Shown here piece by piece: positions 1-64,000 of a stretch of DNA of 64,000 nucleotides. Each line of letters starts with the position of its first letter. Position 1 is the stretch's first letter. Made by a program: the position numbers and the translations under genes. Source of the DNA: Amylostereum areolatum (taxonomy: Eukaryota; Basidiomycota; Agaricomycetes; Russulales; Stereaceae); the NCBI GenBank assembly GCA_012932865.1, contig SAXG01000110.1:1-64000 (forward strand). Direction: 5' to 3'. The notes under the pieces are model-generated. The model saw only the letters and a list, made by a program, of their open reading frames with translations. It was not told where the DNA came from and did not search any database.

Positions 1-381
1 ATTCATAATCGGCCCGGAGAAGCCACGATCGGATCACGGGAGACATTTTCGCCTCTCCCTCCACCGCGCGCTTCACCAGTCGTCTCCTTCGTCGTCCATG
101 CCGACTTATAGGTCTATTCTATGCTCTACGACAACTTGCCTCCTGTCCATCGCAACGCTCAAAGTCTACTGGTATCAAGGAATACCTCTGGGCCCAATTT
201 AAGAGCAATTACTTAACTTCTCTTTGATGAAGTCGCCCCCGCAACCAGCTCTCCTTGCCCTGAGGGAAGTGTTCCTTTTTTTCTGGGGGCTGGCCACCGA
301 TCTCAAACATCTGGTGACAGGTTTTTCGGAGTTTTTACTGAGGCGGGCCCATCAGGCGGTCGGGTCCACCAGGGTCCACCG

Positions 382-388
382 TATATAC
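382..388 (+). promoter_or_regulatory. TATA-like box upstream of P450
   Basis: A TATATA core lies about 55 bp before the P450 start codon, at a plausible position for a core promoter. Apart from this, positions 1-441 show no recognisable gene. Confidence 0.4.
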
Positions 389-441
389 ACGCTTGCTCTG
401 GGTCGCTTTTCTTTCACCATCGCCCTTGAACGAGCGACAAC

Positions 442-2352
442 ATGTCCTCGCTCATTGGTTCCCTCTTCTCAAACCTCATATACACCCTCGGTGTCGCTTT
501 CGTTCTTTACTTTGTCGTCAACGGCATATACCAAATCTTCCTGTCTCCTCTGCGTCATGTCCCTGGACCTTGGTATGCAGCCATCTCGGACGCTTGGCTG
601 ACATCGCATACTTTGCGCCTTCGACAGTGCAGGGCGATAGACGAGCTCTTCGAGGCGTACGGTCCCGTGGTTTGGCCCCAACAAAGTCGTATACAACGAT
701 GCCCCGACAAACAAGAAAGTCTACGCGAGTCCGAAGTTCAGTAAGAGCGTTTGGTACAAGGGGATTCAGACGTGCGTTCTTCTTGTTGTTGCGCTTTCCG
801 TTTACTCACCTCGCGGTGTATACTCTTAGAAACGACCGTGACCATGCGTAGGCTCGCATACTCTCCACCCCCTTCGTTAAGCTTACCTTTGCCGTTTAGG
901 ATGACAACATTGCCTCACGCCGACCATGCCCTTCGCCGGAAGAGCTTCGCATCTCACTATACCCCCACCAATCTTTCCCTCTTCCAGCCTGAGCTGCATA
1001 GCTTCGTTCTCAAAGTCGTCGATGTGCGTTAGTTCCCATGCATTGCGTCTTCTGCTGACCGCCACGGTAGATTCTTGAAGACAACGGTGGAAAGACGCCT
1101 GTAGATTGCTTGCACCTATTCCGCGAGATGCTCGTCGACATCGGTGCGGTAGTCGCGTTCGATTACAAGCTAGGTGCTCTGGAGGAAGCGTCCAAACACG
1201 GGGTGAACTATCTGGTCCGGGCGATCGACGACTTCCCCAAACTGGCCGTAATGGTACGTGCTGGGATAGTCTTGACCGCGCTTGTTGCTGACGGTGTCGT
1301 TCAGAGGACTCTTCTTCCCGTCTGGGCGTTTGACATGCTCTACAAAATCCCGAACCAACGCGTCCGCCTGTTCCTCGATTCGGATCGGATGATGGCGGTA
1401 TTCATCGGCGACCGCGTGCGGGAGACCCACGCAGAAATAGCCAACGCGGGAAAGCTGGACGAGGCTGAGAGGCTTCCTCTCGTGCATCGGCTCGTGCAGT
1501 ACCGTTTGCCATCAAACGAGCCGATGGACGATGGAGACATCATTGCGGAGCACATGGGTCATTGTGGGTGCATCCTTTTTACTGGCCGTTTTCGCTCATC
1601 TCCCCTTCTCTTGTAGCATCGCTGGTACCGATACAACTTCGACGTCCCTCGCATACCTCTTCTGGGAGCTTAGCCGCCGCCCGGACGTAGGGCGACAGCT
1701 CCGCGCCGAGTTGGATGCTGCGATGTTCGATGGGCGTCGCATTCCCGACATCGCCGCACTCCAAGACCTTCCCTATCTCAACGCCGTCATCAAAGAAAGT
1801 GCGTCGTTTATATTTCTATCCCTCCTTCCAGTGAGGTTAATCGGTCGTCTCTTGGAAGCGCTGCGCTTGTATGGCTCTGCCCCCAGCATACTCCCGCGCA
1901 TCGCACCCCAGGGCCCCTTCGACATCATGGGCCTCGACATCCCGGCCGGTACGGAGGTCGCCACACAAAGCTGGTCTATGCATCGCAATCCCGCCGTCTT
2001 CCCATCGCCCAACACATTTCTTCCTTCTCGTTGGCTCGACGCTTCGGAATCCGAACTTGCGGACATGAACCTCCATAGCATGCCCTTCGGATCGGGAATG
2101 CGCGTGTGCGGTGGACAGAACCTTGCCATGATGATGTTGCGTATTGGTACGGCAGCTTTGGCGCGGAATTTCGAGATCGTTGCGCCGAAGGAGACGACCG
2201 ACAGGAGCATGGATATGAGGGACAGCTTTGTGAGTGACTACCTCTAGGCGTACACCTGAATAAAACTGCTAATCGCTGGTGTACCCATGTAGGTGATCTT
2301 CCCGGCGGCGATGGGCTGTCGTTTGGCGTTTGTCCCGCGGACCACGGCGTAG
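442..2352 (+). CDS. Cytochrome P450 monooxygenase (one frame break)
   Basis: This is a membrane-anchored fungal class II P450, a haem-thiolate monooxygenase expected at the ER with CPR as electron donor. The N terminus has a hydrophobic anchor followed by PGPWYAA. Downstream exons give the I-helix AGTDTTS, the ExxR motif as KETLR across a splice junction, the PERF-like region, and the haem loop FGSGMRVCGG with its cysteine ligand. About eight exons can be followed, including an 18-nt microexon at 830-847, and the gene ends at FVPRTTA. The frame breaks once near 667-674: the reading frame before it encodes YGPVV and the one after it encodes GPNKVVYND. This fits a small indel in the conserved YGPVxRxGPNK segment. 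No intron of workable length fixes it, so this is either a recent pseudogene or a sequence error. The substrate cannot be told. Confidence 0.85.
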
Positions 2353-4002
2353 CTTGCTTGATGTCGATGAGCAGCAGACAACCTATGACATACTACGCAT
2401 TAATTCATTATCTATGTAGTGTGGAAGCTTTTAACTTCGTGTGTTCCGGTTCGTAGTTGTGACTTCGTTTACCGTCCGAAAACGCCTTTTCTCACGCACG
2501 CCGCACGGACCACCACTGCCGGCGCCGTGCTGTCTCGTGCTGTCCTCCGGTCCCGCACCAGTCCGCACCAGTCCGCACCAGGTCCGCACCACGCGATTGC
2601 CGCGTTGAATCGGGTTCACCCGTCAACCATTTCTCCAGGGAAGATTACAGGGTCGGGCGAGAAAAATCGATGAGGGTGACAAGCTCAAACGCTGCCAGAG
2701 GCTGCCGGTATACGCTGAACACGGCGACTTCGTAAAAGCGCGCGCGTGCTTCACTGTCCATGTCAACTTTGCGCCCTCGCTCATACGCATCCGCCAATCG
2801 CAATGTTTCATGTGCATTCATCAACAGCCCTGCCTTTCAGCGCACGTCGATGCACGGATGCACGCACTCCTTCCTTCTCCTCCCTAATATCAGGCTATCC
2901 GCGTATCTCCAGGGCATTTGGTCACGAAAAGCTAGGTACGATGGACAACCTAGATTGATGTATTCGATTCCAACGGCGACTCTCCGTGAGATGAGCGGCG
3001 GTAGAGGAGCGCTGCCCTCCTCCCTGGCACCTGCAGTAGCTGCCGTCGTTCCGCCTAATCTTCGCCTCGACTGACTGGACAAGGGCAAACTCGCCAATTC
3101 TATATTTGCCATCGGCGAGTCTTTTTCTCAGCGTCTCCTGGGCCTATCCTTCGCAAGTGAGCTCGGGGCGTTCTCTGGGTTAAAGACCCAACGACCAGTG
3201 GCAAATGTCTGTAACAACAACCGCAGGACTCGGGGTTTTTGAACGGGCACTCGGAATCCCGACGTTCGTATGCGCGCAATATCACCCTTTGATTCGCGAC
3301 TAATCCCATATTCTCAGCTCTATACAGTACTCGCAGAGATTCTAGCAGCTTTCCAGCGGTCGAAGATTGAATTGTTTGTAGTAAGAGTACGACATATTTC
3401 GGCAGGGCCCGGCGAATCGCGTTGAGCGGCGTCCCCTCAAATTTAAATCTCCAGGGACCCGCCGCTGTAAAGCACGGTCTGGAAGAGGGACCCCGCAACT
3501 GAACGCCAAATCCCCTCGAACGTTCTATCTTGGCACCCCGCAGTCTCGACCATATGTAATGAGGGCGACACCACTTACGGTTCATGCTTTCAATGGGGAT
3601 CAAGGTTAATTGCACTTGCAACGAGCACAACACATAGGTTGTTTTACGACGCACTGTAACCTTCTCCTGTAAGTACTCAGTGTGCTGTAGGCTCGACGCG
3701 CTGATCAGGTCCAGGCGTCGGGCATTTCACTTCGAGGACCGGGGTTCAGTCGCATTCATTCACTGTAATTTGCTTTAGCTTTCAGCACGTCAAACATGAC
3801 GACCACAGTGCGTCGGCATCTCCGTTGAGCCCATGCGACCCTAGCTTCTTTCAGGGCGGTCCTGTATCAGACACGATTACTTATATGCCCTACAGCTCAT
3901 GCGGTCTGTTGTCTGCCAGTTTCCCATTCCCGGTCGCAGCGGTTCCCGAATCGCACCCCACCACTCGCCAGGTTTAGTGGACGTTCGCTTGAATTCGAGA
4001 CC
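2353..4002. other. Intergenic, no gene recognised
   Basis: Open frames here, including a 184-codon one on the minus strand at 3100-3654, have no recognisable domains, signal peptide or splice structure. A short 10-bp direct repeat lies at 2553-2591. Confidence 0.5.
2553..2591. repeat. 10-bp direct repeat CCGCACCAGT, 3-4 copies
   Basis: CCGCACCA recurs at 10-bp spacing starting at 2553, 2563 and 2573, with a fourth copy shifted by 1 bp. It is a minor low-copy tandem repeat. Confidence 0.8.
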
Positions 4003-5851
4003 ATGTCGGACCCCGCAGAACTCCAAAAACTCGTCAATCGGGCGAAGTACTTCATCTTCGTGTGCGCTTCCCCCAGTTTTCGTTCTCCGCGACCCGCTAA
4101 CGTCGAGCCTGGATACGCGCAGAACTCAAATCCATTTCTGCAGTAAGTTCTGTCATCCACTTTGTTTGGTTCTTCTCTTACGGAGGACTTGGGGTGACGT
4201 GCAGGCATGTGTACGTATTCGTGGATATCATCGTCGTTCTATTCGCTGAGGTTTCCCGGTCTCATAGCTATTGTGGTCTGGGATTGGATTACGAGCTTGA
4301 AGAGGGAGAGGACCCATGTATGTCATCTCTTGCGACTGGCGATGAAGCCTCATTTATTGATAGCCTGGCCACCCTAGATCTGGAAAGCGCGGTGGACGAC
4401 CGTGAAAGGTCTTTACCTTTTTTGTAGGTGAGTCGTGTTTATGCATGTTTCTATCGGCGCATACGATGACAAAAACAGGTACTGGGTCTTGTGCATAATA
4501 CCTTATCTTCTGTGGTGCTTCACTGTCGACCACACGTTGAAACGTGCCAACGCATCTTCAGGTGCGTGGCTGGTTAGTAACGGCGCTCGATACAGGATTG
4601 CTGAATATAGGCTTTCCGTCAGTCGCCCATTGGGATCGCGATGTGGAATCAGGCTGCTGTTGAAGGTGCGTCCGTCCGAGAGCTGGTGAAGATACCGAGA
4701 CTTACACTGTTCTTCAACACCGTCATAAGCGATCCTCCTCTTGCGAACTTATGCATTCTTCAACCGCAACAAATATGTCCTCGTAGGCTTGCTGGGCAAT
4801 GCTTGCAGGGGGTCCTTACCTATCAGCTCGATGTCATCATCCAGCACATGTTCCGTACGTCCTCCAAGTGGCTCTCCGTCCGAGAGAACGTTGACCCACT
4901 CGCGTCTGTAGCCCTCGCTTTCATTGAAGGTGTAAGTCTCTTTTTCCCCTCCGTGTATTGGCATGCCGACGTGCTAATATTTCATAAAATCATAAAGGAT
5001 ACGGGCCCGTGCTTCCCAGATCTCAGGAAGGGGAGGCTCATATTCTCGGTATGTCAGCAGAGCTCTGTCTTCCGTAATCCACTGAAGATGAACATTACTC
5101 TCAGGGTTCTTCGTGAGTCGACGTCCCTCCGTCCAGTTGATCATTTTTTCGAGCTTGCTTCCAGGTTGCGCCCTTGGCCTTCGACAGCATTATCACCATT
5201 ATGACGGTCGGGAAAGCCGTTTTTATGCGTACGGCGCCACGGAGCGAGCAGCCATATCATTCAAGTCTTTTTGCGCGAGGGCCCTGTTCTATTACCTCCT
5301 TATTTCGATCGTAAACTTGGTATGTACTTCATCGGTTCACGTCCTGCAAAAGCTGATCTGTCTCTCCTGTAGATCAACGGTATCTTCTACTTCCAGTGAG
5401 TCGTTAACAAGCAACATGCCCGCCACAAATGCTAAGTGGCCTCGCAGACCGGAAGCTGACATGTCAGCGATCATGATTCCCTTGACGGTCATGCTCGGGC
5501 CCCATCCTCGCCTGCCGCCTTGTGAGTACCTTGCCTACTTCCTTGGCTCTCATCCTGCCGGCGCTAACCACTCCCATCTCAATATCCTCGACATTCGTGA
5601 ACGCGCCACCGATCCAGTCATCACTGCAAAGCATCTCGGCCGCTAGCAGCGGAAGCCGGCGCGTCGTTCAGCTTAACAAGCACCGAAATAACCCGGGCGC
5701 TCTCTCGTACGATGCCGGGAACATAGGTGTGGCGACGGAGATCGAGCTCGGCGACGTGGACACAAAACTCGGAGGGTCCTATCGCTCGTACGATCTGGGA
5801 AGTTCGAACGGGATTAGAGTGGATATTGAGCGTGGGGTGGAGGTGCGATAA
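4003..5851 (+). CDS. DUF6533-like multi-pass membrane protein
   Basis: The start MSDPAELQKLVNRAKYF and a later exon reading IVVWDWITSLKRE match the DUF6533 pattern common in Agaricomycetes, in which an N-terminal helix contains W/YDWxxxLxRE and is followed by about six more membrane helices. Further hydrophobic segments follow (IIPYLLWCFTV; LFYYLLISIVNL). They precede a segment reading SNMPATNAKWPRR, like the family's last helices, and a polar tail ending GVEVR. Many short exons are implied and several junctions are not resolved, so the coordinates mark the outer limits of the gene. The function of the family is unknown; it is sometimes compared to seven-helix receptors, which is inference only. 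Confidence 0.6.
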
Positions 5852-6244
5852 AGCGGTCAGTAGGCTGAGCTTTGTCGTCTTGACTTTTGTCGCTTTTTCA
5901 TTACTGTGTATGTATGAACACGCAACAGCAATTACTATTAGATGCTGCACCACTAGCTGCTTGTATCACTTCTCCGTCCGGAAACATCTCATTTATCTCC
6001 TCGCACTAACCCTAGCTTTCCCTCAAATCTACCCATCCAACTGTCCCTTTTGGTCGATGAACCCGGGAAACGGAAAGGGACGTGGTTCATACGCGCCTGG
6101 GGGAAAAGTGGAAGACGATTCTTCTCCGGCTGGCCCATAGATAGTCAGACGCCGGACATGCATAAAGTGCGGGGCTATGTAGTCTCTCGTAGCCACGCTT
6201 CCGGGATAAGTATGATCACGCCTGCCAATACACTGCTCGTCCCG

Positions 6245-6559
6245 TCATTGTGTACGCGCAGGAGGCGGATGCAATGTAGATGCAAAGCGGACAGTGCGCA
6301 CGTCCTGGAAGGGATGGGCCCGCGGAAGGCGTAGATGGAGGACAAGGAGGACTTCGAACGCTCCAAATGGGCGACGATGCATTTTGTCCAGCAGAGCGAT
6401 ATTTTTCGACCATAGAACGCTGCACTCCAAGGTGATTGTGCGCCAGTGTCGGCACACATGCGATACGCGGAGCATCATGGCTGCTAGCTCGTCTTTATTT
6501 GCCATGAGAGACGAGAAGATGTGTAGAGGAATCTCGACGGGGAGGCGCGATATGGGCAC
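6245..6559 (-). pseudogene. Truncated F-box protein
   Basis: The first 60 residues form an F-box (ISRLPVEIPLHIFSSL, then VSHVCRHWRTITLECSVLWS). In intact family members this recruits the protein to Skp1 in an SCF ubiquitin ligase. The reading frame stops at 104 residues with no leucine-rich substrate-binding region, whereas basidiomycete relatives usually exceed 400 residues. A full-length F-box gene lies immediately downstream on the same strand, so this looks like a decayed tandem copy. A very short real gene or an unresolved intron cannot be excluded. Confidence 0.6.
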
Positions 6560-6980
6560 GATGATAGGAGGGGATTCGCAAGCTGCTGTTCGTCGTCCAT
6601 TTAGTGGAGTTGACGGCGATCATAAAGCGCGCAATTGTAGGGCTGAGGCCACGTGCTAACCGGCGTTGGTCGGCATAGCCCGTGCCGGCCCCCGGCTTCA
6701 TCGGCACCGGAATATTCCCCTTCGAGTTTTCTGGCGCCGTCCGGTGTCCCAGAGTGAAGAGTGATGTATTCCGGTAAATAATTACAACGGTGCCATGTCT
6801 ATGCAAATAATTATCGTACAATCTACGTGAGCCATGCGTGTGTGGGCATAATAAAACCTCGAGAACGTAGGGAAGAAAGCGACGGGATATCCGATGTAAG
6901 TCATGGTACAATGAGAGCAGAAAAGTGAAAAGATACGGAGACAGTGTCCTCCTCACACCCAGCGTACGCATACGCGAACC

Positions 6981-8651
6981 CTAAACCACCTCCAAACCAC
7001 CCTCGCCGAGCGCCTCCTCCAATGCCTCCATCGTGTCTGGCGACGTGCCGTTGCTCACCGCAACGCGGAGGGGACGACGCTGCCGCCGCATGCCCTCTGC
7101 AAACGCCGTCGCGCAGGGCTTCTCTAACTCGACGTCGTGCAGCACGAGGCGCTGCAACCGGGGAAACGGGACGATGCACCGACCCGAAAATCCAGCGGGA
7201 AGGATGAGCATCGAGATAAGCGCACGCGCGCCGCCTCGCGCCGCCTCGATGCGTTCGATGCTCGCCTGCTCGAGGAGACCTGCAAGCCAACCGGGGTCCT
7301 GATCGAGCTCCTCTGCCGGGCCTAAGGTCAACGCACGAAGGGTCTTGCAGACCGGGAGGCTGGAAAGGAGCGTGGACAGCGTGCACGGCACGTCGACGGG
7401 GGCTTCCTTCGGCCCACCGGTCAGGGTGATCTGGACGCGGGGCGGGAGCAACGCGCGTTGTATGCCCATTTGCGCACGTTCGTCTGCGCCGAGGATAAGC
7501 TCGAGCTCCCTCATCACTCCTGCCTTCTTCCCGTTCTGCACGGTGAGCATGTCGAACGACGCGCTCGCCGCGTCGGCGGAGGAGAAGTGTTCGCGGAGGG
7601 CAGATGTGACGTGCACTGCATCAGCGCAGACGGCCGTCATCGGGGCAGGACTGGGCGTGCCCTGCACCTTGAGGCTGATCTCGGCCGAGCAGGGAAATTG
7701 GAGCAGGCGGAGGAACTTCGCGACCGACTTGGCGTACTGGCTAACGTGCAGATAGCGCAGACACGGGAGGACAACGGGTGCGATGTCCTGCTTATCGCCA
7801 AGCTCGTCGGAGGGGATGTTGCAGGCAATGATGGTGAGATCGAGGAGGGCGGGAAGGGCGCGAAGCGCGTCCATGAAGCTGTCAACGATGGTCAATGTGA
7901 TCCTCAGGGACGTCACAGTGGAAGAGAAGAGGGGGGACGAAGGGGAAAGGTCCGCGTTGAAGAGAGTCAGGCCGCGGAGCTGCGTGGGCGTGGTCTTCCC
8001 GAACATCGCCACCGGGATCTCCTCTGCCCGGTCGCACACGAACGTGAAGTTCTCGAGGGATGGGGCGGGGTTAGAGCAGAGTAAATGATAGACCCAACGC
8101 ATGTGCCAACCCATTTCGAGGTCGAGATGAATGAGACGTATGCGCGGCATGACGTCGGCGGTGAAGACGAACTCCATGTTCTGCAGAGTTAGCAGCCCTT
8201 CTTGATTCCGCTGCCGGCCGTAAACGGAAAGGAGAGTGGCCCCCGCCCGTTGAATGTAGGTCTTCACAAGATCGTTCGACCAACCGAGCACGAACCGAGA
8301 CCAAAGCAGATGAAAATCCAGGGTGATGAAGCGCCAGCGTCTGGACACCCACGACAGCGTGACCGCCTCTTTAGAGCGGTCAGGAGTATTGATATAATCT
8401 AGGTGCTCTCCGAGACAGAGCAAGGAGAAGATTTCAGCAATATTCTCCACGGGGAGTCGAGACGTGTAATCAAGCGCCATGGTCCTCGGTGTTGACGGTG
8501 GAGCAGACGAAACAGTATCCTGAGACAGATCAGAAGGAGGAAAGTGAGGAGTAGGGTGGTGGCTCACCATGGTCCCCGATGGCGACGGAAGGAGCAGGTG
8601 TGGGGCGGCCATTGTTAGACAGAGGTCGGATGACGTCCCGGGAGCTGTCAT
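6981..8651 (-). CDS. F-box/leucine-rich-repeat-like protein
   Basis: This is a single 556-residue frame. After a low-complexity leader, residues around 58-120 form an F-box (SRLPVENIAEIFSLL, then SWVSRRWRFITLDFHLLWSRF). The rest has the irregular leucine-rich pattern of fungal F-box proteins (for example LRGLTLFNADLS and LRYLHVSQYAK). The expected role is a substrate adaptor of an SCF E3 ubiquitin ligase; the substrate is unknown. An internal ATG at the LDYTSRLP segment (8480) is an alternative start that would remove the poorly conserved leader. It is a tandem neighbour of a truncated F-box copy on the same strand. Confidence 0.85.
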   Translation of the reverse strand: MTAPGTSSDLCLTMAAPHLLLPSPSGTMVSHHPTPHFPPSDLSQDTVSSAPPSTPRTMALDYTSRLPVENIAEIFSLLCLGEHLDYINTPDRSKEAVTLSWVSRRWRFITLDFHLLWSRFVLGWSNDLVKTYIQRAGATLLSVYGRQRNQEGLLTLQNMEFVFTADVMPRIRLIHLDLEMGWHMRWVYHLLCSNPAPSLENFTFVCDRAEEIPVAMFGKTTPTQLRGLTLFNADLSPSSPLFSSTVTSLRITLTIVDSFMDALRALPALLDLTIIACNIPSDELGDKQDIAPVVLPCLRYLHVSQYAKSVAKFLRLLQFPCSAEISLKVQGTPSPAPMTAVCADAVHVTSALREHFSSADAASASFDMLTVQNGKKAGVMRELELILGADERAQMGIQRALLPPRVQITLTGGPKEAPVDVPCTLSTLLSSLPVCKTLRALTLGPAEELDQDPGWLAGLLEQASIERIEAARGGARALISMLILPAGFSGRCIVPFPRLQRLVLHDVELEKPCATAFAEGMRRQRRPLRVAVSNGTSPDTMEALEEALGEGGLEVV

Positions 8652-9353
8652 AGGATCCGTCGGTGGTGCTCAGAGTATCTGGGCTGGATCACGCACCAGA
8701 AAACATATACTCACGGCGATGACACCTTCGATACAAAAACACGCGGTTACAAGCTGGGGTACGCGTTGGTTATCTGAGACACGTGTGGGGACTTCTTGGT
8801 CCCGCGTTAGGATGCAGACTAGATGCACTGGATCATGGGCAACGTACAGAAGCGGTATTTCGTCGACCTGAAGGACAAGAGCGTGGAGCAGCGGGGGGAA
8901 GGAAGGCGAGGATCAGTGCCTTCCGAGTGTGGGGAACCTGGAGAAGGCGAGAAGATGGGGGTTGGGGAAAAGGCGGGGAGAGACGCGAGCCGGAGTCTAC
9001 TTGGTGCGGGGAAATTTATTATTGTTTATTTGTACTGACCTTCATTTCAATTTGTAGTCACAGGGCCGATCATTGTTCTGCACGTGACCGTGTACTACAA
9101 GTACACTTTCAAGAAGAACATCGACGTTGAACGTTGAACGTTAAACGTTGAACGGTCAACCCAGGGGACGCAGAGGAGGCATATCTAGTACAGGGGAACG
9201 ACACACACCCATTATGGACCGTTTGGTGGGCATGATTTAAGTCCCGTAAGACTGAGACCTGCACAAGTATATCTTAGTGCTCGTCTTTGCGCGATATTAC
9301 AACCACTTCGACAGCCTGGTCGCCTTCTGGCTCTTTGCCTAGATCTAGGCATG
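8652..9353. other. Intergenic, no gene recognised
   Basis: This stretch contains the upstream region of the F-box gene and the 3' flank of the DUF6535 gene. The only structure seen is a short ACGTTGAA-type tandem repeat at 9124-9155. Confidence 0.5.
9124..9155. repeat. 8-bp tandem repeat ACGTTGAA, about 4 copies
   Basis: ACGTTGA recurs four times at 7-9 bp spacing, one copy reading ACGTTAA. It lies in an intergenic region. Confidence 0.7.
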
Positions 9354-11858
9354 TCAAAAAACGAGAGGTTTTGGATTCCTGTCCGTAAACTGACCTTTTT
9401 TTTCATCCTCCGGGACCGACGCGGGCCTACTAGTAGTCGGCAAAGCGTGAGGTAAACCGCTCGTGATACTACCCGAGAGGCATGAGCCCTGTTGTGCGCC
9501 GGAACACCGGCTGCGTACGGAGGCATCCTCCCCACCACTGTACATCTCGTCCTCATCGCTCGATGCGTATGGAGAATCGTTTCCGGCCTCGTCCGCAGCT
9601 GCGCTCTCGACGGAGTCCATCCCCGCAAGAGTGAGATCTGGAAAGGAAAATGTGGGTGTTTGGGAGATATCGAGGGATGCGTGTCTCTGCGAGTGAGCTG
9701 GGCGTAAGATGATGTCCGCAATGGGCTTCAGGCGATGGAAGAGCGTCTTCGTCACCTCGCGCTGGATGTCCCGTCGTGCGGCCCGCCCCTGCGCATGGTG
9801 CCGCGCGACGTCCGTCCACAGGTTTGCAAATGCTGTCACACCGTCCTCTGCTAGGATGCCGTTCTCCGCTACGTGAGCGGTGCGAAATGCAGTGGCGAGC
9901 ATGTTGATGGTGTCAAAAACGATCACTATTTCGTCGTTTGCGATGGGCGCACGCCGCCGCAAGAGGGTCCAGATGTGGTGCACGAAGCTGATGAGGTTGT
10001 CTAGGAATCCCAAGCGGCGAATCAATCGAGTCGTGTACGCGTTCCCATTTTGGTGGCCCAACCGCGACGACGGGGATGTCCAGCGAAACTTGGAGTCTTT
10101 GTACCGGAGCTTTCCCCAGTTCCATACCCGCCCCGTCGGATCGCTCAAGCTGTGTTCTAAGATGACGGATATGAAATCCAAGGAGAGGGGATGGATCGAC
10201 GAGTTATCAGAATTTCTGCCGTCTGCTAGGAGAGCGTGCATTAGTACACTTCGACATCGTGCAACCGTACACGCGGCGGAAATGGCGATGGAAGGGTTTG
10301 CATCCGTGCAGAGCCCTTGCGCCGCGCGTGCTATTGGGACGTAAATAGCTGTAGGAGAGTATACAGCGTCTCTGCGCCACCCTTGCGAGATCAGATGTCC
10401 TCCTGTGGGAATTTTATTCTTCAGTCCGCCATCTCTGAAGATACGCAGAAGGACCGATGATCCCGCGACATGGCCAAGCAAGCCATGGTACGCATCCAGA
10501 ACAACTTGGGCGCGGCGCGTTCTGAGGCTCAGCGGGAGCGAAGGGATCGGATGGTCTGCCGGTTGACTCCGGCACGATTCGAGAAGGCTGTGGATATTGT
10601 TTACGAGTGATTTGTCTTGGAGGAGGTAAAAGACGACGGGGGGGCCTTGTCCACCAATAATCGGGCTGCGTAGGAAATCTAGAACGCCCGCGAGGAACTC
10701 CTCCACCTCCCACTGCTCATCGAGCATCTTGAGTGTCAGACGCAGCGCGTACTGGATCTTTGGAACAGAGGGCGATGCGGACAGTGCTTCCAGCGTGTGT
10801 GTCCGTGTACCAAAGGTGGAGCGCAACGCAGCTTTGAAGCGATCCAAGGACGCGTGGCGACGGAGCCAGATACGGAAGTCCCACCAGGATCGAATGGACT
10901 TGCAGACAATCTTTCCGATGAGTTGCGTGAAGCAAAGCACCCACCAGCCAAGGGTAAACGCCAACACGGCAAAGAAGCGAAGGAGAGACGTGAGGGGTGT
11001 GTCGTACGGCGCTGTGGGGTAGAAGAAAGGAAAAACGCTCAACACGAGGTACACGGTCACGCTGACCCCGACGAAGGGGAAGGAATGCGCGGGTCACATC
11101 GGGACTGATCACGAACAAAAACTCGATCAATCCGGTGACAAACAAGAAACATCGCGACGTGGAGCAGTCCAATGATGAGCTCGACCGCGCCTTCGATCCG
11201 AAACGTCTTCATTCCGTGGTAAAGATGAATGTGCACTGGTCCACGCTTGTGCGGTGAACCACGCCGACGAGCAGCACGGAGGTAGCGACGCGACCACTGT
11301 TGCATGAGAGTGGCGGCGAGTGCCACGGACAAACTAAGGAAGAGACTGATGAATTGAACCAGAGCGTGTTAACGCGAATCGCTGAGGTAGGGGGGGTGGA
11401 AAGGCGGTGGAGATGCAGGGATGGCCCTTGTTCCGTTCGAGAGAGAACCGATTTGGCCGGATATTCCACTGAGGAGGGAGACGACTTCGTCTCTGGAATC
11501 GGGGAGGAGGTTCTTGTATCCTTCGATAATGAACGCTGCAACGGTTGCTGCAAACAGACCCGTCTTTCGGGGGTGGGAATCAGCGGAAGGGGAGGAAAAG
11601 GTGATTGAGACCCACGAAGATGAGCACTCCGTCCGCATCACCTTTCAAAGTGGCCACCATTTCGTCGTCCTTCTTGTCCGCATCCTTGAGATATATGGCC
11701 CAGAGTTTGTCTGCAGGGTCGTTGTATGTCGTCTCTATATGCACAAGGTCATACACGATGCATATGCGAGATGTATAGCCCTCCTGACCTTGTACAGGGC
11801 TTGCGTGACGACGCCCGAGGATTTGAGGCTGCGTAAGACGAAAGCTACCTGTATACAT
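9354..11858 (-). pseudogene. DUF6535-domain membrane protein with two frame breaks
   Basis: The N-terminal exon ends in KGDADGVLIF and splices to TGLFAATVAAFIIEGYKNLLPDS. The segments RVNTLWFNSSVSSL, LMQQWSRRYLR and GLIEFLF follow. This is the DUF6535 signature of Agaricomycete membrane proteins with four helices near the N terminus. A long uncharacterised C-terminal region of about 560 residues runs to 9354. Two single-base insertions break the frame, near 11,150 (TTT where TT is expected) and near 11,090 (CCCC where CCC is expected). On both sides the family pattern continues in a shifted frame. Both lie in homopolymers, so sequencing error is as likely as real decay. The true start, possibly in an upstream exon around 12.0 kb, is unresolved. 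Function is unknown. Confidence 0.65.
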
Positions 11859-12309
11859 TGTTAGTACTAGTGAATATGGCTGTAGATAGAATAAGTTTCA
11901 TGGCTCGACTGACCACTACTCATGTGATTATATCGGAAAAATCGTGCGGTAATAACTTGGGAGGTAGGAGGACAGGACAGGTTGAGATACGTACGGGATG
12001 GAACGGCGAAGGGATCAGAATTGAACTGGATGAGCGGAAGGCGGACCGACGCTCCCGGGCACGTGCCCGACGTTCTTCTTCCGCGTCATGTCGTATGACT
12101 CGTAATGCAAGGCGAAGCTTGAAGTTGTACTTTTCGTGCGTATGGACACGCATCACATCGTCTAGTAGATATACATTGCATTTGAACTACGCATCGTCAC
12201 CATCCCACCGCGATCTCCAAAAAGCATTCGAAATCCCGAACACAAACCTCCCAATGAGCACTTCCGACCACACACTCATCGTCACCCTCATGATCATCGT
12301 CACTCGCGT

Positions 12310-14384
12310 TCATGTCGCACGCCGTTCCCTGAGCTCCTGCTCGAGGATAAGATCGGGATCGCGTCCCTTGACCTCGGGGAGCAGCAGCGAGACAAACGCG
12401 CCGGCGATGCAGCACCCGACGAAAACTGCTCGTCGCGGTCAGCATCTCCATGCAGAAAGAGGAGACAAGCACGTACTCCAGAGCACGTTCGGCGTGCCGA
12501 TGTTCTTGCTAAGCTCGTTGAATGCCAGGGACGAGATGATGGCCCCGGCCTTGCCCGAGGCAGCGGACACTCCGTGCGCGGTCGCGCGGTACTTGGTCGG
12601 GAACACCTCCGCGGGGTACACATACGTCGTCCTGTCCCCGTCCCATCAAGGTCAGAATTGCATACCAGACACGAAGAAGAGAGGGCCTGACGCGTTCGCT
12701 CCGAAGTTGAAGAAAAACTGCAGGAAGGCAAAGCAGACGACGAAGCCAACCTTGCTGAGCTCGTGGAACCGTCCCGCCATGATGCCCACTGGGAAGTTTG
12801 TTTCGTCAACCTTCCGGTGCCCAACGAAAGCCTAAAGCGGCGACTCACGGAAGAGCGCAGCCAGCAAGAAACCCTGGATCTGGATCCACTTGCGCCCCAA
12901 CTTCTCGATCGTGAGCACGGTGACATAGTATCCTGTGCACGCACGTTCGTCAGTTCTCCACCATAGGGACGCGAAGAGGCGCGGACAATGACGCACCTGG
13001 GACGAATCCGAGCACGGTGATGATGATATTTCCGATGGAGATCTTGAATAGGCGTTCCCAAGGCGTGCCGGACGTGCCAGCGAACCCAATCTGCTGCAGG
13101 ACCACGTTCTGGTTGAGGTTGATGCCGTAGAACGCGATGTCGAGCAGGAACCAGCAGCCAGAGGTGGCCATCAGGATCTTCAGGTGCCGCCACTCGGAGA
13201 AGTAGTGGAGGAACTCTGCGAGGACGTGTTAAAACGGGCGGGGGAGGAGGAGGGCAAGCGTACCGCGGAAGTGGGCCTTCTTTTTGATCTCGGGTACGGG
13301 AGCGGGCACGACCTCGCCGTCACTGGCGCTGCTCACGCTCGGCGAGGGCTTCTTCTCCTGGACGGAATCGGGTTTTGTCAGGTCGTCTTCCACGGGTTTG
13401 GGGGCCTCCTGGGACTTGAGGAAGCGCTTCGACTCGGGGAGGGTCAGCCGTTGGTAGAGCGTGGCAAAGGCGGGGATGAGCGACAGCCCGACCGCGATCC
13501 GCCAGACGCCGTCGACCTTGCTGGTCTCGCCGAGGTCGTTCATGGCATGCTTGTAGCACGCGAGCACGATGATGACGACGAGACTGCCGACGAGCGAGCC
13601 CCAGCCCTGGTTGGCGAAGATGTACGCGAGGAGGGTGCCGCGCTTGCGGAGGTTGGCGCGGTCGGAGGTGATGGAGGCGGACATAGGGTAGTCGCCGCCC
13701 ACGCCGATGCCGAGGATGATGCGGAAGACGGCAAGGTAGATGAGGGATCCGGAGGGAGAAAGGTCGCCGGTGGGGGTCGAGATCGCCATGATGGTGGCGA
13801 AGATGATAAGCATGAGCTCCTTGCCGTCTGCAGGACCAGAAAACCCGTCAGCGTGGAAAGCAAATATGAGCAGAGACCGCTTACAGATGGCTTTGCGACC
13901 GTAGCGGTCGGCCATGTAGCCTACGCAAGATCAGAGGGGTGTGTTATGGAGAAGTCGGGTAAGACGCACCGAACGCAAATTGACCGATGACGCTGCCGAT
14001 GTTGGCCCCTGCCTTCACGAAACCTTCCAACCCTGTCGGAAGTTTGTTGCCGCCGTACAGACGGTACTGCAGCATTGTCGCCACGGGCTGAACGGCAGTG
14101 ATAAGCACGAAAGTGAGCAAGAAAAACGTGGCGGGCTCACGTTGATGATAAACAAATCGTACGCTAATCATGCGCCGTCAGACCGCGATCCCGTTCAAGT
14201 ACGAAAAACACTCACCATCGAGGAAGAACCCAACGCCAGCGATGCCAAGGAGCTTCACCTCGGTGTACGTGAGGACGAACGGGGGTCTATCCTCTCCATC
14301 CCTCTCGTACTCCTCCAGGCTTGACTTGAAGCGTGGCTGGACGGCGGCCTCCTCGTCGTGGATCTTCTCATTCTGCGTCGCCAT
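12310..14384 (-). CDS. PHO84-type H+/phosphate symporter (MFS)
   Basis: This is a major-facilitator transporter of the phosphate:H+ symporter family, expected in the plasma membrane. The start [14 protein letters not shown] leads into [19 protein letters not shown], with the intracellular motif [10 protein letters not shown] after helix 2. [14 protein letters not shown] is the hallmark of PHO84-like carriers. A charged central loop follows helix 6, then [20 protein letters not shown] in the second half, and the C terminus reads [13 protein letters not shown]. Six or more short introns join cleanly. One, near 12,640-12,700, restores [17 protein letters not shown]. All exons read through without breaks. 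The preceding intergenic region shows nothing obvious about phosphate regulation. Confidence 0.9.
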
Positions 14385-17233
14385 CTCTGAGGTGTCAAAA
14401 GAGTGCTACGGGGCGCCAACGTCAGTGGGATGTACTTATAGAGAAAAAGGCGACGCACGTTGGATGAGGAGCGAGGTGGTCTCCAGAACGGAGATGGAAA
14501 AGCAACTCAAGTCTCAGTGGAGCACACGACCATAAATTTGCTCGGCTTCCCGGCTCCGGCCGCCTCTGGGTTTAGGAAGCCGAAGCTCAAGCTCTAGAGT
14601 CTGGACTGGTGGCTGGCCTACGGACGGAGTATGTCCTCAAGATGTTGCGGGAAATATCGTATTTCTACGTATGAACGGGTATGTACATCGTGCACTAGGG
14701 ATAGGTATGTAAAAGTACGAACGAAACATCCACCAGAAGATGTTCAACATGCAGACTCCTAGCTCGATCTTAGCTTGTGCAGAAGTGAGGTATATTGATC
14801 GGGTGGGTGGGAGTCTGGGTAACCATTCAAAAACCCGGGACACGTTCCGATGACTGAGTTACGCAAAGAGGGGTGTTGGCCGCATAGGAGACGTGAGACG
14901 GTTCGCGATACCCTGTACGCGCCGATCACTTGGTTGGACCAGAAGATAGATACCGGTACTTACCCAGGACTACACAGAGTACGGGTGTTGACGCGTCGAC
15001 GAAGCTAGCACTAGATGACATTGTTGAAGATGGAGGTATTATGGACTCCGATAGAGAGGGGGGGATGGAGAGGTGGGAGGAGAGGGGGGAGGAAAAGCGT
15101 GGATGGTGATGATGGGCAGTGGAGAACCTACGGTTCAGCATTATACTTGGATGGATTCTTTCTTCTGCACGAGTCGGAGAAACAGATGGTGAGTGTCCCG
15201 CCACCTCTCCGCAAAATCCCAGGTCGGAGTCAAGGCTAGAGTCGAACGGAGGTCGAGGATGGGGCAGGAAGTTGCCGTTCGAGGCGCTCACCCTCAGTCT
15301 GGCCATCGAGGACGAGTATCTAACTTATCACGGTGAAAGCGTCGTCCCATAGAGGAGGTCAGCATGGATATACGTGAACGTCCATACCGTGAGTCGGAAG
15401 TAACACGAACGCCATCGCCATGTCTGCCAGTGAACACTCACTGTCGTCACCCTCTACCGTCCGTTAACAGCATCAGCATTTTGGGAAAATCGAATGGCGA
15501 TTGGACCTTGAAGGGCCTGAGAACTGGTGCGGGTGGAGAGTTTACCGGCTATGGTGGTGGTTGGAACTTGGAAGCAAGCGCGACGCGGTGCCAGACCGTG
15601 ACGTAATTGTACGACCTCTTTGCTCCTGACCGCCATCTTCCGAGTGCACACTTGGTGCACACACAGAAACTCGTAGATGCCTCGGCGACGTTTCCTTGTT
15701 TATAATTCGGAACTTCCATCTTGAAAGGGATCCTGAAACTACAAGGGGGCTTTCCAGAGCATCCCTGCGGCATCGATGGTCCAAAATGCCACTGGCTTGT
15801 CTCAATAGCGCATTGGTGAGTCGGTACTCGTCTGGTGCTGTCTGATGGGTGAGAATGCATGAAGGTTGAATGCTACTCTGCTAGGATGTCCCGGTCCTTT
15901 TATTTTCAAAAGTACGCTCATCATCACTCTCGTGCGACACAAAAAGCCTGAATGAAAGTCAGATGTCGCAGATGTATACCCCACAAGACCCCACAGCATG
16001 TAACATATTTCGCGACCAAACTCCTCGCTACTTAGTACTCAGACGCATACAGAACCTCGGACACGCTAGCAATCACCCCTCCCTCTTCAATATTGGGCAT
16101 CCCTTGTCGCCAAAATACAAAACGGCGGTTATTTTCACAGAGGAGCGGGACAGGTCAGGAGCGACATTGTTACAGCCTCGGCATATGCAGCTGTCGATTC
16201 TGAACGACTTCGGTGCGAACATCGCGACAAGATGTTCAGAACCCACTACAGAGGTACCTTGGTTGAGACTTGCGATTCGACATCCGTTCACTGATATATA
16301 CGCTCCGACAGATTAGCTCATCTCACGAACATGCGCTCGTAATACCGTGCCCAATATGAGTCACCTCCTCGTAGAGGCGTCGTCAACGACAGGCAGAGTT
16401 CATTCACGTTCAAGATGGTGGTCAGAATCCGGTGTTTCCTCGCGAGCGACGGGCGCAATTCGCTGTCCTCACCACCGATCCGGTTGTCAGAGGCATAGAA
16501 CATTCGAAGGCAGGTCCCCGAGGCGTCCACAACGAAGAGGCTGGCACCCAGGCGAGCACAATGGCGAGATTGCGACAACGCTAGACATCAAGGACTGGAC
16601 GTCATCCACTCTGCCAACTCTGCATCCACCCCATTCCAGTCCCTTTCCCGCCTTAAAACTCGTCTCATCTATCTATCCTTGACTACATATACCCTCAATG
16701 CTCGAAAAAGTAGGGATTGGCAAGGCAAACTAAATCTACAACTACTCAACAGAGCCGATGCGACGATCACAGACGACGCGCCGTTTCCCCCGCTCTCTCA
16801 AGCCTCAGCGCCTCCCCTCTCCGCCTATCTTTCTGTCCTTGTTTCATATTCTGTCGACATACGTGTAATGCTGCCTTCTTTCTATTATTCAAGATACGGA
16901 CACTTCGAGCAATATATCATTTTCATCCCAGACCCTGTTTTTGCCCAGACCTTCCATCCTGTCTTTGTCCCATGATTCAAGATACCGCTCGTGGACCCGG
17001 CGGATCCGACGGACCCGCCATAAGTGGTTCGCACGAACGTCGAACGTTCTGTATCTTGTGATTCGTGAATGGCTAAGTTTGCTCTATCAGTAATCCAGAC
17101 AACATCACATGTGTGTTTTCGCCTTCAACTTTCATGCGATGCCTGTGCCCTATGACTGACCTTCTGCGTCTTGCAGTGATTATATAGTGCGTGGAGAAAC
17201 GCGTCTCGCCTTGAACGCTTCTTCGCCCCCACG
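14385..17233. other. Intergenic, no gene recognised
   Basis: About 2.8 kb between divergently oriented genes. Small open frames lack domains. A possible short first exon (MSSSASFVDASTP, minus strand, near 15,016) is followed by a GTAAGT donor, but no convincing continuation was found. A TATATA element about 50 bp upstream of the carboxylesterase start is a likely core promoter. Confidence 0.45.
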
Positions 17234-19779
17234 ATGCCATCCAGCGTCCCGTTACTCGGAATTGCGCTCATCGGGTTGTCAGTCTTCGTGTCGATCGGTC
17301 TTGCGTCGCGAAGTGTGGATCCCACCATCACGCTCGACAACGGGACGTTCACCGGGGTAACTTCCGGAGCTGTAAACTCGTTCTTGGGTATCCCGTTCGC
17401 GTTACCGCCGTACGTCGTCTCTCTTCGTCGTTGATCACTGCTCTAACGATATGTTTACGTACGGCTTGTGTAGACTGGACGATTTACGTTTCCAACTTCC
17501 CAAGGCGAATGCTCCGTACACAGGCGCACACAATGCGACTGCCTTCGGGCATTCGTGCATCCAGCAGAGCGGTACGGCGCCCATTCCATCGGGCCTTGAT
17601 CCAAAAGCAATAGAGTACCTGAAAAGCTCTGGGATCACACCGACGAGCGATGACGAGGATTGTGAGCATTCGCTGTGTCCGTTTTTCCGAAAGTCGACCG
17701 TTAACGTTTTGGACCTAGGCTTGACGGTGAACGTTGTCGCCCCGGCCGATGTAACGCCCGAGTCGAAGTTACCTGTGGTCGTGGTACGTGTTTTTTCTTC
17801 TTTCCAGTTTTCAGAGTCAGTAACGATTTTTGCTCGGTCTCTTCTTCTGCAGTGGATCTACGGAGGTACGAGAGTGGACGCAAGGTTGGAAGGAAACTCC
17901 CTTGACATGCTTGTGACTAGGCGGATTTGAGAATGGCTCGAGCTCGACGTATGTGTCATCTCTCGTCACTCTTTACCCTACGGCTTGCTCACGCCTCGTT
18001 CGTGCCCTTTTTGCAGCTTTGACGGCAGCGCTGTTGTTCAACGTTCCCTGGACTTGGATATCCCCGTCCTTTATGTCTCATTAAATTATCGGTACACCTC
18101 TCCCAGCTGTTTGGGGCCATACGCCAAGATTGACCACCAGTGATTTTTATTATAGCGTCACAGGTACATATTGTCCCTAGACACATTCCAAGGCGACCAT
18201 ATGCTGAAGGATGGCCACTCAGCTTTAGGATTCCTGGACGGTAGAGAAATCAGAGACGCAGGGCTCGGAAATCTGGGACTTCAAGACCGTACGCTCGCGT
18301 TCCTCCCGTGCTCCCAATCACGTCTGACATCTACTTTAAGAACGTCTGGCGCTCCGCTGGGTCCAAAAGTACATATCTACCTTTGGGGGCGACCCGGAAA
18401 AAGTTACTATGTACGCTGATATACTCTCACCCTTGCTCTGACCATGGCCTTACCTGACAATTTTCATAGCTGGGGAGAGAGTGCCGGGGCGATCTCCGTC
18501 GCACTCCAGATGCTTACGAATGGCGGCGACACGGAGGGCCTTTTCCGCGCAGCATTCATGCAGTCGGGCTCGCCCATTCCCAGCGCTGGGACCGTTGAAA
18601 CAGGTTTGTCCGCCCATACGCTTCAGAAATGCTACTCATGCTGAAAGACCGGTTCTAGCTCAAGAACACTTTGACCAGCTTGTGGACGACACCAATTGCA
18701 CGACCTCCGAGGACAAGCTGGCGTGCTTGCGCCAGGTTCCCATCGACGTCCTAAGAAACGCGATTAACGCGTCGCCGAGTATCTTTTCGTTCTATGTTTG
18801 TTGATCCAGCCATCCATGAAATATCTGCTCATCTTCTCCCTACAGTCTACGATGCTAACATGGACTCCGCGCAACGATGGCACCTTCCTTCCTGACACAC
18901 CTATGGATCTCCTACTCCAAGGCAGCGTCGCGGATATCCCATTCGTCACAGGTGTGTACATCCGACGTCCATGCCCACGCACTTCCTGACATTTTTCCCG
19001 AAGGCGACTGCGATGACGAGGGAACCCTCTTCTCCCTCTCCAATGCCAACCTCACGTGTGTCGTTATCGTCCCCCCAGCCACGCTTGAATCTCAACCATA
19101 CGCTCCCTCATCCTAGGACCGACGACGAAGTCCACGATTACATGGCCAACGTCTACTTCCCAGGCGCAAATTCCTCCTCCATCCACAAGCTCCTCGAGCT
19201 CTACCCGCAAGACCCAACCCAAGGCTCACCCTTCGACACCGGCGACCTGAACCAAGTAACGCCCCAGTTCAAGCGGATCGCCGCGATCATAGGCGACTTC
19301 ACATTCCAGGCTCCCCGCCGTTTCTTCTTGAATCACAGGTCGGCGAAGCAAAAGACGTGGTCCCTTTGTGCGTATATTCTCTGTTTTCTTGTACACGGTC
19401 ATACTGAATCTTCCATGGGTTGCATTCGAAGTGAACAAACGCTCGAAGAATCTCCCTGACCTCGGCTCCGTAAGCATACCCTTCTCACCTCCCGTCCTCC
19501 TCCTCGCTCAGACCCCACAACCCCGCTTCCTTTCAGGTCCACGCTTCTGACCTTGCGATCGTATTCGGACCCAGCGACATGACCGACTACCTCATCCGCT
19601 TTGCCGCATTCCTCGACCCGAACGGCGCAACTGGCATCGTGTGGCCACAGTACGACACCTCCGGTCGGCACCTCCTCACGTTTCTCGACGGCGACGTGCC
19701 GCTAGCGCTCTCGAAAGACACGTATAGGAAGGAGCAGATGGAGCTGGTGGCGGAGCTTTCGCTTGAGGCGCCAGCGTGA
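17234..19779 (+). CDS. Secreted type-B carboxylesterase/lipase
   Basis: This is an alpha/beta-hydrolase of the cholinesterase-carboxylesterase family, predicted to be secreted and to hydrolyse esters or lipids. A signal peptide (MPSSVPLLGIALIGLSVFVS) precedes the family core: FLGIPFALPP, EDCLTVNVV, WIYGGGFENGSS (oxyanion loop), LGNLGLQD, and the nucleophile elbow WGESAGAIS with its catalytic serine. The segment HASDLAIVFGP near the C terminus supplies the catalytic histidine. At least ten short introns are needed; every junction I followed is in phase, including one inside the GGGF motif. The protein ends ELSLEAPA. It has no close functional partner among its neighbours. Confidence 0.9.
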
Positions 19780-22294
19780 GAGGGACAAGTACAACAAGGA
19801 TTCATTTTTGATTAGGTGGATCGTGGTGGAGCATCGAGCATAAACATAATACACATGTGTACTTCCAAAACGCGTGTGGGTAGACCGAGAGGAGTCATGG
19901 TCAGATTAGGAACCATGTTGAAAGACAACTTGAAGGCACATAACGTGCTGGCTCGAAACTTCGTCCTGGTGGTTCGAGGAGAAAGCGATGTTTTGGCCCT
20001 CGTCGCAGTTATCCCTACATGCTTGTTCGTCGAACTTGACTGTCAGGTCGCAGCTTGGATACGGGGATCGGGTACTGATGCGACGAGAACAAGTGGGTGG
20101 ACCTTGGACGGGGCGTTGCTCTTCCTATGTAGGATAGACCATAGACGTATCGTTGGAAGCGTCAATGGATGTGTTTGACGGGAAGTCGACCCATGGATGT
20201 TATATCCGGAAGCGTTGCGCGTTGAGGGGGAGGCTCGACTTGTATGCATAATTATAACGTCTTTCGTCGTGCAGCGGATCATGGATGAGTTGGTAGGGCA
20301 TTGATTAACCTTGTTTTTGATTCTCGCCGATGGGAAGAGTTCAACGGTGTGAAGACCTTCGTTGTATAGTGCCACTGGTCGAAGGCGGGAGTGCAAACGT
20401 GAACTTTCTGCCATAGACGTCAGATACCCAACGCTCGTAAGACGGTGCATAGAAGACGCACCTGCCCAGGATGGATATCCGCCAAGCTCCAGAGCTGCGA
20501 GCGCCATCGGACTTCGGTTTTGCTTTGAGCTATGGACTTCGTCCGGAAGTTCAGCCAGAGGGCCTGCGATATCACGGTAAGCATTTTGGATGGTTCTACG
20601 GAATGTAAACCCGCACCTTTTTCCAAAGAGGCGTGCTGTCCCACTCGTCTTGTCATTGCGCCCAAGGTTTGAGGAGGATCGTCGGGTTGTAAAGAGCACA
20701 GGATTCAAGGAAAGCGGGGCGGTTGATGAGAGCGCGATGACCTGATGCCGATGACGATCTATGGACATAAGTTGAAAGGAAGATTGAGCGGGGTGGGAAT
20801 GGCGTAGTCTAGTGTCGATTCACGTGTCGGGAGGGGCACGGCGGCCGGTCTTGTCGCCATAGGCCTTGCGAGTTGGCATGTACAAGAATATGTGGGAGCG
20901 ATGACCATCTGCGAGACACGGTGGTCGTGCTGGAGACTGGAGGGTACCGAAGTGCCTTGATAGCAGTTGACGGTGAAGTTGCATAGAGGATCAAGCGATC
21001 CTGAAGTCTTGAGATCCAAAGGATAAGATGATGGAAGGCCGTTAGAAAATGATCAGGGAAAGGGGTCGCAGGCAAAGCTCTAATTATTTAAACATGGTCG
21101 TCAGCTACACAGCCCCGAGGCGACGACGCATACGTGACGCACTTGTCTAGTGGAATGGTGTCTATCATAAATCCTGCGCTACATCGAGCCACACCTCTCT
21201 ATCATACTCAACACCAAGAACCTGCAATGCGGAAGGTAAATGCGAGCACGCGAAAAACATCATGTTGTGCGTACCAAAAATCGGACGACAATCGTCGTGC
21301 ACGAGCAGGAGCGTGGGTAGGTGGGATGTCGGAGCTCAACTAGGATTAGATTGCCTCATCCCCGAGGAGAAATGACTTCCCTTGAGGGAATGAATCAGCA
21401 TCTCGTCCTAGGATCGAACAAGACACGGGTTACGCACCTGGCCGGTGGGATATCCGCCATTCCCTCGTGATCAATTGAAAAAACGACGCTAACCGTAAGA
21501 CACGAATAGCTAGGAACATCCATGCCCCTCATGAGCCCACGATACGCCCACAAATTGTAGGACAAGATCTCCCAGGGCGTCGGAGTGTTCACTATATAGG
21601 TGTTCGTGGTTCTTTCCTGGGCTCTTGGGTATGGGGCAGCTGGGTCGGAGCTTGGTGCGGAGGAATGCATGGTCGGGGTTTGGATGTTGAGATGAAACTT
21701 GAGGGGGCGGTAGAAGGGAAGGTCATCCTCTACGTCGTACGTCAGCTAACCTCCCGCAGACCACAAGACCCAAGTCGCACACCTATGCGTTATCCACAGC
21801 GAGCGCGAGTTGCTCCTTCAACATGGGAGAGTTTGAACCACAAAATCGACGCTAAAGGGAGAGAAACGAACAGGGTTAGCGCTTCCTTGTGATTACACTA
21901 GTCTCCTAAAGCAGACGTCGATGGAGTCAACCCTCGTACCTCGGGATCCTCTCATCAGACGTCTGCTATCACTCGCGCGTCCTTGTCGAGAGTTCGGCCA
22001 GCCGAGCTTTGCCGAACTTCTCACGAAATGTCGAAGCTTATCCAAACAATAACTTGTATATGATAAAATATGATAAAATATGATAAAATAAATATCTATA
22101 GTACAGGTGGTGTCTACAGCGGGTTGAACGTTGGCAGTCTGCACGATAAACTGAGGTATCGTGTGGTAGGTAGCCGAAGGGGACAGCGACAGATGCCACT
22201 AAATTAGTAGAGGCCGAGACCTCGAATCCTGAAGCTTGAAGCTTGAAGGCCGGATGTTTGCAAGGAAATTGAACGGCGGGGACTTTCGATTCGG
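19780..22294. other. Intergenic, no gene recognised
   Basis: Several overlapping open frames on both strands have no recognisable domain or consistent splice structure. A minus-strand frame starting at 21,670 (MHSSAPSSDPAAPYPRAQER) looks mildly protein-like, but I could not extend it. Confidence 0.4.
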
Positions 22295-22540
22295 CTACAG
22301 ATAAGTTGGGAGGGAGCAATGTGGAAGGAGAAACAAGGATTTACGCACATTTCGGGGGGAGCGGTCTGTCGAGAGACTCGGGGATAAGTTCGCGTGGTAG
22401 AGCGCGGGGTAGTCCTTCTCGATGCCGAAGATCTGCTCAATTGTTTCCTGCGCGCGAGCATACGTCATGAGCTCGTGATGGTCCGCGCCAAGGGTTGTCT
22501 TCGAAGTTTGTTGGAAGAGGGTCTTTGCGGGTTGGAACAA
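22295..22540 (-). CDS. Possible exon of an unrecognised gene
   Basis: The frame beginning MFQPAKTLFQQTSK and continuing through HHELMTYARAQETIEQIFG and EKDYPALYHANLSP reads like real protein, with GC-rich third positions. It is followed by a GTGCGT donor near AAT. I do not recognise the family and could not place the flanking exons, so the limits given are only those of the open frame. It could be part of a larger minus-strand gene reaching 22.7 kb or further. Confidence 0.3.
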   Translation of the reverse strand: MFQPAKTLFQQTSKTTLGADHHELMTYARAQETIEQIFGIEKDYPALYHANLSPSLSTDRSPRNVRKSLFLLPHCSLPTYL

Positions 22541-24314
22541 GTAGGTCCAATGTCGACGGAGTCACACAAGGGAGGCGGACAGGATTTGAGGTTGGTGGCT
22601 GGAGGAGAAGGTAGACGTAGCATGATTGCACGAGGATCAAAATGATGTGACAAACGAGCAAGTACCAGAGGGGGTGGTGCAAATGTTACGCGTTCAGCAA
22701 TTAGGAGATGAGGAAACAGCGGCGCGGGATCATGAATGCATACGATGATACAAATGAAGGGAACTTACCAACGGCATCCTGATTCTACTGACGAGAATCC
22801 TGACCCGGAAGTAGCGATGCACGCCCTTGTTGGATTTAAAACGGTGCCGTAGATACTGATGCAGAGGGACGAGAGTGAGAAAAGATAGATTATGTTTGCA
22901 GGACTTATCCTGTTAGCGGGCAGGGCGGGCGGTGTCTGAAAAAGGCAGTCACATGATATGCCGACCACCGGCTGGCCGAACTCTCGACAAGGCTATCGGT
23001 AGTGAAAGTAGACTAGATTACACGCGTAAACGAACATACCGGAGGTTGCATCCCTCCGAGACGCAAAATCCGGCCTTGCTTCACACGTTTGTTCTCCAAC
23101 ACGTCCTATTCGCCTTGAGGGGGGAAGCCAACCCTATAAGAGCCGCTGTTGCGTCGCACCATCATCCGAGGAACCGAGGGTAATTTGGGCGTGCCAGCGC
23201 GGGACGACGAGTGGAATTTCGGCATCGATCACCATACGGAGGACCGTGAGCCATTGCGGGGAAGTGGGAAGATGACTTGTGGGGGAAAGGGAAAGACGCT
23301 CAGGAGGGTTTGGGGAGCTTTGGGGATGGGGAAAGGCGGACAGCATCGGCAAGGTCGGCGAGCGAAAATTTCAGCGAGCGATCCCGGATTTTCAATGCTT
23401 CGTCGTCCTAGGGTGATGCGCCAAACGTTGAGACCCTCAACTTGATACGGGGACCAGGGCAGGGGATTCCGGTGGTTTGGACGATTCGATGGTGTTGAAC
23501 TAGGTTGAACTTGATTGCTCGCGATCGCCGGCGGGAGTAATTGAAGACAATGGGTTGGGTGTCCAGGGCGACGAGCTCAGTTCGTGCTAAGGCTCAGGCG
23601 ACGCCACCAAACATAGCCGTCTTGAAGGAGGTCCTATCAACTATGGGGGGTCGGGCGGACGAGGGAGAGGTGGCGGCGGAGGTGATGGTGGGTATGGTGG
23701 GAAGTGTAGGTATCGTTCCTCTGTAGGTGCGTCGTCGTGTTTCCGGGTGGACCTGATAGAACTCCTACAGACTACAGCATGATTTCTACGGCTTTTCGGT
23801 TCTCCGCCTATGATATCCTACGACTTCCTGCGCGATGCGTTCTTTGGCGATGCCAGACTATGATGGTTATCGATGGATGTTCGCGTTCGGTGGTGGTTCC
23901 TTCTGGTGCCGGGTTGAGTCGATAGAAGGTCCCATGGGCCCCCTTGGGCCATCGACGAAACCGTCGGCCTGGGTATACGTATATCTTATCTGGCAATTGT
24001 CGGTAAGGTTCGGTTGCAACCTGTTTCAACATATCGATCTTACTCACTACATTTTAGGCTGGCATACAGTTGAAGTCCAACGGTCAAACTCGATGAGTTT
24101 CGAGTTTGTCGGAGAAGTGGGCGGATTATTTAACCTGTCGAACGACTCCGGTCTCAGTGGACAAAGGGGGTCGCGGCGTACGCTGACCAGCAGCAAGCAG
24201 CGTAAGTTGCCAATTCCGATAGACTGGAGGGGTCTCGTGGTCGCTCTGTGGCGTGAGGTGGTATTGCTTCGGCGTGGGTCGCGGGCACGCGATGAGACTG
24301 AGGCCACCCACGTC
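22541..24314. other. No gene recognised
   Basis: Nothing can be supported with confidence. A Gly/Arg-rich stretch on the plus strand (about 23,625-23,715, encoding GGSGGRGRGGGGDGGYGG in one frame) resembles an RGG-type region but has no clear exon context. Confidence 0.35.
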
Positions 24315-24661
24315 TTATCTCCCCTCCACTTCCTCGTCGACAGCAGCAGCTGCGTAGTTGATATACCCCATGGCCTTCCTCGTCCAGGCCTGACGACGTT
24401 GGATGTTGGACGTCAAGAGATCGGAGGTCGGCGACTGGTCCATCATTCATGCTGCGACGAAGGTGGCTCGCACACAGGAACCCAGTGGATAATCTGCTCC
24501 AATATCTGCTCAAAGGATCGTCTGTCACAAGCATTGTCGGAATAGCAACGCAACTTACCTGGACTCTCTCTCACGGAGAGTACATCTTGCTCCACAACGT
24601 CCAGCGGCCAACCCCACTCTCTGAGAGTGAGTTTTCCTGCAGCATCCTCGAAGTCGCTCAT
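24315..24661 (-). CDS. Possible small two-exon gene, unrecognised
   Basis: A first exon MSDFEDAAGKLTLREWGWPL ends at a GTAAGT donor after VRESP. A following segment, split by one in-frame TGA, encodes SNIQRRQAWTRKAMGYINYA and ends EEVEGR. Both pieces look protein-like and lie on the same strand, but the junction is not settled: the simplest splice leads to the TGA before the second segment. The product would be small and soluble. I do not recognise it. Confidence 0.3.
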
Positions 24662-25594
24662 TGTTACACCTTGCTGCATAGGTCCTCTTCGTTGGAAAAC
24701 GAAGGCCCAGGTTCTCGGGGGCCATCTGAGAAGAGGGAATAGATGGGGGAGGAGGGAAGGGGGGAGAGGAAGGGTACGGGAGTTGGTGTTGGGCTTGAGC
24801 GCTCTGTTGAGCGCGGGTCGATATTCAACTATTTTCAGACTTCGTTGTCTCGCCGCCGATGCCAGCACTGGTACGTCCTCGGACCGCCATCCCTCGCAGC
24901 ACATCCCCTGCTGATTACATTCACGGACTCCTTGTCCCCACGCCCTTTACATCCAGGCTGGCAAACAGACAAAGATGATTGTCCGTGTGTACCGCCTCGA
25001 TGTGGGTTGCTCCACAAATTATGTTGTTCATTCCCGTCGAGTCACCCTAACACACCTCAATGTGTACTCGCCGTCACGGTAGACAGAGCCCAACCGATGT
25101 CTTCCGCTCGCTCTGCACCAGGGCCCTGTCGGTTGAATCGCTCTGGAACATGTCGCGGACCGTATGTTTCGATGCTCCGTCTCATGTCTCCATTCGGAAG
25201 ACCTTCGCGTTCGCTCGGGACAGCACAGGACGTCTAGTACGACGACTAGCCAAGTCCTCGTCCTTGAGTCTCGAAGAGGCTCTGATGCTTCTACGTGACC
25301 GGACACACGCATCCCCGGGAGTGACGGTCAGATTCGAATGTTCGTTCGACGACGCTCTCCTTGGTTAGAGCTGAAAAGGGGCCGCAGCTCGCTCTAGCCA
25401 CAAGAGCTTGTATAATTACCAGCGTTCCGACTTGTTTTCTGACTCCGAATCAGGCATTTTCAAGAGCATGTGGTTCCCATCTACAGTCAAGACCATATTA
25501 CTACTAGTATTACAGGTAGGACATGCCACCCTTGTAAAGCCTCGGCTGACGTCCTCATATACATTTCATATATAACTGTGGAGCATGTCGACAG
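24662..25594. other. No gene recognised
   Basis: A 102-codon plus-strand frame (25,060-25,368) has no known domain and no clear splice partners. It is not called as a gene. Confidence 0.4.
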
Positions 25595-26324
25595 ATGACA
25601 ACCAGAGCACCCCCCTCGCCCGCCATGCGAGTCGTCGTCGCCGTGCATCTGGCTTTAGTGGTCTCCGTCTCCGGTGCACCCGTGGACGCGGCCATCTCCT
25701 CAGAATACCCATCCCATGCTGGCTGGTTTGGGATCCCGCAGATGACGGGAACGTCACGCGCCATTATCATCGCCGTGCTTCTCGGTTCCAGTAAGCTGCT
25801 CGTCCGCCTTTCGCCCCCTAGCAGAAAATTCTGACGAAGGACGCTTCAGCGGCCATGTGCCTCATCGGTCTGTTGGGATATCTTCTCTCGTGGAACCATG
25901 CGCCGACTCTGGCTGAGATCAAAGCCGTGATCACAGCGTTTGTACAAGGTTGACTTTCGCCTCCATCTCGCACTCGCCCGACGAAATCTGATTACGGGCG
26001 ACGACAGATATGGAGGATCGTTCGCCCGTCTTCCCTCGAAGAATCTCTGTCATAATGGAATTGACACGCGTCCCGCACGTCGCTGACAACCTCCTACGCG
26101 GGGAGGCGGTGCGCCTGGTAATCCTCCCCCCCGCCACACGCACTGGCATAAGTACGATCCCGCAGCGTGGCGCGGACAGCGAGGTGGGGGTCCCCCTCCA
26201 ACCGCTGCCCCGAGCGATCGTACGGCGCGACCGTCAAGATACCATCAGGTTACCCGAGAACTTCACCAGGCCTTCTACGCACCTGGTGGAGGAGATACGC
26301 GATCCACCGAGCCATCGCCCATAA
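25595..26324 (+). CDS. Small single-pass membrane protein, three exons
   Basis: Exon 1 carries a signal-peptide-like start (MRVVVAVHLALVVSVSG after an upstream ATG) and a short ectodomain (HAGWFGIPQMTG). It runs into a hydrophobic segment that continues across the first intron (SRAIIIAVLLGSS, then AAMCLIGLLGYLLSWNHA). Exon 3, after a GT-AG intron ending GACGACAG, encodes an arginine- and proline-rich tail of about 105 residues ending DPPSHRP. The overall plan (secretion signal, membrane segment, basic cytosolic tail, three exons) resembles the gene at 54.5 kb on the far side of the transposon. No known family recognised; function unknown. The start may instead be the second ATG at 25,625. Confidence 0.45.
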
Positions 26325-27100
26325 GTTTTTTTTCCCTGTTCCGCGACCGTACGAACGCTTTGTCGTCGCTTTGCTCATGCGAACCTCTCACGATACGTCA
26401 TGATCCCGCGTCACGAGCCGTTGTCTTCCATTCCTCCTCTACTTATCTCTGGCGGACACAGTAGGCGTGTATGTACCTACATGTATGTCAGTGGACCGCA
26501 CGAATTCTCGACGCCCTTCCAACGGATGCCATTTGCGCAGTATCGATCTCCGTATACAGTTATATGCCTTCGAATGCGTCTGGCTTGTGTTGCATATATC
26601 ACACAGCCTATCTATGACTTTTCCTGTCCAGAGCGGACTTCTAAGACGGTCGACTTTCATGCTTCAACTTCAGCTTCAGGCCTCAGGGCTTTTTTTCCGT
26701 GGGGTCGCTCAGGTCCGGGCTGCAAGGTAGGATCTTCACGTGCTCGCACCGTTTTCTTTCCCGTTTTCATACGTCTGTCCTCGTCGAACTCTGCCCGAAC
26801 GCTGTACGCAGTCAAGGAATGGGGGCTCTTCCAAGTTCCGGGGTGCGCTCTATAGTAGCACAGCAGTATATTCTTCCTTCCTCCGCTCCCCCTCCCCCCC
26901 GGGTTTGGTAATCGCCCAGAAAAGCGAGAACGCGTTCCACCGATCCCCTTACCCCTCGTTTTCATTTCTGTCCCATCTACGACAACTCTACGAGCCTCGA
27001 GGCCCTGCGTCCATATCTCATGTATTCATCCGGTCGCCGCGGCAAGCAGTTGTGGCGCACGCCGCTTTAAGGTCAACGCGAATCTGACACCTGTGCAGCC
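26325..27100. other. No gene recognised
   Basis: This region probably holds upstream exons of the fragment at 27,101-27,325, for instance around YDNSTSLEALRPYLMYSSG near 26,980, but no consistent gene model emerged. Confidence 0.35.
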
Positions 27101-27325
27101 CTACTTTCTAAGATCTCTGACGTCCCGACGGGATGGACCGAGTACACAAACCTGGGTCGAAACGCCGAGCACAGTCCGCCCGTCGGAAACTATGCGGAAC
27201 AGAAGGGAGAGGCTGTGGGGTACTGGTACAAGGACCTCAAAAATCTCACTGGAGAGTTGGTCGCTGACCGCCCCATGGGGTCTACGAACTTGGCCCATGT
27301 CTTCCGAAAAGCAGCAGATGATTAG
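27101..27325 (+). CDS. Possible last exon of an unrecognised gene
   Basis: After an acceptor-like CTGTGCAG, the frame ALLSKISDVPTGWTEYTNLG continues through EAVGYWYKDLKNLTGELVAD to FRKAADD and a stop. It reads like the C terminus of a real protein. Upstream exons were not identified and I do not recognise the family. Confidence 0.3.
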   Translation, partial: LLSKISDVPTGWTEYTNLGRNAEHSPPVGNYAEQKGEAVGYWYKDLKNLTGELVADRPMGSTNLAHVFRKAADD

Positions 27326-28724
27326 ATTTGACTAGGTACAGCCAACGAGAATGGAAAGTTAAAGCTAAAATCTTGAGAATAAATAGCATGGAACCTAATT
27401 TACTGTGGTCATGTCACCGTGACTCGAGGTGAGGTGGGGCTCCACTAGCCATTGACGAACCACGCGGCTTGCTTCAGTCGCGCGCTGATTACAGAACGAT
27501 ACCGCAAGTTGGCGTGCCACGCAGCTTGAGGGAAGAACGCTATTGTGATCGGACAGGGCATTCAATCGTCTACAGTTGCGTCAGTACTTTCAAGAGTCAC
27601 ACATAAAGGCATGTTTACCCTCGAAGACCGCAGGAGGGGCAAGCCAATTTTTGCGTGCGTTCAAGCTCACTGCGAAGAAAACTGGTCGCCATACTTTGAG
27701 GCCCGGGGCGCCTTTATTTCCTTCTTGGCACCACTGACGACACCGAGAAAAGCCTGGGGGATCGGTTGCAGGAGGAATGGAACCCGGAACGCGCCCAGGA
27801 GTCGTGGTTTGTTCGAGGAGCGGAACGGCGCTGGTGGATCGTTCCCTTCCGGTGACCGACCGACGCCGCGGCGGGTCGAGTCGCTGGCATGGCCGCCGCC
27901 GTCCAGGGATGGATATCGCCGAAAGAAGTGCGACGCCCAGCACAAACGCGGACAAGTCGTGACTGAGAGCCGTTCAGACAGCGACGACAGAGTCACAGAC
28001 TCACCTGGTCCAAACCCTACCTAGCCTCCCAACCTCGACCGTTCAATATATATCGTCGTGGTCACTTCACGGAATCCTTGGTAGGCAACGGCGGTCGGCG
28101 CTGGAATGGACAGATGTCGAGGAGCCTGTCTCAGGGTCGCCGAGTTCGGCAGGCTCGACGGAGCATCGGATACGTGTGCCCGTAACCAGCCCCCAATGAA
28201 ATATGTTGTCCAGGCACGATTATTGTCGACGGGGCATTGGGAAACGTGCTGGTAATTGACCTGTTTGCCTTGAACATATATGATGAGAAGGTGAGAGAGG
28301 TCCAAGTTGTCTGTGGTGAGTGTGAGTCTCTGTCTCTGCCCGCTCCTGACGTGGGCCATCGATAAGGGGCTGACTTGGGACTGACCAAAGCGGCCGTGGT
28401 GCGAACTCCCCCGGGCCCTCCCCGCGACGGTGACGCCGACGACAGCAGACGCGATCCGCCGGGTCCAAGAAAACCAGTATTGCGCGACTGAGGGCCTGCG
28501 TGTTTCTCGGGTTTGGCGGGGAATATTGCGTCCGGCTCTTGCGGTGGTTTCAAGTTGCATACTAGTGTTTGTAACATGTGCATAAGTGAGTAGCAGGGTG
28601 GCAGGAACTCGGGAAGCAGGAACTCGGGAACTTGTCACGGTACCAAAGTCCCATCGAACGACCATATATGGCAGTGATCTCCATACTATACAGGTCACTC
28701 GCGCTTTACATCCTGTGTGAGTAA
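27326..28724. other. No gene recognised; left flank of the transposon
   Basis: Overlapping frames on both strands (27,545-28,024 plus; 28,021-28,698 minus) lack domains, signals and credible introns. They are treated as noncoding. Confidence 0.4.
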
Positions 28725-28746
28725 CGGCTCGACCGCTTGCGGCCGC
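28725..28746 (+). repeat. Left terminal inverted repeat of KDZ element
   Basis: These 22 bp match the reverse complement of 54,145-54,166 exactly. It contains several CGG/CCG triplets and a GCGGCCGC palindrome at its inner end. The 7 bp outside it (28,718-28,724) match their counterpart at 5 of 7 positions. Confidence 0.9.
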
Positions 28747-29077
28747 ATATGAGAGGATTTTCCACCCCCCAGCGTGTTTCGATCCAAACGGCGCGGCCGC
28801 CCCCTCGGTTGTCTCCCAGCACCCCCTCTGCCGGTATCCGCTTCGCCAGGACCTCGGTCTAATTTACCATTCGCCAGGATGTCCTCGCTACACATCCCCT
28901 AGCCACCGCTCGCTAGAATTACTGTGTCGGTACCATGTATCCCATGTTTTATTTCCAATACATCCGTGTTACAAACATGCTACCAAGATTTGAATAGGCT
29001 ACAACAAATATACTATGACCAATAATGAACCCCTACACTCGGCGGCAGGCAATACGAAATCATCCGTTCGAGATGAA

Positions 29078-29149
29078 CCCTCGGTAGGCGGAGTGGTCTG
29101 CCGAACCACTCGTTCCTCGCAGTCGGCAGACCGCTCCACCGACCGAGGG
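29078..29149. promoter_or_regulatory. 27-bp-stem hairpin near the 3' end of the RRPP-motif gene
   Basis: The left arm 29,078-29,104 and right arm 29,123-29,149 are inverted copies with 3 mismatches in 27, around an 18-nt loop. Both arms carry TCGGTA/TGCCGA-type motifs seen elsewhere in the element. It lies about 100 bp beyond the stop codon of the neighbouring minus-strand gene. It may act in 3' end formation or as a protein-binding site; this is inference. Confidence 0.7.
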
Positions 29150-29248
29150 TAGCCAATCATCCCAAACAGATGACTTTGTCTGTCCTCCCGCCGCGCTAAA
29201 ACCTCCCCCAGGAAACTACAAGCGAAAACAACACTGTACCGAGGAATC

Positions 29249-30539
29249 CTACGTTCGGGACCGCTTTCTGTCTCGACCCTCTTCCCTGATATCCTCCACT
29301 CCACTAACATACCGGGCACGCATCAGAGCCACCAGCTCCTCCTTCATACGATGCAGGGTATTCTCATCTTGGGTGAGGACACTCAGCATGTGGTCGTACG
29401 TCTTCAGGTTCTGAGCAATCCGCCGAGCGTCTCGGTAGATGCTCATCCACGCCGAGGTAAGCTGAGGACCGGCAGCGTCCATGACATCGTCCGGTAGGGC
29501 TGGAGCCTCGGGAGAGCGATCCAGGAAATTGAGCCACTCTTGATACGATTCGTGCTCTGCCGGATGGTCAAATCCATACCCGTCGGCAGCACAATCAAAA
29601 AAAAACTCACCTGGCAAGTTGGATCCCTCCAATGCCGCGTCCAGGGTGCCGTTGGAGGGTTCGGCGGCGGTAGGCCAGGATTCTGAGAGTTGTTAGATCA
29701 ACAGGTGAAATACGCAGGGTCCACTCACCGTTTGCAAGCCCATCGGCACGCTCCTGCCGACCCACCCTGAAGGACGGCCGACCGCTGACCCCTGTCACCG
29801 AGTCGTCCCAGGACGCGCGTGGCTTTGAAGCCTTCATCAGAGCAGCGTGCTCGGGAGACAGGTCGGGGTCAGACCTCATCAGGATCCCCCGGGACGGGGT
29901 CGCTTGTCGGTTGCGAATCCGCGGTCGAGTGGGGGACATGGGCGGCACAAGAGACTTGGGCGGTGAGGACGGGGCAGAGGGGAAAGTCCAGCCCCCGGCC
30001 CCAGGCCTTGATCCTGCCGAGGCATTTGTTTCAGGCGGACGCCGGATGACGTAGCATCCCACAGAAGGCCCAGGCATACCAGCTGCTGCCGAGGAAGCGG
30101 GGTCTAGCTGCCCAGAAGCATCTTCGTCTCTTGCATCTGGTGGGGGCCGCCGAAAGGTAAACACCGTGGGAGGGGAGGTAGAAAGGGAAGAGGGGGGAAC
30201 ATGTTGAGGTGGCCGGCGAATTGTGAAGGCGGGATGACGTATGCGCCGTGCCGAGGCCTCCTCGGCAGCTGGCATTCCCTCAGGTTCGACCTGTTTGTGA
30301 GGCCCCTGCATTGTGTATTGGACGGGGTGAGGGGATGGCTGAGAGGGAGCGGGTCGCCGGATGGTGAACTGCGCGGGGGTAGGGTTTGGGGAAGGTACCG
30401 GAGAGGTGTTCATACCTCTCGCCAGTTCTTCGGTTTCAGGCGGTGGGCGCCGAATCACGTACCGAGGGGGAGGGACACCAGGTGAAGGAACTTCATGATC
30501 AGGAGGCCGACGAATGGTGAAGGGGGTTGAGGTGGGCAT
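29249..30539 (-). CDS. KDZ-element protein with repeated [FY]xIRRPP motifs
   Basis: Two exons (30,539-29,729 and 29,682-29,249) give 414 residues. The first 170 residues are proline-rich and carry FTIRRPP or YVIRRPP motifs at about residues 7, 27, 58, 105, 127 and 163, with a degenerate copy near 75, spaced by variable disordered linkers. The middle contains serine/proline tracts. The C-terminal 130 residues look folded (HESYQEWLNFLDRSPEAP, MHRMKEELVALMRARYV-like helices) and end in a basic RDRKRSRT. Repeated short motifs in disordered sequence usually bind a partner domain several times. The family is unknown to me. It is the leftmost gene in the transposon and reads toward the left end. Confidence 0.7.
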
Positions 30540-33500
30540 GTTTGGGGTGAGGCTTTCGGTGGTCGACGTGGCAGGTGGTGGACGGAAAATAAGTCGCGTG
30601 AAGATGCAGAGGCAAGACTTCGCCACGTGACATAACATATGCCGATCCGAGCCTAAATCATTCCCTTTTCTGGCACCGTAAGCGACAACGCGTCGAAGTA
30701 AGCAACGTGTGCCTGAGTTCGGCAACAATCTGTCAAGGCTGCCGAGTACGGTGAAGTTGTCAAAAGTGTGTTTGCTCGCCCGATTGTTATCAGTCCGGGC
30801 CCGCACCGGACCCATCTGCCGAGCGGAGTGCAAATGTCTCTGCCTTATACTTTACAGTTTTGAACCCTCTCTGTTCTGCCCCCATCGCATCATTTTCCTC
30901 ACCATGTCCACCGCCGCCACGAGCAGAGCATGGGAAGCCTTCGCCAACCGGGGCTCCCTCATCATCAACCGTGTAACGGCCTACCGAACGTACCGAGCGT
31001 GGCTCGCACTCAAGCACGCTTCGCCAGAGGTTCGTTTTAAGTGGATTGGGAAGTTTGTGGAGGAATGGGTGCGTCTGCCGATTGTCTCCCGTTTTCAGAT
31101 CCTCATTATATCCACAGCATCGTGCAGCGGAACCGCAAAACTGGCACAAGTTCGTTCGCTACGTCTACGACCAAATCTGCAACCCTGGAGAGGGGGATAC
31201 TATCACGGCAGATGTCATGGCGAACCGATTCGCCACCGCCCCCCCTTTCCTCGATCAGCCACCAGAGGAGATTGCGGACCCGGGCCCAGATCAGTGGTGG
31301 ATAGCGCTCGGTACGTCGCCGCCAACTGATCTTATCTCATTCGTCTCATGTTTACTCCAGAAGAGTCCGCCGATCCGGCACTCCAGCCAACGGGTTCACA
31401 TTCCCGTGCCCCGCGGGCCATCGATGCCGCCTCCGCGACTTCACCATCTACCGACCCCCCAACACGCGGCCGTCGCCACACTCGGGACAAGTCTGTCTCT
31501 CGCACCCCCGCTACCCCGTCTCGCCCTTCCCGCCAAAGGTCAACCACGCCTAGGCGCAACATCAGCAAGGCGACAGTGGAAGATTCCGATGAAGAGGACA
31601 ACACTCAACAACAGGCACAAGATCTGCCGAATGAGGACGCGGACAAGGACGCCGAGGCAGCTGGCGAGAAAGGCAAAGGTGCCGGGAAGGCCAAAGGCAA
31701 GAGGCACCGGGCGCAGGTCACCGGACCCATCGACCCTCCCGACGACCAGTCTGCCGAGCACCTTGCCGATCTTGTCGAGCGCAAAAACAGGATGTGGAAT
31801 ACCCCGCAGGGCGAAAACTACGTCTACAACGACGTTCGGCAGCATCCCGAATGCTGGGGTTTGCACCCAGACCACCCGGCACATGAGGTACGTCCCGTAC
31901 CGATCTCCTCCGCTCCATTTCTGTCGACTTACCGACTTACAGGAACCTTGCACAAACTGTGAAGCAGGCGACTACCCCTGCTACTGGGGTGTCTCTGGTT
32001 CTTGCAGCCCCTGCAGCCTGCGCAATATCAAGTGCAGCCACAACAGTGCCGCAACGTACGCAGCCCTCCACCGAGGATGGCATTGGAACGAGGATCGTCG
32101 CGGAGCCTTCGTCCGCAGGCTCACCGAGACTGGCAGGCTGACCGAGGAAAGCCTGAAGGCGCTCTCGGCAAGGTTGACTCAGCCGGTGCTCCAGTACCCG
32201 GGTAAGAACTCTTTGCATGCTCGGTACGAATTCAACTAACATTACCTCAGAGTTTTCCGAGCAACCGATGCCCACCGTCGCCGAATGGCAAGGCCAGGGC
32301 CAGGCAATGAGCAAGGCGAAGAAGACCGCGTCGAAGAAGGCTGCCGAGGAGAAGACCACATCGAAGAAGGCTGCCGAGGAGAAGACGACTGCCGAGGAGG
32401 CGAAGAAAGCTCCCGCTAAGAAAGCGGCCGCTAAGGCTAGCAAGAAGGACAAACCGCCGAGCCGGGCAGCCTCCAAACCTCCAAAGCCTCGCCCTGTGCC
32501 GACCGTTGAGATGCCCGATAGGACTCCTGCCAAAGGGGCAAGATCGGCAGCGTCGTCATCTCACCAGGCAGACCCCCCTCGTGCTATCGTCCAGCCTGCG
32601 CGTCCCGGTGAGTTTCTTCCCCGACCCCCTCACCGTTAGTATTCCATGCACATCCTCCCCAGTCACTTGCTAATGATAGATTATTCTAGCGAAACCAGTA
32701 GTTCAAGACGAAGATGATCAGGACATCGACATGGTGGACCAGCTGCACCCCTCCAGCTACGGCCCCCCCTCGCAAAGTCCTCCCCCAGCATCAGACGTAC
32801 CGACCCCCGCCCGTGTTTCCTCCATCTCCTTCCCCCGAGCCAGCACCTCCGTCCCCGCTCCCACACCAGGAGTCGTTCTCGACACAACCGCCCTCGCCCA
32901 GATGCTATCGCCATTGCTGTCGGCACACGAGGCTCGCATCGTCAAGATTGTGGAAGATGGCGTCCGGGACGTTCGTCGGCAGGTCGAGGGCACGAACGCA
33001 AAGTTTGCCGAGCTACAAGCGACCATGGCCGAGTTGCAAAACGGCCTCCCTTCTCTCTTGCGCCAGTCCGTACCCCCCGAGATGGCAGCATCCCAAGGTC
33101 AGGCTCCCGACGGCAGCAAGGTTCAGGAAATCTTCGAGATCGTGGAGGCGATCCACGAAAACGTCAAGAATCTCCACGTCCTCGTTGTCGACAAATCCCA
33201 CGAGCAGGTAGACCGGGACGACACGTCGAAGGAAGCCTTGGAGAGCCTCGACAGGCAGCTTGACACGGCACTAGAGAGTCTTGCAGCCCTCGGCAGCACC
33301 GCCGAGAGATTTGCCACTGCCGACCAGGTCAAGGCGTTCCGGACTTCCCTCTCCCAGGACCTCGTCGACTTCCACACCGCTACATCGACGAAGCTCACAG
33401 ACGTGACCCAGGCCACGGACGCGCTGGCGACTTCAACGAGGAAGTCATTCCTCTCGGCTGCTGACGACTGGCAGAAGGTCTCCCAAGCTATCACAGGCCG

Positions 33501-33659
33501 GATCTCAAGCCAGGGGAACATGTTAGAGACGTCGGCACAGCAGCGCCAAGCAACTGTCGTTGCATCCTTGACAGGAATCACCCAGCAGCTCGTCCAGATC
33601 TTCCTCGGCAACATCCCCAATCAGGTCGGGAATCAGGTAGGGGCGTTTGGGGTGGACGA

Positions 33660-33723
33660 CCCCATGTGGCAGGCCATGCAGCAGCACCAACAGCAGCAGC
33701 AGCAGCAACAGTAGCAACAGCAG

Positions 33724-33785
<62 letters not shown>
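33660..33785 (+). repeat. CAG/CAA microsatellite (polyglutamine tract) with a TAG
   Basis: An uninterrupted run of CAG and CAA codons encodes polyglutamine in the host gene's frame, except for one TAG at 33,712-33,714, a single change from CAG. Confidence 0.9.
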
Positions 33786-34048
33786 CCCCGCGCCTCCTCC
33801 CGAACCCGCTGCCCAGGGCAACTTCAACCTTATAGACTTCGAGTTTGACCCTAATTTCCTGCCGATTTCCCCTCGGGACGATGCCTTCACGCCTCCCCAG
33901 TCCGGTCCCTCGACCACCGCCCCCCTCCTTGGCTTGCAACCCAAGCAACCCTTGTTTTTTGACTCCTCATCCTCTCCATCGGCTCCCTCTCCAGCTGCCC
34001 CCTCACTCAGCAAGGCTACCTGGGGACCCCAGGCCGAGGGCTTTTCAG

Positions 34049-34053
34049 ACGGC
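34049..34053. repeat. Target-site duplication ACGGC (left copy)
   Basis: ACGGC directly precedes the left LTR and is repeated at 41,570-41,574 directly after the right LTR, as expected for a 5-bp Ty3/gypsy duplication. Confidence 0.95.
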
Positions 34054-34511
34054 TGTCAGCAACGACTAGTGCGACAGCACCAAGTTACGACACAGCTGAC
34101 TAGAAGATGAGGACGACAGAGGGGAGCCGATCAGACACGGCGACAGACGAGGGAAAGCAAGCAAAGTCGGTAGAATTGACTAGCTCGAGATAAGGAATAT
34201 GTACAGCGAGAGCGAGCCTTATATACACAAGAGGAGAGAGACTTAGGTAAGCAACCAATACACGGCGATCAGTAAGCAGACCAAGTATAAGTAAGCAGTC
34301 GTATGTAAAAGAGCACAGCATGAGTCAGTATCGTACAGCATGAGTCAAGAGGAAGGAGTCAGACCCGGACTGAGATGAGTCACGTGGGTCCGGGCGGGAT
34401 ATAGATGAGCCGGGTCCGGGCCAAGGTGGAGCCGGACCGGTGATAAGTTGATAAGTCCTAAAGCGTGTAACCGATGTAAAGTAAAAAGAAAATTATAGAC
34501 CGTTCATGACA
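34054..34511 (-). repeat. 3' LTR of the chromovirus
   Basis: 458 bp with TGTCA...TGACA ends. It differs from the other LTR at 3 positions (one G/A change near 34,114 and two near 34,367-34,371). The pol stop codon lies 8 bp inside it. Confidence 0.95.
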
Positions 34512-37500
34512 TCACCCCTTCCTTAGATTCGACGTCCTCGTCGTAATCAGATCCAGTTTCTTCCTCCAACAGGAGTTCCCAACGATTAAGGCGTGCAGGT
34601 TTCGGGGCACCCGGATGTTCACGGTGGAAGTCGTCAATGCGTTTCTTGGCATTCTGGAGATTGGTGAGAGGCTCCCAAGTATTGTCATTGTCTGGGTAGC
34701 CTTTCCATTTGACGAGGTACTTGAAGCCGCGACCAACCTTCTTGGAGTCTATAATTTTTTCGACCTCATAGACTTCCTCTCCTTGGACTAACTCTGGCGG
34801 TGGAGGTGTAGGTGCTTTCTGATTGTCAAAGGCGGGACCGTTGTGTGGAGATAGGAGGGACTCGTTGAAGACCGGATGTTTTCGTGACCAGGATGTAGGG
34901 AGGCGAAGCTTGTAAGCCGATGCTCCGACTTTCTCCAGGATTTCGAAAGGACCAAAGCGCTTGTCATCTAGCTTTTGCATAGGACGTGCCGTTTTGATTA
35001 CGGTTTGGCCATCTCTGGTCTTGGCTTCCAGCCAGACGAAGTCGCCAATTTTGTAATCTATTGGTTCGTCCTTCTTGCGATCGTAAAAGCGCTTTTGATC
35101 GTCCTGTGCTGCCTTTAGTGCAGAGCGGGCTTCCTCATAGATGTCTCGCATGCGTTGTGCAAACTCGTTCGCCGATGGGTTGTCTGTTCCACGTCGAGGG
35201 TTTGTTCCCAGGTAGAGTTCCCGACCATAGTTGGCAAAGTTGGGAGACATCCCAATCGAACTATGGACCATGTTGTTGAGCGCAGTCATGGCAAGTGGGA
35301 GGTAACGTGTCCAATTGTCCTGTCGTTGATTGACGAAGATGCGAAGGTAGTTCTCCATGGTCATGTTGGAGCGTTCGGTCTGTCCGTCCATCTGAGGGTG
35401 ATACGCCGTGGACGGGTTCCCTTCAATGCCTAACAGTTGGAACAATGCCGTGGTGAATTTGGAGACAAACACGCTGCCACGGTCGCTGACGATCTTTCTA
35501 GGGATTCCATGATGGGGGACCACCTCGCGTAGGTACTCGAAGGCGAGTTCGTCCTCCGTTAGGTCTTTGGTCGTGGCCCAGAATACAACCTGCTTGGTAC
35601 CCATGCAGTTCACATTGCAGATGGCGTCTTTTCCATCCGAGACTGGGAGCGGCATGACAAAGTCGATGGATACATGCTCCCAAGGCGCTTGTGGCGGGTC
35701 ATGTGGGTGGAGTGGAGCGGCAATGCGATCATGTCTAATCTTGGTACGTTGGCAGGTCTCACATCCTTCAACATATTTCCGGACATCGTCTCTAATGGCA
35801 GGCCACCAGTAGTTGCGCGTGATGAGCTCATGGGTCTTGTATCGTCCTGGATGACCGACAAGCGGGCCGTCATGATGAGCTTGGATGATGTCTGCACGGA
35901 GTCCTTTGTCTCTTGGGACATAGAGTCTGTGTTGCCAGGTGATCGTTCCATCTGCGTGTTCCAGCCATCCCTTCACTTTGAGTGCTAAGGCGCGTTCTAC
36001 TGTATGGTCTCGGAGTAAGGTAGCCTCCTGAATCCGCTCAATGAAGACATTGTCAGGTCCATTGGTTATAATTCCTGCATGGTTGAGGGCGCGAAAGAGT
36101 TCCGGTTTCAGGAGGACAATGTTTTCATTGTCTTTCTCCCCCTTCTCAAGGCCCGCTAGTCGGGAAATAGCGTCGGGTTTACCCATTGTTTTGCCAGGCT
36201 TGTGGAGTAGCGTACAATGATACTCTTGTAGCTCCGTTAACCATCGTGCTTGTCTCCGATTTAGCTTCTGCGCCTTGCGGAAGTACGTGAGATTGCGATG
36301 ATCCGACCAGATTTCAAACTCCTGTCGTGCTCCCATGAGGTATTGTCTCCATTCCTCTAGCGCCGTCATGATAGCCAGTAATTCCTTGTCATAAATCTCA
36401 TAGTTCCTCTCAGCTTCGCTGAGGGACTTTGAGAGGAAGGCGACCGGGTGCCATTTGCCATTGTCCTGTTGTTGCGAAAGTACCGCGCCCGTGGCATAAT
36501 CAGAGGAGTCCGCCTCGACACGGAACTGCCCATCGTCTGTAGGGATTGCTAGAACTGGCTGCGATGTTATACGTCGCTTGAGTTCCTCAAAAGCCTCCTG
36601 CTGTGGAGTGTCCCAGACCCATTCCGTCTTCCCAGTGAGTTTAGTCATTGGGTGAGCAATGCCGCTGAAGTCCTTGATAAAGCGACGGTAGAAGTTGCAA
36701 AAGCCCAAAAACGATTGAAGTTGTTTCTTCGTTTTGGGGGCTGGCCAATTGGTGATTGCCGCGACCTTTGCTGGATCCATGCGAACCCTTCCTCCGCCGA
36801 CAATCATGCCCAGGTATTCGATTTCTGCCTTCTCAAACTCGCACTTTTCTGGCTTCAGATAGAGTTTATTTTCTCGCAGGATCCGGAGGACCTCCTTGAC
36901 TATTCGACGATGTTCTTCTAGCGTATGCGTGAAGATGAGGATGTCGTCCAAATAGACGACCACGACTCCTTGGTGGATCAAGTCTTTGAACAGGTCGTTC
37001 ATCATAGCTTGGAACGTAGACGGGGAGTTGGTGAGTCCAAAGAACATAACCGTAGGCTCGTAGAGACCTTTGTTCGTGCGGAATGCAGCTTTCCATTCGT
37101 CCCCTTCTTTAATCCGAACATTGTTGTACCCCCATCGGACATCGAGCTTGGTAAAGTGCCGTGCTCCCTTAAGCTTGTCAATCAACTCTTGGATGAGCGG
37201 GAGCGGGTAACGGTTCTTTATCGTCATCTCATTGAGCTTTCGATAGTCCTGCACAGGACGTAGCGAGCCGTCTTTTTTCTTGATGAAGAAGAATGGGGAG
37301 GCCATGGGTGATTTGGACGGTTGGATCCGGCCAGATATCAGGTTCTCTTCCAAAAAGGCGTCCAGTTGCTTCTGCTCGTCCAATGTGAGGGGGTAAACTT
37401 TGCAATCGACTGGTTTGAAGTTAGGAGTGAGCTCAATGGCGTGGTCCCATGGGCGTCGCTCAGGGAGCTTGTCGAAGTCGTCTTTGTCAAAGATGTCCTT

Positions 37501-38679
37501 GAATTCGTGGTACGCCGTTGGGACTCGCTCAGAGAAGGTCTGTTCCTTTTTCTTAGCGTGCTCTTCAATTGCAATGTCCGATGCATGGGTCCGGATGTGG
37601 TATGTCGCTTTGTAGCCATCCCAGTCGAAAGCAAACAGCTGCTCGTCCTTTTCCATGTGGACTGGCTCTTCCTCCTCCTCTTCATCATCATCGATATTGA
37701 GGAGGGGAGGGGGACGAGAGCAGCTGATAGGGCATCGGTCGAATTCAATTGACCCGGATTTCCAGTCGATGTGAGGGTTGTGCTTCTTTAGCCACTCATG
37801 TCCAATGAAAAGGTCCGTATCTCCTAGATTGGAGACCGCCAGGTCAATGTTTTCTTCATGGTCTTGAATATTTAGGCGAAGTGTGACATATTCCGTGATG
37901 GGACCTCCTGTGTTGAGAGTGCCGTCTGCATTTCGTACTGGGATTGGGCGAGCAGTCCGCCGCGTGGGGATGTGATTTTCCTGTACAAACTTCGTGTTGA
38001 TACACGAGCCAGTGCAACCACTGTCCAGGAGTGCGAGAGCTTTGACAATGCGCTTGGAACCTACCACCAGTTGTGTGGGAATGACCGTTTGTTCCTTGGC
38101 GCTGGAGGAGCGTATGAACTGCATAGGAGTGGCGAGCTCTAGTAGAGCTTGACATGCTAACTCGTCTCCCATGCCAGTTATTTCCCTGATGGCTTCATAA
38201 GTAGCCTCGTCACGGCGTCGGTGGTGTGTCCAGCTGCGAAGGATTGCAATCGCACTTTCGGGTTTGTCTTCCCTTAAGCGACGAAGCATCCATTGAGCCG
38301 TTCCAGGTGCCATATAACATGATTTGGGCGCCGTGCCCCTTCCATCGCACGGTGTTGTCCCTGACTTCACAGGGTCCATATCCAAAACCGAGTCTGTATC
38401 CAAAGCCGTATCCAAAACTGAAGCCGAAACCGATGCCGTATCCAAAGCCGAAGGCTCACAAATCGAAGCCTGAGTATCTAAAATAACAACGGGACGCGTG
38501 CCCGTACCGATAGAGTCCGTAAGAGAAGTCATAATGGGGATATCCCCCGTAGTAGTACAGTCCGAATCAACCATGCGCATATGTAAACGAGAACCAGGCC
38601 ACCGTGGCGCAACAAAACCAGACGAGCGAGAAACAGAAACTTGGGCTTCAGATGCCGTGTACATCGTCAGCCCCCTCAA
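34504..38679 (-). CDS. pol: Chromovirus Pol polyprotein: protease, RT, RNase H, integrase, chromodomain
   Basis: The open frame has 1391 codons. It has, in order, an aspartic protease (ALLDSGCTGSCI, active-site Asp near residue 219), reverse transcriptase (FFGLTNSPSTFQ and the catalytic VVYLDDILIF), and RNase H (FRVEADSSDYATGAVLS, EIYDKELLAI). These are followed by integrase with an HHCC zinc finger (GHPGRYKTHELI, CETCQRT) and a DDE core (SIDFVMPLP, SDRGSVF, a Glu in HPQMDGQTERSN). The C-terminal chromodomain YLVKWKGYPDNDNTWEP, which in chromoviruses guides integration through histone marks, completes it. The frame is in -1 relative to gag and has no ATG at its 5' edge (the first codon is TTG), consistent with expression by -1 frameshifting. 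It is intact. Confidence 0.97.
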   Translation of the reverse strand: MRGLTMYTASEAQVSVSRSSGFVAPRWPGSRLHMRMVDSDCTTTGDIPIMTSLTDSIGTGTRPVVILDTQASICEPSALDTASVSASVLDTALDTDSVLDMDPVKSGTTPCDGRGTAPKSCYMAPGTAQWMLRRLREDKPESAIAILRSWTHHRRRDEATYEAIREITGMGDELACQALLELATPMQFIRSSSAKEQTVIPTQLVVGSKRIVKALALLDSGCTGSCINTKFVQENHIPTRRTARPIPVRNADGTLNTGGPITEYVTLRLNIQDHEENIDLAVSNLGDTDLFIGHEWLKKHNPHIDWKSGSIEFDRCPISCSRPPPLLNIDDDEEEEEEPVHMEKDEQLFAFDWDGYKATYHIRTHASDIAIEEHAKKKEQTFSERVPTAYHEFKDIFDKDDFDKLPERRPWDHAIELTPNFKPVDCKVYPLTLDEQKQLDAFLEENLISGRIQPSKSPMASPFFFIKKKDGSLRPVQDYRKLNEMTIKNRYPLPLIQELIDKLKGARHFTKLDVRWGYNNVRIKEGDEWKAAFRTNKGLYEPTVMFFGLTNSPSTFQAMMNDLFKDLIHQGVVVVYLDDILIFTHTLEEHRRIVKEVLRILRENKLYLKPEKCEFEKAEIEYLGMIVGGGRVRMDPAKVAAITNWPAPKTKKQLQSFLGFCNFYRRFIKDFSGIAHPMTKLTGKTEWVWDTPQQEAFEELKRRITSQPVLAIPTDDGQFRVEADSSDYATGAVLSQQQDNGKWHPVAFLSKSLSEAERNYEIYDKELLAIMTALEEWRQYLMGARQEFEIWSDHRNLTYFRKAQKLNRRQARWLTELQEYHCTLLHKPGKTMGKPDAISRLAGLEKGEKDNENIVLLKPELFRALNHAGIITNGPDNVFIERIQEATLLRDHTVERALALKVKGWLEHADGTITWQHRLYVPRDKGLRADIIQAHHDGPLVGHPGRYKTHELITRNYWWPAIRDDVRKYVEGCETCQRTKIRHDRIAAPLHPHDPPQAPWEHVSIDFVMPLPVSDGKDAICNVNCMGTKQVVFWATTKDLTEDELAFEYLREVVPHHGIPRKIVSDRGSVFVSKFTTALFQLLGIEGNPSTAYHPQMDGQTERSNMTMENYLRIFVNQRQDNWTRYLPLAMTALNNMVHSSIGMSPNFANYGRELYLGTNPRRGTDNPSANEFAQRMRDIYEEARSALKAAQDDQKRFYDRKKDEPIDYKIGDFVWLEAKTRDGQTVIKTARPMQKLDDKRFGPFEILEKVGASAYKLRLPTSWSRKHPVFNESLLSPHNGPAFDNQKAPTPPPPELVQGEEVYEVEKIIDSKKVGRGFKYLVKWKGYPDNDNTWEPLTNLQNAKKRIDDFHREHPGAPKPARLNRWELLLEEETGSDYDEDVESKEGVMS
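34512..34524 (-). promoter_or_regulatory. Polypurine tract (plus-strand primer)
   Basis: On the sense strand AAGGAAGGGGTGA abuts the 3' LTR, the position expected for the plus-strand DNA primer. It also encodes the end of pol. Confidence 0.8.
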
Positions 38680-39932
38680 AAACCCTCTTTCTTCTCCTCC
38701 CCCTTCGGCTGAGCTTGAAGCGCGTCCATCACGCTTTTCCGATCTTCGGCCGACAGGCTCCTAGCCCAGGCAGTGGGTGTCTCGAACGTCTGTGCTCGAG
38801 CCTCCCGCTTTGGTGGTTCCGTGTACCGGTCCCTCCCCCACATGTCTCGGATGTTCTTCACGTCCACCCTGCAGTCCCGCACCTGGTGGCCATTCTGTCC
38901 GCAGCGGAAGCATCGCCCCTTGATGTCGACACGGTTGACGTCCATCGGCTGACCTTTGCCACCGTGCACCGTGCCGGTTCCATCGCGGCGCCATGGGACC
39001 TGCCCCCCTTGTTGCCCATTGGACGATCCTTGTCCTTTGGGTTTTTGGTTCTGCACGGGTCCACTGCGCTGGGTCTTAAGGTCCTCCCGCTCCTGTCGCA
39101 GACCGTCGATCAGGATGATGCGCTCTTTGAGGTCCTCATATTTCTGAGGAACGTGGCCGCTGTCGTAGATGGAGTCAATGGTCCGATAGTAGACGTTGTG
39201 TTTGAGCAGCTGCATGAGGTGGATAGGGTCCTGCGCCGTGGAGTATCCTGCCTTCCTTGCGAGTTGCTCGAACTTGGCAAAGTATTCATGGGCAGTGGTA
39301 CCCTTCGTCTGTTTGAACCCGTCCAGTTCGACTGCGGCACGGTGCTGCTCATTGACGTCGGTGAAGGCCCCTTTGAGTGCTTTGTGGAAGTCCACCCAGG
39401 CGACCATGGCTCCATTGGCCAAGTGTGCATCCTCATACTCGGCCTTCCAGGTGCGTGCTGCCTCCCCCGTCATGTAGGTGAGAATGAAGAGGACTTTGTC
39501 CTTGTCCGTCACGAGGTCATCCTCAGCGGCTCGCATGTATTCCTCGCACGACCGCATCCAGTCATTGAAGTCCTCTCGTTTCCCAGAGAAGCCTTCAGGA
39601 GTTTTTGCGTGGACTTTCTTTCGGGGGGGTCTGGCGGCGGCGGCGGCTGGGGCACTAACAGTGACCGCAGGGGGGTTGACGGTGATGGGGGGGGCCGTGA
39701 CGTTGACGGTGGGGGGTGGCAGGTTGAGGGCAGCAACAAGCACGGCAGGGATGGCGACCCATCGGCCATTTACTTCCATGAGCCAGGCATTGTCGGTGCC
39801 GTTATTCATGTGTTGGATGGGAGAGCCAGTTTGGCCGATGACGATGTTCCATGTTCCACCGATTTCGGTGCAGTTGGTAAGTTCGGCGGGGAGAGGGGGT
39901 TGAGGGTCGGTGCGGATCCACTGGGCAGCCAT
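38676..39932 (-). CDS. gag: Chromovirus Gag (capsid and CCHC zinc knuckle)
   Basis: The retrotransposon structural protein. A capsid-like helical region (FSGKREDFNDWMRSCEEYM, AARTWKAEYED, GTTAHEYFAKFEQLARKAGY) is followed by a CCHC nucleic-acid-binding knuckle, CFRCGQNGHQVRDC, then a short tail ending at EGF. From ATG at 39,932 it has 418 residues. The frame is open and protein-like upstream as far as 40,238, where a TAA separates it from another in-frame coding segment (40,638-40,239). Gag may therefore originally have begun at 40,638. It feeds pol by a -1 frameshift at its stop codon. Confidence 0.9.
   Translation of the reverse strand: MAAQWIRTDPQPPLPAELTNCTEIGGTWNIVIGQTGSPIQHMNNGTDNAWLMEVNGRWVAIPAVLVAALNLPPPTVNVTAPPITVNPPAVTVSAPAAAAARPPRKKVHAKTPEGFSGKREDFNDWMRSCEEYMRAAEDDLVTDKDKVLFILTYMTGEAARTWKAEYEDAHLANGAMVAWVDFHKALKGAFTDVNEQHRAAVELDGFKQTKGTTAHEYFAKFEQLARKAGYSTAQDPIHLMQLLKHNVYYRTIDSIYDSGHVPQKYEDLKERIILIDGLRQEREDLKTQRSGPVQNQKPKGQGSSNGQQGGQVPWRRDGTGTVHGGKGQPMDVNRVDIKGRCFRCGQNGHQVRDCRVDVKNIRDMWGRDRYTEPPKREARAQTFETPTAWARSLSAEDRKSVMDALQAQPKGEEKKEGF
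38679..38685 (-). promoter_or_regulatory. Candidate -1 ribosomal frameshift heptamer G_GGT_TTT
   Basis: Immediately before the gag stop codon TGA (38,678-38,676), the sense strand reads GAG GGT TTT TGA. The heptamer G GGT TTT fits X XXY YYZ in the gag frame, and a one-base slip back enters the pol frame directly. Confidence 0.7.
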
Positions 39933-40238
39933 GATTGGTTCGTCGAGGTCGGAGAAGTCTTCGTCGGTGACAGGCGGTAGGGCGGAGGCGGCGATGAGGT
40001 TGAAGTCGGCTTCAGTGAGGTCGTCTTGGCTTTCGTTGGCGAAGTACCAACTGATGCCACTTGTTTGGGTTGCTACGAAGGCAACTTCTACAGTGGTGTC
40101 TCCGAGTTGGACAAAGAAGTCATTTCCTCGTTCAGTGAAGCCTAGAGGGAGGGGATATATGTAGCAGTTTTCGTCCTCAACGTCGGTGTCGGAGTCAGAA
40201 CTGGAGTCGGAGCCGTTGAGTCTGAACGAGGGAATTGT

Positions 40239-40638
40239 TTATAAGTGGGTGAGGTCGATGACCTCTGGCTGGGTGAGGTCGATGACCTCTGGCTCTGGTG
40301 TGGGGCTGGGGGTGTTGCCTGGTGTAAGGAGGCGGTGGGTGTGTCGAGTGTCCACTGGTATTTTCTCGTTGGGCGCGTAGAAGGACTTTGGGGGTTGCTC
40401 GAGTTTGTAGCGGTAGGTGACGTATGGGCAGGAGTAGACGTAGAGGTTTCCGTTTCCTTGTTCGCTTATTTTGAGGCGATAGAAGTGGATGTCTATGATG
40501 GAGTCTTCAAGTTCTTCTACGCCGAGGGCGACCTTCCAATTGTGCCAGGCCCAGGGGTCTTTAGATTCGTTGATGAGGGAGATGATAGCGTCGTGGCTGA
40601 TGGGGATGAATTCTTGTACTTGCGAGCGCCAATCTTCC
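40239..40638 (-). CDS. Chromovirus gag N-terminal segment, closed by an in-frame TAA
   Basis: From ATG 40,638 (MEDWRSQVQEFIPISHDAI) this frame runs in register with gag, through a folded-looking segment and a VIDLTQPEVIDLTH repeat to TAA at 40,241-40,239. Translation beyond the stop stays open for about 100 codons into the annotated gag start. This looks like one original gag frame carrying a nonsense mutation, or a leader ORF with stop read-through; the sequence alone does not decide. Confidence 0.55.
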
Positions 40639-41099
40639 ATGCACGAGCCCCCAGTCGAAATGGTTACTCTGTGCGGCAAGGGAAGATTTTGTCGAGGGAA
40701 GGTGGTTCTGTTATGAGATCGCAAGACGGTCTGCCTCAGTCTTCTCGACCTGTTGGCTGTCTCTTCGTCTAGGGGACACGAGCCCAAAGACTTCCTAAAC
40801 CGCTTTCCTTTCGCCGCTTTTACTCGTTTCCTACACCGAAGGTGCACCTTCTACTGTCACCTCTGAGCTTTCAACTCCTGGTATTGGAGAGTCTCGAGTA
40901 GGTGTAACGTTTCGAGGAAACGTCAAGCCGGCACCGGTATACGTGCGCACGACCACAATGTCAGGGTAACGAGTCGCGTACTCTGGGGGCAACGGTCTAG
41001 GGCGGCACAGGGGAAGAACAAGGTCAGTACCAGACGGGTACTACTACTACTACGCTACAGTACGTAGGGACGGTCGTAGGGTGGTGCAAGAGTAAACAG

Positions 41100-41109
41100 A
41101 TCTCGAGCT
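41100..41109 (-). promoter_or_regulatory. Self-priming primer-binding site
   Basis: Two bases inside the 5' LTR, the sense strand reads AGCTCGAGAT, exactly complementary to the predicted first ten bases of the transcript (ATCTCGAGCT at 41,249-41,240). No TGG for a tRNA 3' end is present. This matches the Tf1-type self-priming scheme. Confidence 0.7.
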
Positions 41110-41111
41110 TA

Positions 41112-41569
41112 TGTCAGCAACGACTAGTGCGACAGCACCAAGTTACGACACAGCTGACTAGAAGATGAGGACAACAGAGGGGAGCCGATCAGACACGGCG
41201 ACAGACGAGGGAAAGCAAGCAAAGTCGGTAGAATTGACTAGCTCGAGATAAGGAATATGTACAGCGAGAGCGAGCCTTATATACACAAGAGGAGAGAGAC
41301 TTAGGTAAGCAACCAATACACGGCGATCAGTAAGCAGACCAAGTATAAGTAAGCAGTCGTATGTAAAAGAGCACAGCATGAGTCAGTATCGTACAGCATG
41401 AGTCAAGAGGAAGGAGTCAGACCCAGACCGAGATGAGTCACGTGGGTCCGGGCGGGATATAGATGAGCCGGGTCCGGGCCAAGGTGGAGCCGGACCGGTG
41501 ATAAGTTGATAAGTCCTAAAGCGTGTAACCGATGTAAAGTAAAAAGAAAATTATAGACCGTTCATGACA
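41112..41569 (-). repeat. 5' LTR of the chromovirus
   Basis: 458 bp; it begins TGTCATGAAC and ends GTTGCTGACA on the sense strand. It contains the TATA box and probable start of transcription. Confidence 0.95.
41249..41283 (-). promoter_or_regulatory. Chromovirus TATA box and predicted transcription start
   Basis: TATATAAGG starts at 41,283 on the sense strand. ATCTCGAGCT, 34 bp downstream at 41,249, is the predicted RNA 5' end because it complements the primer site beside the LTR. Confidence 0.65.
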
Positions 41570-41574
41570 ACGGC
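41570..41574. repeat. Target-site duplication ACGGC (right copy)
   Basis: Identical to 34,049-34,053. Removing one copy with the retrotransposon restores the reading frame of the interrupted gene (GAC GGC followed by GAT GAC GGA). Confidence 0.95.
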
Positions 41575-42286
41575 GATGACGGACCCAACTTGGCACCGGC
41601 AACTCGCCCGTCCCGAGAAGGATCCCTTCGTCCATCCCGAGAAGGCTCGATTCGCCCGTCCCGCGAAGGTGGTTCTCGCCAGGGCTCCGAGCATCGCTCG
41701 GTCGCGTCTCACGTGTCGGTGCTCACTATGTCTACCGAGGACGAAGGCGGTGCGCGGGTGCCTGCAAAGCGCAAGCGTGTGGGCGAGGACGCTGCCGAGG
41801 ACAAGCACGGCGGATTATCCCCCGCATCTTGGGCCGCCTTGAGTCCTGAGGAGCGCATGATCATTGAAGAAGACCCCGAGGCGGACATGCCTGAGCTTCC
41901 CAAGAAGGCAAAGAGGGGAGGCAGCACAGGGAGGGGGGGGAGAGGCAAGGGCAAGGGGAAAAATACCCCCAGCAATGCAGAGCCTGCACTAACTCGGCAA
42001 CAAGCTCAGAAGAGGGGAGAAGACCCCGTCGCAGGACCATCTGGCTCTGCAGAGCCGTCGGCATCTGTCACTGCACGCGGGCAGAATAAGCCAAAGAGTG
42101 GCAAGGGCCGGGGAGGAAATTAGATGGTATGTCGGCTTCGGTAGGTTACGCTTTGGCGTTGGGATCTTGTATGCTTTCATCCGTTTTTCTCGGTAGTGTC
42201 TGGCTACCCATCTTGTATCGCCTGCCGGTTGGGGTGTTTGGTTTCCATACTTGTACTTCGGGTTTTGCTTGCGCGTGCGCGTGTTA

Positions 42287-42309
42287 CTCGGTAGCATTGT
42301 GCTACCGAG
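42287..42309. terminator. Perfect 10-bp hairpin between convergent genes
   Basis: CTCGGTAGCA, TTG, TGCTACCGAG forms a 10-bp stem with a 3-nt loop, centred between the ends of the convergent genes that stop at 42,123 and 42,387. It is made of two inverted TACCGA motifs. A role in 3' end formation or protein binding is inferred. Confidence 0.5.
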
Positions 42310-42386
42310 GTGTATTATTTATAGGCCCATACATATACACAAATAAAAATGGCCTTTACAAGTTTTAATGGAGTGGGCTTAGTCTC

Positions 42387-45300
42387 TTAAGTCCTCTTCC
42401 TCTTCCTCTTCTTCTTTTGCGGCTCTCCTTCCACACCCTCGGCAGGAACTGCCACTTTCTTCGGCACGGGTTTTGGTTTTGGCCTTGGCTTTTTCGCTGC
42501 CGCCTGAGGCCTCCTTTTATTGATTTCTTCGTCCCCTAAGAATGCAGACATCCCTACCTGGGGAATGTGATCGTCATCTTCAGGATTATCTGGCTCCTCC
42601 TCATCATCGTCCCCCTCCTCCCCAAGGTCCAGGTCGACAACTGTCCCCTTCCGTCTCTTTGCCTTCTCGGCACGGTTGATATTTACCCTGTCGGCGACCT
42701 GAGCCTGCCGCTCCAAGGCAATGGCTCTAGCTCGGTCCCCCGTTGTCTCACCCTCATTTAATGCTGCTGCAGCGTCCTCCACGCTTGTAGTGGGTGCAGA
42801 GACATTGATGTTCGCCAGGACTCGAATGCGACGACGATGTACCGGGTCCTTCGGCAGGGGGGGGAGAATTTGCCGAAGGTCGGCAAGCGCCGTCCCTGCT
42901 GCCGCCTCCAAGTCCTGCAGTGTGTCGGTCTGCAATAGCACCGAAGACGAGAGGATCTTCTTTGCGTGATCGCTAATCGGGACAAACATGTGGGGATGCT
43001 CTTGGTAGTCCTTCACAAGTTGGCAGTCGGCAGCAGCAAGCCCGAGCTTGAGGGCAAAGGAGAGAGCCACCTCCCGAGACACCGGCTTATTATGTTGGAC
43101 GACTTGTTGAGTGTCCATGTCATTGAGAAACTGCCGGAGCTTGTACATGTCTTTATGCAGCAGGTCAGGTAAACCTCTTCTTGGCCATGAGAATGATCCC
43201 CACGCCCTCGGCATAGGTAGAGAATCTCTCTGGTGCGGATTGTGAACCTGCCGGATGTTAGACGTGGTTGCAGAACATAAGGCGCTGGACACTTACTAGC
43301 TGTCGGCAGATTATGGTAATCAGTTCTTGGTAGTTTTGATCGTCCCACAAACGTCGCATGAACTTGATTCTGGACTCGCTCGGTGAACGCTCGGTGATGG
43401 AGATGCCGGGCCAGGCGTAATAATCCACCACCACCTGAATGTCGTCTGCCATGGCACCGAAGACCGCGTTAAGCCAGGTTTCTTGTCGCTCGGTAGGGTT
43501 GAATGTTGAGCTGCCAATGGCCCCCTTCCAAACAGGGTGAGGGGGGTACAGCGTGCCAGGTGGATCGTTCATAAGCTCTGCCTTGGCCTGGTAGCAACGC
43601 GCATACAGCATGCCGAGAAGGATAACATCCCAAGCCTGGCGAAAGCCAAGGAAGATATGTCTCTCGCCAGCCTCACGCTTCCACGGATCTTTGTCCAGCC
43701 ATTCCTCCAGTCTCTGTAAATGTTCGCCATTCTCTTCCAGATACATTGGCGGTAGCCATGCTTTCACCCATGTCCAAGTTAAAGGTGCCTGGATGTTTGG
43801 ATCCAGCGCACCATGGGGCGTGTCTACACTCGACAGCTAGTACATGTTAGATTCTGACATCTTCCCCTAGTAGAAAAACACTCACAGGTAGACATGCGAG
43901 TGTTTCGGCAGCACGCTCAAGCTCGGGCACTTCACCCTGCAATGTGTCTCTCACCCAAGTGAGGTATGCATTCGGAGTGGCCGGCACGGATACGGGGGGG
44001 ACACCCGGCCAGTCTGGGTTGACAGGCATCCTAGCGAGAGGGAGAAGGTCGGGAGCCTCGGCAAGGCCAGGCGCAAGCTCGGGATCGCCAGGGTCATGGA
44101 CTTCCTCGTCATCTTCGACATCCTCCCACTCATCGCTATCGGCAGGGGTCTTCTTTGAGACTTGTTTTGGTGTCGGCACGAACTGAGAGTGCCAAAAGCA
44201 CTGATGGTCGGGGAGAGGTTCGTAAATTTGGTCCTTGTCGTAGTACGCCTTCATCGTAAAACCACCCCGAGAATGGAAGTGCCAGAAGAGAGCGGTCTTC
44301 TCCGCGATCCACATCTTCTCGGGGTCCTGTATGACGACCCGCTTACGCACCCCCTTGCAGATCCAGTAGGGAATGTCTTGTTCATCGAAGAAGGTGAAGG
44401 TCTGATCACGGAGCAATTTCCATGGGGGTTGTATATGTTCGTTATCGCAAAGGACGGCTACCGAGGGGGGTTAGAGCGTAATTTGCACACTGAGATAGAT
44501 GAAAACGTACCGACGCCCTTCTGGATTGCATGCCTCAACCACCGATTCAACCCTTTGTTTTTCTTCACCTTGGCGAAGTCCACCTCGGCAGGAATTGTGA
44601 TTTTCTTTCCGTCATGTGTTATAGGGATGGGGGACTCTTGCGGACCCAGCTGGGGCTCGGGGAGTTTGCCGTCTAGTTCGTCTGATATCTCGGTCAGCCT
44701 CGCTCGGTACCATGACCATAAGGGGGGCTCACTGGTCGCGTCCTCGATGAAGTCGTCAACCTTTTTGAATAGGGGTTTCAGAGAGAATATTTTCTTGAAC
44801 GGCTTTTTTGAGAGGCCAAGCTGGACTGAAAAGTCCATGCTACCGGACAGGCGCTTGAGTTAGAAACTAGGGCACAGAAAGTTAATGCTCACATGTCTGC
44901 TTTCCCCTCCAACTCGGGATCAACACCGTACAGCACAAACGCCCATACACCGATCTCACGTGCGCACCAAGTGATGAATTCACGGCATGCATCACGGAAA
45001 AATCGTCGCAGTCGCCTACCAAGCAGGTAAATATGTTGCTTGGTACGGTGCGAGGGACGAACACTGCGAACCTTTGTTTTACCTTGCGAGGCGGCCCGAC
45101 TCTGTTCCAAGTCTTTGCCAGCGCAACCAAGGCTTCATACTCCCCGTCCGGCAGCAGTCCTAAGCCCCGAGTGATGCCTGTTTGATATAGTCGGAGATAC
45201 GCTCCCGATGGGGGGATAGCATCCTCGTCAATGGCTTTGATGACCTCGTCGAGATGCTGCTTGAACAGAGCGCCGTAAGCCGTTCTCACTGTCCACCTTC

Positions 45301-45711
45301 GAGTCGACCGAAGAAAGGTTCGGATCTTCGCCACACGACCGTGCTGCGAGAACCACCGATTGACTGCCTGCCAAGCTGTCAATATACGCGAAGGTCAATG
45401 AAAGACCAGTCATCACTCACATCCTTAGTTCTACCGAGCAATTCTTCCTCCGCTTCACTCAGATCCTCATCGTCGGCATCCCAGTCCCATCCCGGGTGAG
45501 TAACCTCCCACACTCGGGGGAAAAATGTCTTGATCCAGGTTGGTCGGCCGGCAGCTGGGGTGTCGATGTATGCAGTGATGTTTTTATCCATGAGGTCGAG
45601 CATGGCCACTGTGAGAAGTGGGGCAGGTCCATGAGGGCCATTGGGAGTGAGGGAGGTCTCGGCAGCGTTGGGAGGTCCAGGGGGAGGATTCTGGGCGCCT
45701 GACATGGACAC
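42387..45711 (-). CDS. KDZ-element protein of unknown function, about seven exons
   Basis: Exons start at MSMSGAQNPPPGP (45,711) and end with KKKRKRKRT (42,387). Recognisable stretches include GRPTWIKTFFPRVWEVTHPG, RRFFRDACREFITWCAREIG, DEQDIPYWICKGVRKRVVIQD, RQAWDVILLGMLYARCYQA and WLNAVFGAMADDIQVVVDYY. An acidic spacer (DDDEEEPDNPEDDD) precedes a strongly basic C terminus, a likely nuclear localisation signal. Most junctions are in phase. The one near 45,030-45,060 needs a weak GTTCGC donor to keep the frame. I recognise no known domain. It is co-oriented with the transposase and the dioxygenase, and its large conserved-looking core suggests an element-specific nuclear function. Confidence 0.7.
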
Positions 45712-45910
45712 TGTGGTAGCGTTGTTGGGAAGAGCGGAAGAGGAAAACAGATCCCGGTCTATTCAGAGCCTCCATATAAACAGAATAACACGTTGGGACC
45801 ACGAGGTGTCCCTAGGGGTCTAGACATGAAATCTTGGTAGTAGGTACAGCCGGTATCACTTATACAGGGAGCAGGTGCACTCATCGATAACCAACTTATC
45901 TCAAACCATC

Positions 45911-46170
45911 ATGACCACCCCCACCAACCCCAAAGTCCAAGAAGCTCAAGTCTCGCTGGTGCCTCAAACTCAGGGGAGAACAACTCCAACGGTGCAATGT
46001 TTGTGATTCCTACCGAGAACGTCCTGCCGAGCCGAACACGTCTCTAATTGCGCGTCTTGCAGGTTTTTCAAATGTCCAAATCTGCGGAATGGGGTAATGA
46101 AGGGCAGGAGTCGTTTGTAGATACGGTGCCTAATTCTCGTACCGAAGGTCGATTGGGGGTAGGGTGACTT
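45911..46170 (+). pseudogene. Possible remnant of a small Cys-containing gene
   Basis: After an ATG at 45,911, an adjacent frame encodes KKLKSRWCLKLRGEQL and then CNVCDSYRERP, looking like a short basic, cysteine-bearing protein. An acceptor-like CTTGCAG precedes another protein-like stretch, VFQMSKSAEWGNEGQESFVD. The ATG is one base out of frame with the first segment, so it is either decayed or mis-modelled. It lies between two divergently placed element genes, in DNA dense in TRCCGA motifs. Confidence 0.25.
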
Positions 46171-46370
46171 TGTGCGCCTTGCCCTTCGACAGAATGAATG
46201 TGAGACAACTTTGGAATTTCGAGCTCTTCGGTCTTCAGAGCTGCTGGAACCAAGGCAGGCTGTGTTAGAGCAAGGGATGTTGCAATCAAATCTACCTCAA
46301 CGACATTCACCCCCTGGCAGCACGTTCATCTCGTACCGAGGCATGGGAACGAGCTAAACATTCGAGAGAT

Positions 46371-49300
46371 TTAATCTACGTCGTGAGGATCCCAGTACCG
46401 AATAACCCCGGGGCCAAGCTCGCCATCAAATGCGGTACGGGCTCTCTCGGCATACTCAGTCCAATTCGCCATCATCCTCTCGGCAGTGCAGATGTGTCCC
46501 GGGGCTTTTGGGCGAGCTGACAGCATTGTGTCTCGACGGCCTTCCCACTCCTTCGCCAGAAATCGGAAGCTGGAGTAGGTCATACCCATTTCTGCCTTCA
46601 AGATGATAATCTCCTCCTCCACTCGGTCTAGAGACATTCTAGTCTCCAGCCACTTTTTCTTGAAGACTAGAGAATTCGTCAAGCGCATCCATGAGACAAA
46701 AAGAGGTACCAACATTCGCCAAGGTACTGACTCTCATCTGAATCGCTAGGTATATCCATCGTCCAAAACCAGGCGAGATTCATTTTCCAGCTCATGGGAT
46801 CGTTTGGATCGATACTCCTGGTTGAGATGAGCATATCTTCTTTTTTCATTGCCTGGAAACGTTCTTTCTGTGCCGAGGTCCAACCCAATCGCTCCATGTC
46901 TTCTCGGCAGCATGCATACTGCTGCGCATGCAGCCGGACCGTCTTGTTGAGGGAATGCACGGCATTCATACCCCGGGTGTGTGACGAGACCCCTCTGGCA
47001 ACATTCTGCACTTTGCGAATTGCCACTCGATACTGGTTGGCTTTGTCGACCAAGCCAAGACAGATTTGCTGCAGGTGGTGGTCGGCACTCGTTTCCCGAA
47101 GTCGGAGCTCCATGTCAGCAAACTTTCTGTGATCAGGGTTGTCGCACCAGGTCTTGCCTCGTGCCGAAGGAATATCAACGGCTCTGTACTCTGGCTGCTG
47201 ACCCTCGGCAGAAAGTGTTGCTGATACCGAGCCCCATTCGTCCTCGGTATGAAGCTTCCGAAGGCGAACCGTATGAAGACGGTTGGGCGGGTGTCCAAGT
47301 CGCTCCCTGGCCATCTCGTTATGTTTTTGCACCTTGGTCGCCAGCTTATGACGCCAGAGGGCTACATTGGAATGCTCTCGCTCGGTATCGGGCATCTGAC
47401 TGACATAAGCCTGGAGCTGGAGCCTGGCAAAGAATTAATGTCTGCCGAACATAGTTTGATGATGGACTCACTGCTCTTCTTGGAGGGCAATCCCCTCAAT
47501 GATGCATTTCGCATCGCCAGGGTTCTCGCTGTTGCGAACCTCCTCAGAGATGAGCTCAATCTCAACTTCCTTTCGAGATACGTCTGCCGACATGTTAGCA
47601 AACTGAATGGACGTCCTGAGCTCGGGGGAAGCATACATTTTATATTCGTCGGCATAAACTTGTCCATGGACTTGGGGTCTTTCAAGCGCTCCTGCATCGC
47701 CTGCCGAATCTCTTCTGTCCAGTCGGCAATCTCCTCTTTGGTAATTGTTTCGTCAAGCTTGGCGAGGGCCTTCGTGCGCTGGCGAAGTACCTTCTGAGCC
47801 TTGCGCCATTTGCGGATGAGGGTCGGGACTGAGACAGTGAGCCTAGATATCAAGACAGAAATATAACCTACTCATCTGGGTCATTTTCTTCCAATTGCTG
47901 TCATTCATGTGAGCGTTGAGAGTTTCCGCTCGGTTCGCCAGCGACATCATTCGGCAGCATGTAGAAATCAAGTTGAGCAAAGCCCAGAGGGTTTCCAGGA
48001 TTTCGCCATCAATCAGTCCTATGCCTGGGATATATAGAGGATAGAACCGAGGGTGGCAGACATTGACGTGGGCATATATGTGCCAGATGCCGACACCTTG
48101 AAGAAACACTTCGAACTTTGGCAGGTTGAGATGTGGTGACTTGCCGATGCGCTTGGACAGGTTGATGTAGTGCTGGCAGGCTACATCATAGAGGTAGATT
48201 GCCCGGAGTATTCCCTCCATCTTGTGGTTCAAGGCATGCGTTAGGGTGTAGTCCATGTTCGCTTGCCTAAACTTTATCAGAGAGAGATAAAATGACGAGA
48301 ACAAGGCACATACTTTTCGCCTTTCTGCAGGTCACAAGCGCAGTGTGGCACAAAGCACCCGTGCCGACCACAGGCGGCAGCCGCGAGACCTGTCACATCC
48401 AGGTGTTTCTTGTCCGACTTCCCTTTGTGCTTGCTTGCCGTGTGGTCATGACAATCCGCTTTCTCCCAAGTCTACCGACAATGAAGTAGGTTTCCACGTA
48501 GCGACTAAAAGCTTACCGGGTCATCTTCCACTGCCACAGCGAGGTGCTCCTTGTACGGCCCTGGCGACACCATGAAGCCATTGCCAGCCGTCCAGTCGAT
48601 ATCATTGCCCGGCACACGGGACTTGACATGCTGTGCACTCATGTTCGCATCCATGGCTACCGAGCGTATGAATTTCCACCTAGAGGACAATGTGAGCTCC
48701 TCTTCCAGGAGGTGGGTGAGGAACTTACGAATCTGGCTCCTTCTCCCACCCCGGGAACAAGTTCACTCCTACTTGAGGACAGGTAACACAAAACCAGGCC
48801 AGCTCGCCATTGGAAGGTCGCTTGAAGATTAGAGTGTGTGCAAACCCAAACTGTTGCAGATTCCCGAGGTCGAGCCACTGCCGACGGATCCTCAATAGCT
48901 CGATCAGCCGAGTCTACCGAGAGTCAGAATCTGCTACCGAGACGTGGAGAGAAAGAAAATACCTTTGTTGTGTTGGGGGCTTCAGGCTTCGTCACTCGTC
49001 GAATCTTTCGCATGTATGCATTTGTAACCGTCTTGCACTCGAGGTTGTCTAACTGTGCATCGTCGAGACACCGAAAGGTGAATGCGGTCTTCGGCACGTC
49101 TTGACTTGCCGGGTACAGTCCGCAGGAAAGAAGTTGGCGATCCTCTGGCTCCCGAGGAGGTCCGCAAACACAGAAGCGCACACCAATATGATGCAAGCCT
49201 GAAGGGTCGACAAGCACCATGACTCTATTTTGAAAAAGGTCTGTCGTTGGCGCTTCATTGTTCGGTATGGGACCGTCGGTGGTATCTCCCTCCTTTGCAT

Positions 49301-50270
49301 CCGCCTCAGCCTCGACTTTGGCAGCATCCTCGGTATCATCGGCAGGATCCTTGGCGTAATCGGGGGGCTCGACTGGTACGCGAGGGTCATCAGGGTCATC
49401 GTCATCGTCAACAGTGAGGCCCTCCTCTTCGGGAACAAGGGCGCACATTGACAAATCCTTAAACGCTGCTGACGAGGATGCTGCCGAAGATGTGGCCGAG
49501 GTATCCCAAGAGCCCTGGATTTGAACTTCAACCTGTCGGGAGAGCTCGGGAATTGGATTCATAGGACATTCGTCTCCGTCGTGGCCCACACAGATGCATA
49601 CTCCAGCATCACGGAGCCAGGCGGGAGCATAGAACTTACCATTCCACCTTTGTACTCGGTGGAAGGGCGTGTACACATGGGTTTCCCGAAGGCAGAAAGA
49701 GCACATGTGCCGACCGCGAAAGCAGTTGCTGCATCGCCAAGTTGCCTCGTGATTTTTGCACCGTCGGCAGAGCTTGTCCGGGGGAGGGGCATCTCTTTCA
49801 ACAATCTTGTGAAGGTACGAGGCCTCTACGTCCAGCCACTCTCGCATATACATGACTGATGTCTGCCGAGCATCCCTGTCAGATGAATCTTAAGGCATAC
49901 AGCCCAAGCTACGCACCTTTCCTTGTGTGCTCGTCTCCCTAACGCCAAAGTCCTCCTCATCATCCCAGTAGTTGTCAACGAGAAACTCCTGTGGAATCCC
50001 ATACGAGTCAACGGGAGGCAGGTGGGTAGGGCCTGGGGCGGACGGTCCTGCCTGGGATGGGCCTGCCTGGGACGGGCCTGCCTGCGGCTGTGGAGAGGCC
50101 TTCTGGGATCGTCCACGCTTTGCTTTTGGCTTGTCGTCCCAGGGTATCAACTTCTCGGCTTTCTTGGACTTAACCCTGGTTTTGATACGAGCACCTCTTG
50201 AATTGTACGACTCTCTCTCGCTATATTCGCTAGAGGAGGGGGACTCGCGGCGACTTCGATTACGACGCAT
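46371..50270 (-). CDS. KDZ-family transposase with CxC2 cysteine cluster
   Basis: Exon 1 (50,270-49,917) is a basic/acidic leader. From residue 150 the CxC2 cluster appears (LCRRCKNHEATWRCSNCF, then CSFC), followed by THVYTPFHRVQRWNGKFY, which leads into the KDZ core. RFCVCG and LDNLECKTV, then RIRRQWLDL and WFCVTCPQVGVNLF, are typical. The catalytic acids are visible in AMDANMSA, YDVACQHY and DGEILETLWALLN, the D-D-E of the RNase-H-like fold. A zinc-binding CGRHGCFVPHCACDLQKGE lies between the first two. The C-terminal half is helical (LRKWRKAQ-like, FFKKKWLETRM) and ends at DPHDVD. About ten introns are needed, including a 44-nt one near 47,620-47,662 and a 43-nt one near 47,840-47,885. With them the frame is open throughout, so the enzyme appears intact. 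Confidence 0.9.
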
Positions 50271-50364
50271 GGTTTGACAGAAGAAGGGGGGAAAGGGAAA
50301 GGAATAACTGAAATTAGGAAGGTAAGGTATATAGAGACTTCAGGCCAAGGAACAATACTATCTG

Positions 50365-51697
50365 CTATCGATGTAAGAAATCTCCGACATAAGACCATTG
50401 TGGATAGGGGAGAGAGCAAGCTGTGTGTAATGGCTGTCTCATGTATCCTGCAATACACAAACGTTCTTCTAAACTTGCCGAGACACCGTGGAGGACGAAA
50501 TAACCTGAGAAAAGGGCTACTGAGCCCGAAGGCCATAAGCATCTGACACCGAACGAGTGAAGCTCAAGAACTGTGTCCGGAGAGCCGCCGAGTGACAGAA
50601 CCAAGTCATACCACTCGGGACAACTACTCGCATGGTCTCGGTGGGCTGGCGAGGCTCGGTTGCCAATGACTGCAACTACATTGAAAACAAATGCCCAATG
50701 TTGCAAATGGTCTGCAAACTCTGGATGTTGTCCAAGCCTAACGAGACATTCTCTGGTCACCGCGTACAGTTGAGGGTGGACAACAGCCAGGATAGCTGAA
50801 AGCAGGGCAGCATCCTCGGCAACTTCTTCCATCCAGCTGGCAACACTAGTCCAGTGCTTGCGAAGATCTTTTGAGGGTTGGATTTTGGATGAGAAGCCCT
50901 ACAAGACATTAAGCTAGAAGGAAAAGGATGTGAATAAATGTGTTACATTTTGTGCAAGATGGTGCCATGCGGGGGTGAAGTTCGCTGACCCTCTCGGCAC
51001 AGTCTTTGCTTGCTCGGCAGGCATGTAATAGGCTTCGTTGTCTCGCCAGTGACTTGCCGTGTCGCTAGGCCTGACCTGGGGCGCATGGGACTCCATTGCA
51101 TTGCGTATATGATGTACCGATGCTAGTAATCGAGCCTTGAAGGATGTGAGACAATGTGGGGAGATTATGAGAAGGGGGAATACCTGGGTTTTCTCAGAGA
51201 GTAAGCCTGGGAGAAGCCAAGCGAGAAGTTTGCCGGTTCGGTCGGTGACAACACACGCCCAGTTGACGGACTCTGCCAAGGGAGGGAATGCTTTGATGAA
51301 GTCTGCCTCGGCAAGCGGATTTCTTCCGTCCTGTGCTCCAATGCTGGCAACGTACTGTGTGGCATCAAAAGGGATGACGACTGGCGATGTATGAGTACCT
51401 CGGCAGCACATTGAGGACTGGGGACTTACTTTCTCTCCCGAGGGCTTCGGCAAGGTCTACAGCAATAGTCCGAAGCTCTTGCGCAAGCTGCCAACTGATG
51501 ACCGGGGGATGGGGTACTTCAGGGATAGGGAGATGGGAACGGGATGCAAGCTCTGCATGAAAGCAGCCGACGAGGTACTCTGCTGCCGAATCAGAAAGGA
51601 GCAGCTGCCAGTCCGAAGGAATAGGTGACGTGCACTCGTCGGCTGGCTTCCAGCCCATGAATAGATAAAAACGAGGGTGATTGAATTTGGAGATCAA
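50365..51697 (-). CDS. TET/JBP-type 2-oxoglutarate/Fe(II) dioxygenase
   Basis: Four exons (51,697-51,430, 51,380-51,184, 51,135-50,947, 50,898-50,365) give 395 residues in phase. The C-terminal double-stranded beta-helix carries the Fe(II) triad H304-x-D306 (in ASPAHRDHASSCPEWYD) and H355 (in FSGYFVLHGV). R372 (in AGYMRQ), 17 residues after the last His, is positioned for 2-oxoglutarate, close to the spacing in TET and JBP proteins. The HRD...PEWYDLVLSLG and SGSVALFSGYFVLHGV pattern matches the fungal TET/JBP class (Pfam 2OG-FeII_Oxy_6 as I recall). Family members oxidise 5-methylcytosine; activity here is inferred. It lies 94 bp downstream of the transposase start region, on the same strand. 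No lesions seen. Confidence 0.8.
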
Positions 51698-51837
51698 ATG
51701 GGTGGGTGGGGGTCTGAAAGTGGATGTTTGAAGATTGAGATCTTATAACAATCGGACATGAGGTAATGATTGCCGATGTCAATCGTCACATTGTGGTACT
51801 CTACTACTTAAGAGGGTTCGGTACAGCACACCCGGCG

Positions 51838-52845
51838 CTACATCTCCATCTTGGGAGAAATGGTATCACCTGCCAAAGACCCCTCGCCAGAATTCTCCTC
51901 GCCAGAATTCTCCTCGCCAGAATTCTCCTCGCCAGAATTCTCCTCGCCAGGATTCTCCTCGCCAATTCCCTGCCAAGCAAGGTGGTTTGCTCCTGTCAAC
52001 ACCCACATTCTATGCATGTCTTTGAGAACTTGCGACTCCTTCTCCACGGTGTCCTTCAGGTGGTTAACAAGGTCGGTTCGTCGTTCGAGAGAGTTGTTGA
52101 CAAGGTCTTCGTGCTGGCGAAGGACCCTTTCAATGTTGCGACGGGCTTGTCCCAATCCTACCGAGAGTTTAGGACAGAACCAGCAGGAGAAGACAAACTC
52201 ACCCGATGAGACTTCTGCCACATCTGGCAGGATCCTGGGCTCCTGGGAGGTTCCGCTTGCATGTCTTTCCTGCATCTCTTTGTAGTACTGACGAGCTCGA
52301 AGAGGCTACCTTTGTTAGAAGATGGGCAATGGGCTTGAATTCGAAAGAACTCACTGGATTTTCGAGCCACATTTCAACCGCCCGAATGGCGGACCGGCCT
52401 CTGCCACTCTGGATGACAAAATGCTCGGTCCACCAGTCGTTGACGGTTGTTCGGCATCCCTGAACCTCGGCACGGGTCAACGGACCCTTCGGTAAAAGTA
52501 CATCTAGGTCTTCTAAAGTTACATTTGGCGGAGGAGCATTGCAGAGATTGTATATATCCACGAGCCAGGGATTCTGGCTCAAATGCTGGGGCGTCTCGAC
52601 CAAAAACTGGCCGGTCAGTCTGATTATGTCACTCTGAGAGATCATGAGAGATTTGTGTTTAAGTGGGGAAAGACATAACCTACCGCCTCGGCACGAAGAC
52701 CCTCGCGAAAACAATCCGGGATGTTCCTAGGCGTGGCGAGGTCTTGGCGCATACGGCGTAGCCAAGATGTGGCAGCATATATCTCGGCAACATGAATGAA
52801 TTCTTCGTAGGAGGGGTCGAGAACGATGGTGGCAACGGTTGACAT
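51838..52845 (-). CDS. KDZ-element protein of unknown function with GEENS repeats
   Basis: Four exons (52,845-52,684, 52,633-52,355, 52,287-52,203, 52,157-51,838) give 281 residues. A helical N-terminal half (SYEEFIHVAEIYAATSWLRR, RTTVNDWWTEHFVIQSGRG) leads to a coiled-coil-like stretch (RRNIERVLRQHEDLVNNSLE). An acidic tail follows, built of six 15-bp repeats encoding GEENS/GEENP. No known domain recognised. It lies 140 bp upstream of the dioxygenase on the same strand and could share a regulatory region with the plus-strand gene that starts at 52,995. Confidence 0.65.
51888..51966. repeat. 15-bp tandem repeat, about 5 copies, inside a coding exon
   Basis: The unit CTCCTCGCCAGAATT recurs in tandem with one A/G variant. 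It encodes the acidic GEENS repeats of the minus-strand protein. Confidence 0.9.
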
Positions 52846-52994
52846 GAGTGCAAGTGGTCAAGAGAGAGGTCTGCAATCCGATTATGAGAAGTGTTCGGGA
52901 ATTGCCTGGTGTCCCGAAGGGCTGGGCATTTGTCTTGTGTCCCGAGCATTTCTGTCACATCTGCCACATCACGCCCCTCTGCTTTCCTCCCTCC

Positions 52995-53844
52995 ATGGCA
53001 TCCCCTATTCCGCCTTCTGTGTCCCAATCCTCCTTGATCGAAATGTGTGCAGCGGATATGGTTGAATACCTAGGTTCTCGGATAGGGCAAGCAGCTCGGT
53101 GGTTATCCGAAACCTCGTCCCGACGGTGTACCGACGAGGATCCCGAGAGTGGTGACTTCAAAAGTGCATGGGATCATGATCCATACGTCAAAGTTTGTGT
53201 ACAACATGAGCTGGTGGGTCGTTCTATGTGTTTCTGGAATGTTGGCTTACCTGTCTTAGAACCTGATCATGACAGTGATCGGGGTAGCACGCATGCGAGG
53301 AATGGCCCTTCAACCAAATCAAATTGTACGGAATGCTCATCAATACCTGTCTTTCGGGGGGGAACCGGGCTTGTGGAGCGACATCCCTCGCCTTGCCCTT
53401 GAGCTGGGAGAGCCCCCGGAGGCGATGGTTGTTCTGCCTGGGTGGTGGTTTTTTGCGGAGGCCGGGAAGACGTACGATGCAGTGGATGGTTTCATCGAGT
53501 TCCTGGAGAACGCGATGCTTTCGGTACATTTGCTTTTCCTTGGGCGACTCGTAGCTGACATTGTTCAGGACCCTGGGTTGGATGGGCTTGAAGAATGGCT
53601 TCAAAGGGCTGAGGCTCTTCGCACCGCCATCATAGAGGTTGCCGAGGAGGTGGGAGAGCAGCGAGACTGGGCTGTTGAGCAACGGAAGGACTATGCCGAG
53701 CGTTTGGCAAAGGTCACACTAAGGTGGAAAGTCGTGGCGAGTGCGATGGCTGAAGTCAAGGCGACGGCAGGTAACTCAGGTGGTAAACTGGGTGGGGACG
53801 GGGATGTGGAGATGGAGGACGGTACGAGCTCCATTGTTTCATAG
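52995..53844 (+). CDS. KDZ-element small protein of unknown function
   Basis: Two exons (52,995-53,213 and 53,260-53,844) give 267 residues. The protein starts MASPIPPSVSQSSLIEM, has a helical, amphipathic middle (VEYLGSRIGQAARWL; LGRLVADIVQDPGLDGLEEW) and a coiled-coil-like stretch (EEVGEQRDWAVEQRKDYAERL), and ends in an acidic tail. Two hydrophobic patches (MVVLPGWWFFAEAG; LSVHLLFLGRLV) are not long enough to be clear membrane helices. No known domain recognised. It is the rightmost gene of the transposon and reads toward the right end. Confidence 0.65.
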
Positions 53845-53929
53845 CTACTTTGGAAGACAGAGTAGTTTCTATTTCGGTGTGGCGAGTGTAACAAAAGTGA
53901 AAGTGTACCGAGTGGCGAGGGTACAAAAG

Positions 53930-54019
53930 CGTACCGACGGGGGAACACGTACCGACAGGGGAACATGTACCGACAGGGGAGTGCGTACCGACGGGGGAGT
54001 GCGTACCGACGGGAAAGGG
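53930..54019. repeat. Subterminal 18-bp tandem array, 5 units
   Basis: Units start at 53,930, 53,948, 53,966, 53,984 and 54,002, each beginning CGTACCGAC or TGTACCGAC and continuing with a purine-rich half. Every unit contains the TACCGA motif found throughout the element. The array lies about 130 bp inside the right terminal repeat, where transposase-binding repeats are often found. Confidence 0.85.
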
Positions 54020-54039
54020 AATCCTAACGAGGGGAAGGG

Positions 54040-54102
54040 ATGATCGGCTTCGGTAGTTCTCCCTACCCGATCATTTGGCCACTCCCGAATGAGTGTCGGG
54101 AG
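54040..54102. promoter_or_regulatory. Two hairpins beside the right terminus
   Basis: ATGATCGG (54,040-54,047) pairs with CCGATCAT (54,067-54,074), with an inner GTAG/CTAC pairing. CTCCCGA and TCGGGAG (54,082-54,102) form a second hairpin with a 7-nt loop. They lie between the tandem array and the terminal repeat. Confidence 0.6.
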
Positions 54103-54144
54103 AGAATAGAGATCACGTGGGGTTGTACCTGGAGGGGGGGGGCA

Positions 54145-54166
54145 GCGGCCGCAAGCGGTCGAGCCG
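54145..54166 (-). repeat. Right terminal inverted repeat of KDZ element
   Basis: The exact reverse complement of 28,725-28,746. A run of Gs (54,133-54,142) flanks it on the inner side. Confidence 0.9.
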
Positions 54167-54505
54167 ATACTGACGAAATATGTACACCTGCGGTCCTACA
54201 TATCTATCTAAGGTACCCTACCATAAGGTGTGATCGAACGCCACTGATGACGCCCAACGTGACTTACGTTACTTTCAATTTGCGGTCGCGGACGAAGTCC
54301 ACATCTTTCGAGCGGATCCTTAGGTTTGCTTCATGTAATCTGCCAGTGGTAAGCCGCTTGGGATTTCTGCTTGAAGGCTGTCCGTGCCATGGATTAAGTA
54401 CACTGCCATATGGCCATCGTTCCGGGGTTATTAGGATCTTCATCGACATATTTAAAGCTCGAACGACAAACGCAACCAGCTCAGAACAACTCTTCCGCGG
54501 CCAAA

Positions 54506-55524
54506 ATGCGCCCTCTTTCACGTCGCTTCACGTTCTTTTCCCTTGCTCTCTTGACCTTCGTCCTGAGCACACAGACCTCTGCATCCGCATCATCCACCCG
54601 CCCGACGCATCCCCCCCCTTTCCCCGTAACTACCAGCGGCCGAGACGTCAAGCCCATATGCGTACCCATCTTCGTCTCCGAAACTAGTACCCCCGCTTCC
54701 ACCACCACCCCTTCTCTCGAAGAGACGCCCTTCTTGACATTCATCCCTCTTAGAATGGGATCAGATGCGTCTCCCACAGACGTCACGGGATTCGAGGTCA
54801 CATTCGAGGAATTCGCGGGTCCACCGTCCGGATGTTCCGTGATCTCCTGCGTGGAGACGTGCATCCAAAAAGCGGACGGCACGGCGACCACAACATGTTC
54901 AACGGTGGCTCCGACGGCCGGACGCCTCTTTTCATCTTCCATCGGAAGCTCCAACGCCAACCACGTCGACGAAGCCTCTTCGATTGATTCCGTCCGCGAC
55001 GGAGCCAGCGATTCTCATGTTGGCGCCGATGTCGGCCTCGACAAGGCGAAAAAGCCAACGAACACTCAGGCTGTGATTGACTTCATTCCCCCGTCGCTCG
55101 GTACGTGGTCCTCCATACAATTTTGGGCGTCGACGTTGACAGTCCCCCTGCATTGTAATCAGCGCTACTCGCCGTGGTGCTTACTGTTGCATATGGGTAC
55201 AACCATGCGCTGAATGGTTTGAAAATTCTAATGCGGGGTCAGTAGTCCCCCCTTACCCCGACATTGTTCTAGACCCTTTCTAATTTTGTGAACTACCTGC
55301 TAGGTGTGGCGGCTGGCGCCGCCTACTTCCTCCACCTCTTCTCCGACGCTGCTGATGCCGTATGTCTGCTGATCCCCGCTCGCCGTCGTGTGGAGCCGCC
55401 TCGGTTGGACGCCCGCGCCCCGTACCAGATACTCCCTGAAGGAGTCTATGCTATCCCTGGGAGGACAGTGGTTGAGCCGGCGGGATACATTGTTGCACCC
55501 GCACACATGATGGAAGAACCTTGA
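54506..55524 (+). CDS. Small secreted/membrane protein with short C-terminal tail
   Basis: A clear signal peptide (MRPLSRRFTFFSLALLTFVLS) is followed by a Ser/Thr/Pro-rich ectodomain with a few cysteines (GCSVISCVETCIQK). Exon 2 encodes a membrane segment (ALLAVVLTVAYGYNHALNG), and exon 3 begins VAAGAAYFLHLF and ends in a tail carrying RRRVEPPRLDARAPYQ and a final HMMEEP. Introns of 60-85 bp join in phase. No known family recognised. The layout resembles the gene at 25.6 kb on the other side of the transposon. A cell-surface role is plausible but inferred. Confidence 0.65.
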
Positions 55525-57476
55525 AGCTCGGAATACGACTTTGGCATGTCCTAACTCGCGGTTCTTCAGTATCTGGATTATTATTCTCGTGTCGAATACG
55601 ACCTTACCTACTTCATATGCAGCGATTAGAGTGAATGAATCTGATCTCTTCAACTTTACGGGTCGACATACGAAAGGGTACGATACAAACGCGCGCGCGC
55701 TGAATCTGAATAGAGCGTCAAAGAGACGCCGCAGGCATCGACGGTCCCAGAAAAATTTTCTTAAACGTCGTCGAGTGAATAAGCCACATACCTCGGCGCG
55801 AATTGTTACAAGACCGAGATGAGGTAGATGCCCAGGGCGAGGGTTTGGAGTGAAATGTCGATAGAGAGGAAGTGGTTGGCAAATGGAGGTTCTGTCTTGC
55901 ATTCAAGGAAAATGACTCGATCAGGATTGACGTCTGCATTGAACGGAGGTGACTCGGTGTGGATCGACGGCGAACAACGTTAGAAAGAAGCTTACTCCAT
56001 GGTGCAAAAAAATTAGACTTCACATCCGCCCTCTCCTCTCTGCTCCTTCATCGCGAGTCAAAACAAGTCAACTTGTTCTTGGTGTCCGTGAGCTAGGCTC
56101 AGACGGAAATTCGATATCCCGAGCGACGACAGATCGGCGCTGAGTCAGCGGTACCGAGGTGGGGTCGCTGGCGGCCACTGGTCCGTGCGTCGGGAAGTCT
56201 CGCGACTTTCCAGCGCAACATTGAATGCTTTGACCACGAGAATTTCGGCGTGGGCCTTTGACTCTGTTGCGAATAGCGGGGCGTGGGTTGGCGTCTGGAG
56301 CTGAAGCTCTGAAGCGCGTAAGCTCCGGCCCCATGGGATGGGCTGTACATACTGCACGTCTTACATACCACTCATGTCTTTGGAAGATTATTTGAATCAC
56401 AGCCTTTTTGATACTAGTCAGTATATGGATGAATGGCGGAGGGGGGTGGAAGACCCTGGAGGAGGTGAACAAAAGTCGAAAGGACTCGATGACGTTGTCC
56501 CGACTTGGTGGCCGTGCCGGCATTTACCGGTTACCGCAAGCGCGTCATCGCGTCATGATTCATCCGATCTCGCCGTGACGGTGTTGGAACTTGGAACTTT
56601 GCACTATGTAAGTTTCATGTACCCTTACGAACTCCGGCTCTAGAAGTTTCTCTAGGAGGGTTCTCAAGCAGACGGCCAGGTAAATCTATCTGACTTGTTT
56701 TCGAAGTCGCTAAGAAATGGCTTGTAGATTCGACCGTGGTTTTTATGAGGCGCTGGATGATGCCAATCGATGATGGATGAGTAAGTCACATTGAAGCGCC
56801 ACCGGGCGATGTAGACCGCCGCTCCTTGGTTCTTGTCGGAATGTCAGCACTGCTAACAATTGTTGGAGGAGCCAGCGGTGCGGAATCTTTTTCGACGTGA
56901 CGGTCTTCAAAGCGCACAGCCTAGGGACGGATGCGCGATCAAGAAAAATTACGACTGTGGCACTGGTCTCAGACTACTCATGGAAAACAAGACGCGCGCG
57001 AAATACACTGCTGTCCAAGTAAGTCCACCGGTTGCCTGTCGGCCTGAGCAAGCCCCTGTTGAAGCCCCATCAAACACCAGCGGCTCCTCGGAAAGAGAAA
57101 TGTTGTTCGACCGTCTCGTACGTCCGACGTGCGCCTGCGCATCGGTTAAACGCGAGAGGTATGTCCCCCATGTGCTCATACTACACCCGTCTCCCAGCCA
57201 GCTAGAGATGCCTGTCTTATCTGTGTCTTCTCACTCTTCTCATCTTGAACTTTCAGAGGCGTACACATGCCCCTCGTCGCCGATTGGTGCATCTTCCGTT
57301 GTCAGCATCCTCCTAGCCATCGGCAAGCCTCGCGTTTCTCTGTTATCTGGCCACAACATCACTTATATGTATGCAAACAGGGCTCATGGCGGTCAGTGCT
57401 TATGCATGCCTGACACAGCACACCACCCCACCTTGGTTCAATAACCGCATCGCCGCCGTTAACGCTTTAGCAGATC
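55525..57476. other. No gene recognised
   Basis: About 2 kb of mixed low-complexity and A/T-richer DNA. Possible upstream exons of the next candidate (around 57,240-57,410, hydrophobic SSVVSILLAIGKP) cannot be joined with confidence. Confidence 0.4.
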
Positions 57477-57827
57477 GTGAGCATAATCTTCCGTTTCGCG
57501 ATATCATATGTTGATGCTGGGCTTCTGTGCATATGGATGCGTCGATTCGTGATAGAACTCTTCGAAGAGCTCGCGGGCTATCACCGTCAAAGTGCACCTG
57601 AGGGCACCGTTGAAACCTTACATCGACGCCGTATACGCCCAGTTGCCGCTCCTCGCGAGGGCACTAACCCACGTTGGAACCTGGGCGGCATTCATGTGGC
57701 GCCTGCGCGGGGGATCGCGCGTCCTGGAGAAAACGCCGTTGGTCCTGCGGGTGCTGCCATTTCCTTCGTCCAAGGAGCCGGAGTGGGAGGACAAGGAACA
57801 TATTTACACAACTCAGGGATGCCTTGA
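57477..57827 (+). CDS. Possible exon of a small membrane protein
   Basis: After an acceptor-like TTTAGCAG near 57,473, the frame reads a hydrophobic segment (IIFRFAISYVDAGLLCIWM). A basic and proline-rich stretch (RRRIRPVAAPREGTNPRW) and a Gly/Ala-rich tail ending HNSGMP follow. The layout is reminiscent of the small membrane proteins at 25.6 and 54.5 kb. Upstream exons are uncertain and no family is recognised. Confidence 0.3.
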   Translation: MSIIFRFAISYVDAGLLCIWMRRFVIELFEELAGYHRQSAPEGTVETLHRRRIRPVAAPREGTNPRWNLGGIHVAPARGIARPGENAVGPAGAAISFVQGAGVGGQGTYLHNSGMP

Positions 57828-58530
57828 GGCGAGCGCGAATCCTCGCCCTGGCGCCGATAGGGGTGGATAGCGAAAAAATGCAGCCCATTTACTCACGGAG
57901 TTGTTCCATGGACGCTCTTTTCGGTTCGTATGAAACCCCACGCGTCACCTGCACCACCCTCAAGGCCTTAGAAGTCAGGGCATCCCCCTTCGAAGGCCGG
58001 CTTCTGCTCTTCCTTTCTGAATGATTGTACCTAGACCAGCATTCGATTTTTGCCATTACAATGGATCCGTGAGGACACTTTGAGGACACCTGTGACCTAT
58101 GTACCATCGTGTTTGAATCCACTCAAGTACTATAGAGACATGATGTTTCAAATCAGCCGGGTTTTATCGAACGATGATCAACGCCTGTGATGTCTCTTTC
58201 TTTTTGACGAGCTTATGGCGTTAATTGGCGAGCTGCCCTCAGACTGAACTCCAAATTATTATTATAGTGCTCTGCCGACGACGGAGGTGGCCGTATGGGG
58301 TAGCCGGCGCGGCCGGGAGATGCCGAATGGCACGTGAGCAATATTTGTCAGTTTGCCCGCTGTCTTCATCGTTCTTAGCTATGCCTGTTCTCATCTCTCA
58401 TCTCACTTCCTCTTTCCCCGTCCCCTCCCCCACTCGTGGATAACACCGCCTTGACGTCCTCACATATTCGATTCCATTTCTCGACAAGCTAGACACTTCT
58501 CCGCCTCAACGTATCTCAGTGACCGTAACA
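57828..58530. other. Intergenic, promoter side of thioredoxin reductase
   Basis: No gene seen. Pyrimidine-rich tracts at 58,360-58,440 precede the thioredoxin reductase start, as is common in fungal promoters. Confidence 0.45.
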
Positions 58531-60072
58531 ATGGCACCACCGTACGCGACGAACGGCACCAACGGAACCAAGGGGGCGAACGGTCAGAGTTCGAAGATGC
58601 ACTCTAGTGTGGTGAGTAAGCTCTTTTGTTTTGAACCCGGCTGCTCCGAGGGTACGATGGCAGGATGGATGGGACGTAGGACATGAGACATTACGCTCTC
58701 GCCGTCGCGGAGGTGGGCGTGGACGGCTGATGGATCGCGATGGCGGGCACTGCTATGACGATGTGCGCAAAGTGACGCTACCTCATCCGGTTGCTGCTAT
58801 TTATTGCTGCAACTATTGGTTCAACGAACGCAATCCTTATCATTTCCATACCGACCGCGCGTCCGTCCTTCGCATCGCTCACGCAGACGCTCGGTCACAG
58901 GTCATCATTGGCTCTGGCCCCGCAGGACACACCGCCGCCATCTACCTCGCCCGCGCCAATCTTCAGCCTGTTCTTTTTGAGGGTTACATGGCTAACGGCT
59001 TCGCCGCGGGGGGTCAACTCACCACCACCACCGACGTCGAGAACTTCCCTGGTTTCCCTACCGGCGTGCTGGGCCCCGAGCTCATGGACAAGTTCCGCGC
59101 ACAGTCTCTGCGCTTCGGCACCCGCATCATCACAGAGACTGTCGCGAAGCTCGACCTTTGCCGCCGTCCCTTCAAATACTGGCGCGAATACCAGGAGAAC
59201 GAGGAGCCGGAGACGGCGGACGCCGTCATTATCGCGACGGGCGCGAGTGCGAAGCGTCTCGGCCTCAAGGGTGAAGAGACCTATTGGCAAAGCGGTATCA
59301 GTGCTTGTGCCGTTTGTGACGGCGCCGTCCCCATCTTCCGTAACAAACCCCTCGCCGTGATCGGTGGTGGTGATTCAGCGGCGGAGGAAGCGACTTGTAA
59401 GTGCGCTCCACCTCCATTGCGTTGCCCTCCCCCACGTAGGCTGACCTCACCCAGACCTGACCAAGTATGGGTCCCACGTTTACGTCCTCGTACGCCGAAA
59501 TGAACTTCGCGCTTCCAAAATTATGGCCAAGCGGGTGCTGAACAACCCTAAAATCGTGCGCCCTCCCCTCTTTTCTGAACTGCGCCATTCTAACCATGTC
59601 GGTAGACTGTTCTCTGGAACACGGTCGCAACAGAATGTCAGGGCGACGGCGACTTGCTCAATAATTTGCGCATCAGAAACGTGTCAACGGGCCAGGAGTC
59701 CGATCTTCCAGTCAATGGTCTCTTTTACGCCATCGGTATGTTCTTTCTCGCGAGCGCCCGCTCTTGGTCCGAAGTGGACGCCTGGCTAACGTACGGCTGC
59801 GCGGGTTCCCGTCTTCTTTTCTGTCTCTGTCCCTTTGTACAGGTCACGAACCGGCGACAGATCTCGTGCGCGACCAGCTGCAGACAGACGCGGACGGGTA
59901 CATTATCACCGTGCCTGGGACAACGCAGACGTCCATCCGTGGTGTGTTTGCGGCAGGCGACGTGCAGGACAAACGTTACCGCCAGGCAATTACCAGCGCA
60001 GGGAGTGGTTGCATGGCCGCGCTCGAGGTAGAGAAGCTCATCGCGGAAGAGGAGGAACTGGGAGACGACTGA
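58531..60072 (+). CDS. trr1: NADPH-dependent thioredoxin reductase
   Basis: A low-molecular-weight FAD-containing reductase that passes electrons from NADPH to thioredoxin in the cytosol. Exon 1 encodes [18 protein letters not shown]; a roughly 290-bp first intron follows, ending at CGGTCACAG (58,900). The FAD dinucleotide fold is seen as [19 protein letters not shown], the redox centre as [12 protein letters not shown], and the NADPH fold as [32 protein letters not shown] is the second FAD motif, with the C terminus at LGDD. Four later introns are short and in phase. The length is normal for the family. Housekeeping function; no unusual features apart from the long first intron. Confidence 0.92.
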
Positions 60073-61156
60073 AGGCAACGCTAGAGAAGATAAGAACAAC
60101 TCCATGGTGGCGACGTTTTTGTATAAGTATCTGATCGCGACGAAGGGGGCTCTCCTTCGTGAATTTTTTTCCATCGATTGGGTCATCGTGCGCATTTGGA
60201 CTGGGCTGCTAATTTTCAATGTATTTCTCTCTATGAATATTCGCTCTGTGTAGATTGGCCGATAGTCGCTTTCGATGGCGGCGACTTGAACAAGACGAAA
60301 AGGGTTTGAACGCGGAGATTGGCTCGTCGCGCCCTTGCTCAGTCAGAGGTGGTATTGGGGCCGCTGGCTGACGGTCTTTCTGATTTGCTGGGTGTTGTCT
60401 ATCCCCTTCGGCACGCGTCATGCCGACCGCGGGGTCGTGGAGAATTCGATATTGAACATTTGAGCTCGAGGCACGTCTCCTCGACATCTCCTTTGGGGTC
60501 GGTGCGCTCCGCCCCGTTTGTTTTATGGATGAATTGAAACGGTTAGAAAGGCCACCCACGGCTTGCAGACCCTGAAGCTAGGATCACAGTTGTTGTGCGC
60601 AAGCTTTAATTCATCCCGCCTCCACAGAGACCGAAGGCCTAAAGGTGCATGCAACACGCACAGGATGATGTCACAGATATCTTTCCCCGCAAAAGCCGCG
60701 AACCGGTTCTACGCACCGGTCGCCGCGCCGAAGGTCGGTAGGTCTGCGTTGTCCATATGGCGTTAGATGTCCGTCTTGCCCGTCTCTGGAAAAATCGATC
60801 CGCTGCAATAAAGCGAATATGCGGTCGACGGTCAGTAGCTTTACGCCCGTTCGCCTTCCGATGTGCTCGGGAGATGTCATATTCCTATACAGCGCCTTGA
60901 ATGCCTCCAGGGCCGTTCACGATAAACGAGGAAGGTCGGGATTCACGAAACAGCGAGGGGCAAAGCCGCTCGTCCTCTCGATTAAAGGTTAAAATCGACG
61001 GCAATGACTCTTTCGTCCCCGCACGGTGGCTCCAAAGGTTTTTAATAACATCAAACGACGCCCATCTGTCGTTTCGTTCCACAAAGGTGACACTAGCTTC
61101 GCTTCCTGCTCCCCGCCACCCGCGCTATGCATCCCACAGACACCGCCGGAGAAAAA
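60073..61156. other. Intergenic between convergent genes, no gene recognised
   Basis: About 1.1 kb with small unrelated open frames only. No repeat or hairpin stands out. Confidence 0.5.
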
Positions 61157-63935
61157 TCAAGCGGCGAGATCGCATGCCCTGGGGCGCAAAGCGCACCATT
61201 CTGGCTGAAGCCTGATCGCACGTATGCCCCGCTTTTCCATCCTGAACGCGACGTCATGTAGACGGGGCAGCGCAGAGCCAACGTCGCCCCCGGGGCCCGT
61301 CCAGAAGACCTCGGCACTTGCAGCGGCACGGGGCCACACGATGGAGTCTAGGTTGGCTGGGGAGGATTGCTCGGTCCAGAGCAACTGCTGACCTTTTTTT
61401 CAGGATCAGATCGGCGGCGCGGTCGGAGAAGAGCTGTGGACCGTACCCCCCAGGATAAGTTTCGCCTGAGCCTCAGTAAGGTTCGCCGTCGGGTCGAACG
61501 AGTATGCCTACAAAAATGTGCACGGTAAAAATGTGCGCCGATGAATTGACTGCTGTTGATCGAAGGAGAAGAGTCTTCCTGTACTTGCCTTCTGCCATGT
61601 TTGAACGGATCGCACCAACTGTTACTATAGCACCGGAGAAACGGTGAGAAGGGCGATTACGGAGCCATACAGACACCTACGCGTTTCCGTTCGCGCCCAA
61701 CCACTCGCCCGCACCGCAATCCTAAATGTTCGGCGGGGATTTTAGAGGGATGTCCGAAGGGGATGTCGAAGCGGGGCAGTAAACGAACCAGGTAGAAATA
61801 ATCTGACGCGGAATGCACCACGCGGAACCCTTTCTCCGCCACAGCCGCCACGTTCTCGGACGAGATCCACACCCTAATTAAATACAAACGGACGACATAA
61901 TGAACGGGATAATGAACGGGAGAGGCACGGCGCAGACTTACATGACAACCGTGTCCGCCCCGAGAGTGGCGTTGTAATTGAGCACCATCTCTGACCGCAA
62001 TAGCATAAATGTGCGATTCTGTCACTCGGAGGAGGATAAATCAAGAGGACCTTCCCAGACAACCGGCGTCTTTGCTTTCGCACGCAAAGAAGAGTGCGTC
62101 GCCTGGACGAATACGTCGAGAGCTTCGGCGAGCGTCTTTCCCGAAGCCTTGAGCTCGTCCTGCGTATCCTGGTCCTGGGCGTAACAGTTCATGTTGACCT
62201 CGTCGCCACCCGTGCTCATCAACCCTGACGGGAACATATCCGCGACGGCAGATAGCAAGCCCTGGGTGAAATTTGTCACCCTCTGCGAGGCGAGGCGAAG
62301 CTGTCCCGCCGGCGGTTCTACGTGTGAGAACGCGGGGTTACTAAGATGGCCAAATGAAAAGATGCAACGGAGACACACCGTTGGCGTTATTCGTCCAAGG
62401 CGTCGCATACGGGCAGGCCACGAAGTCGGGGTGCGACTCGCCGATGATGGCGGTATGTCCAGGAGTATCGATCTCCTGTGAGAACGCCAGATGGCATCGG
62501 CATGCCAGGTCTGATCAAAGCGGCGTATCAACTTACGACTAAAACGTCTATTCCTCGCTTCGGGTAGCATGAGGTTTGGACAATTGGAGGCAAAACACGC
62601 GAGACTTACTGCGCCCGCGTAGTCAACGATGTCTTTGACGTCTTCGGGGGTGTACACGGATGAAGACGAGTAAGAGCCCTTGGCTGACACCTCCATGAAG
62701 CCCGGAATTTGCAGCGGGAAGCTTTGGCTGTCGACGACGTGCCAATGGAAGGTGCTCATCTGGAAGCGCTCCGATCAGCATCAGGAATATTGCCATGGGG
62801 GCGATGTAGACCTTAACCATGCTCATGGCGTCGAGCGTACGTTTGATGTCCGGGACAGGGAAACTGTGGGGAAAGGCCGAGATTAGCACGCCGTTTTCCG
62901 CAAATGGACCATTGTTTCTCACAAGTTCCGTGCGGTATCAAGCATAAATCCGCGGTAGGGCTGCGGCGTGCGTCAGGTATAGGGTTTATCAACTTCGACG
63001 TGGTGTAACTTCGGGGAAAGGACAACCATCAGGAAAAACCTCCCTTACTAAAAATCTACTAATTAGAGGGGGACCTTCCTAATTCCCTGTTCCCGCTGCC
63101 AACCTGCAAGGCACTACATCAATGTAGGTCCCTGTCACCCTTCTGGCCTCAACTATGTATTTGAAGTGCAAATATGAGGTCAATGTCGACGACGGTGCAT
63201 CGAAATGTGTACGGGGTTTTGTGAGAATAGAGCCCGTTAGTTCACTTTAGGAAGGTCCCCCTCTAACTAGCGCTAATTTGCTGGATTTGTTGATTTTAGT
63301 AAGGGAGGTTTTTCCTGATGACGGTAAGCACTCACATACGACGGCGCGTCGGATATATTCATCGGCGCTTGGAGGGTATACAGGGCATCGCCACTGGCGT
63401 ACCAGAGTTGCTCGAATGTGGTGAGGCCCCTGAGAAATCCGAGGGAGGAGTTGGCGCGAAGAAAGGCAAGGGATCCGTTTGTTGGGATGGATAGGTCGTA
63501 CGCCTCATCACGTTCCGTCAACGGCGCCCGAGCTTCCTCCGTGATGCTCTTCAGCGCGACCGTCTCATTGACAGGAGTCTGAAGAACAACGTTCAGGCCC
63601 TCGTCCGATGTACCCGTCGTGTGTAACGTAGCGCTCGTCCACAGTTGCACGGTGAGAGCAGATAAGAACGGCGCATTTGCAATTGCGTCAGCGTCAGCTG
63701 CTGCCCGTCCTGGGACGAGTCGTTCGAGTTTATCGCTCCATAAAAGCGAGTTTGCTCGTGAAACGGCGTCTTGAAGGTCCTGAGGTGTATTAGGGATATC
63801 AAGTTGGATATCGAAGTGGGGGGATAAGAGCAAGGCGGTCGATCCTGTTTCGAGAACACGGGGTTGAGGCCAGATGGCTACTATACATGGCGACAAGATC
63901 AAAAATGAAAGCAGAAATAATTTGAGCAAGGGCAT
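61157..63935 (-). CDS. GH20 beta-N-acetylhexosaminidase
   Basis: A secreted chitin-degrading glycosidase acting by substrate-assisted catalysis. A signal peptide (MPLLKLFLLSFLILSPCIVA) precedes the N-terminal domain (IWPQPRVLETGS). The TIM barrel shows PYRGFMLDTARN, MSTFHWHVVDSQSFPLQ, EIDTPGHTAII and the catalytic pair in GGDEVNMNC. VNWVWSSE-like VWISSENVAAVAEKG, LLWTEQSSPANLDSIVWPRA and RLQPEWCALRPRACDLAA follow to the stop. Some ten introns are needed. Intron 1, starting at 63,335, contains a 294-bp inverted-repeat element. Near 61,580 the family pattern PFKTWQKAYSF would need one more A in an AAA run. An alternative in-frame donor gives PFKHGRRQAYSF without any indel. Confidence 0.9.
63027..63320. 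mobile_element. MITE-like inverted-repeat element in an intron
   Basis: 294 bp with ends that are identical inverted copies for 27 bp (beginning CATCAGGAAAAACC and continuing TCCCTTACTAAAA). Further in lies a second matched inverted block, TTAGAGGGGGACCTTCCTAA. There is no coding capacity. It lies wholly within intron 1 of the GH20 gene, so splicing can remove it. No target duplication could be defined. Confidence 0.85.
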
Positions 63936-64000
63936 GATGGACTTTGAGTGTTCTTTCCCCCGGGTGATTGTGGTGATCGTGGTTGGGTGAAAAGAAGCGT

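Follow-up and report, generated by a model that had tools for sequence, protein, structure and literature searches.

The question raised by this locus is whether a 25-kb block of the Russulales fungus Amylostereum areolatum, in which a KDZ transposase and a TET/JBP-type dioxygenase lie between perfect 22-bp inverted repeats, is one intact transposon, and what the dioxygenase may do for it. The block lies in a 64,000-nucleotide stretch of contig SAXG01000110.1, all of which was analysed here and is referred to as the window. The earlier note on this DNA had read the block as a single complete and intact 25-kb element with the 22-bp repeats as its termini. That interpretation is partly supported: the block does contain a mobile KDZ element that carries a TET/JBP gene along with five more genes. 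The KDZ-TET association itself is not new, as the note had said, and the two strongest features of the element, CpG-biased decay and a dispersed TCGGYA motif, were absent from it.

Ends, size and copies of the element

The perfect 22-bp inverted repeats are present where they had been placed, at 28725-28746 (+ strand; CGG-N5-CCG-N4-CGG-CCG) and 54145-54166 (- strand). Searching the 57.13-Mb assembly with up to two mismatches returned 14 sites of the 22-mer (13 exact and one with one mismatch), i.e., six left-type and eight right-type ends, compared to 0 sites for the reversed 22-mer in the same search. When the copies were aligned, similarity continued beyond the 22-mer for 65 more bp, identical in all six left ends, and for 66 bp in the eight right ends, nearly identical with at most a few differences each; it stopped exactly at the start of the 7-bp target duplications in the five copies that have both ends. 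The limits given by this alignment are 28660 and 54232 (GACCATATATGG...CCATAAGGTGTG), and the left and right target-site duplications of the window copy (ATCGAAC) occupy 28653-28659 and 54233-54239. The 22-bp repeats are therefore not the termini and lie 65 and 66 bp inside them. The refuting condition named in the note, copies aligning to different ends, thus holds against the ends proposed there but not against the element as such.

There are eight insertions in the assembly, and 7-bp duplications were found in 5/5 of those seen with both ends. It should be noted that C69, which shares its right flank with C128, was excluded from counts of independent copies, though it was still included in the codon-position test and in the comparison of CpG rates with Gypsy described below. 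The two ends are imperfect inverted repeats of each other, with the 22-bp sequence as a perfect inner block; the left end reads GACC, and the right end begins with CA when read inwards. The global alignment score of these ends was matched by 0 of 2,000 single-base shuffles, and the local score by 2.45%. The pattern CGG-N5-CCG is conserved at the four ends compared, and no enrichment of it was found over the element as a whole.

The window copy is neither intact nor a single 25-kb unit, since 7.5 kb of its length is a nested Gypsy LTR retrotransposon (34054-41569, - strand; 458-bp LTRs at 34054-34511 and 41112-41569; target duplication ACGGC) that interrupts cargo gene B, and the polyglutamine run of the same gene contains a TAG stop. 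Without Gypsy, the element measures ~18.06 kb, and the copy at C1:2739413-2757467 measures 18,055 bp. Among the five copies seen whole, none has all seven genes open. Preferential nesting of Gypsy in the transposon was considered and rejected, because 614 first-look candidates, of which 40 were scored, show this Gypsy family to be abundant.

Gene content

The transposase gene (46374-50198, limits approximate, - strand) encodes a KDZ domain (PF18758, E 1.5e-24; 87.3 bits versus a cut-off of 26.6), as the earlier note had recognised, together with a CxC2 cysteine cluster (E 6e-21; 75.1 bits versus a cut-off of 27). The three catalytic acids claimed previously can be read in the exons as candidates, namely D in VAMDANMSAQH, D in YLYDVACQ and E in DGEILE, which we take to be the KDZ catalytic triad.

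The dioxygenase gene (50365-51658, - strand) has a Tet_JBP domain (Pfam, E 3.4e-12) and carries the HxD...H...R residues, so the enzyme type proposed earlier stands, while its length of 395 residues does not (382 aa in our model). The protein matches the homologous TET domain of the crystallised CcTET of Coprinopsis cinerea (PDB 7vpn, 7w5p, 8jkk) with an E value of about 4e-18, the alignment covering query residues 110-309 and a short, weak N-terminal stretch; HxD and LHGV are conserved, and Asp337 is conserved across a one-residue gap. The window TET differs from CcTET in having Ser at position 331, where the AG type has Gly or Ser. By these residues, the gene is an AG-type TET/JBP gene encoding a putative 5-methylcytosine dioxygenase.

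Five further genes complete the set. Gene A (29249-30539, - strand, the low end being an inferred stop) encodes about 414 aa with a repeated (F/Y)x(I/F)RRP peptide and a basic C-terminus; a hairpin with a 28-nt inverted repeat lies downstream of it (29077-29150). Gene B is split by Gypsy into a 5' part (30904-34053, + strand), which has a lysine-rich region, the polyglutamine run and six cysteines, and a 3' part (41570-42123, + strand), the reading frame being continuous in copy C1. The spacing of the cysteines, CX2CX6CX7CX2CX6C, presumably fits the Zn(2)-Cys(6) consensus. Gene C (42387-45705, - strand) encodes about 1,012 aa, gene D (51838-52845, - strand), which is divergent from gene E, encodes about 302 aa, and gene E itself (52995-53844, + strand) encodes 267 aa. 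No Pfam family scored above its cut-off for genes A-E. Sub-threshold matches of gene B to Zn_clus (10.7 versus 21 bits, E 0.62), of gene D to LisH-like (E 0.024) and pentapeptide-repeat (E 0.00018) families and of gene E to TniQ (E 0.17), along with DUF matches in the cargo, were put down to chance or low complexity. Gene C, TET and gene E had no matches in protein database searches; since even the TET query found nothing, we read this as poor fungal coverage rather than absence of relatives. For gene E exon 2 and the gene D core, the AlphaFold models (pLDDT 53 and 59, respectively) were too weak for a fold search.

A codon-position test among copies (C69 included) showed a clear third-position excess for gene B only (P 0.00023), compared to P 0.051 for TET and at least 0.21 for the other genes. 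Frame-break counts for those exons of B and D that contain repeats came from multi-piece alignments and were not used. We read the codon-position result as decay after insertion; the case for long-term constraint rests on a second family.

A second family with the same genes

A diverged family is represented by one copy at C128:646405-671861, with the target duplication ATACCCC. Relatives of all seven genes lie in one run and in the same order, except that the TET-KDZ pair is inverted, and the C-terminal part of gene A is 48% identical between the families. The ends are of the same kind as in the window family, including the subterminal block and the 7-bp duplication. With seven genes in total, copies bounded by target duplications and relatives of every gene in another family, the claim of five further co-mobilised genes holds.

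CpG-biased decay

Differences between copies are mainly CpG transitions (457/707 substitutions), C-to-T change being 16 times commoner at CpG than at other cytosines. This concentration is the basis for inferring host methylation, implying that the element is a putative target of CpG methylation by the host, and DNA methyltransferase domains were found in the genome. In the nested Gypsy, on the other hand, transitions at CpG are only about 3x as frequent as at other cytosines (0.029 vs 0.0093, C69 included); the strong bias is thus not uniform among transposable elements here, which counts against our preferred explanation.

A motif dispersed through the element

With Gypsy excluded, the element contains 140 TCGGYA sites (7.75/kb), compared to 1.0-1.4/kb in the host flanks. 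TCGGCA occurs 91 times versus 10.7 expected (z 23.3), and TCGGTA 49 times versus 5.0 (z 19.0), whereas the top hexamers of five comparison stretches have z 4.9-7.2, and that of the left host flank has z 7.5. The longer form CTCGGYAG occurs 35 times in the window family and 8 times in the 3.76 kb covered of the second, with none in the 38.4 kb of host flank in the window and one in 15.7 kb flanking 11 other ends; rarity elsewhere here means rarity in the flanks and inserts examined, which are part of the genome. An 18-bp tandem repeat near the right end (CGTACCGACGGGGGAACA, 4.7 copies, 53930-54013) has the motif in its consensus unit. The second family shares the excess overall (best hexamer in 3.1 kb CTCGGT, z 9.3, part of the same motif), while its few coding pieces show no significant excess (5 vs 2.8 expected; 62/500 shuffles reach 5). 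In families C149, C100 and C75, the short fragments examined (1.1-1.9 kb) contain 3, 0 and 0 copies, with no excess.

The coding pieces of the window family contain 89 motifs, compared to 17.7 +/- 3.8 after synonymous-codon shuffling (maximum 32 in 1,000 shuffles), and TCGGYA exceeds the chance expectation by a wide margin in coding and noncoding DNA alike. Protection of CpG at the motifs was considered and rejected: p 0.006 was obtained with motifs called on the window copy, to which the signal is attributable, p 0.059 with motifs called on the majority base, and p 0.92 once the TCG context was matched (29/813 vs 124/3,323). Near the motifs, decay was not lower either (0.0416 at 1-25 bp). As a proxy for local loss of CG methylation at the motifs, however, CpG decay sums over copies most of which are broken.

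Discussion

The locus holds a genuine KDZ transposon (Kyakuja-like) whose TET/JBP gene is of the AG type, a kind already published (Kojima 2025, PMC12730594). Somewhat better than even odds (a probability of about 0.55) are given to the following reading. A cut-and-paste transposon of ~18 kb would encode the CxC2-KDZ transposase, the TET/JBP 5-methylcytosine dioxygenase and five further resident genes; the host would methylate it at CpG, and TET would oxidise its 5-methylcytosine and thereby permit its expression and movement. Less firmly, the TCGGYA array and the CGG-containing subterminal blocks may be binding sites for a protein encoded by the element; gene B (for its Zn2Cys6-like cysteines), gene A (for its arginine repeats) and the CxC2 transposase are the candidates. 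Such binding could serve self-recognition over the full extent of the element, whether in transposition, in the targeting of TET or in both, and the array would possibly steer TET. A bolder form, which we consider unlikely though worth stating, is that selection wrote CTCGGYAG into every gene and most spacers, taking precedence over synonymous codon choice, and that an element-encoded DNA-binding protein reads it and brings TET to the element's own copies; this would make it an independently evolved, enzyme-carrying fungal counterpart of plant VANC anti-silencing.

A minority reading, taken seriously here, is that the array serves the transposase over the whole element, to fold and synapse its 18 kb, with methylation not involved and TET untargeted. 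Motif density peaks at the right end (18/kb), TCGGTA is the top hexamer common to the subterminal regions of both families, and the lack of local CpG protection at motifs fits this account, as does the speculation in the discussion of Kojima 2025 that AG-type TET lacks target specificity. However, each 1.5-kb bin across the whole element contains 7-16 motifs, whereas the subterminal arrays of Ac and En/Spm are confined to the ends.

A second minority reading, given the same weight, is that the element is an ordinary new family of TET+ Kyakuja elements in which the cargo consists of transposition accessories and TET is carried as in published families. KDZ elements reportedly carry additional proteins (described by Iyer and colleagues in 2014). 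The duplication length, the TET type and the CcTET-like residues agree with Kojima 2025 and are counted in favour of this account, which nevertheless leaves the motif array and the synonymous-codon effect unexplained.

We regard as improbable the proposal that the CpG-biased differences result from a RIP-like burst or from sequencing error, instead of slow deamination of methylated CpG. The C-to-T bias is strong, and TCG hypermutation in Pucciniomycotina is cited in the discussion of Kojima 2025; however, each of the four NCG contexts, and not just TCG, shows an increase (0.025-0.042), copies with more divergence of other kinds broadly show more CpG change, and sequencing error is expected to have no CpG specificity. 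Already disfavoured, and very improbable, is that the motif is a by-product of codon usage, of mutational bias or of a longer dispersed repeat: its commonest coding placement is anti-sense frame 2 (38 of 89 placed motifs), the placement expected from Ala-Glu and Ala-Asp codons, but it is as dense in noncoding as in coding DNA (9.0 vs 7.3 per kb), even between strands (69/71), mostly lost on synonymous shuffling, flanked by at most 0.24 bits of information, and found at 0.4-1.7 per kb in other inserted or non-element stretches of at least 2.9 kb of the same genome.

Among known systems, the TET+ Kyakuja transposons of Agaricomycetes (PMC12730594) are similar in their KDZ-type transposase, AG-type TET, 7-bp target duplications and right end that reads CA inwards, and we label the element Kyakuja-like. 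The two Laccaria families described there have 5'-CA..TG-3' termini without TIR, whereas the window element has GACC at the left, imperfect inverted ends and a perfect 22-bp inner block. The portions of the main text covered describe neither a seven-gene set nor a dispersed motif for Kyakuja. Some mushroom genomes have many transposon-linked TET genes, the same source citing 46 for Coprinopsis cinerea. KDZ1 of Cryptococcus neoformans (PMC12810828) is likewise a KDZ superfamily transposon with a cysteine cluster, but is about 11 kb long, with 241-bp TIRs, 8-bp duplications and CxC1 rather than CxC2, and the sections of that paper considered name no TET gene in it. Arabidopsis VANDAL21/VANC21 (Nat Commun 2017, PMC5735166), as far as covered, shares a dense short motif that is rare elsewhere and an element-encoded anti-silencing function, which is putative in the window element; VANC21 motifs lie mostly in noncoding DNA, share one orientation and often form tandem repeats, whereas the window motif lies on both strands and in exons and noncoding DNA alike, and the enzyme here is a putative TET.

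The exact ends, the conserved seven-gene set, the CpG-biased decay and the dense motif make targeting of TET directly testable in this element. Should the array prove to be a tag, this would be a case in which a DNA-level signal shapes codon choice in the genes of a eukaryotic transposon.

Boundaries and copies of the element

We searched the 57.13-Mb assembly (182 contigs, including C14, the source of the window) for the perfect 22-bp inverted repeat at 28725-28746 and 54145-54166, which the earlier note had taken for the termini of the element. There are 14 sites at two or fewer mismatches (13 exact and one with a single mismatch), of which six are left-type and eight right-type; the reversed 22-mer, used as a control, had no matches in the assembly. 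In the alignment of copies, the six left ends are identical over 65 bp outside the 22-mer and the eight right ends near-identical over 66 bp, and then they diverge. Perfect 7-bp direct repeats are found at the border of divergence in all five copies having both ends: ATCGAAC in the window copy, CCCGGAC on C45, GGCGGCT on C1, TGCAATG on C161 and AGACCTC on C128. Because the copies diverge exactly at these target duplications, the element spans 28660-54232, and the 22-mers are subterminal instead of terminal. The stretches of 65 and 66 bp lying outside the 22-mers form imperfect inverted repeats of each other; among 2,000 single-base shuffles, the global alignment score was reached by none and the local score by 2.45%.

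Eight insertions were distinguished: seven on C14, C45, C1:2739-2757k, C161, C128, C94 and C171, plus an isolated left end at C1:2645109 (C94, C171 and C69 were represented by partial sequence). C69 was counted as the same insertion as C128 because the right flank is the same; it is probably either a duplicate or another haplotype. Besides this flank, C69 and the C128 insertion (C128:32313-75126) have in common a TET-replacing insert of equal length (about 7 kb).

Genes and state of the copies

The gene order and strands in the window copy are A-, B+, C-, KDZ-, TET-, D-, E+, where A to E are the genes accompanying the KDZ transposase and the TET/JBP-type dioxygenase. The TET domain aligns with that of CcTET (E about 4e-18). 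It retains the HxD motif, the histidine of LHGV and Asp337, the last of these aligned across a one-residue gap; position 331 is Ser. This CcTET-like gene and the KDZ gene point to a basidiomycete genome. The key TET residues are reported as His326, Asp328, Asp337 and Gly331, position 331 of Kyakuja TET being Gly or Ser (Kojima 2025, PMC12730594). Family profiles gave 27 Tet_JBP and 155 KDZ matches genome-wide; at least 20 of the 27 have a same-strand KDZ downstream within 10 kb among the KDZ matches listed for the relevant contigs, a count that includes contigs resembling duplicates of each other, e.g., C75 and C102. In the gene A protein (29252-30539) the peptide (F/Y)x(I/F)RRP(P/A) is repeated about six times, and the C-terminus is basic. 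Hairpins lie downstream of gene A both here (28-nt arms, 29077-29150) and in the second family described below (88-nt arms, L057:92-299). Gene B has six cysteines spaced as in the Zn2Cys6 cluster; its score against the Pfam Zn2Cys6 cluster is 10.7 bits, below the cut-off of 21 bits. The half-site of this cluster is CGG.

A Gypsy LTR retrotransposon nested at 34054-41569 interrupts the open reading frame of gene B, which runs uninterrupted in the C1 copy. The two 458-bp LTRs of this Gypsy differ at three positions, and its target duplication is ACGGC. The description of the window copy as intact thus does not hold: gene B is split by the Gypsy and also has a TAG inside its polyglutamine run. 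Judged by eye, the end of the last Gypsy reading frame resembles a chromodomain. The family is abundant genome-wide and also occurs in or beside four other copies (C161, C128, C171, C94) and on C69.

In each of the five copies seen in full (C14, C45, C1, C161, C128), at least one of the seven genes is not open. The C1 copy (18,055 bp, Gypsy-free) has frame breaks in TET and two KDZ exons, most of TET and D is missing from the C45 copy, in C128 and C69 most of TET has given way to about 7 kb of other sequence, and the C161 copy carries several insertions and a KDZ frame break. One C161 insertion (17.9 kb, C161:1026730-1044581) is flanked by element sequence overlapping by 13 bp. Among the window and seven contigs compared, the TET catalytic exon is full-length and free of frame breaks only in the window and C94.

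A second family and the history of the cargo genes

A diverged relative at C128:646405-671861 (25,457 bp, with the target duplication ATACCCC at both sides) contains relatives of all seven genes in a single run: E- and D+ (C128:646985-648356), KDZ- (C128:657675), TET- (C128:660225), C+ (C128:662148-664899), B- (C128:666625) and A+ (C128:670805-671254), KDZ and TET being identified by family profile and the others as sequence relatives. At the amino-acid level, D is 52% identical to its window counterpart, C 46-67%, E 32-46% and B 29%; A, compared over its C-terminal part, reaches 48%. The ends begin GACCCTATATGGCAG and CACACCTTATAG, and the position of the 22-mer is occupied by the block CGG-N5-CCG-N4-CGR-CCG.

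The gene order is that of the window reversed, but with the TET-KDZ pair inverted. Since C149, C100 and C9 have TET and KDZ oriented as in the second family, the pair of the window family is probably the inverted one. Gene D has five more relatives outside the two families: four (C149, C100, C9, C1:1690635) have a KDZ match within 10 kb among the matches listed, and in four (C149, C100, C56, C9) an E relative adjoins D on the opposite strand. Given the seven-gene run and the D and E relatives near KDZ elsewhere, the cargo genes look like long-standing residents of the element, at least in the two families holding all seven.

A dispersed TCGGYA motif

We scanned the Gypsy-free element for over-represented hexamers with no motif chosen beforehand. 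Against dinucleotide shuffles, TCGGCA (91 observed versus 10.7 expected, z 23.3) and TCGGTA (49 versus 5.0, z 19.0) stood out. The top hexamer reached z 4.9 to 7.2 in five comparison stretches (the 17.9-kb C161 insert, the Gypsy, the 7-kb C128 insert, 18.06 kb of left flank and the full right flank); for the complete left flank the value was 7.5. TCGGYA density is 7.75/kb in the element, and 4.84/kb (3.1 kb) and 10.59/kb (0.66 kb) in the second family, versus 1.01 and 1.43/kb in the window host flanks, 0.40/kb in the Gypsy, 0.86, 1.02, 1.12 and 1.71/kb in other stretches of the C161 and C128 copies, 0 and 2.40/kb in the second-family flanks (each under 0.9 kb) and 0.83/kb in the flanks of 11 other ends. 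We counted the longer form CTCGGYAG 35 times in the element and eight times within 3.76 kb of second-family sequence; the host flanks in the window (38.4 kb) contain none, and the flanks of the 11 other ends (15.7 kb) contain one.

The motifs are divided 69/71 between the strands and occur in noncoding DNA (9.0/kb) and coding exons (7.3/kb), with none in the two short KDZ/TET and D/E spacers. When synonymous codons were shuffled within nine coding pieces, which include part of the KDZ exons, the count fell from 89 to 17.7 +/- 3.8 (maximum 32 among 1,000 shuffles); piece by piece, the observed count was reached by at most 3 of 1,000 shuffles, except in KDZ exon D2-E3 (92 of 1,000).

The top second-family hexamers relative to host flanks (CTCGGT, 18 versus 2.15; TCGGTA, 14 versus 1.46) are the same word. 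The coding pieces of that family have no significant excess (5 versus 2.8; reached by 62 of 500 shuffles), and TCGGYA is not enriched in fragments of three other families (three occurrences in 1.9 kb, none in another 1.9 kb and none in 1.1 kb). A fragment of another KDZ family (L054, C149:69001-70900) is enriched in CGGCAA (8 versus 0.84 expected), possibly a different tag, in very little sequence.

CpG decay

With changes polarised by majority and C69 included, 457 of 707 substitutions are transitions at CpG. With C69 dropped, C-to-T changes affect 450 of 12,975 CpG copy-sites versus 93 of 42,527 non-CpG cytosine copy-sites, about a 16-fold difference in which a change shared by several copies is counted more than once. 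The rate is raised in all four NCG contexts (0.025-0.042) and is alike along the element (0.021-0.042), except for the short D/E spacer (0 of 70). The nested Gypsy has an approximately threefold CpG excess (0.029 versus 0.0093) and higher general divergence. The host flanks have CpG observed/expected ratios of 1.09 and 1.14, compared with 0.91 for the Gypsy and 0.83 for the element. DNA methyltransferase domains are encoded at C34 and C161. The simplest reading of these sequence patterns is that element copies have been methylated at CpG, with subsequent deamination. Such slow decay is distinct from a RIP burst; hypermutation is described as undetected in Agaricomycotina (Kojima 2025, PMC12730594).

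Implications

TET+ Kyakuja elements with 7-bp target duplications have already been published (Kojima 2025, PMC12730594). The examined sections of that paper make no mention of a seven-gene set or a dispersed motif, and neither is the subject of a paper found by a search of titles and abstract openings.

The sequences present a mobile KDZ element that combines a TET retaining its catalytic residues, CpG-biased decay and a motif array. In Arabidopsis, VANC21 is reported to bind a 9-base motif that is dense in VANDAL21 and to strip methylation; its motifs are mostly noncoding and frequently in tandem repeats, and the TCGGYA array differs in both respects (PMC5735166). CpG decay at the motifs is not lower in matched context, which counts against targeted protection. 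The TET would relieve methylation of the element and, more tentatively, the motif array might be bound by an element-encoded protein.
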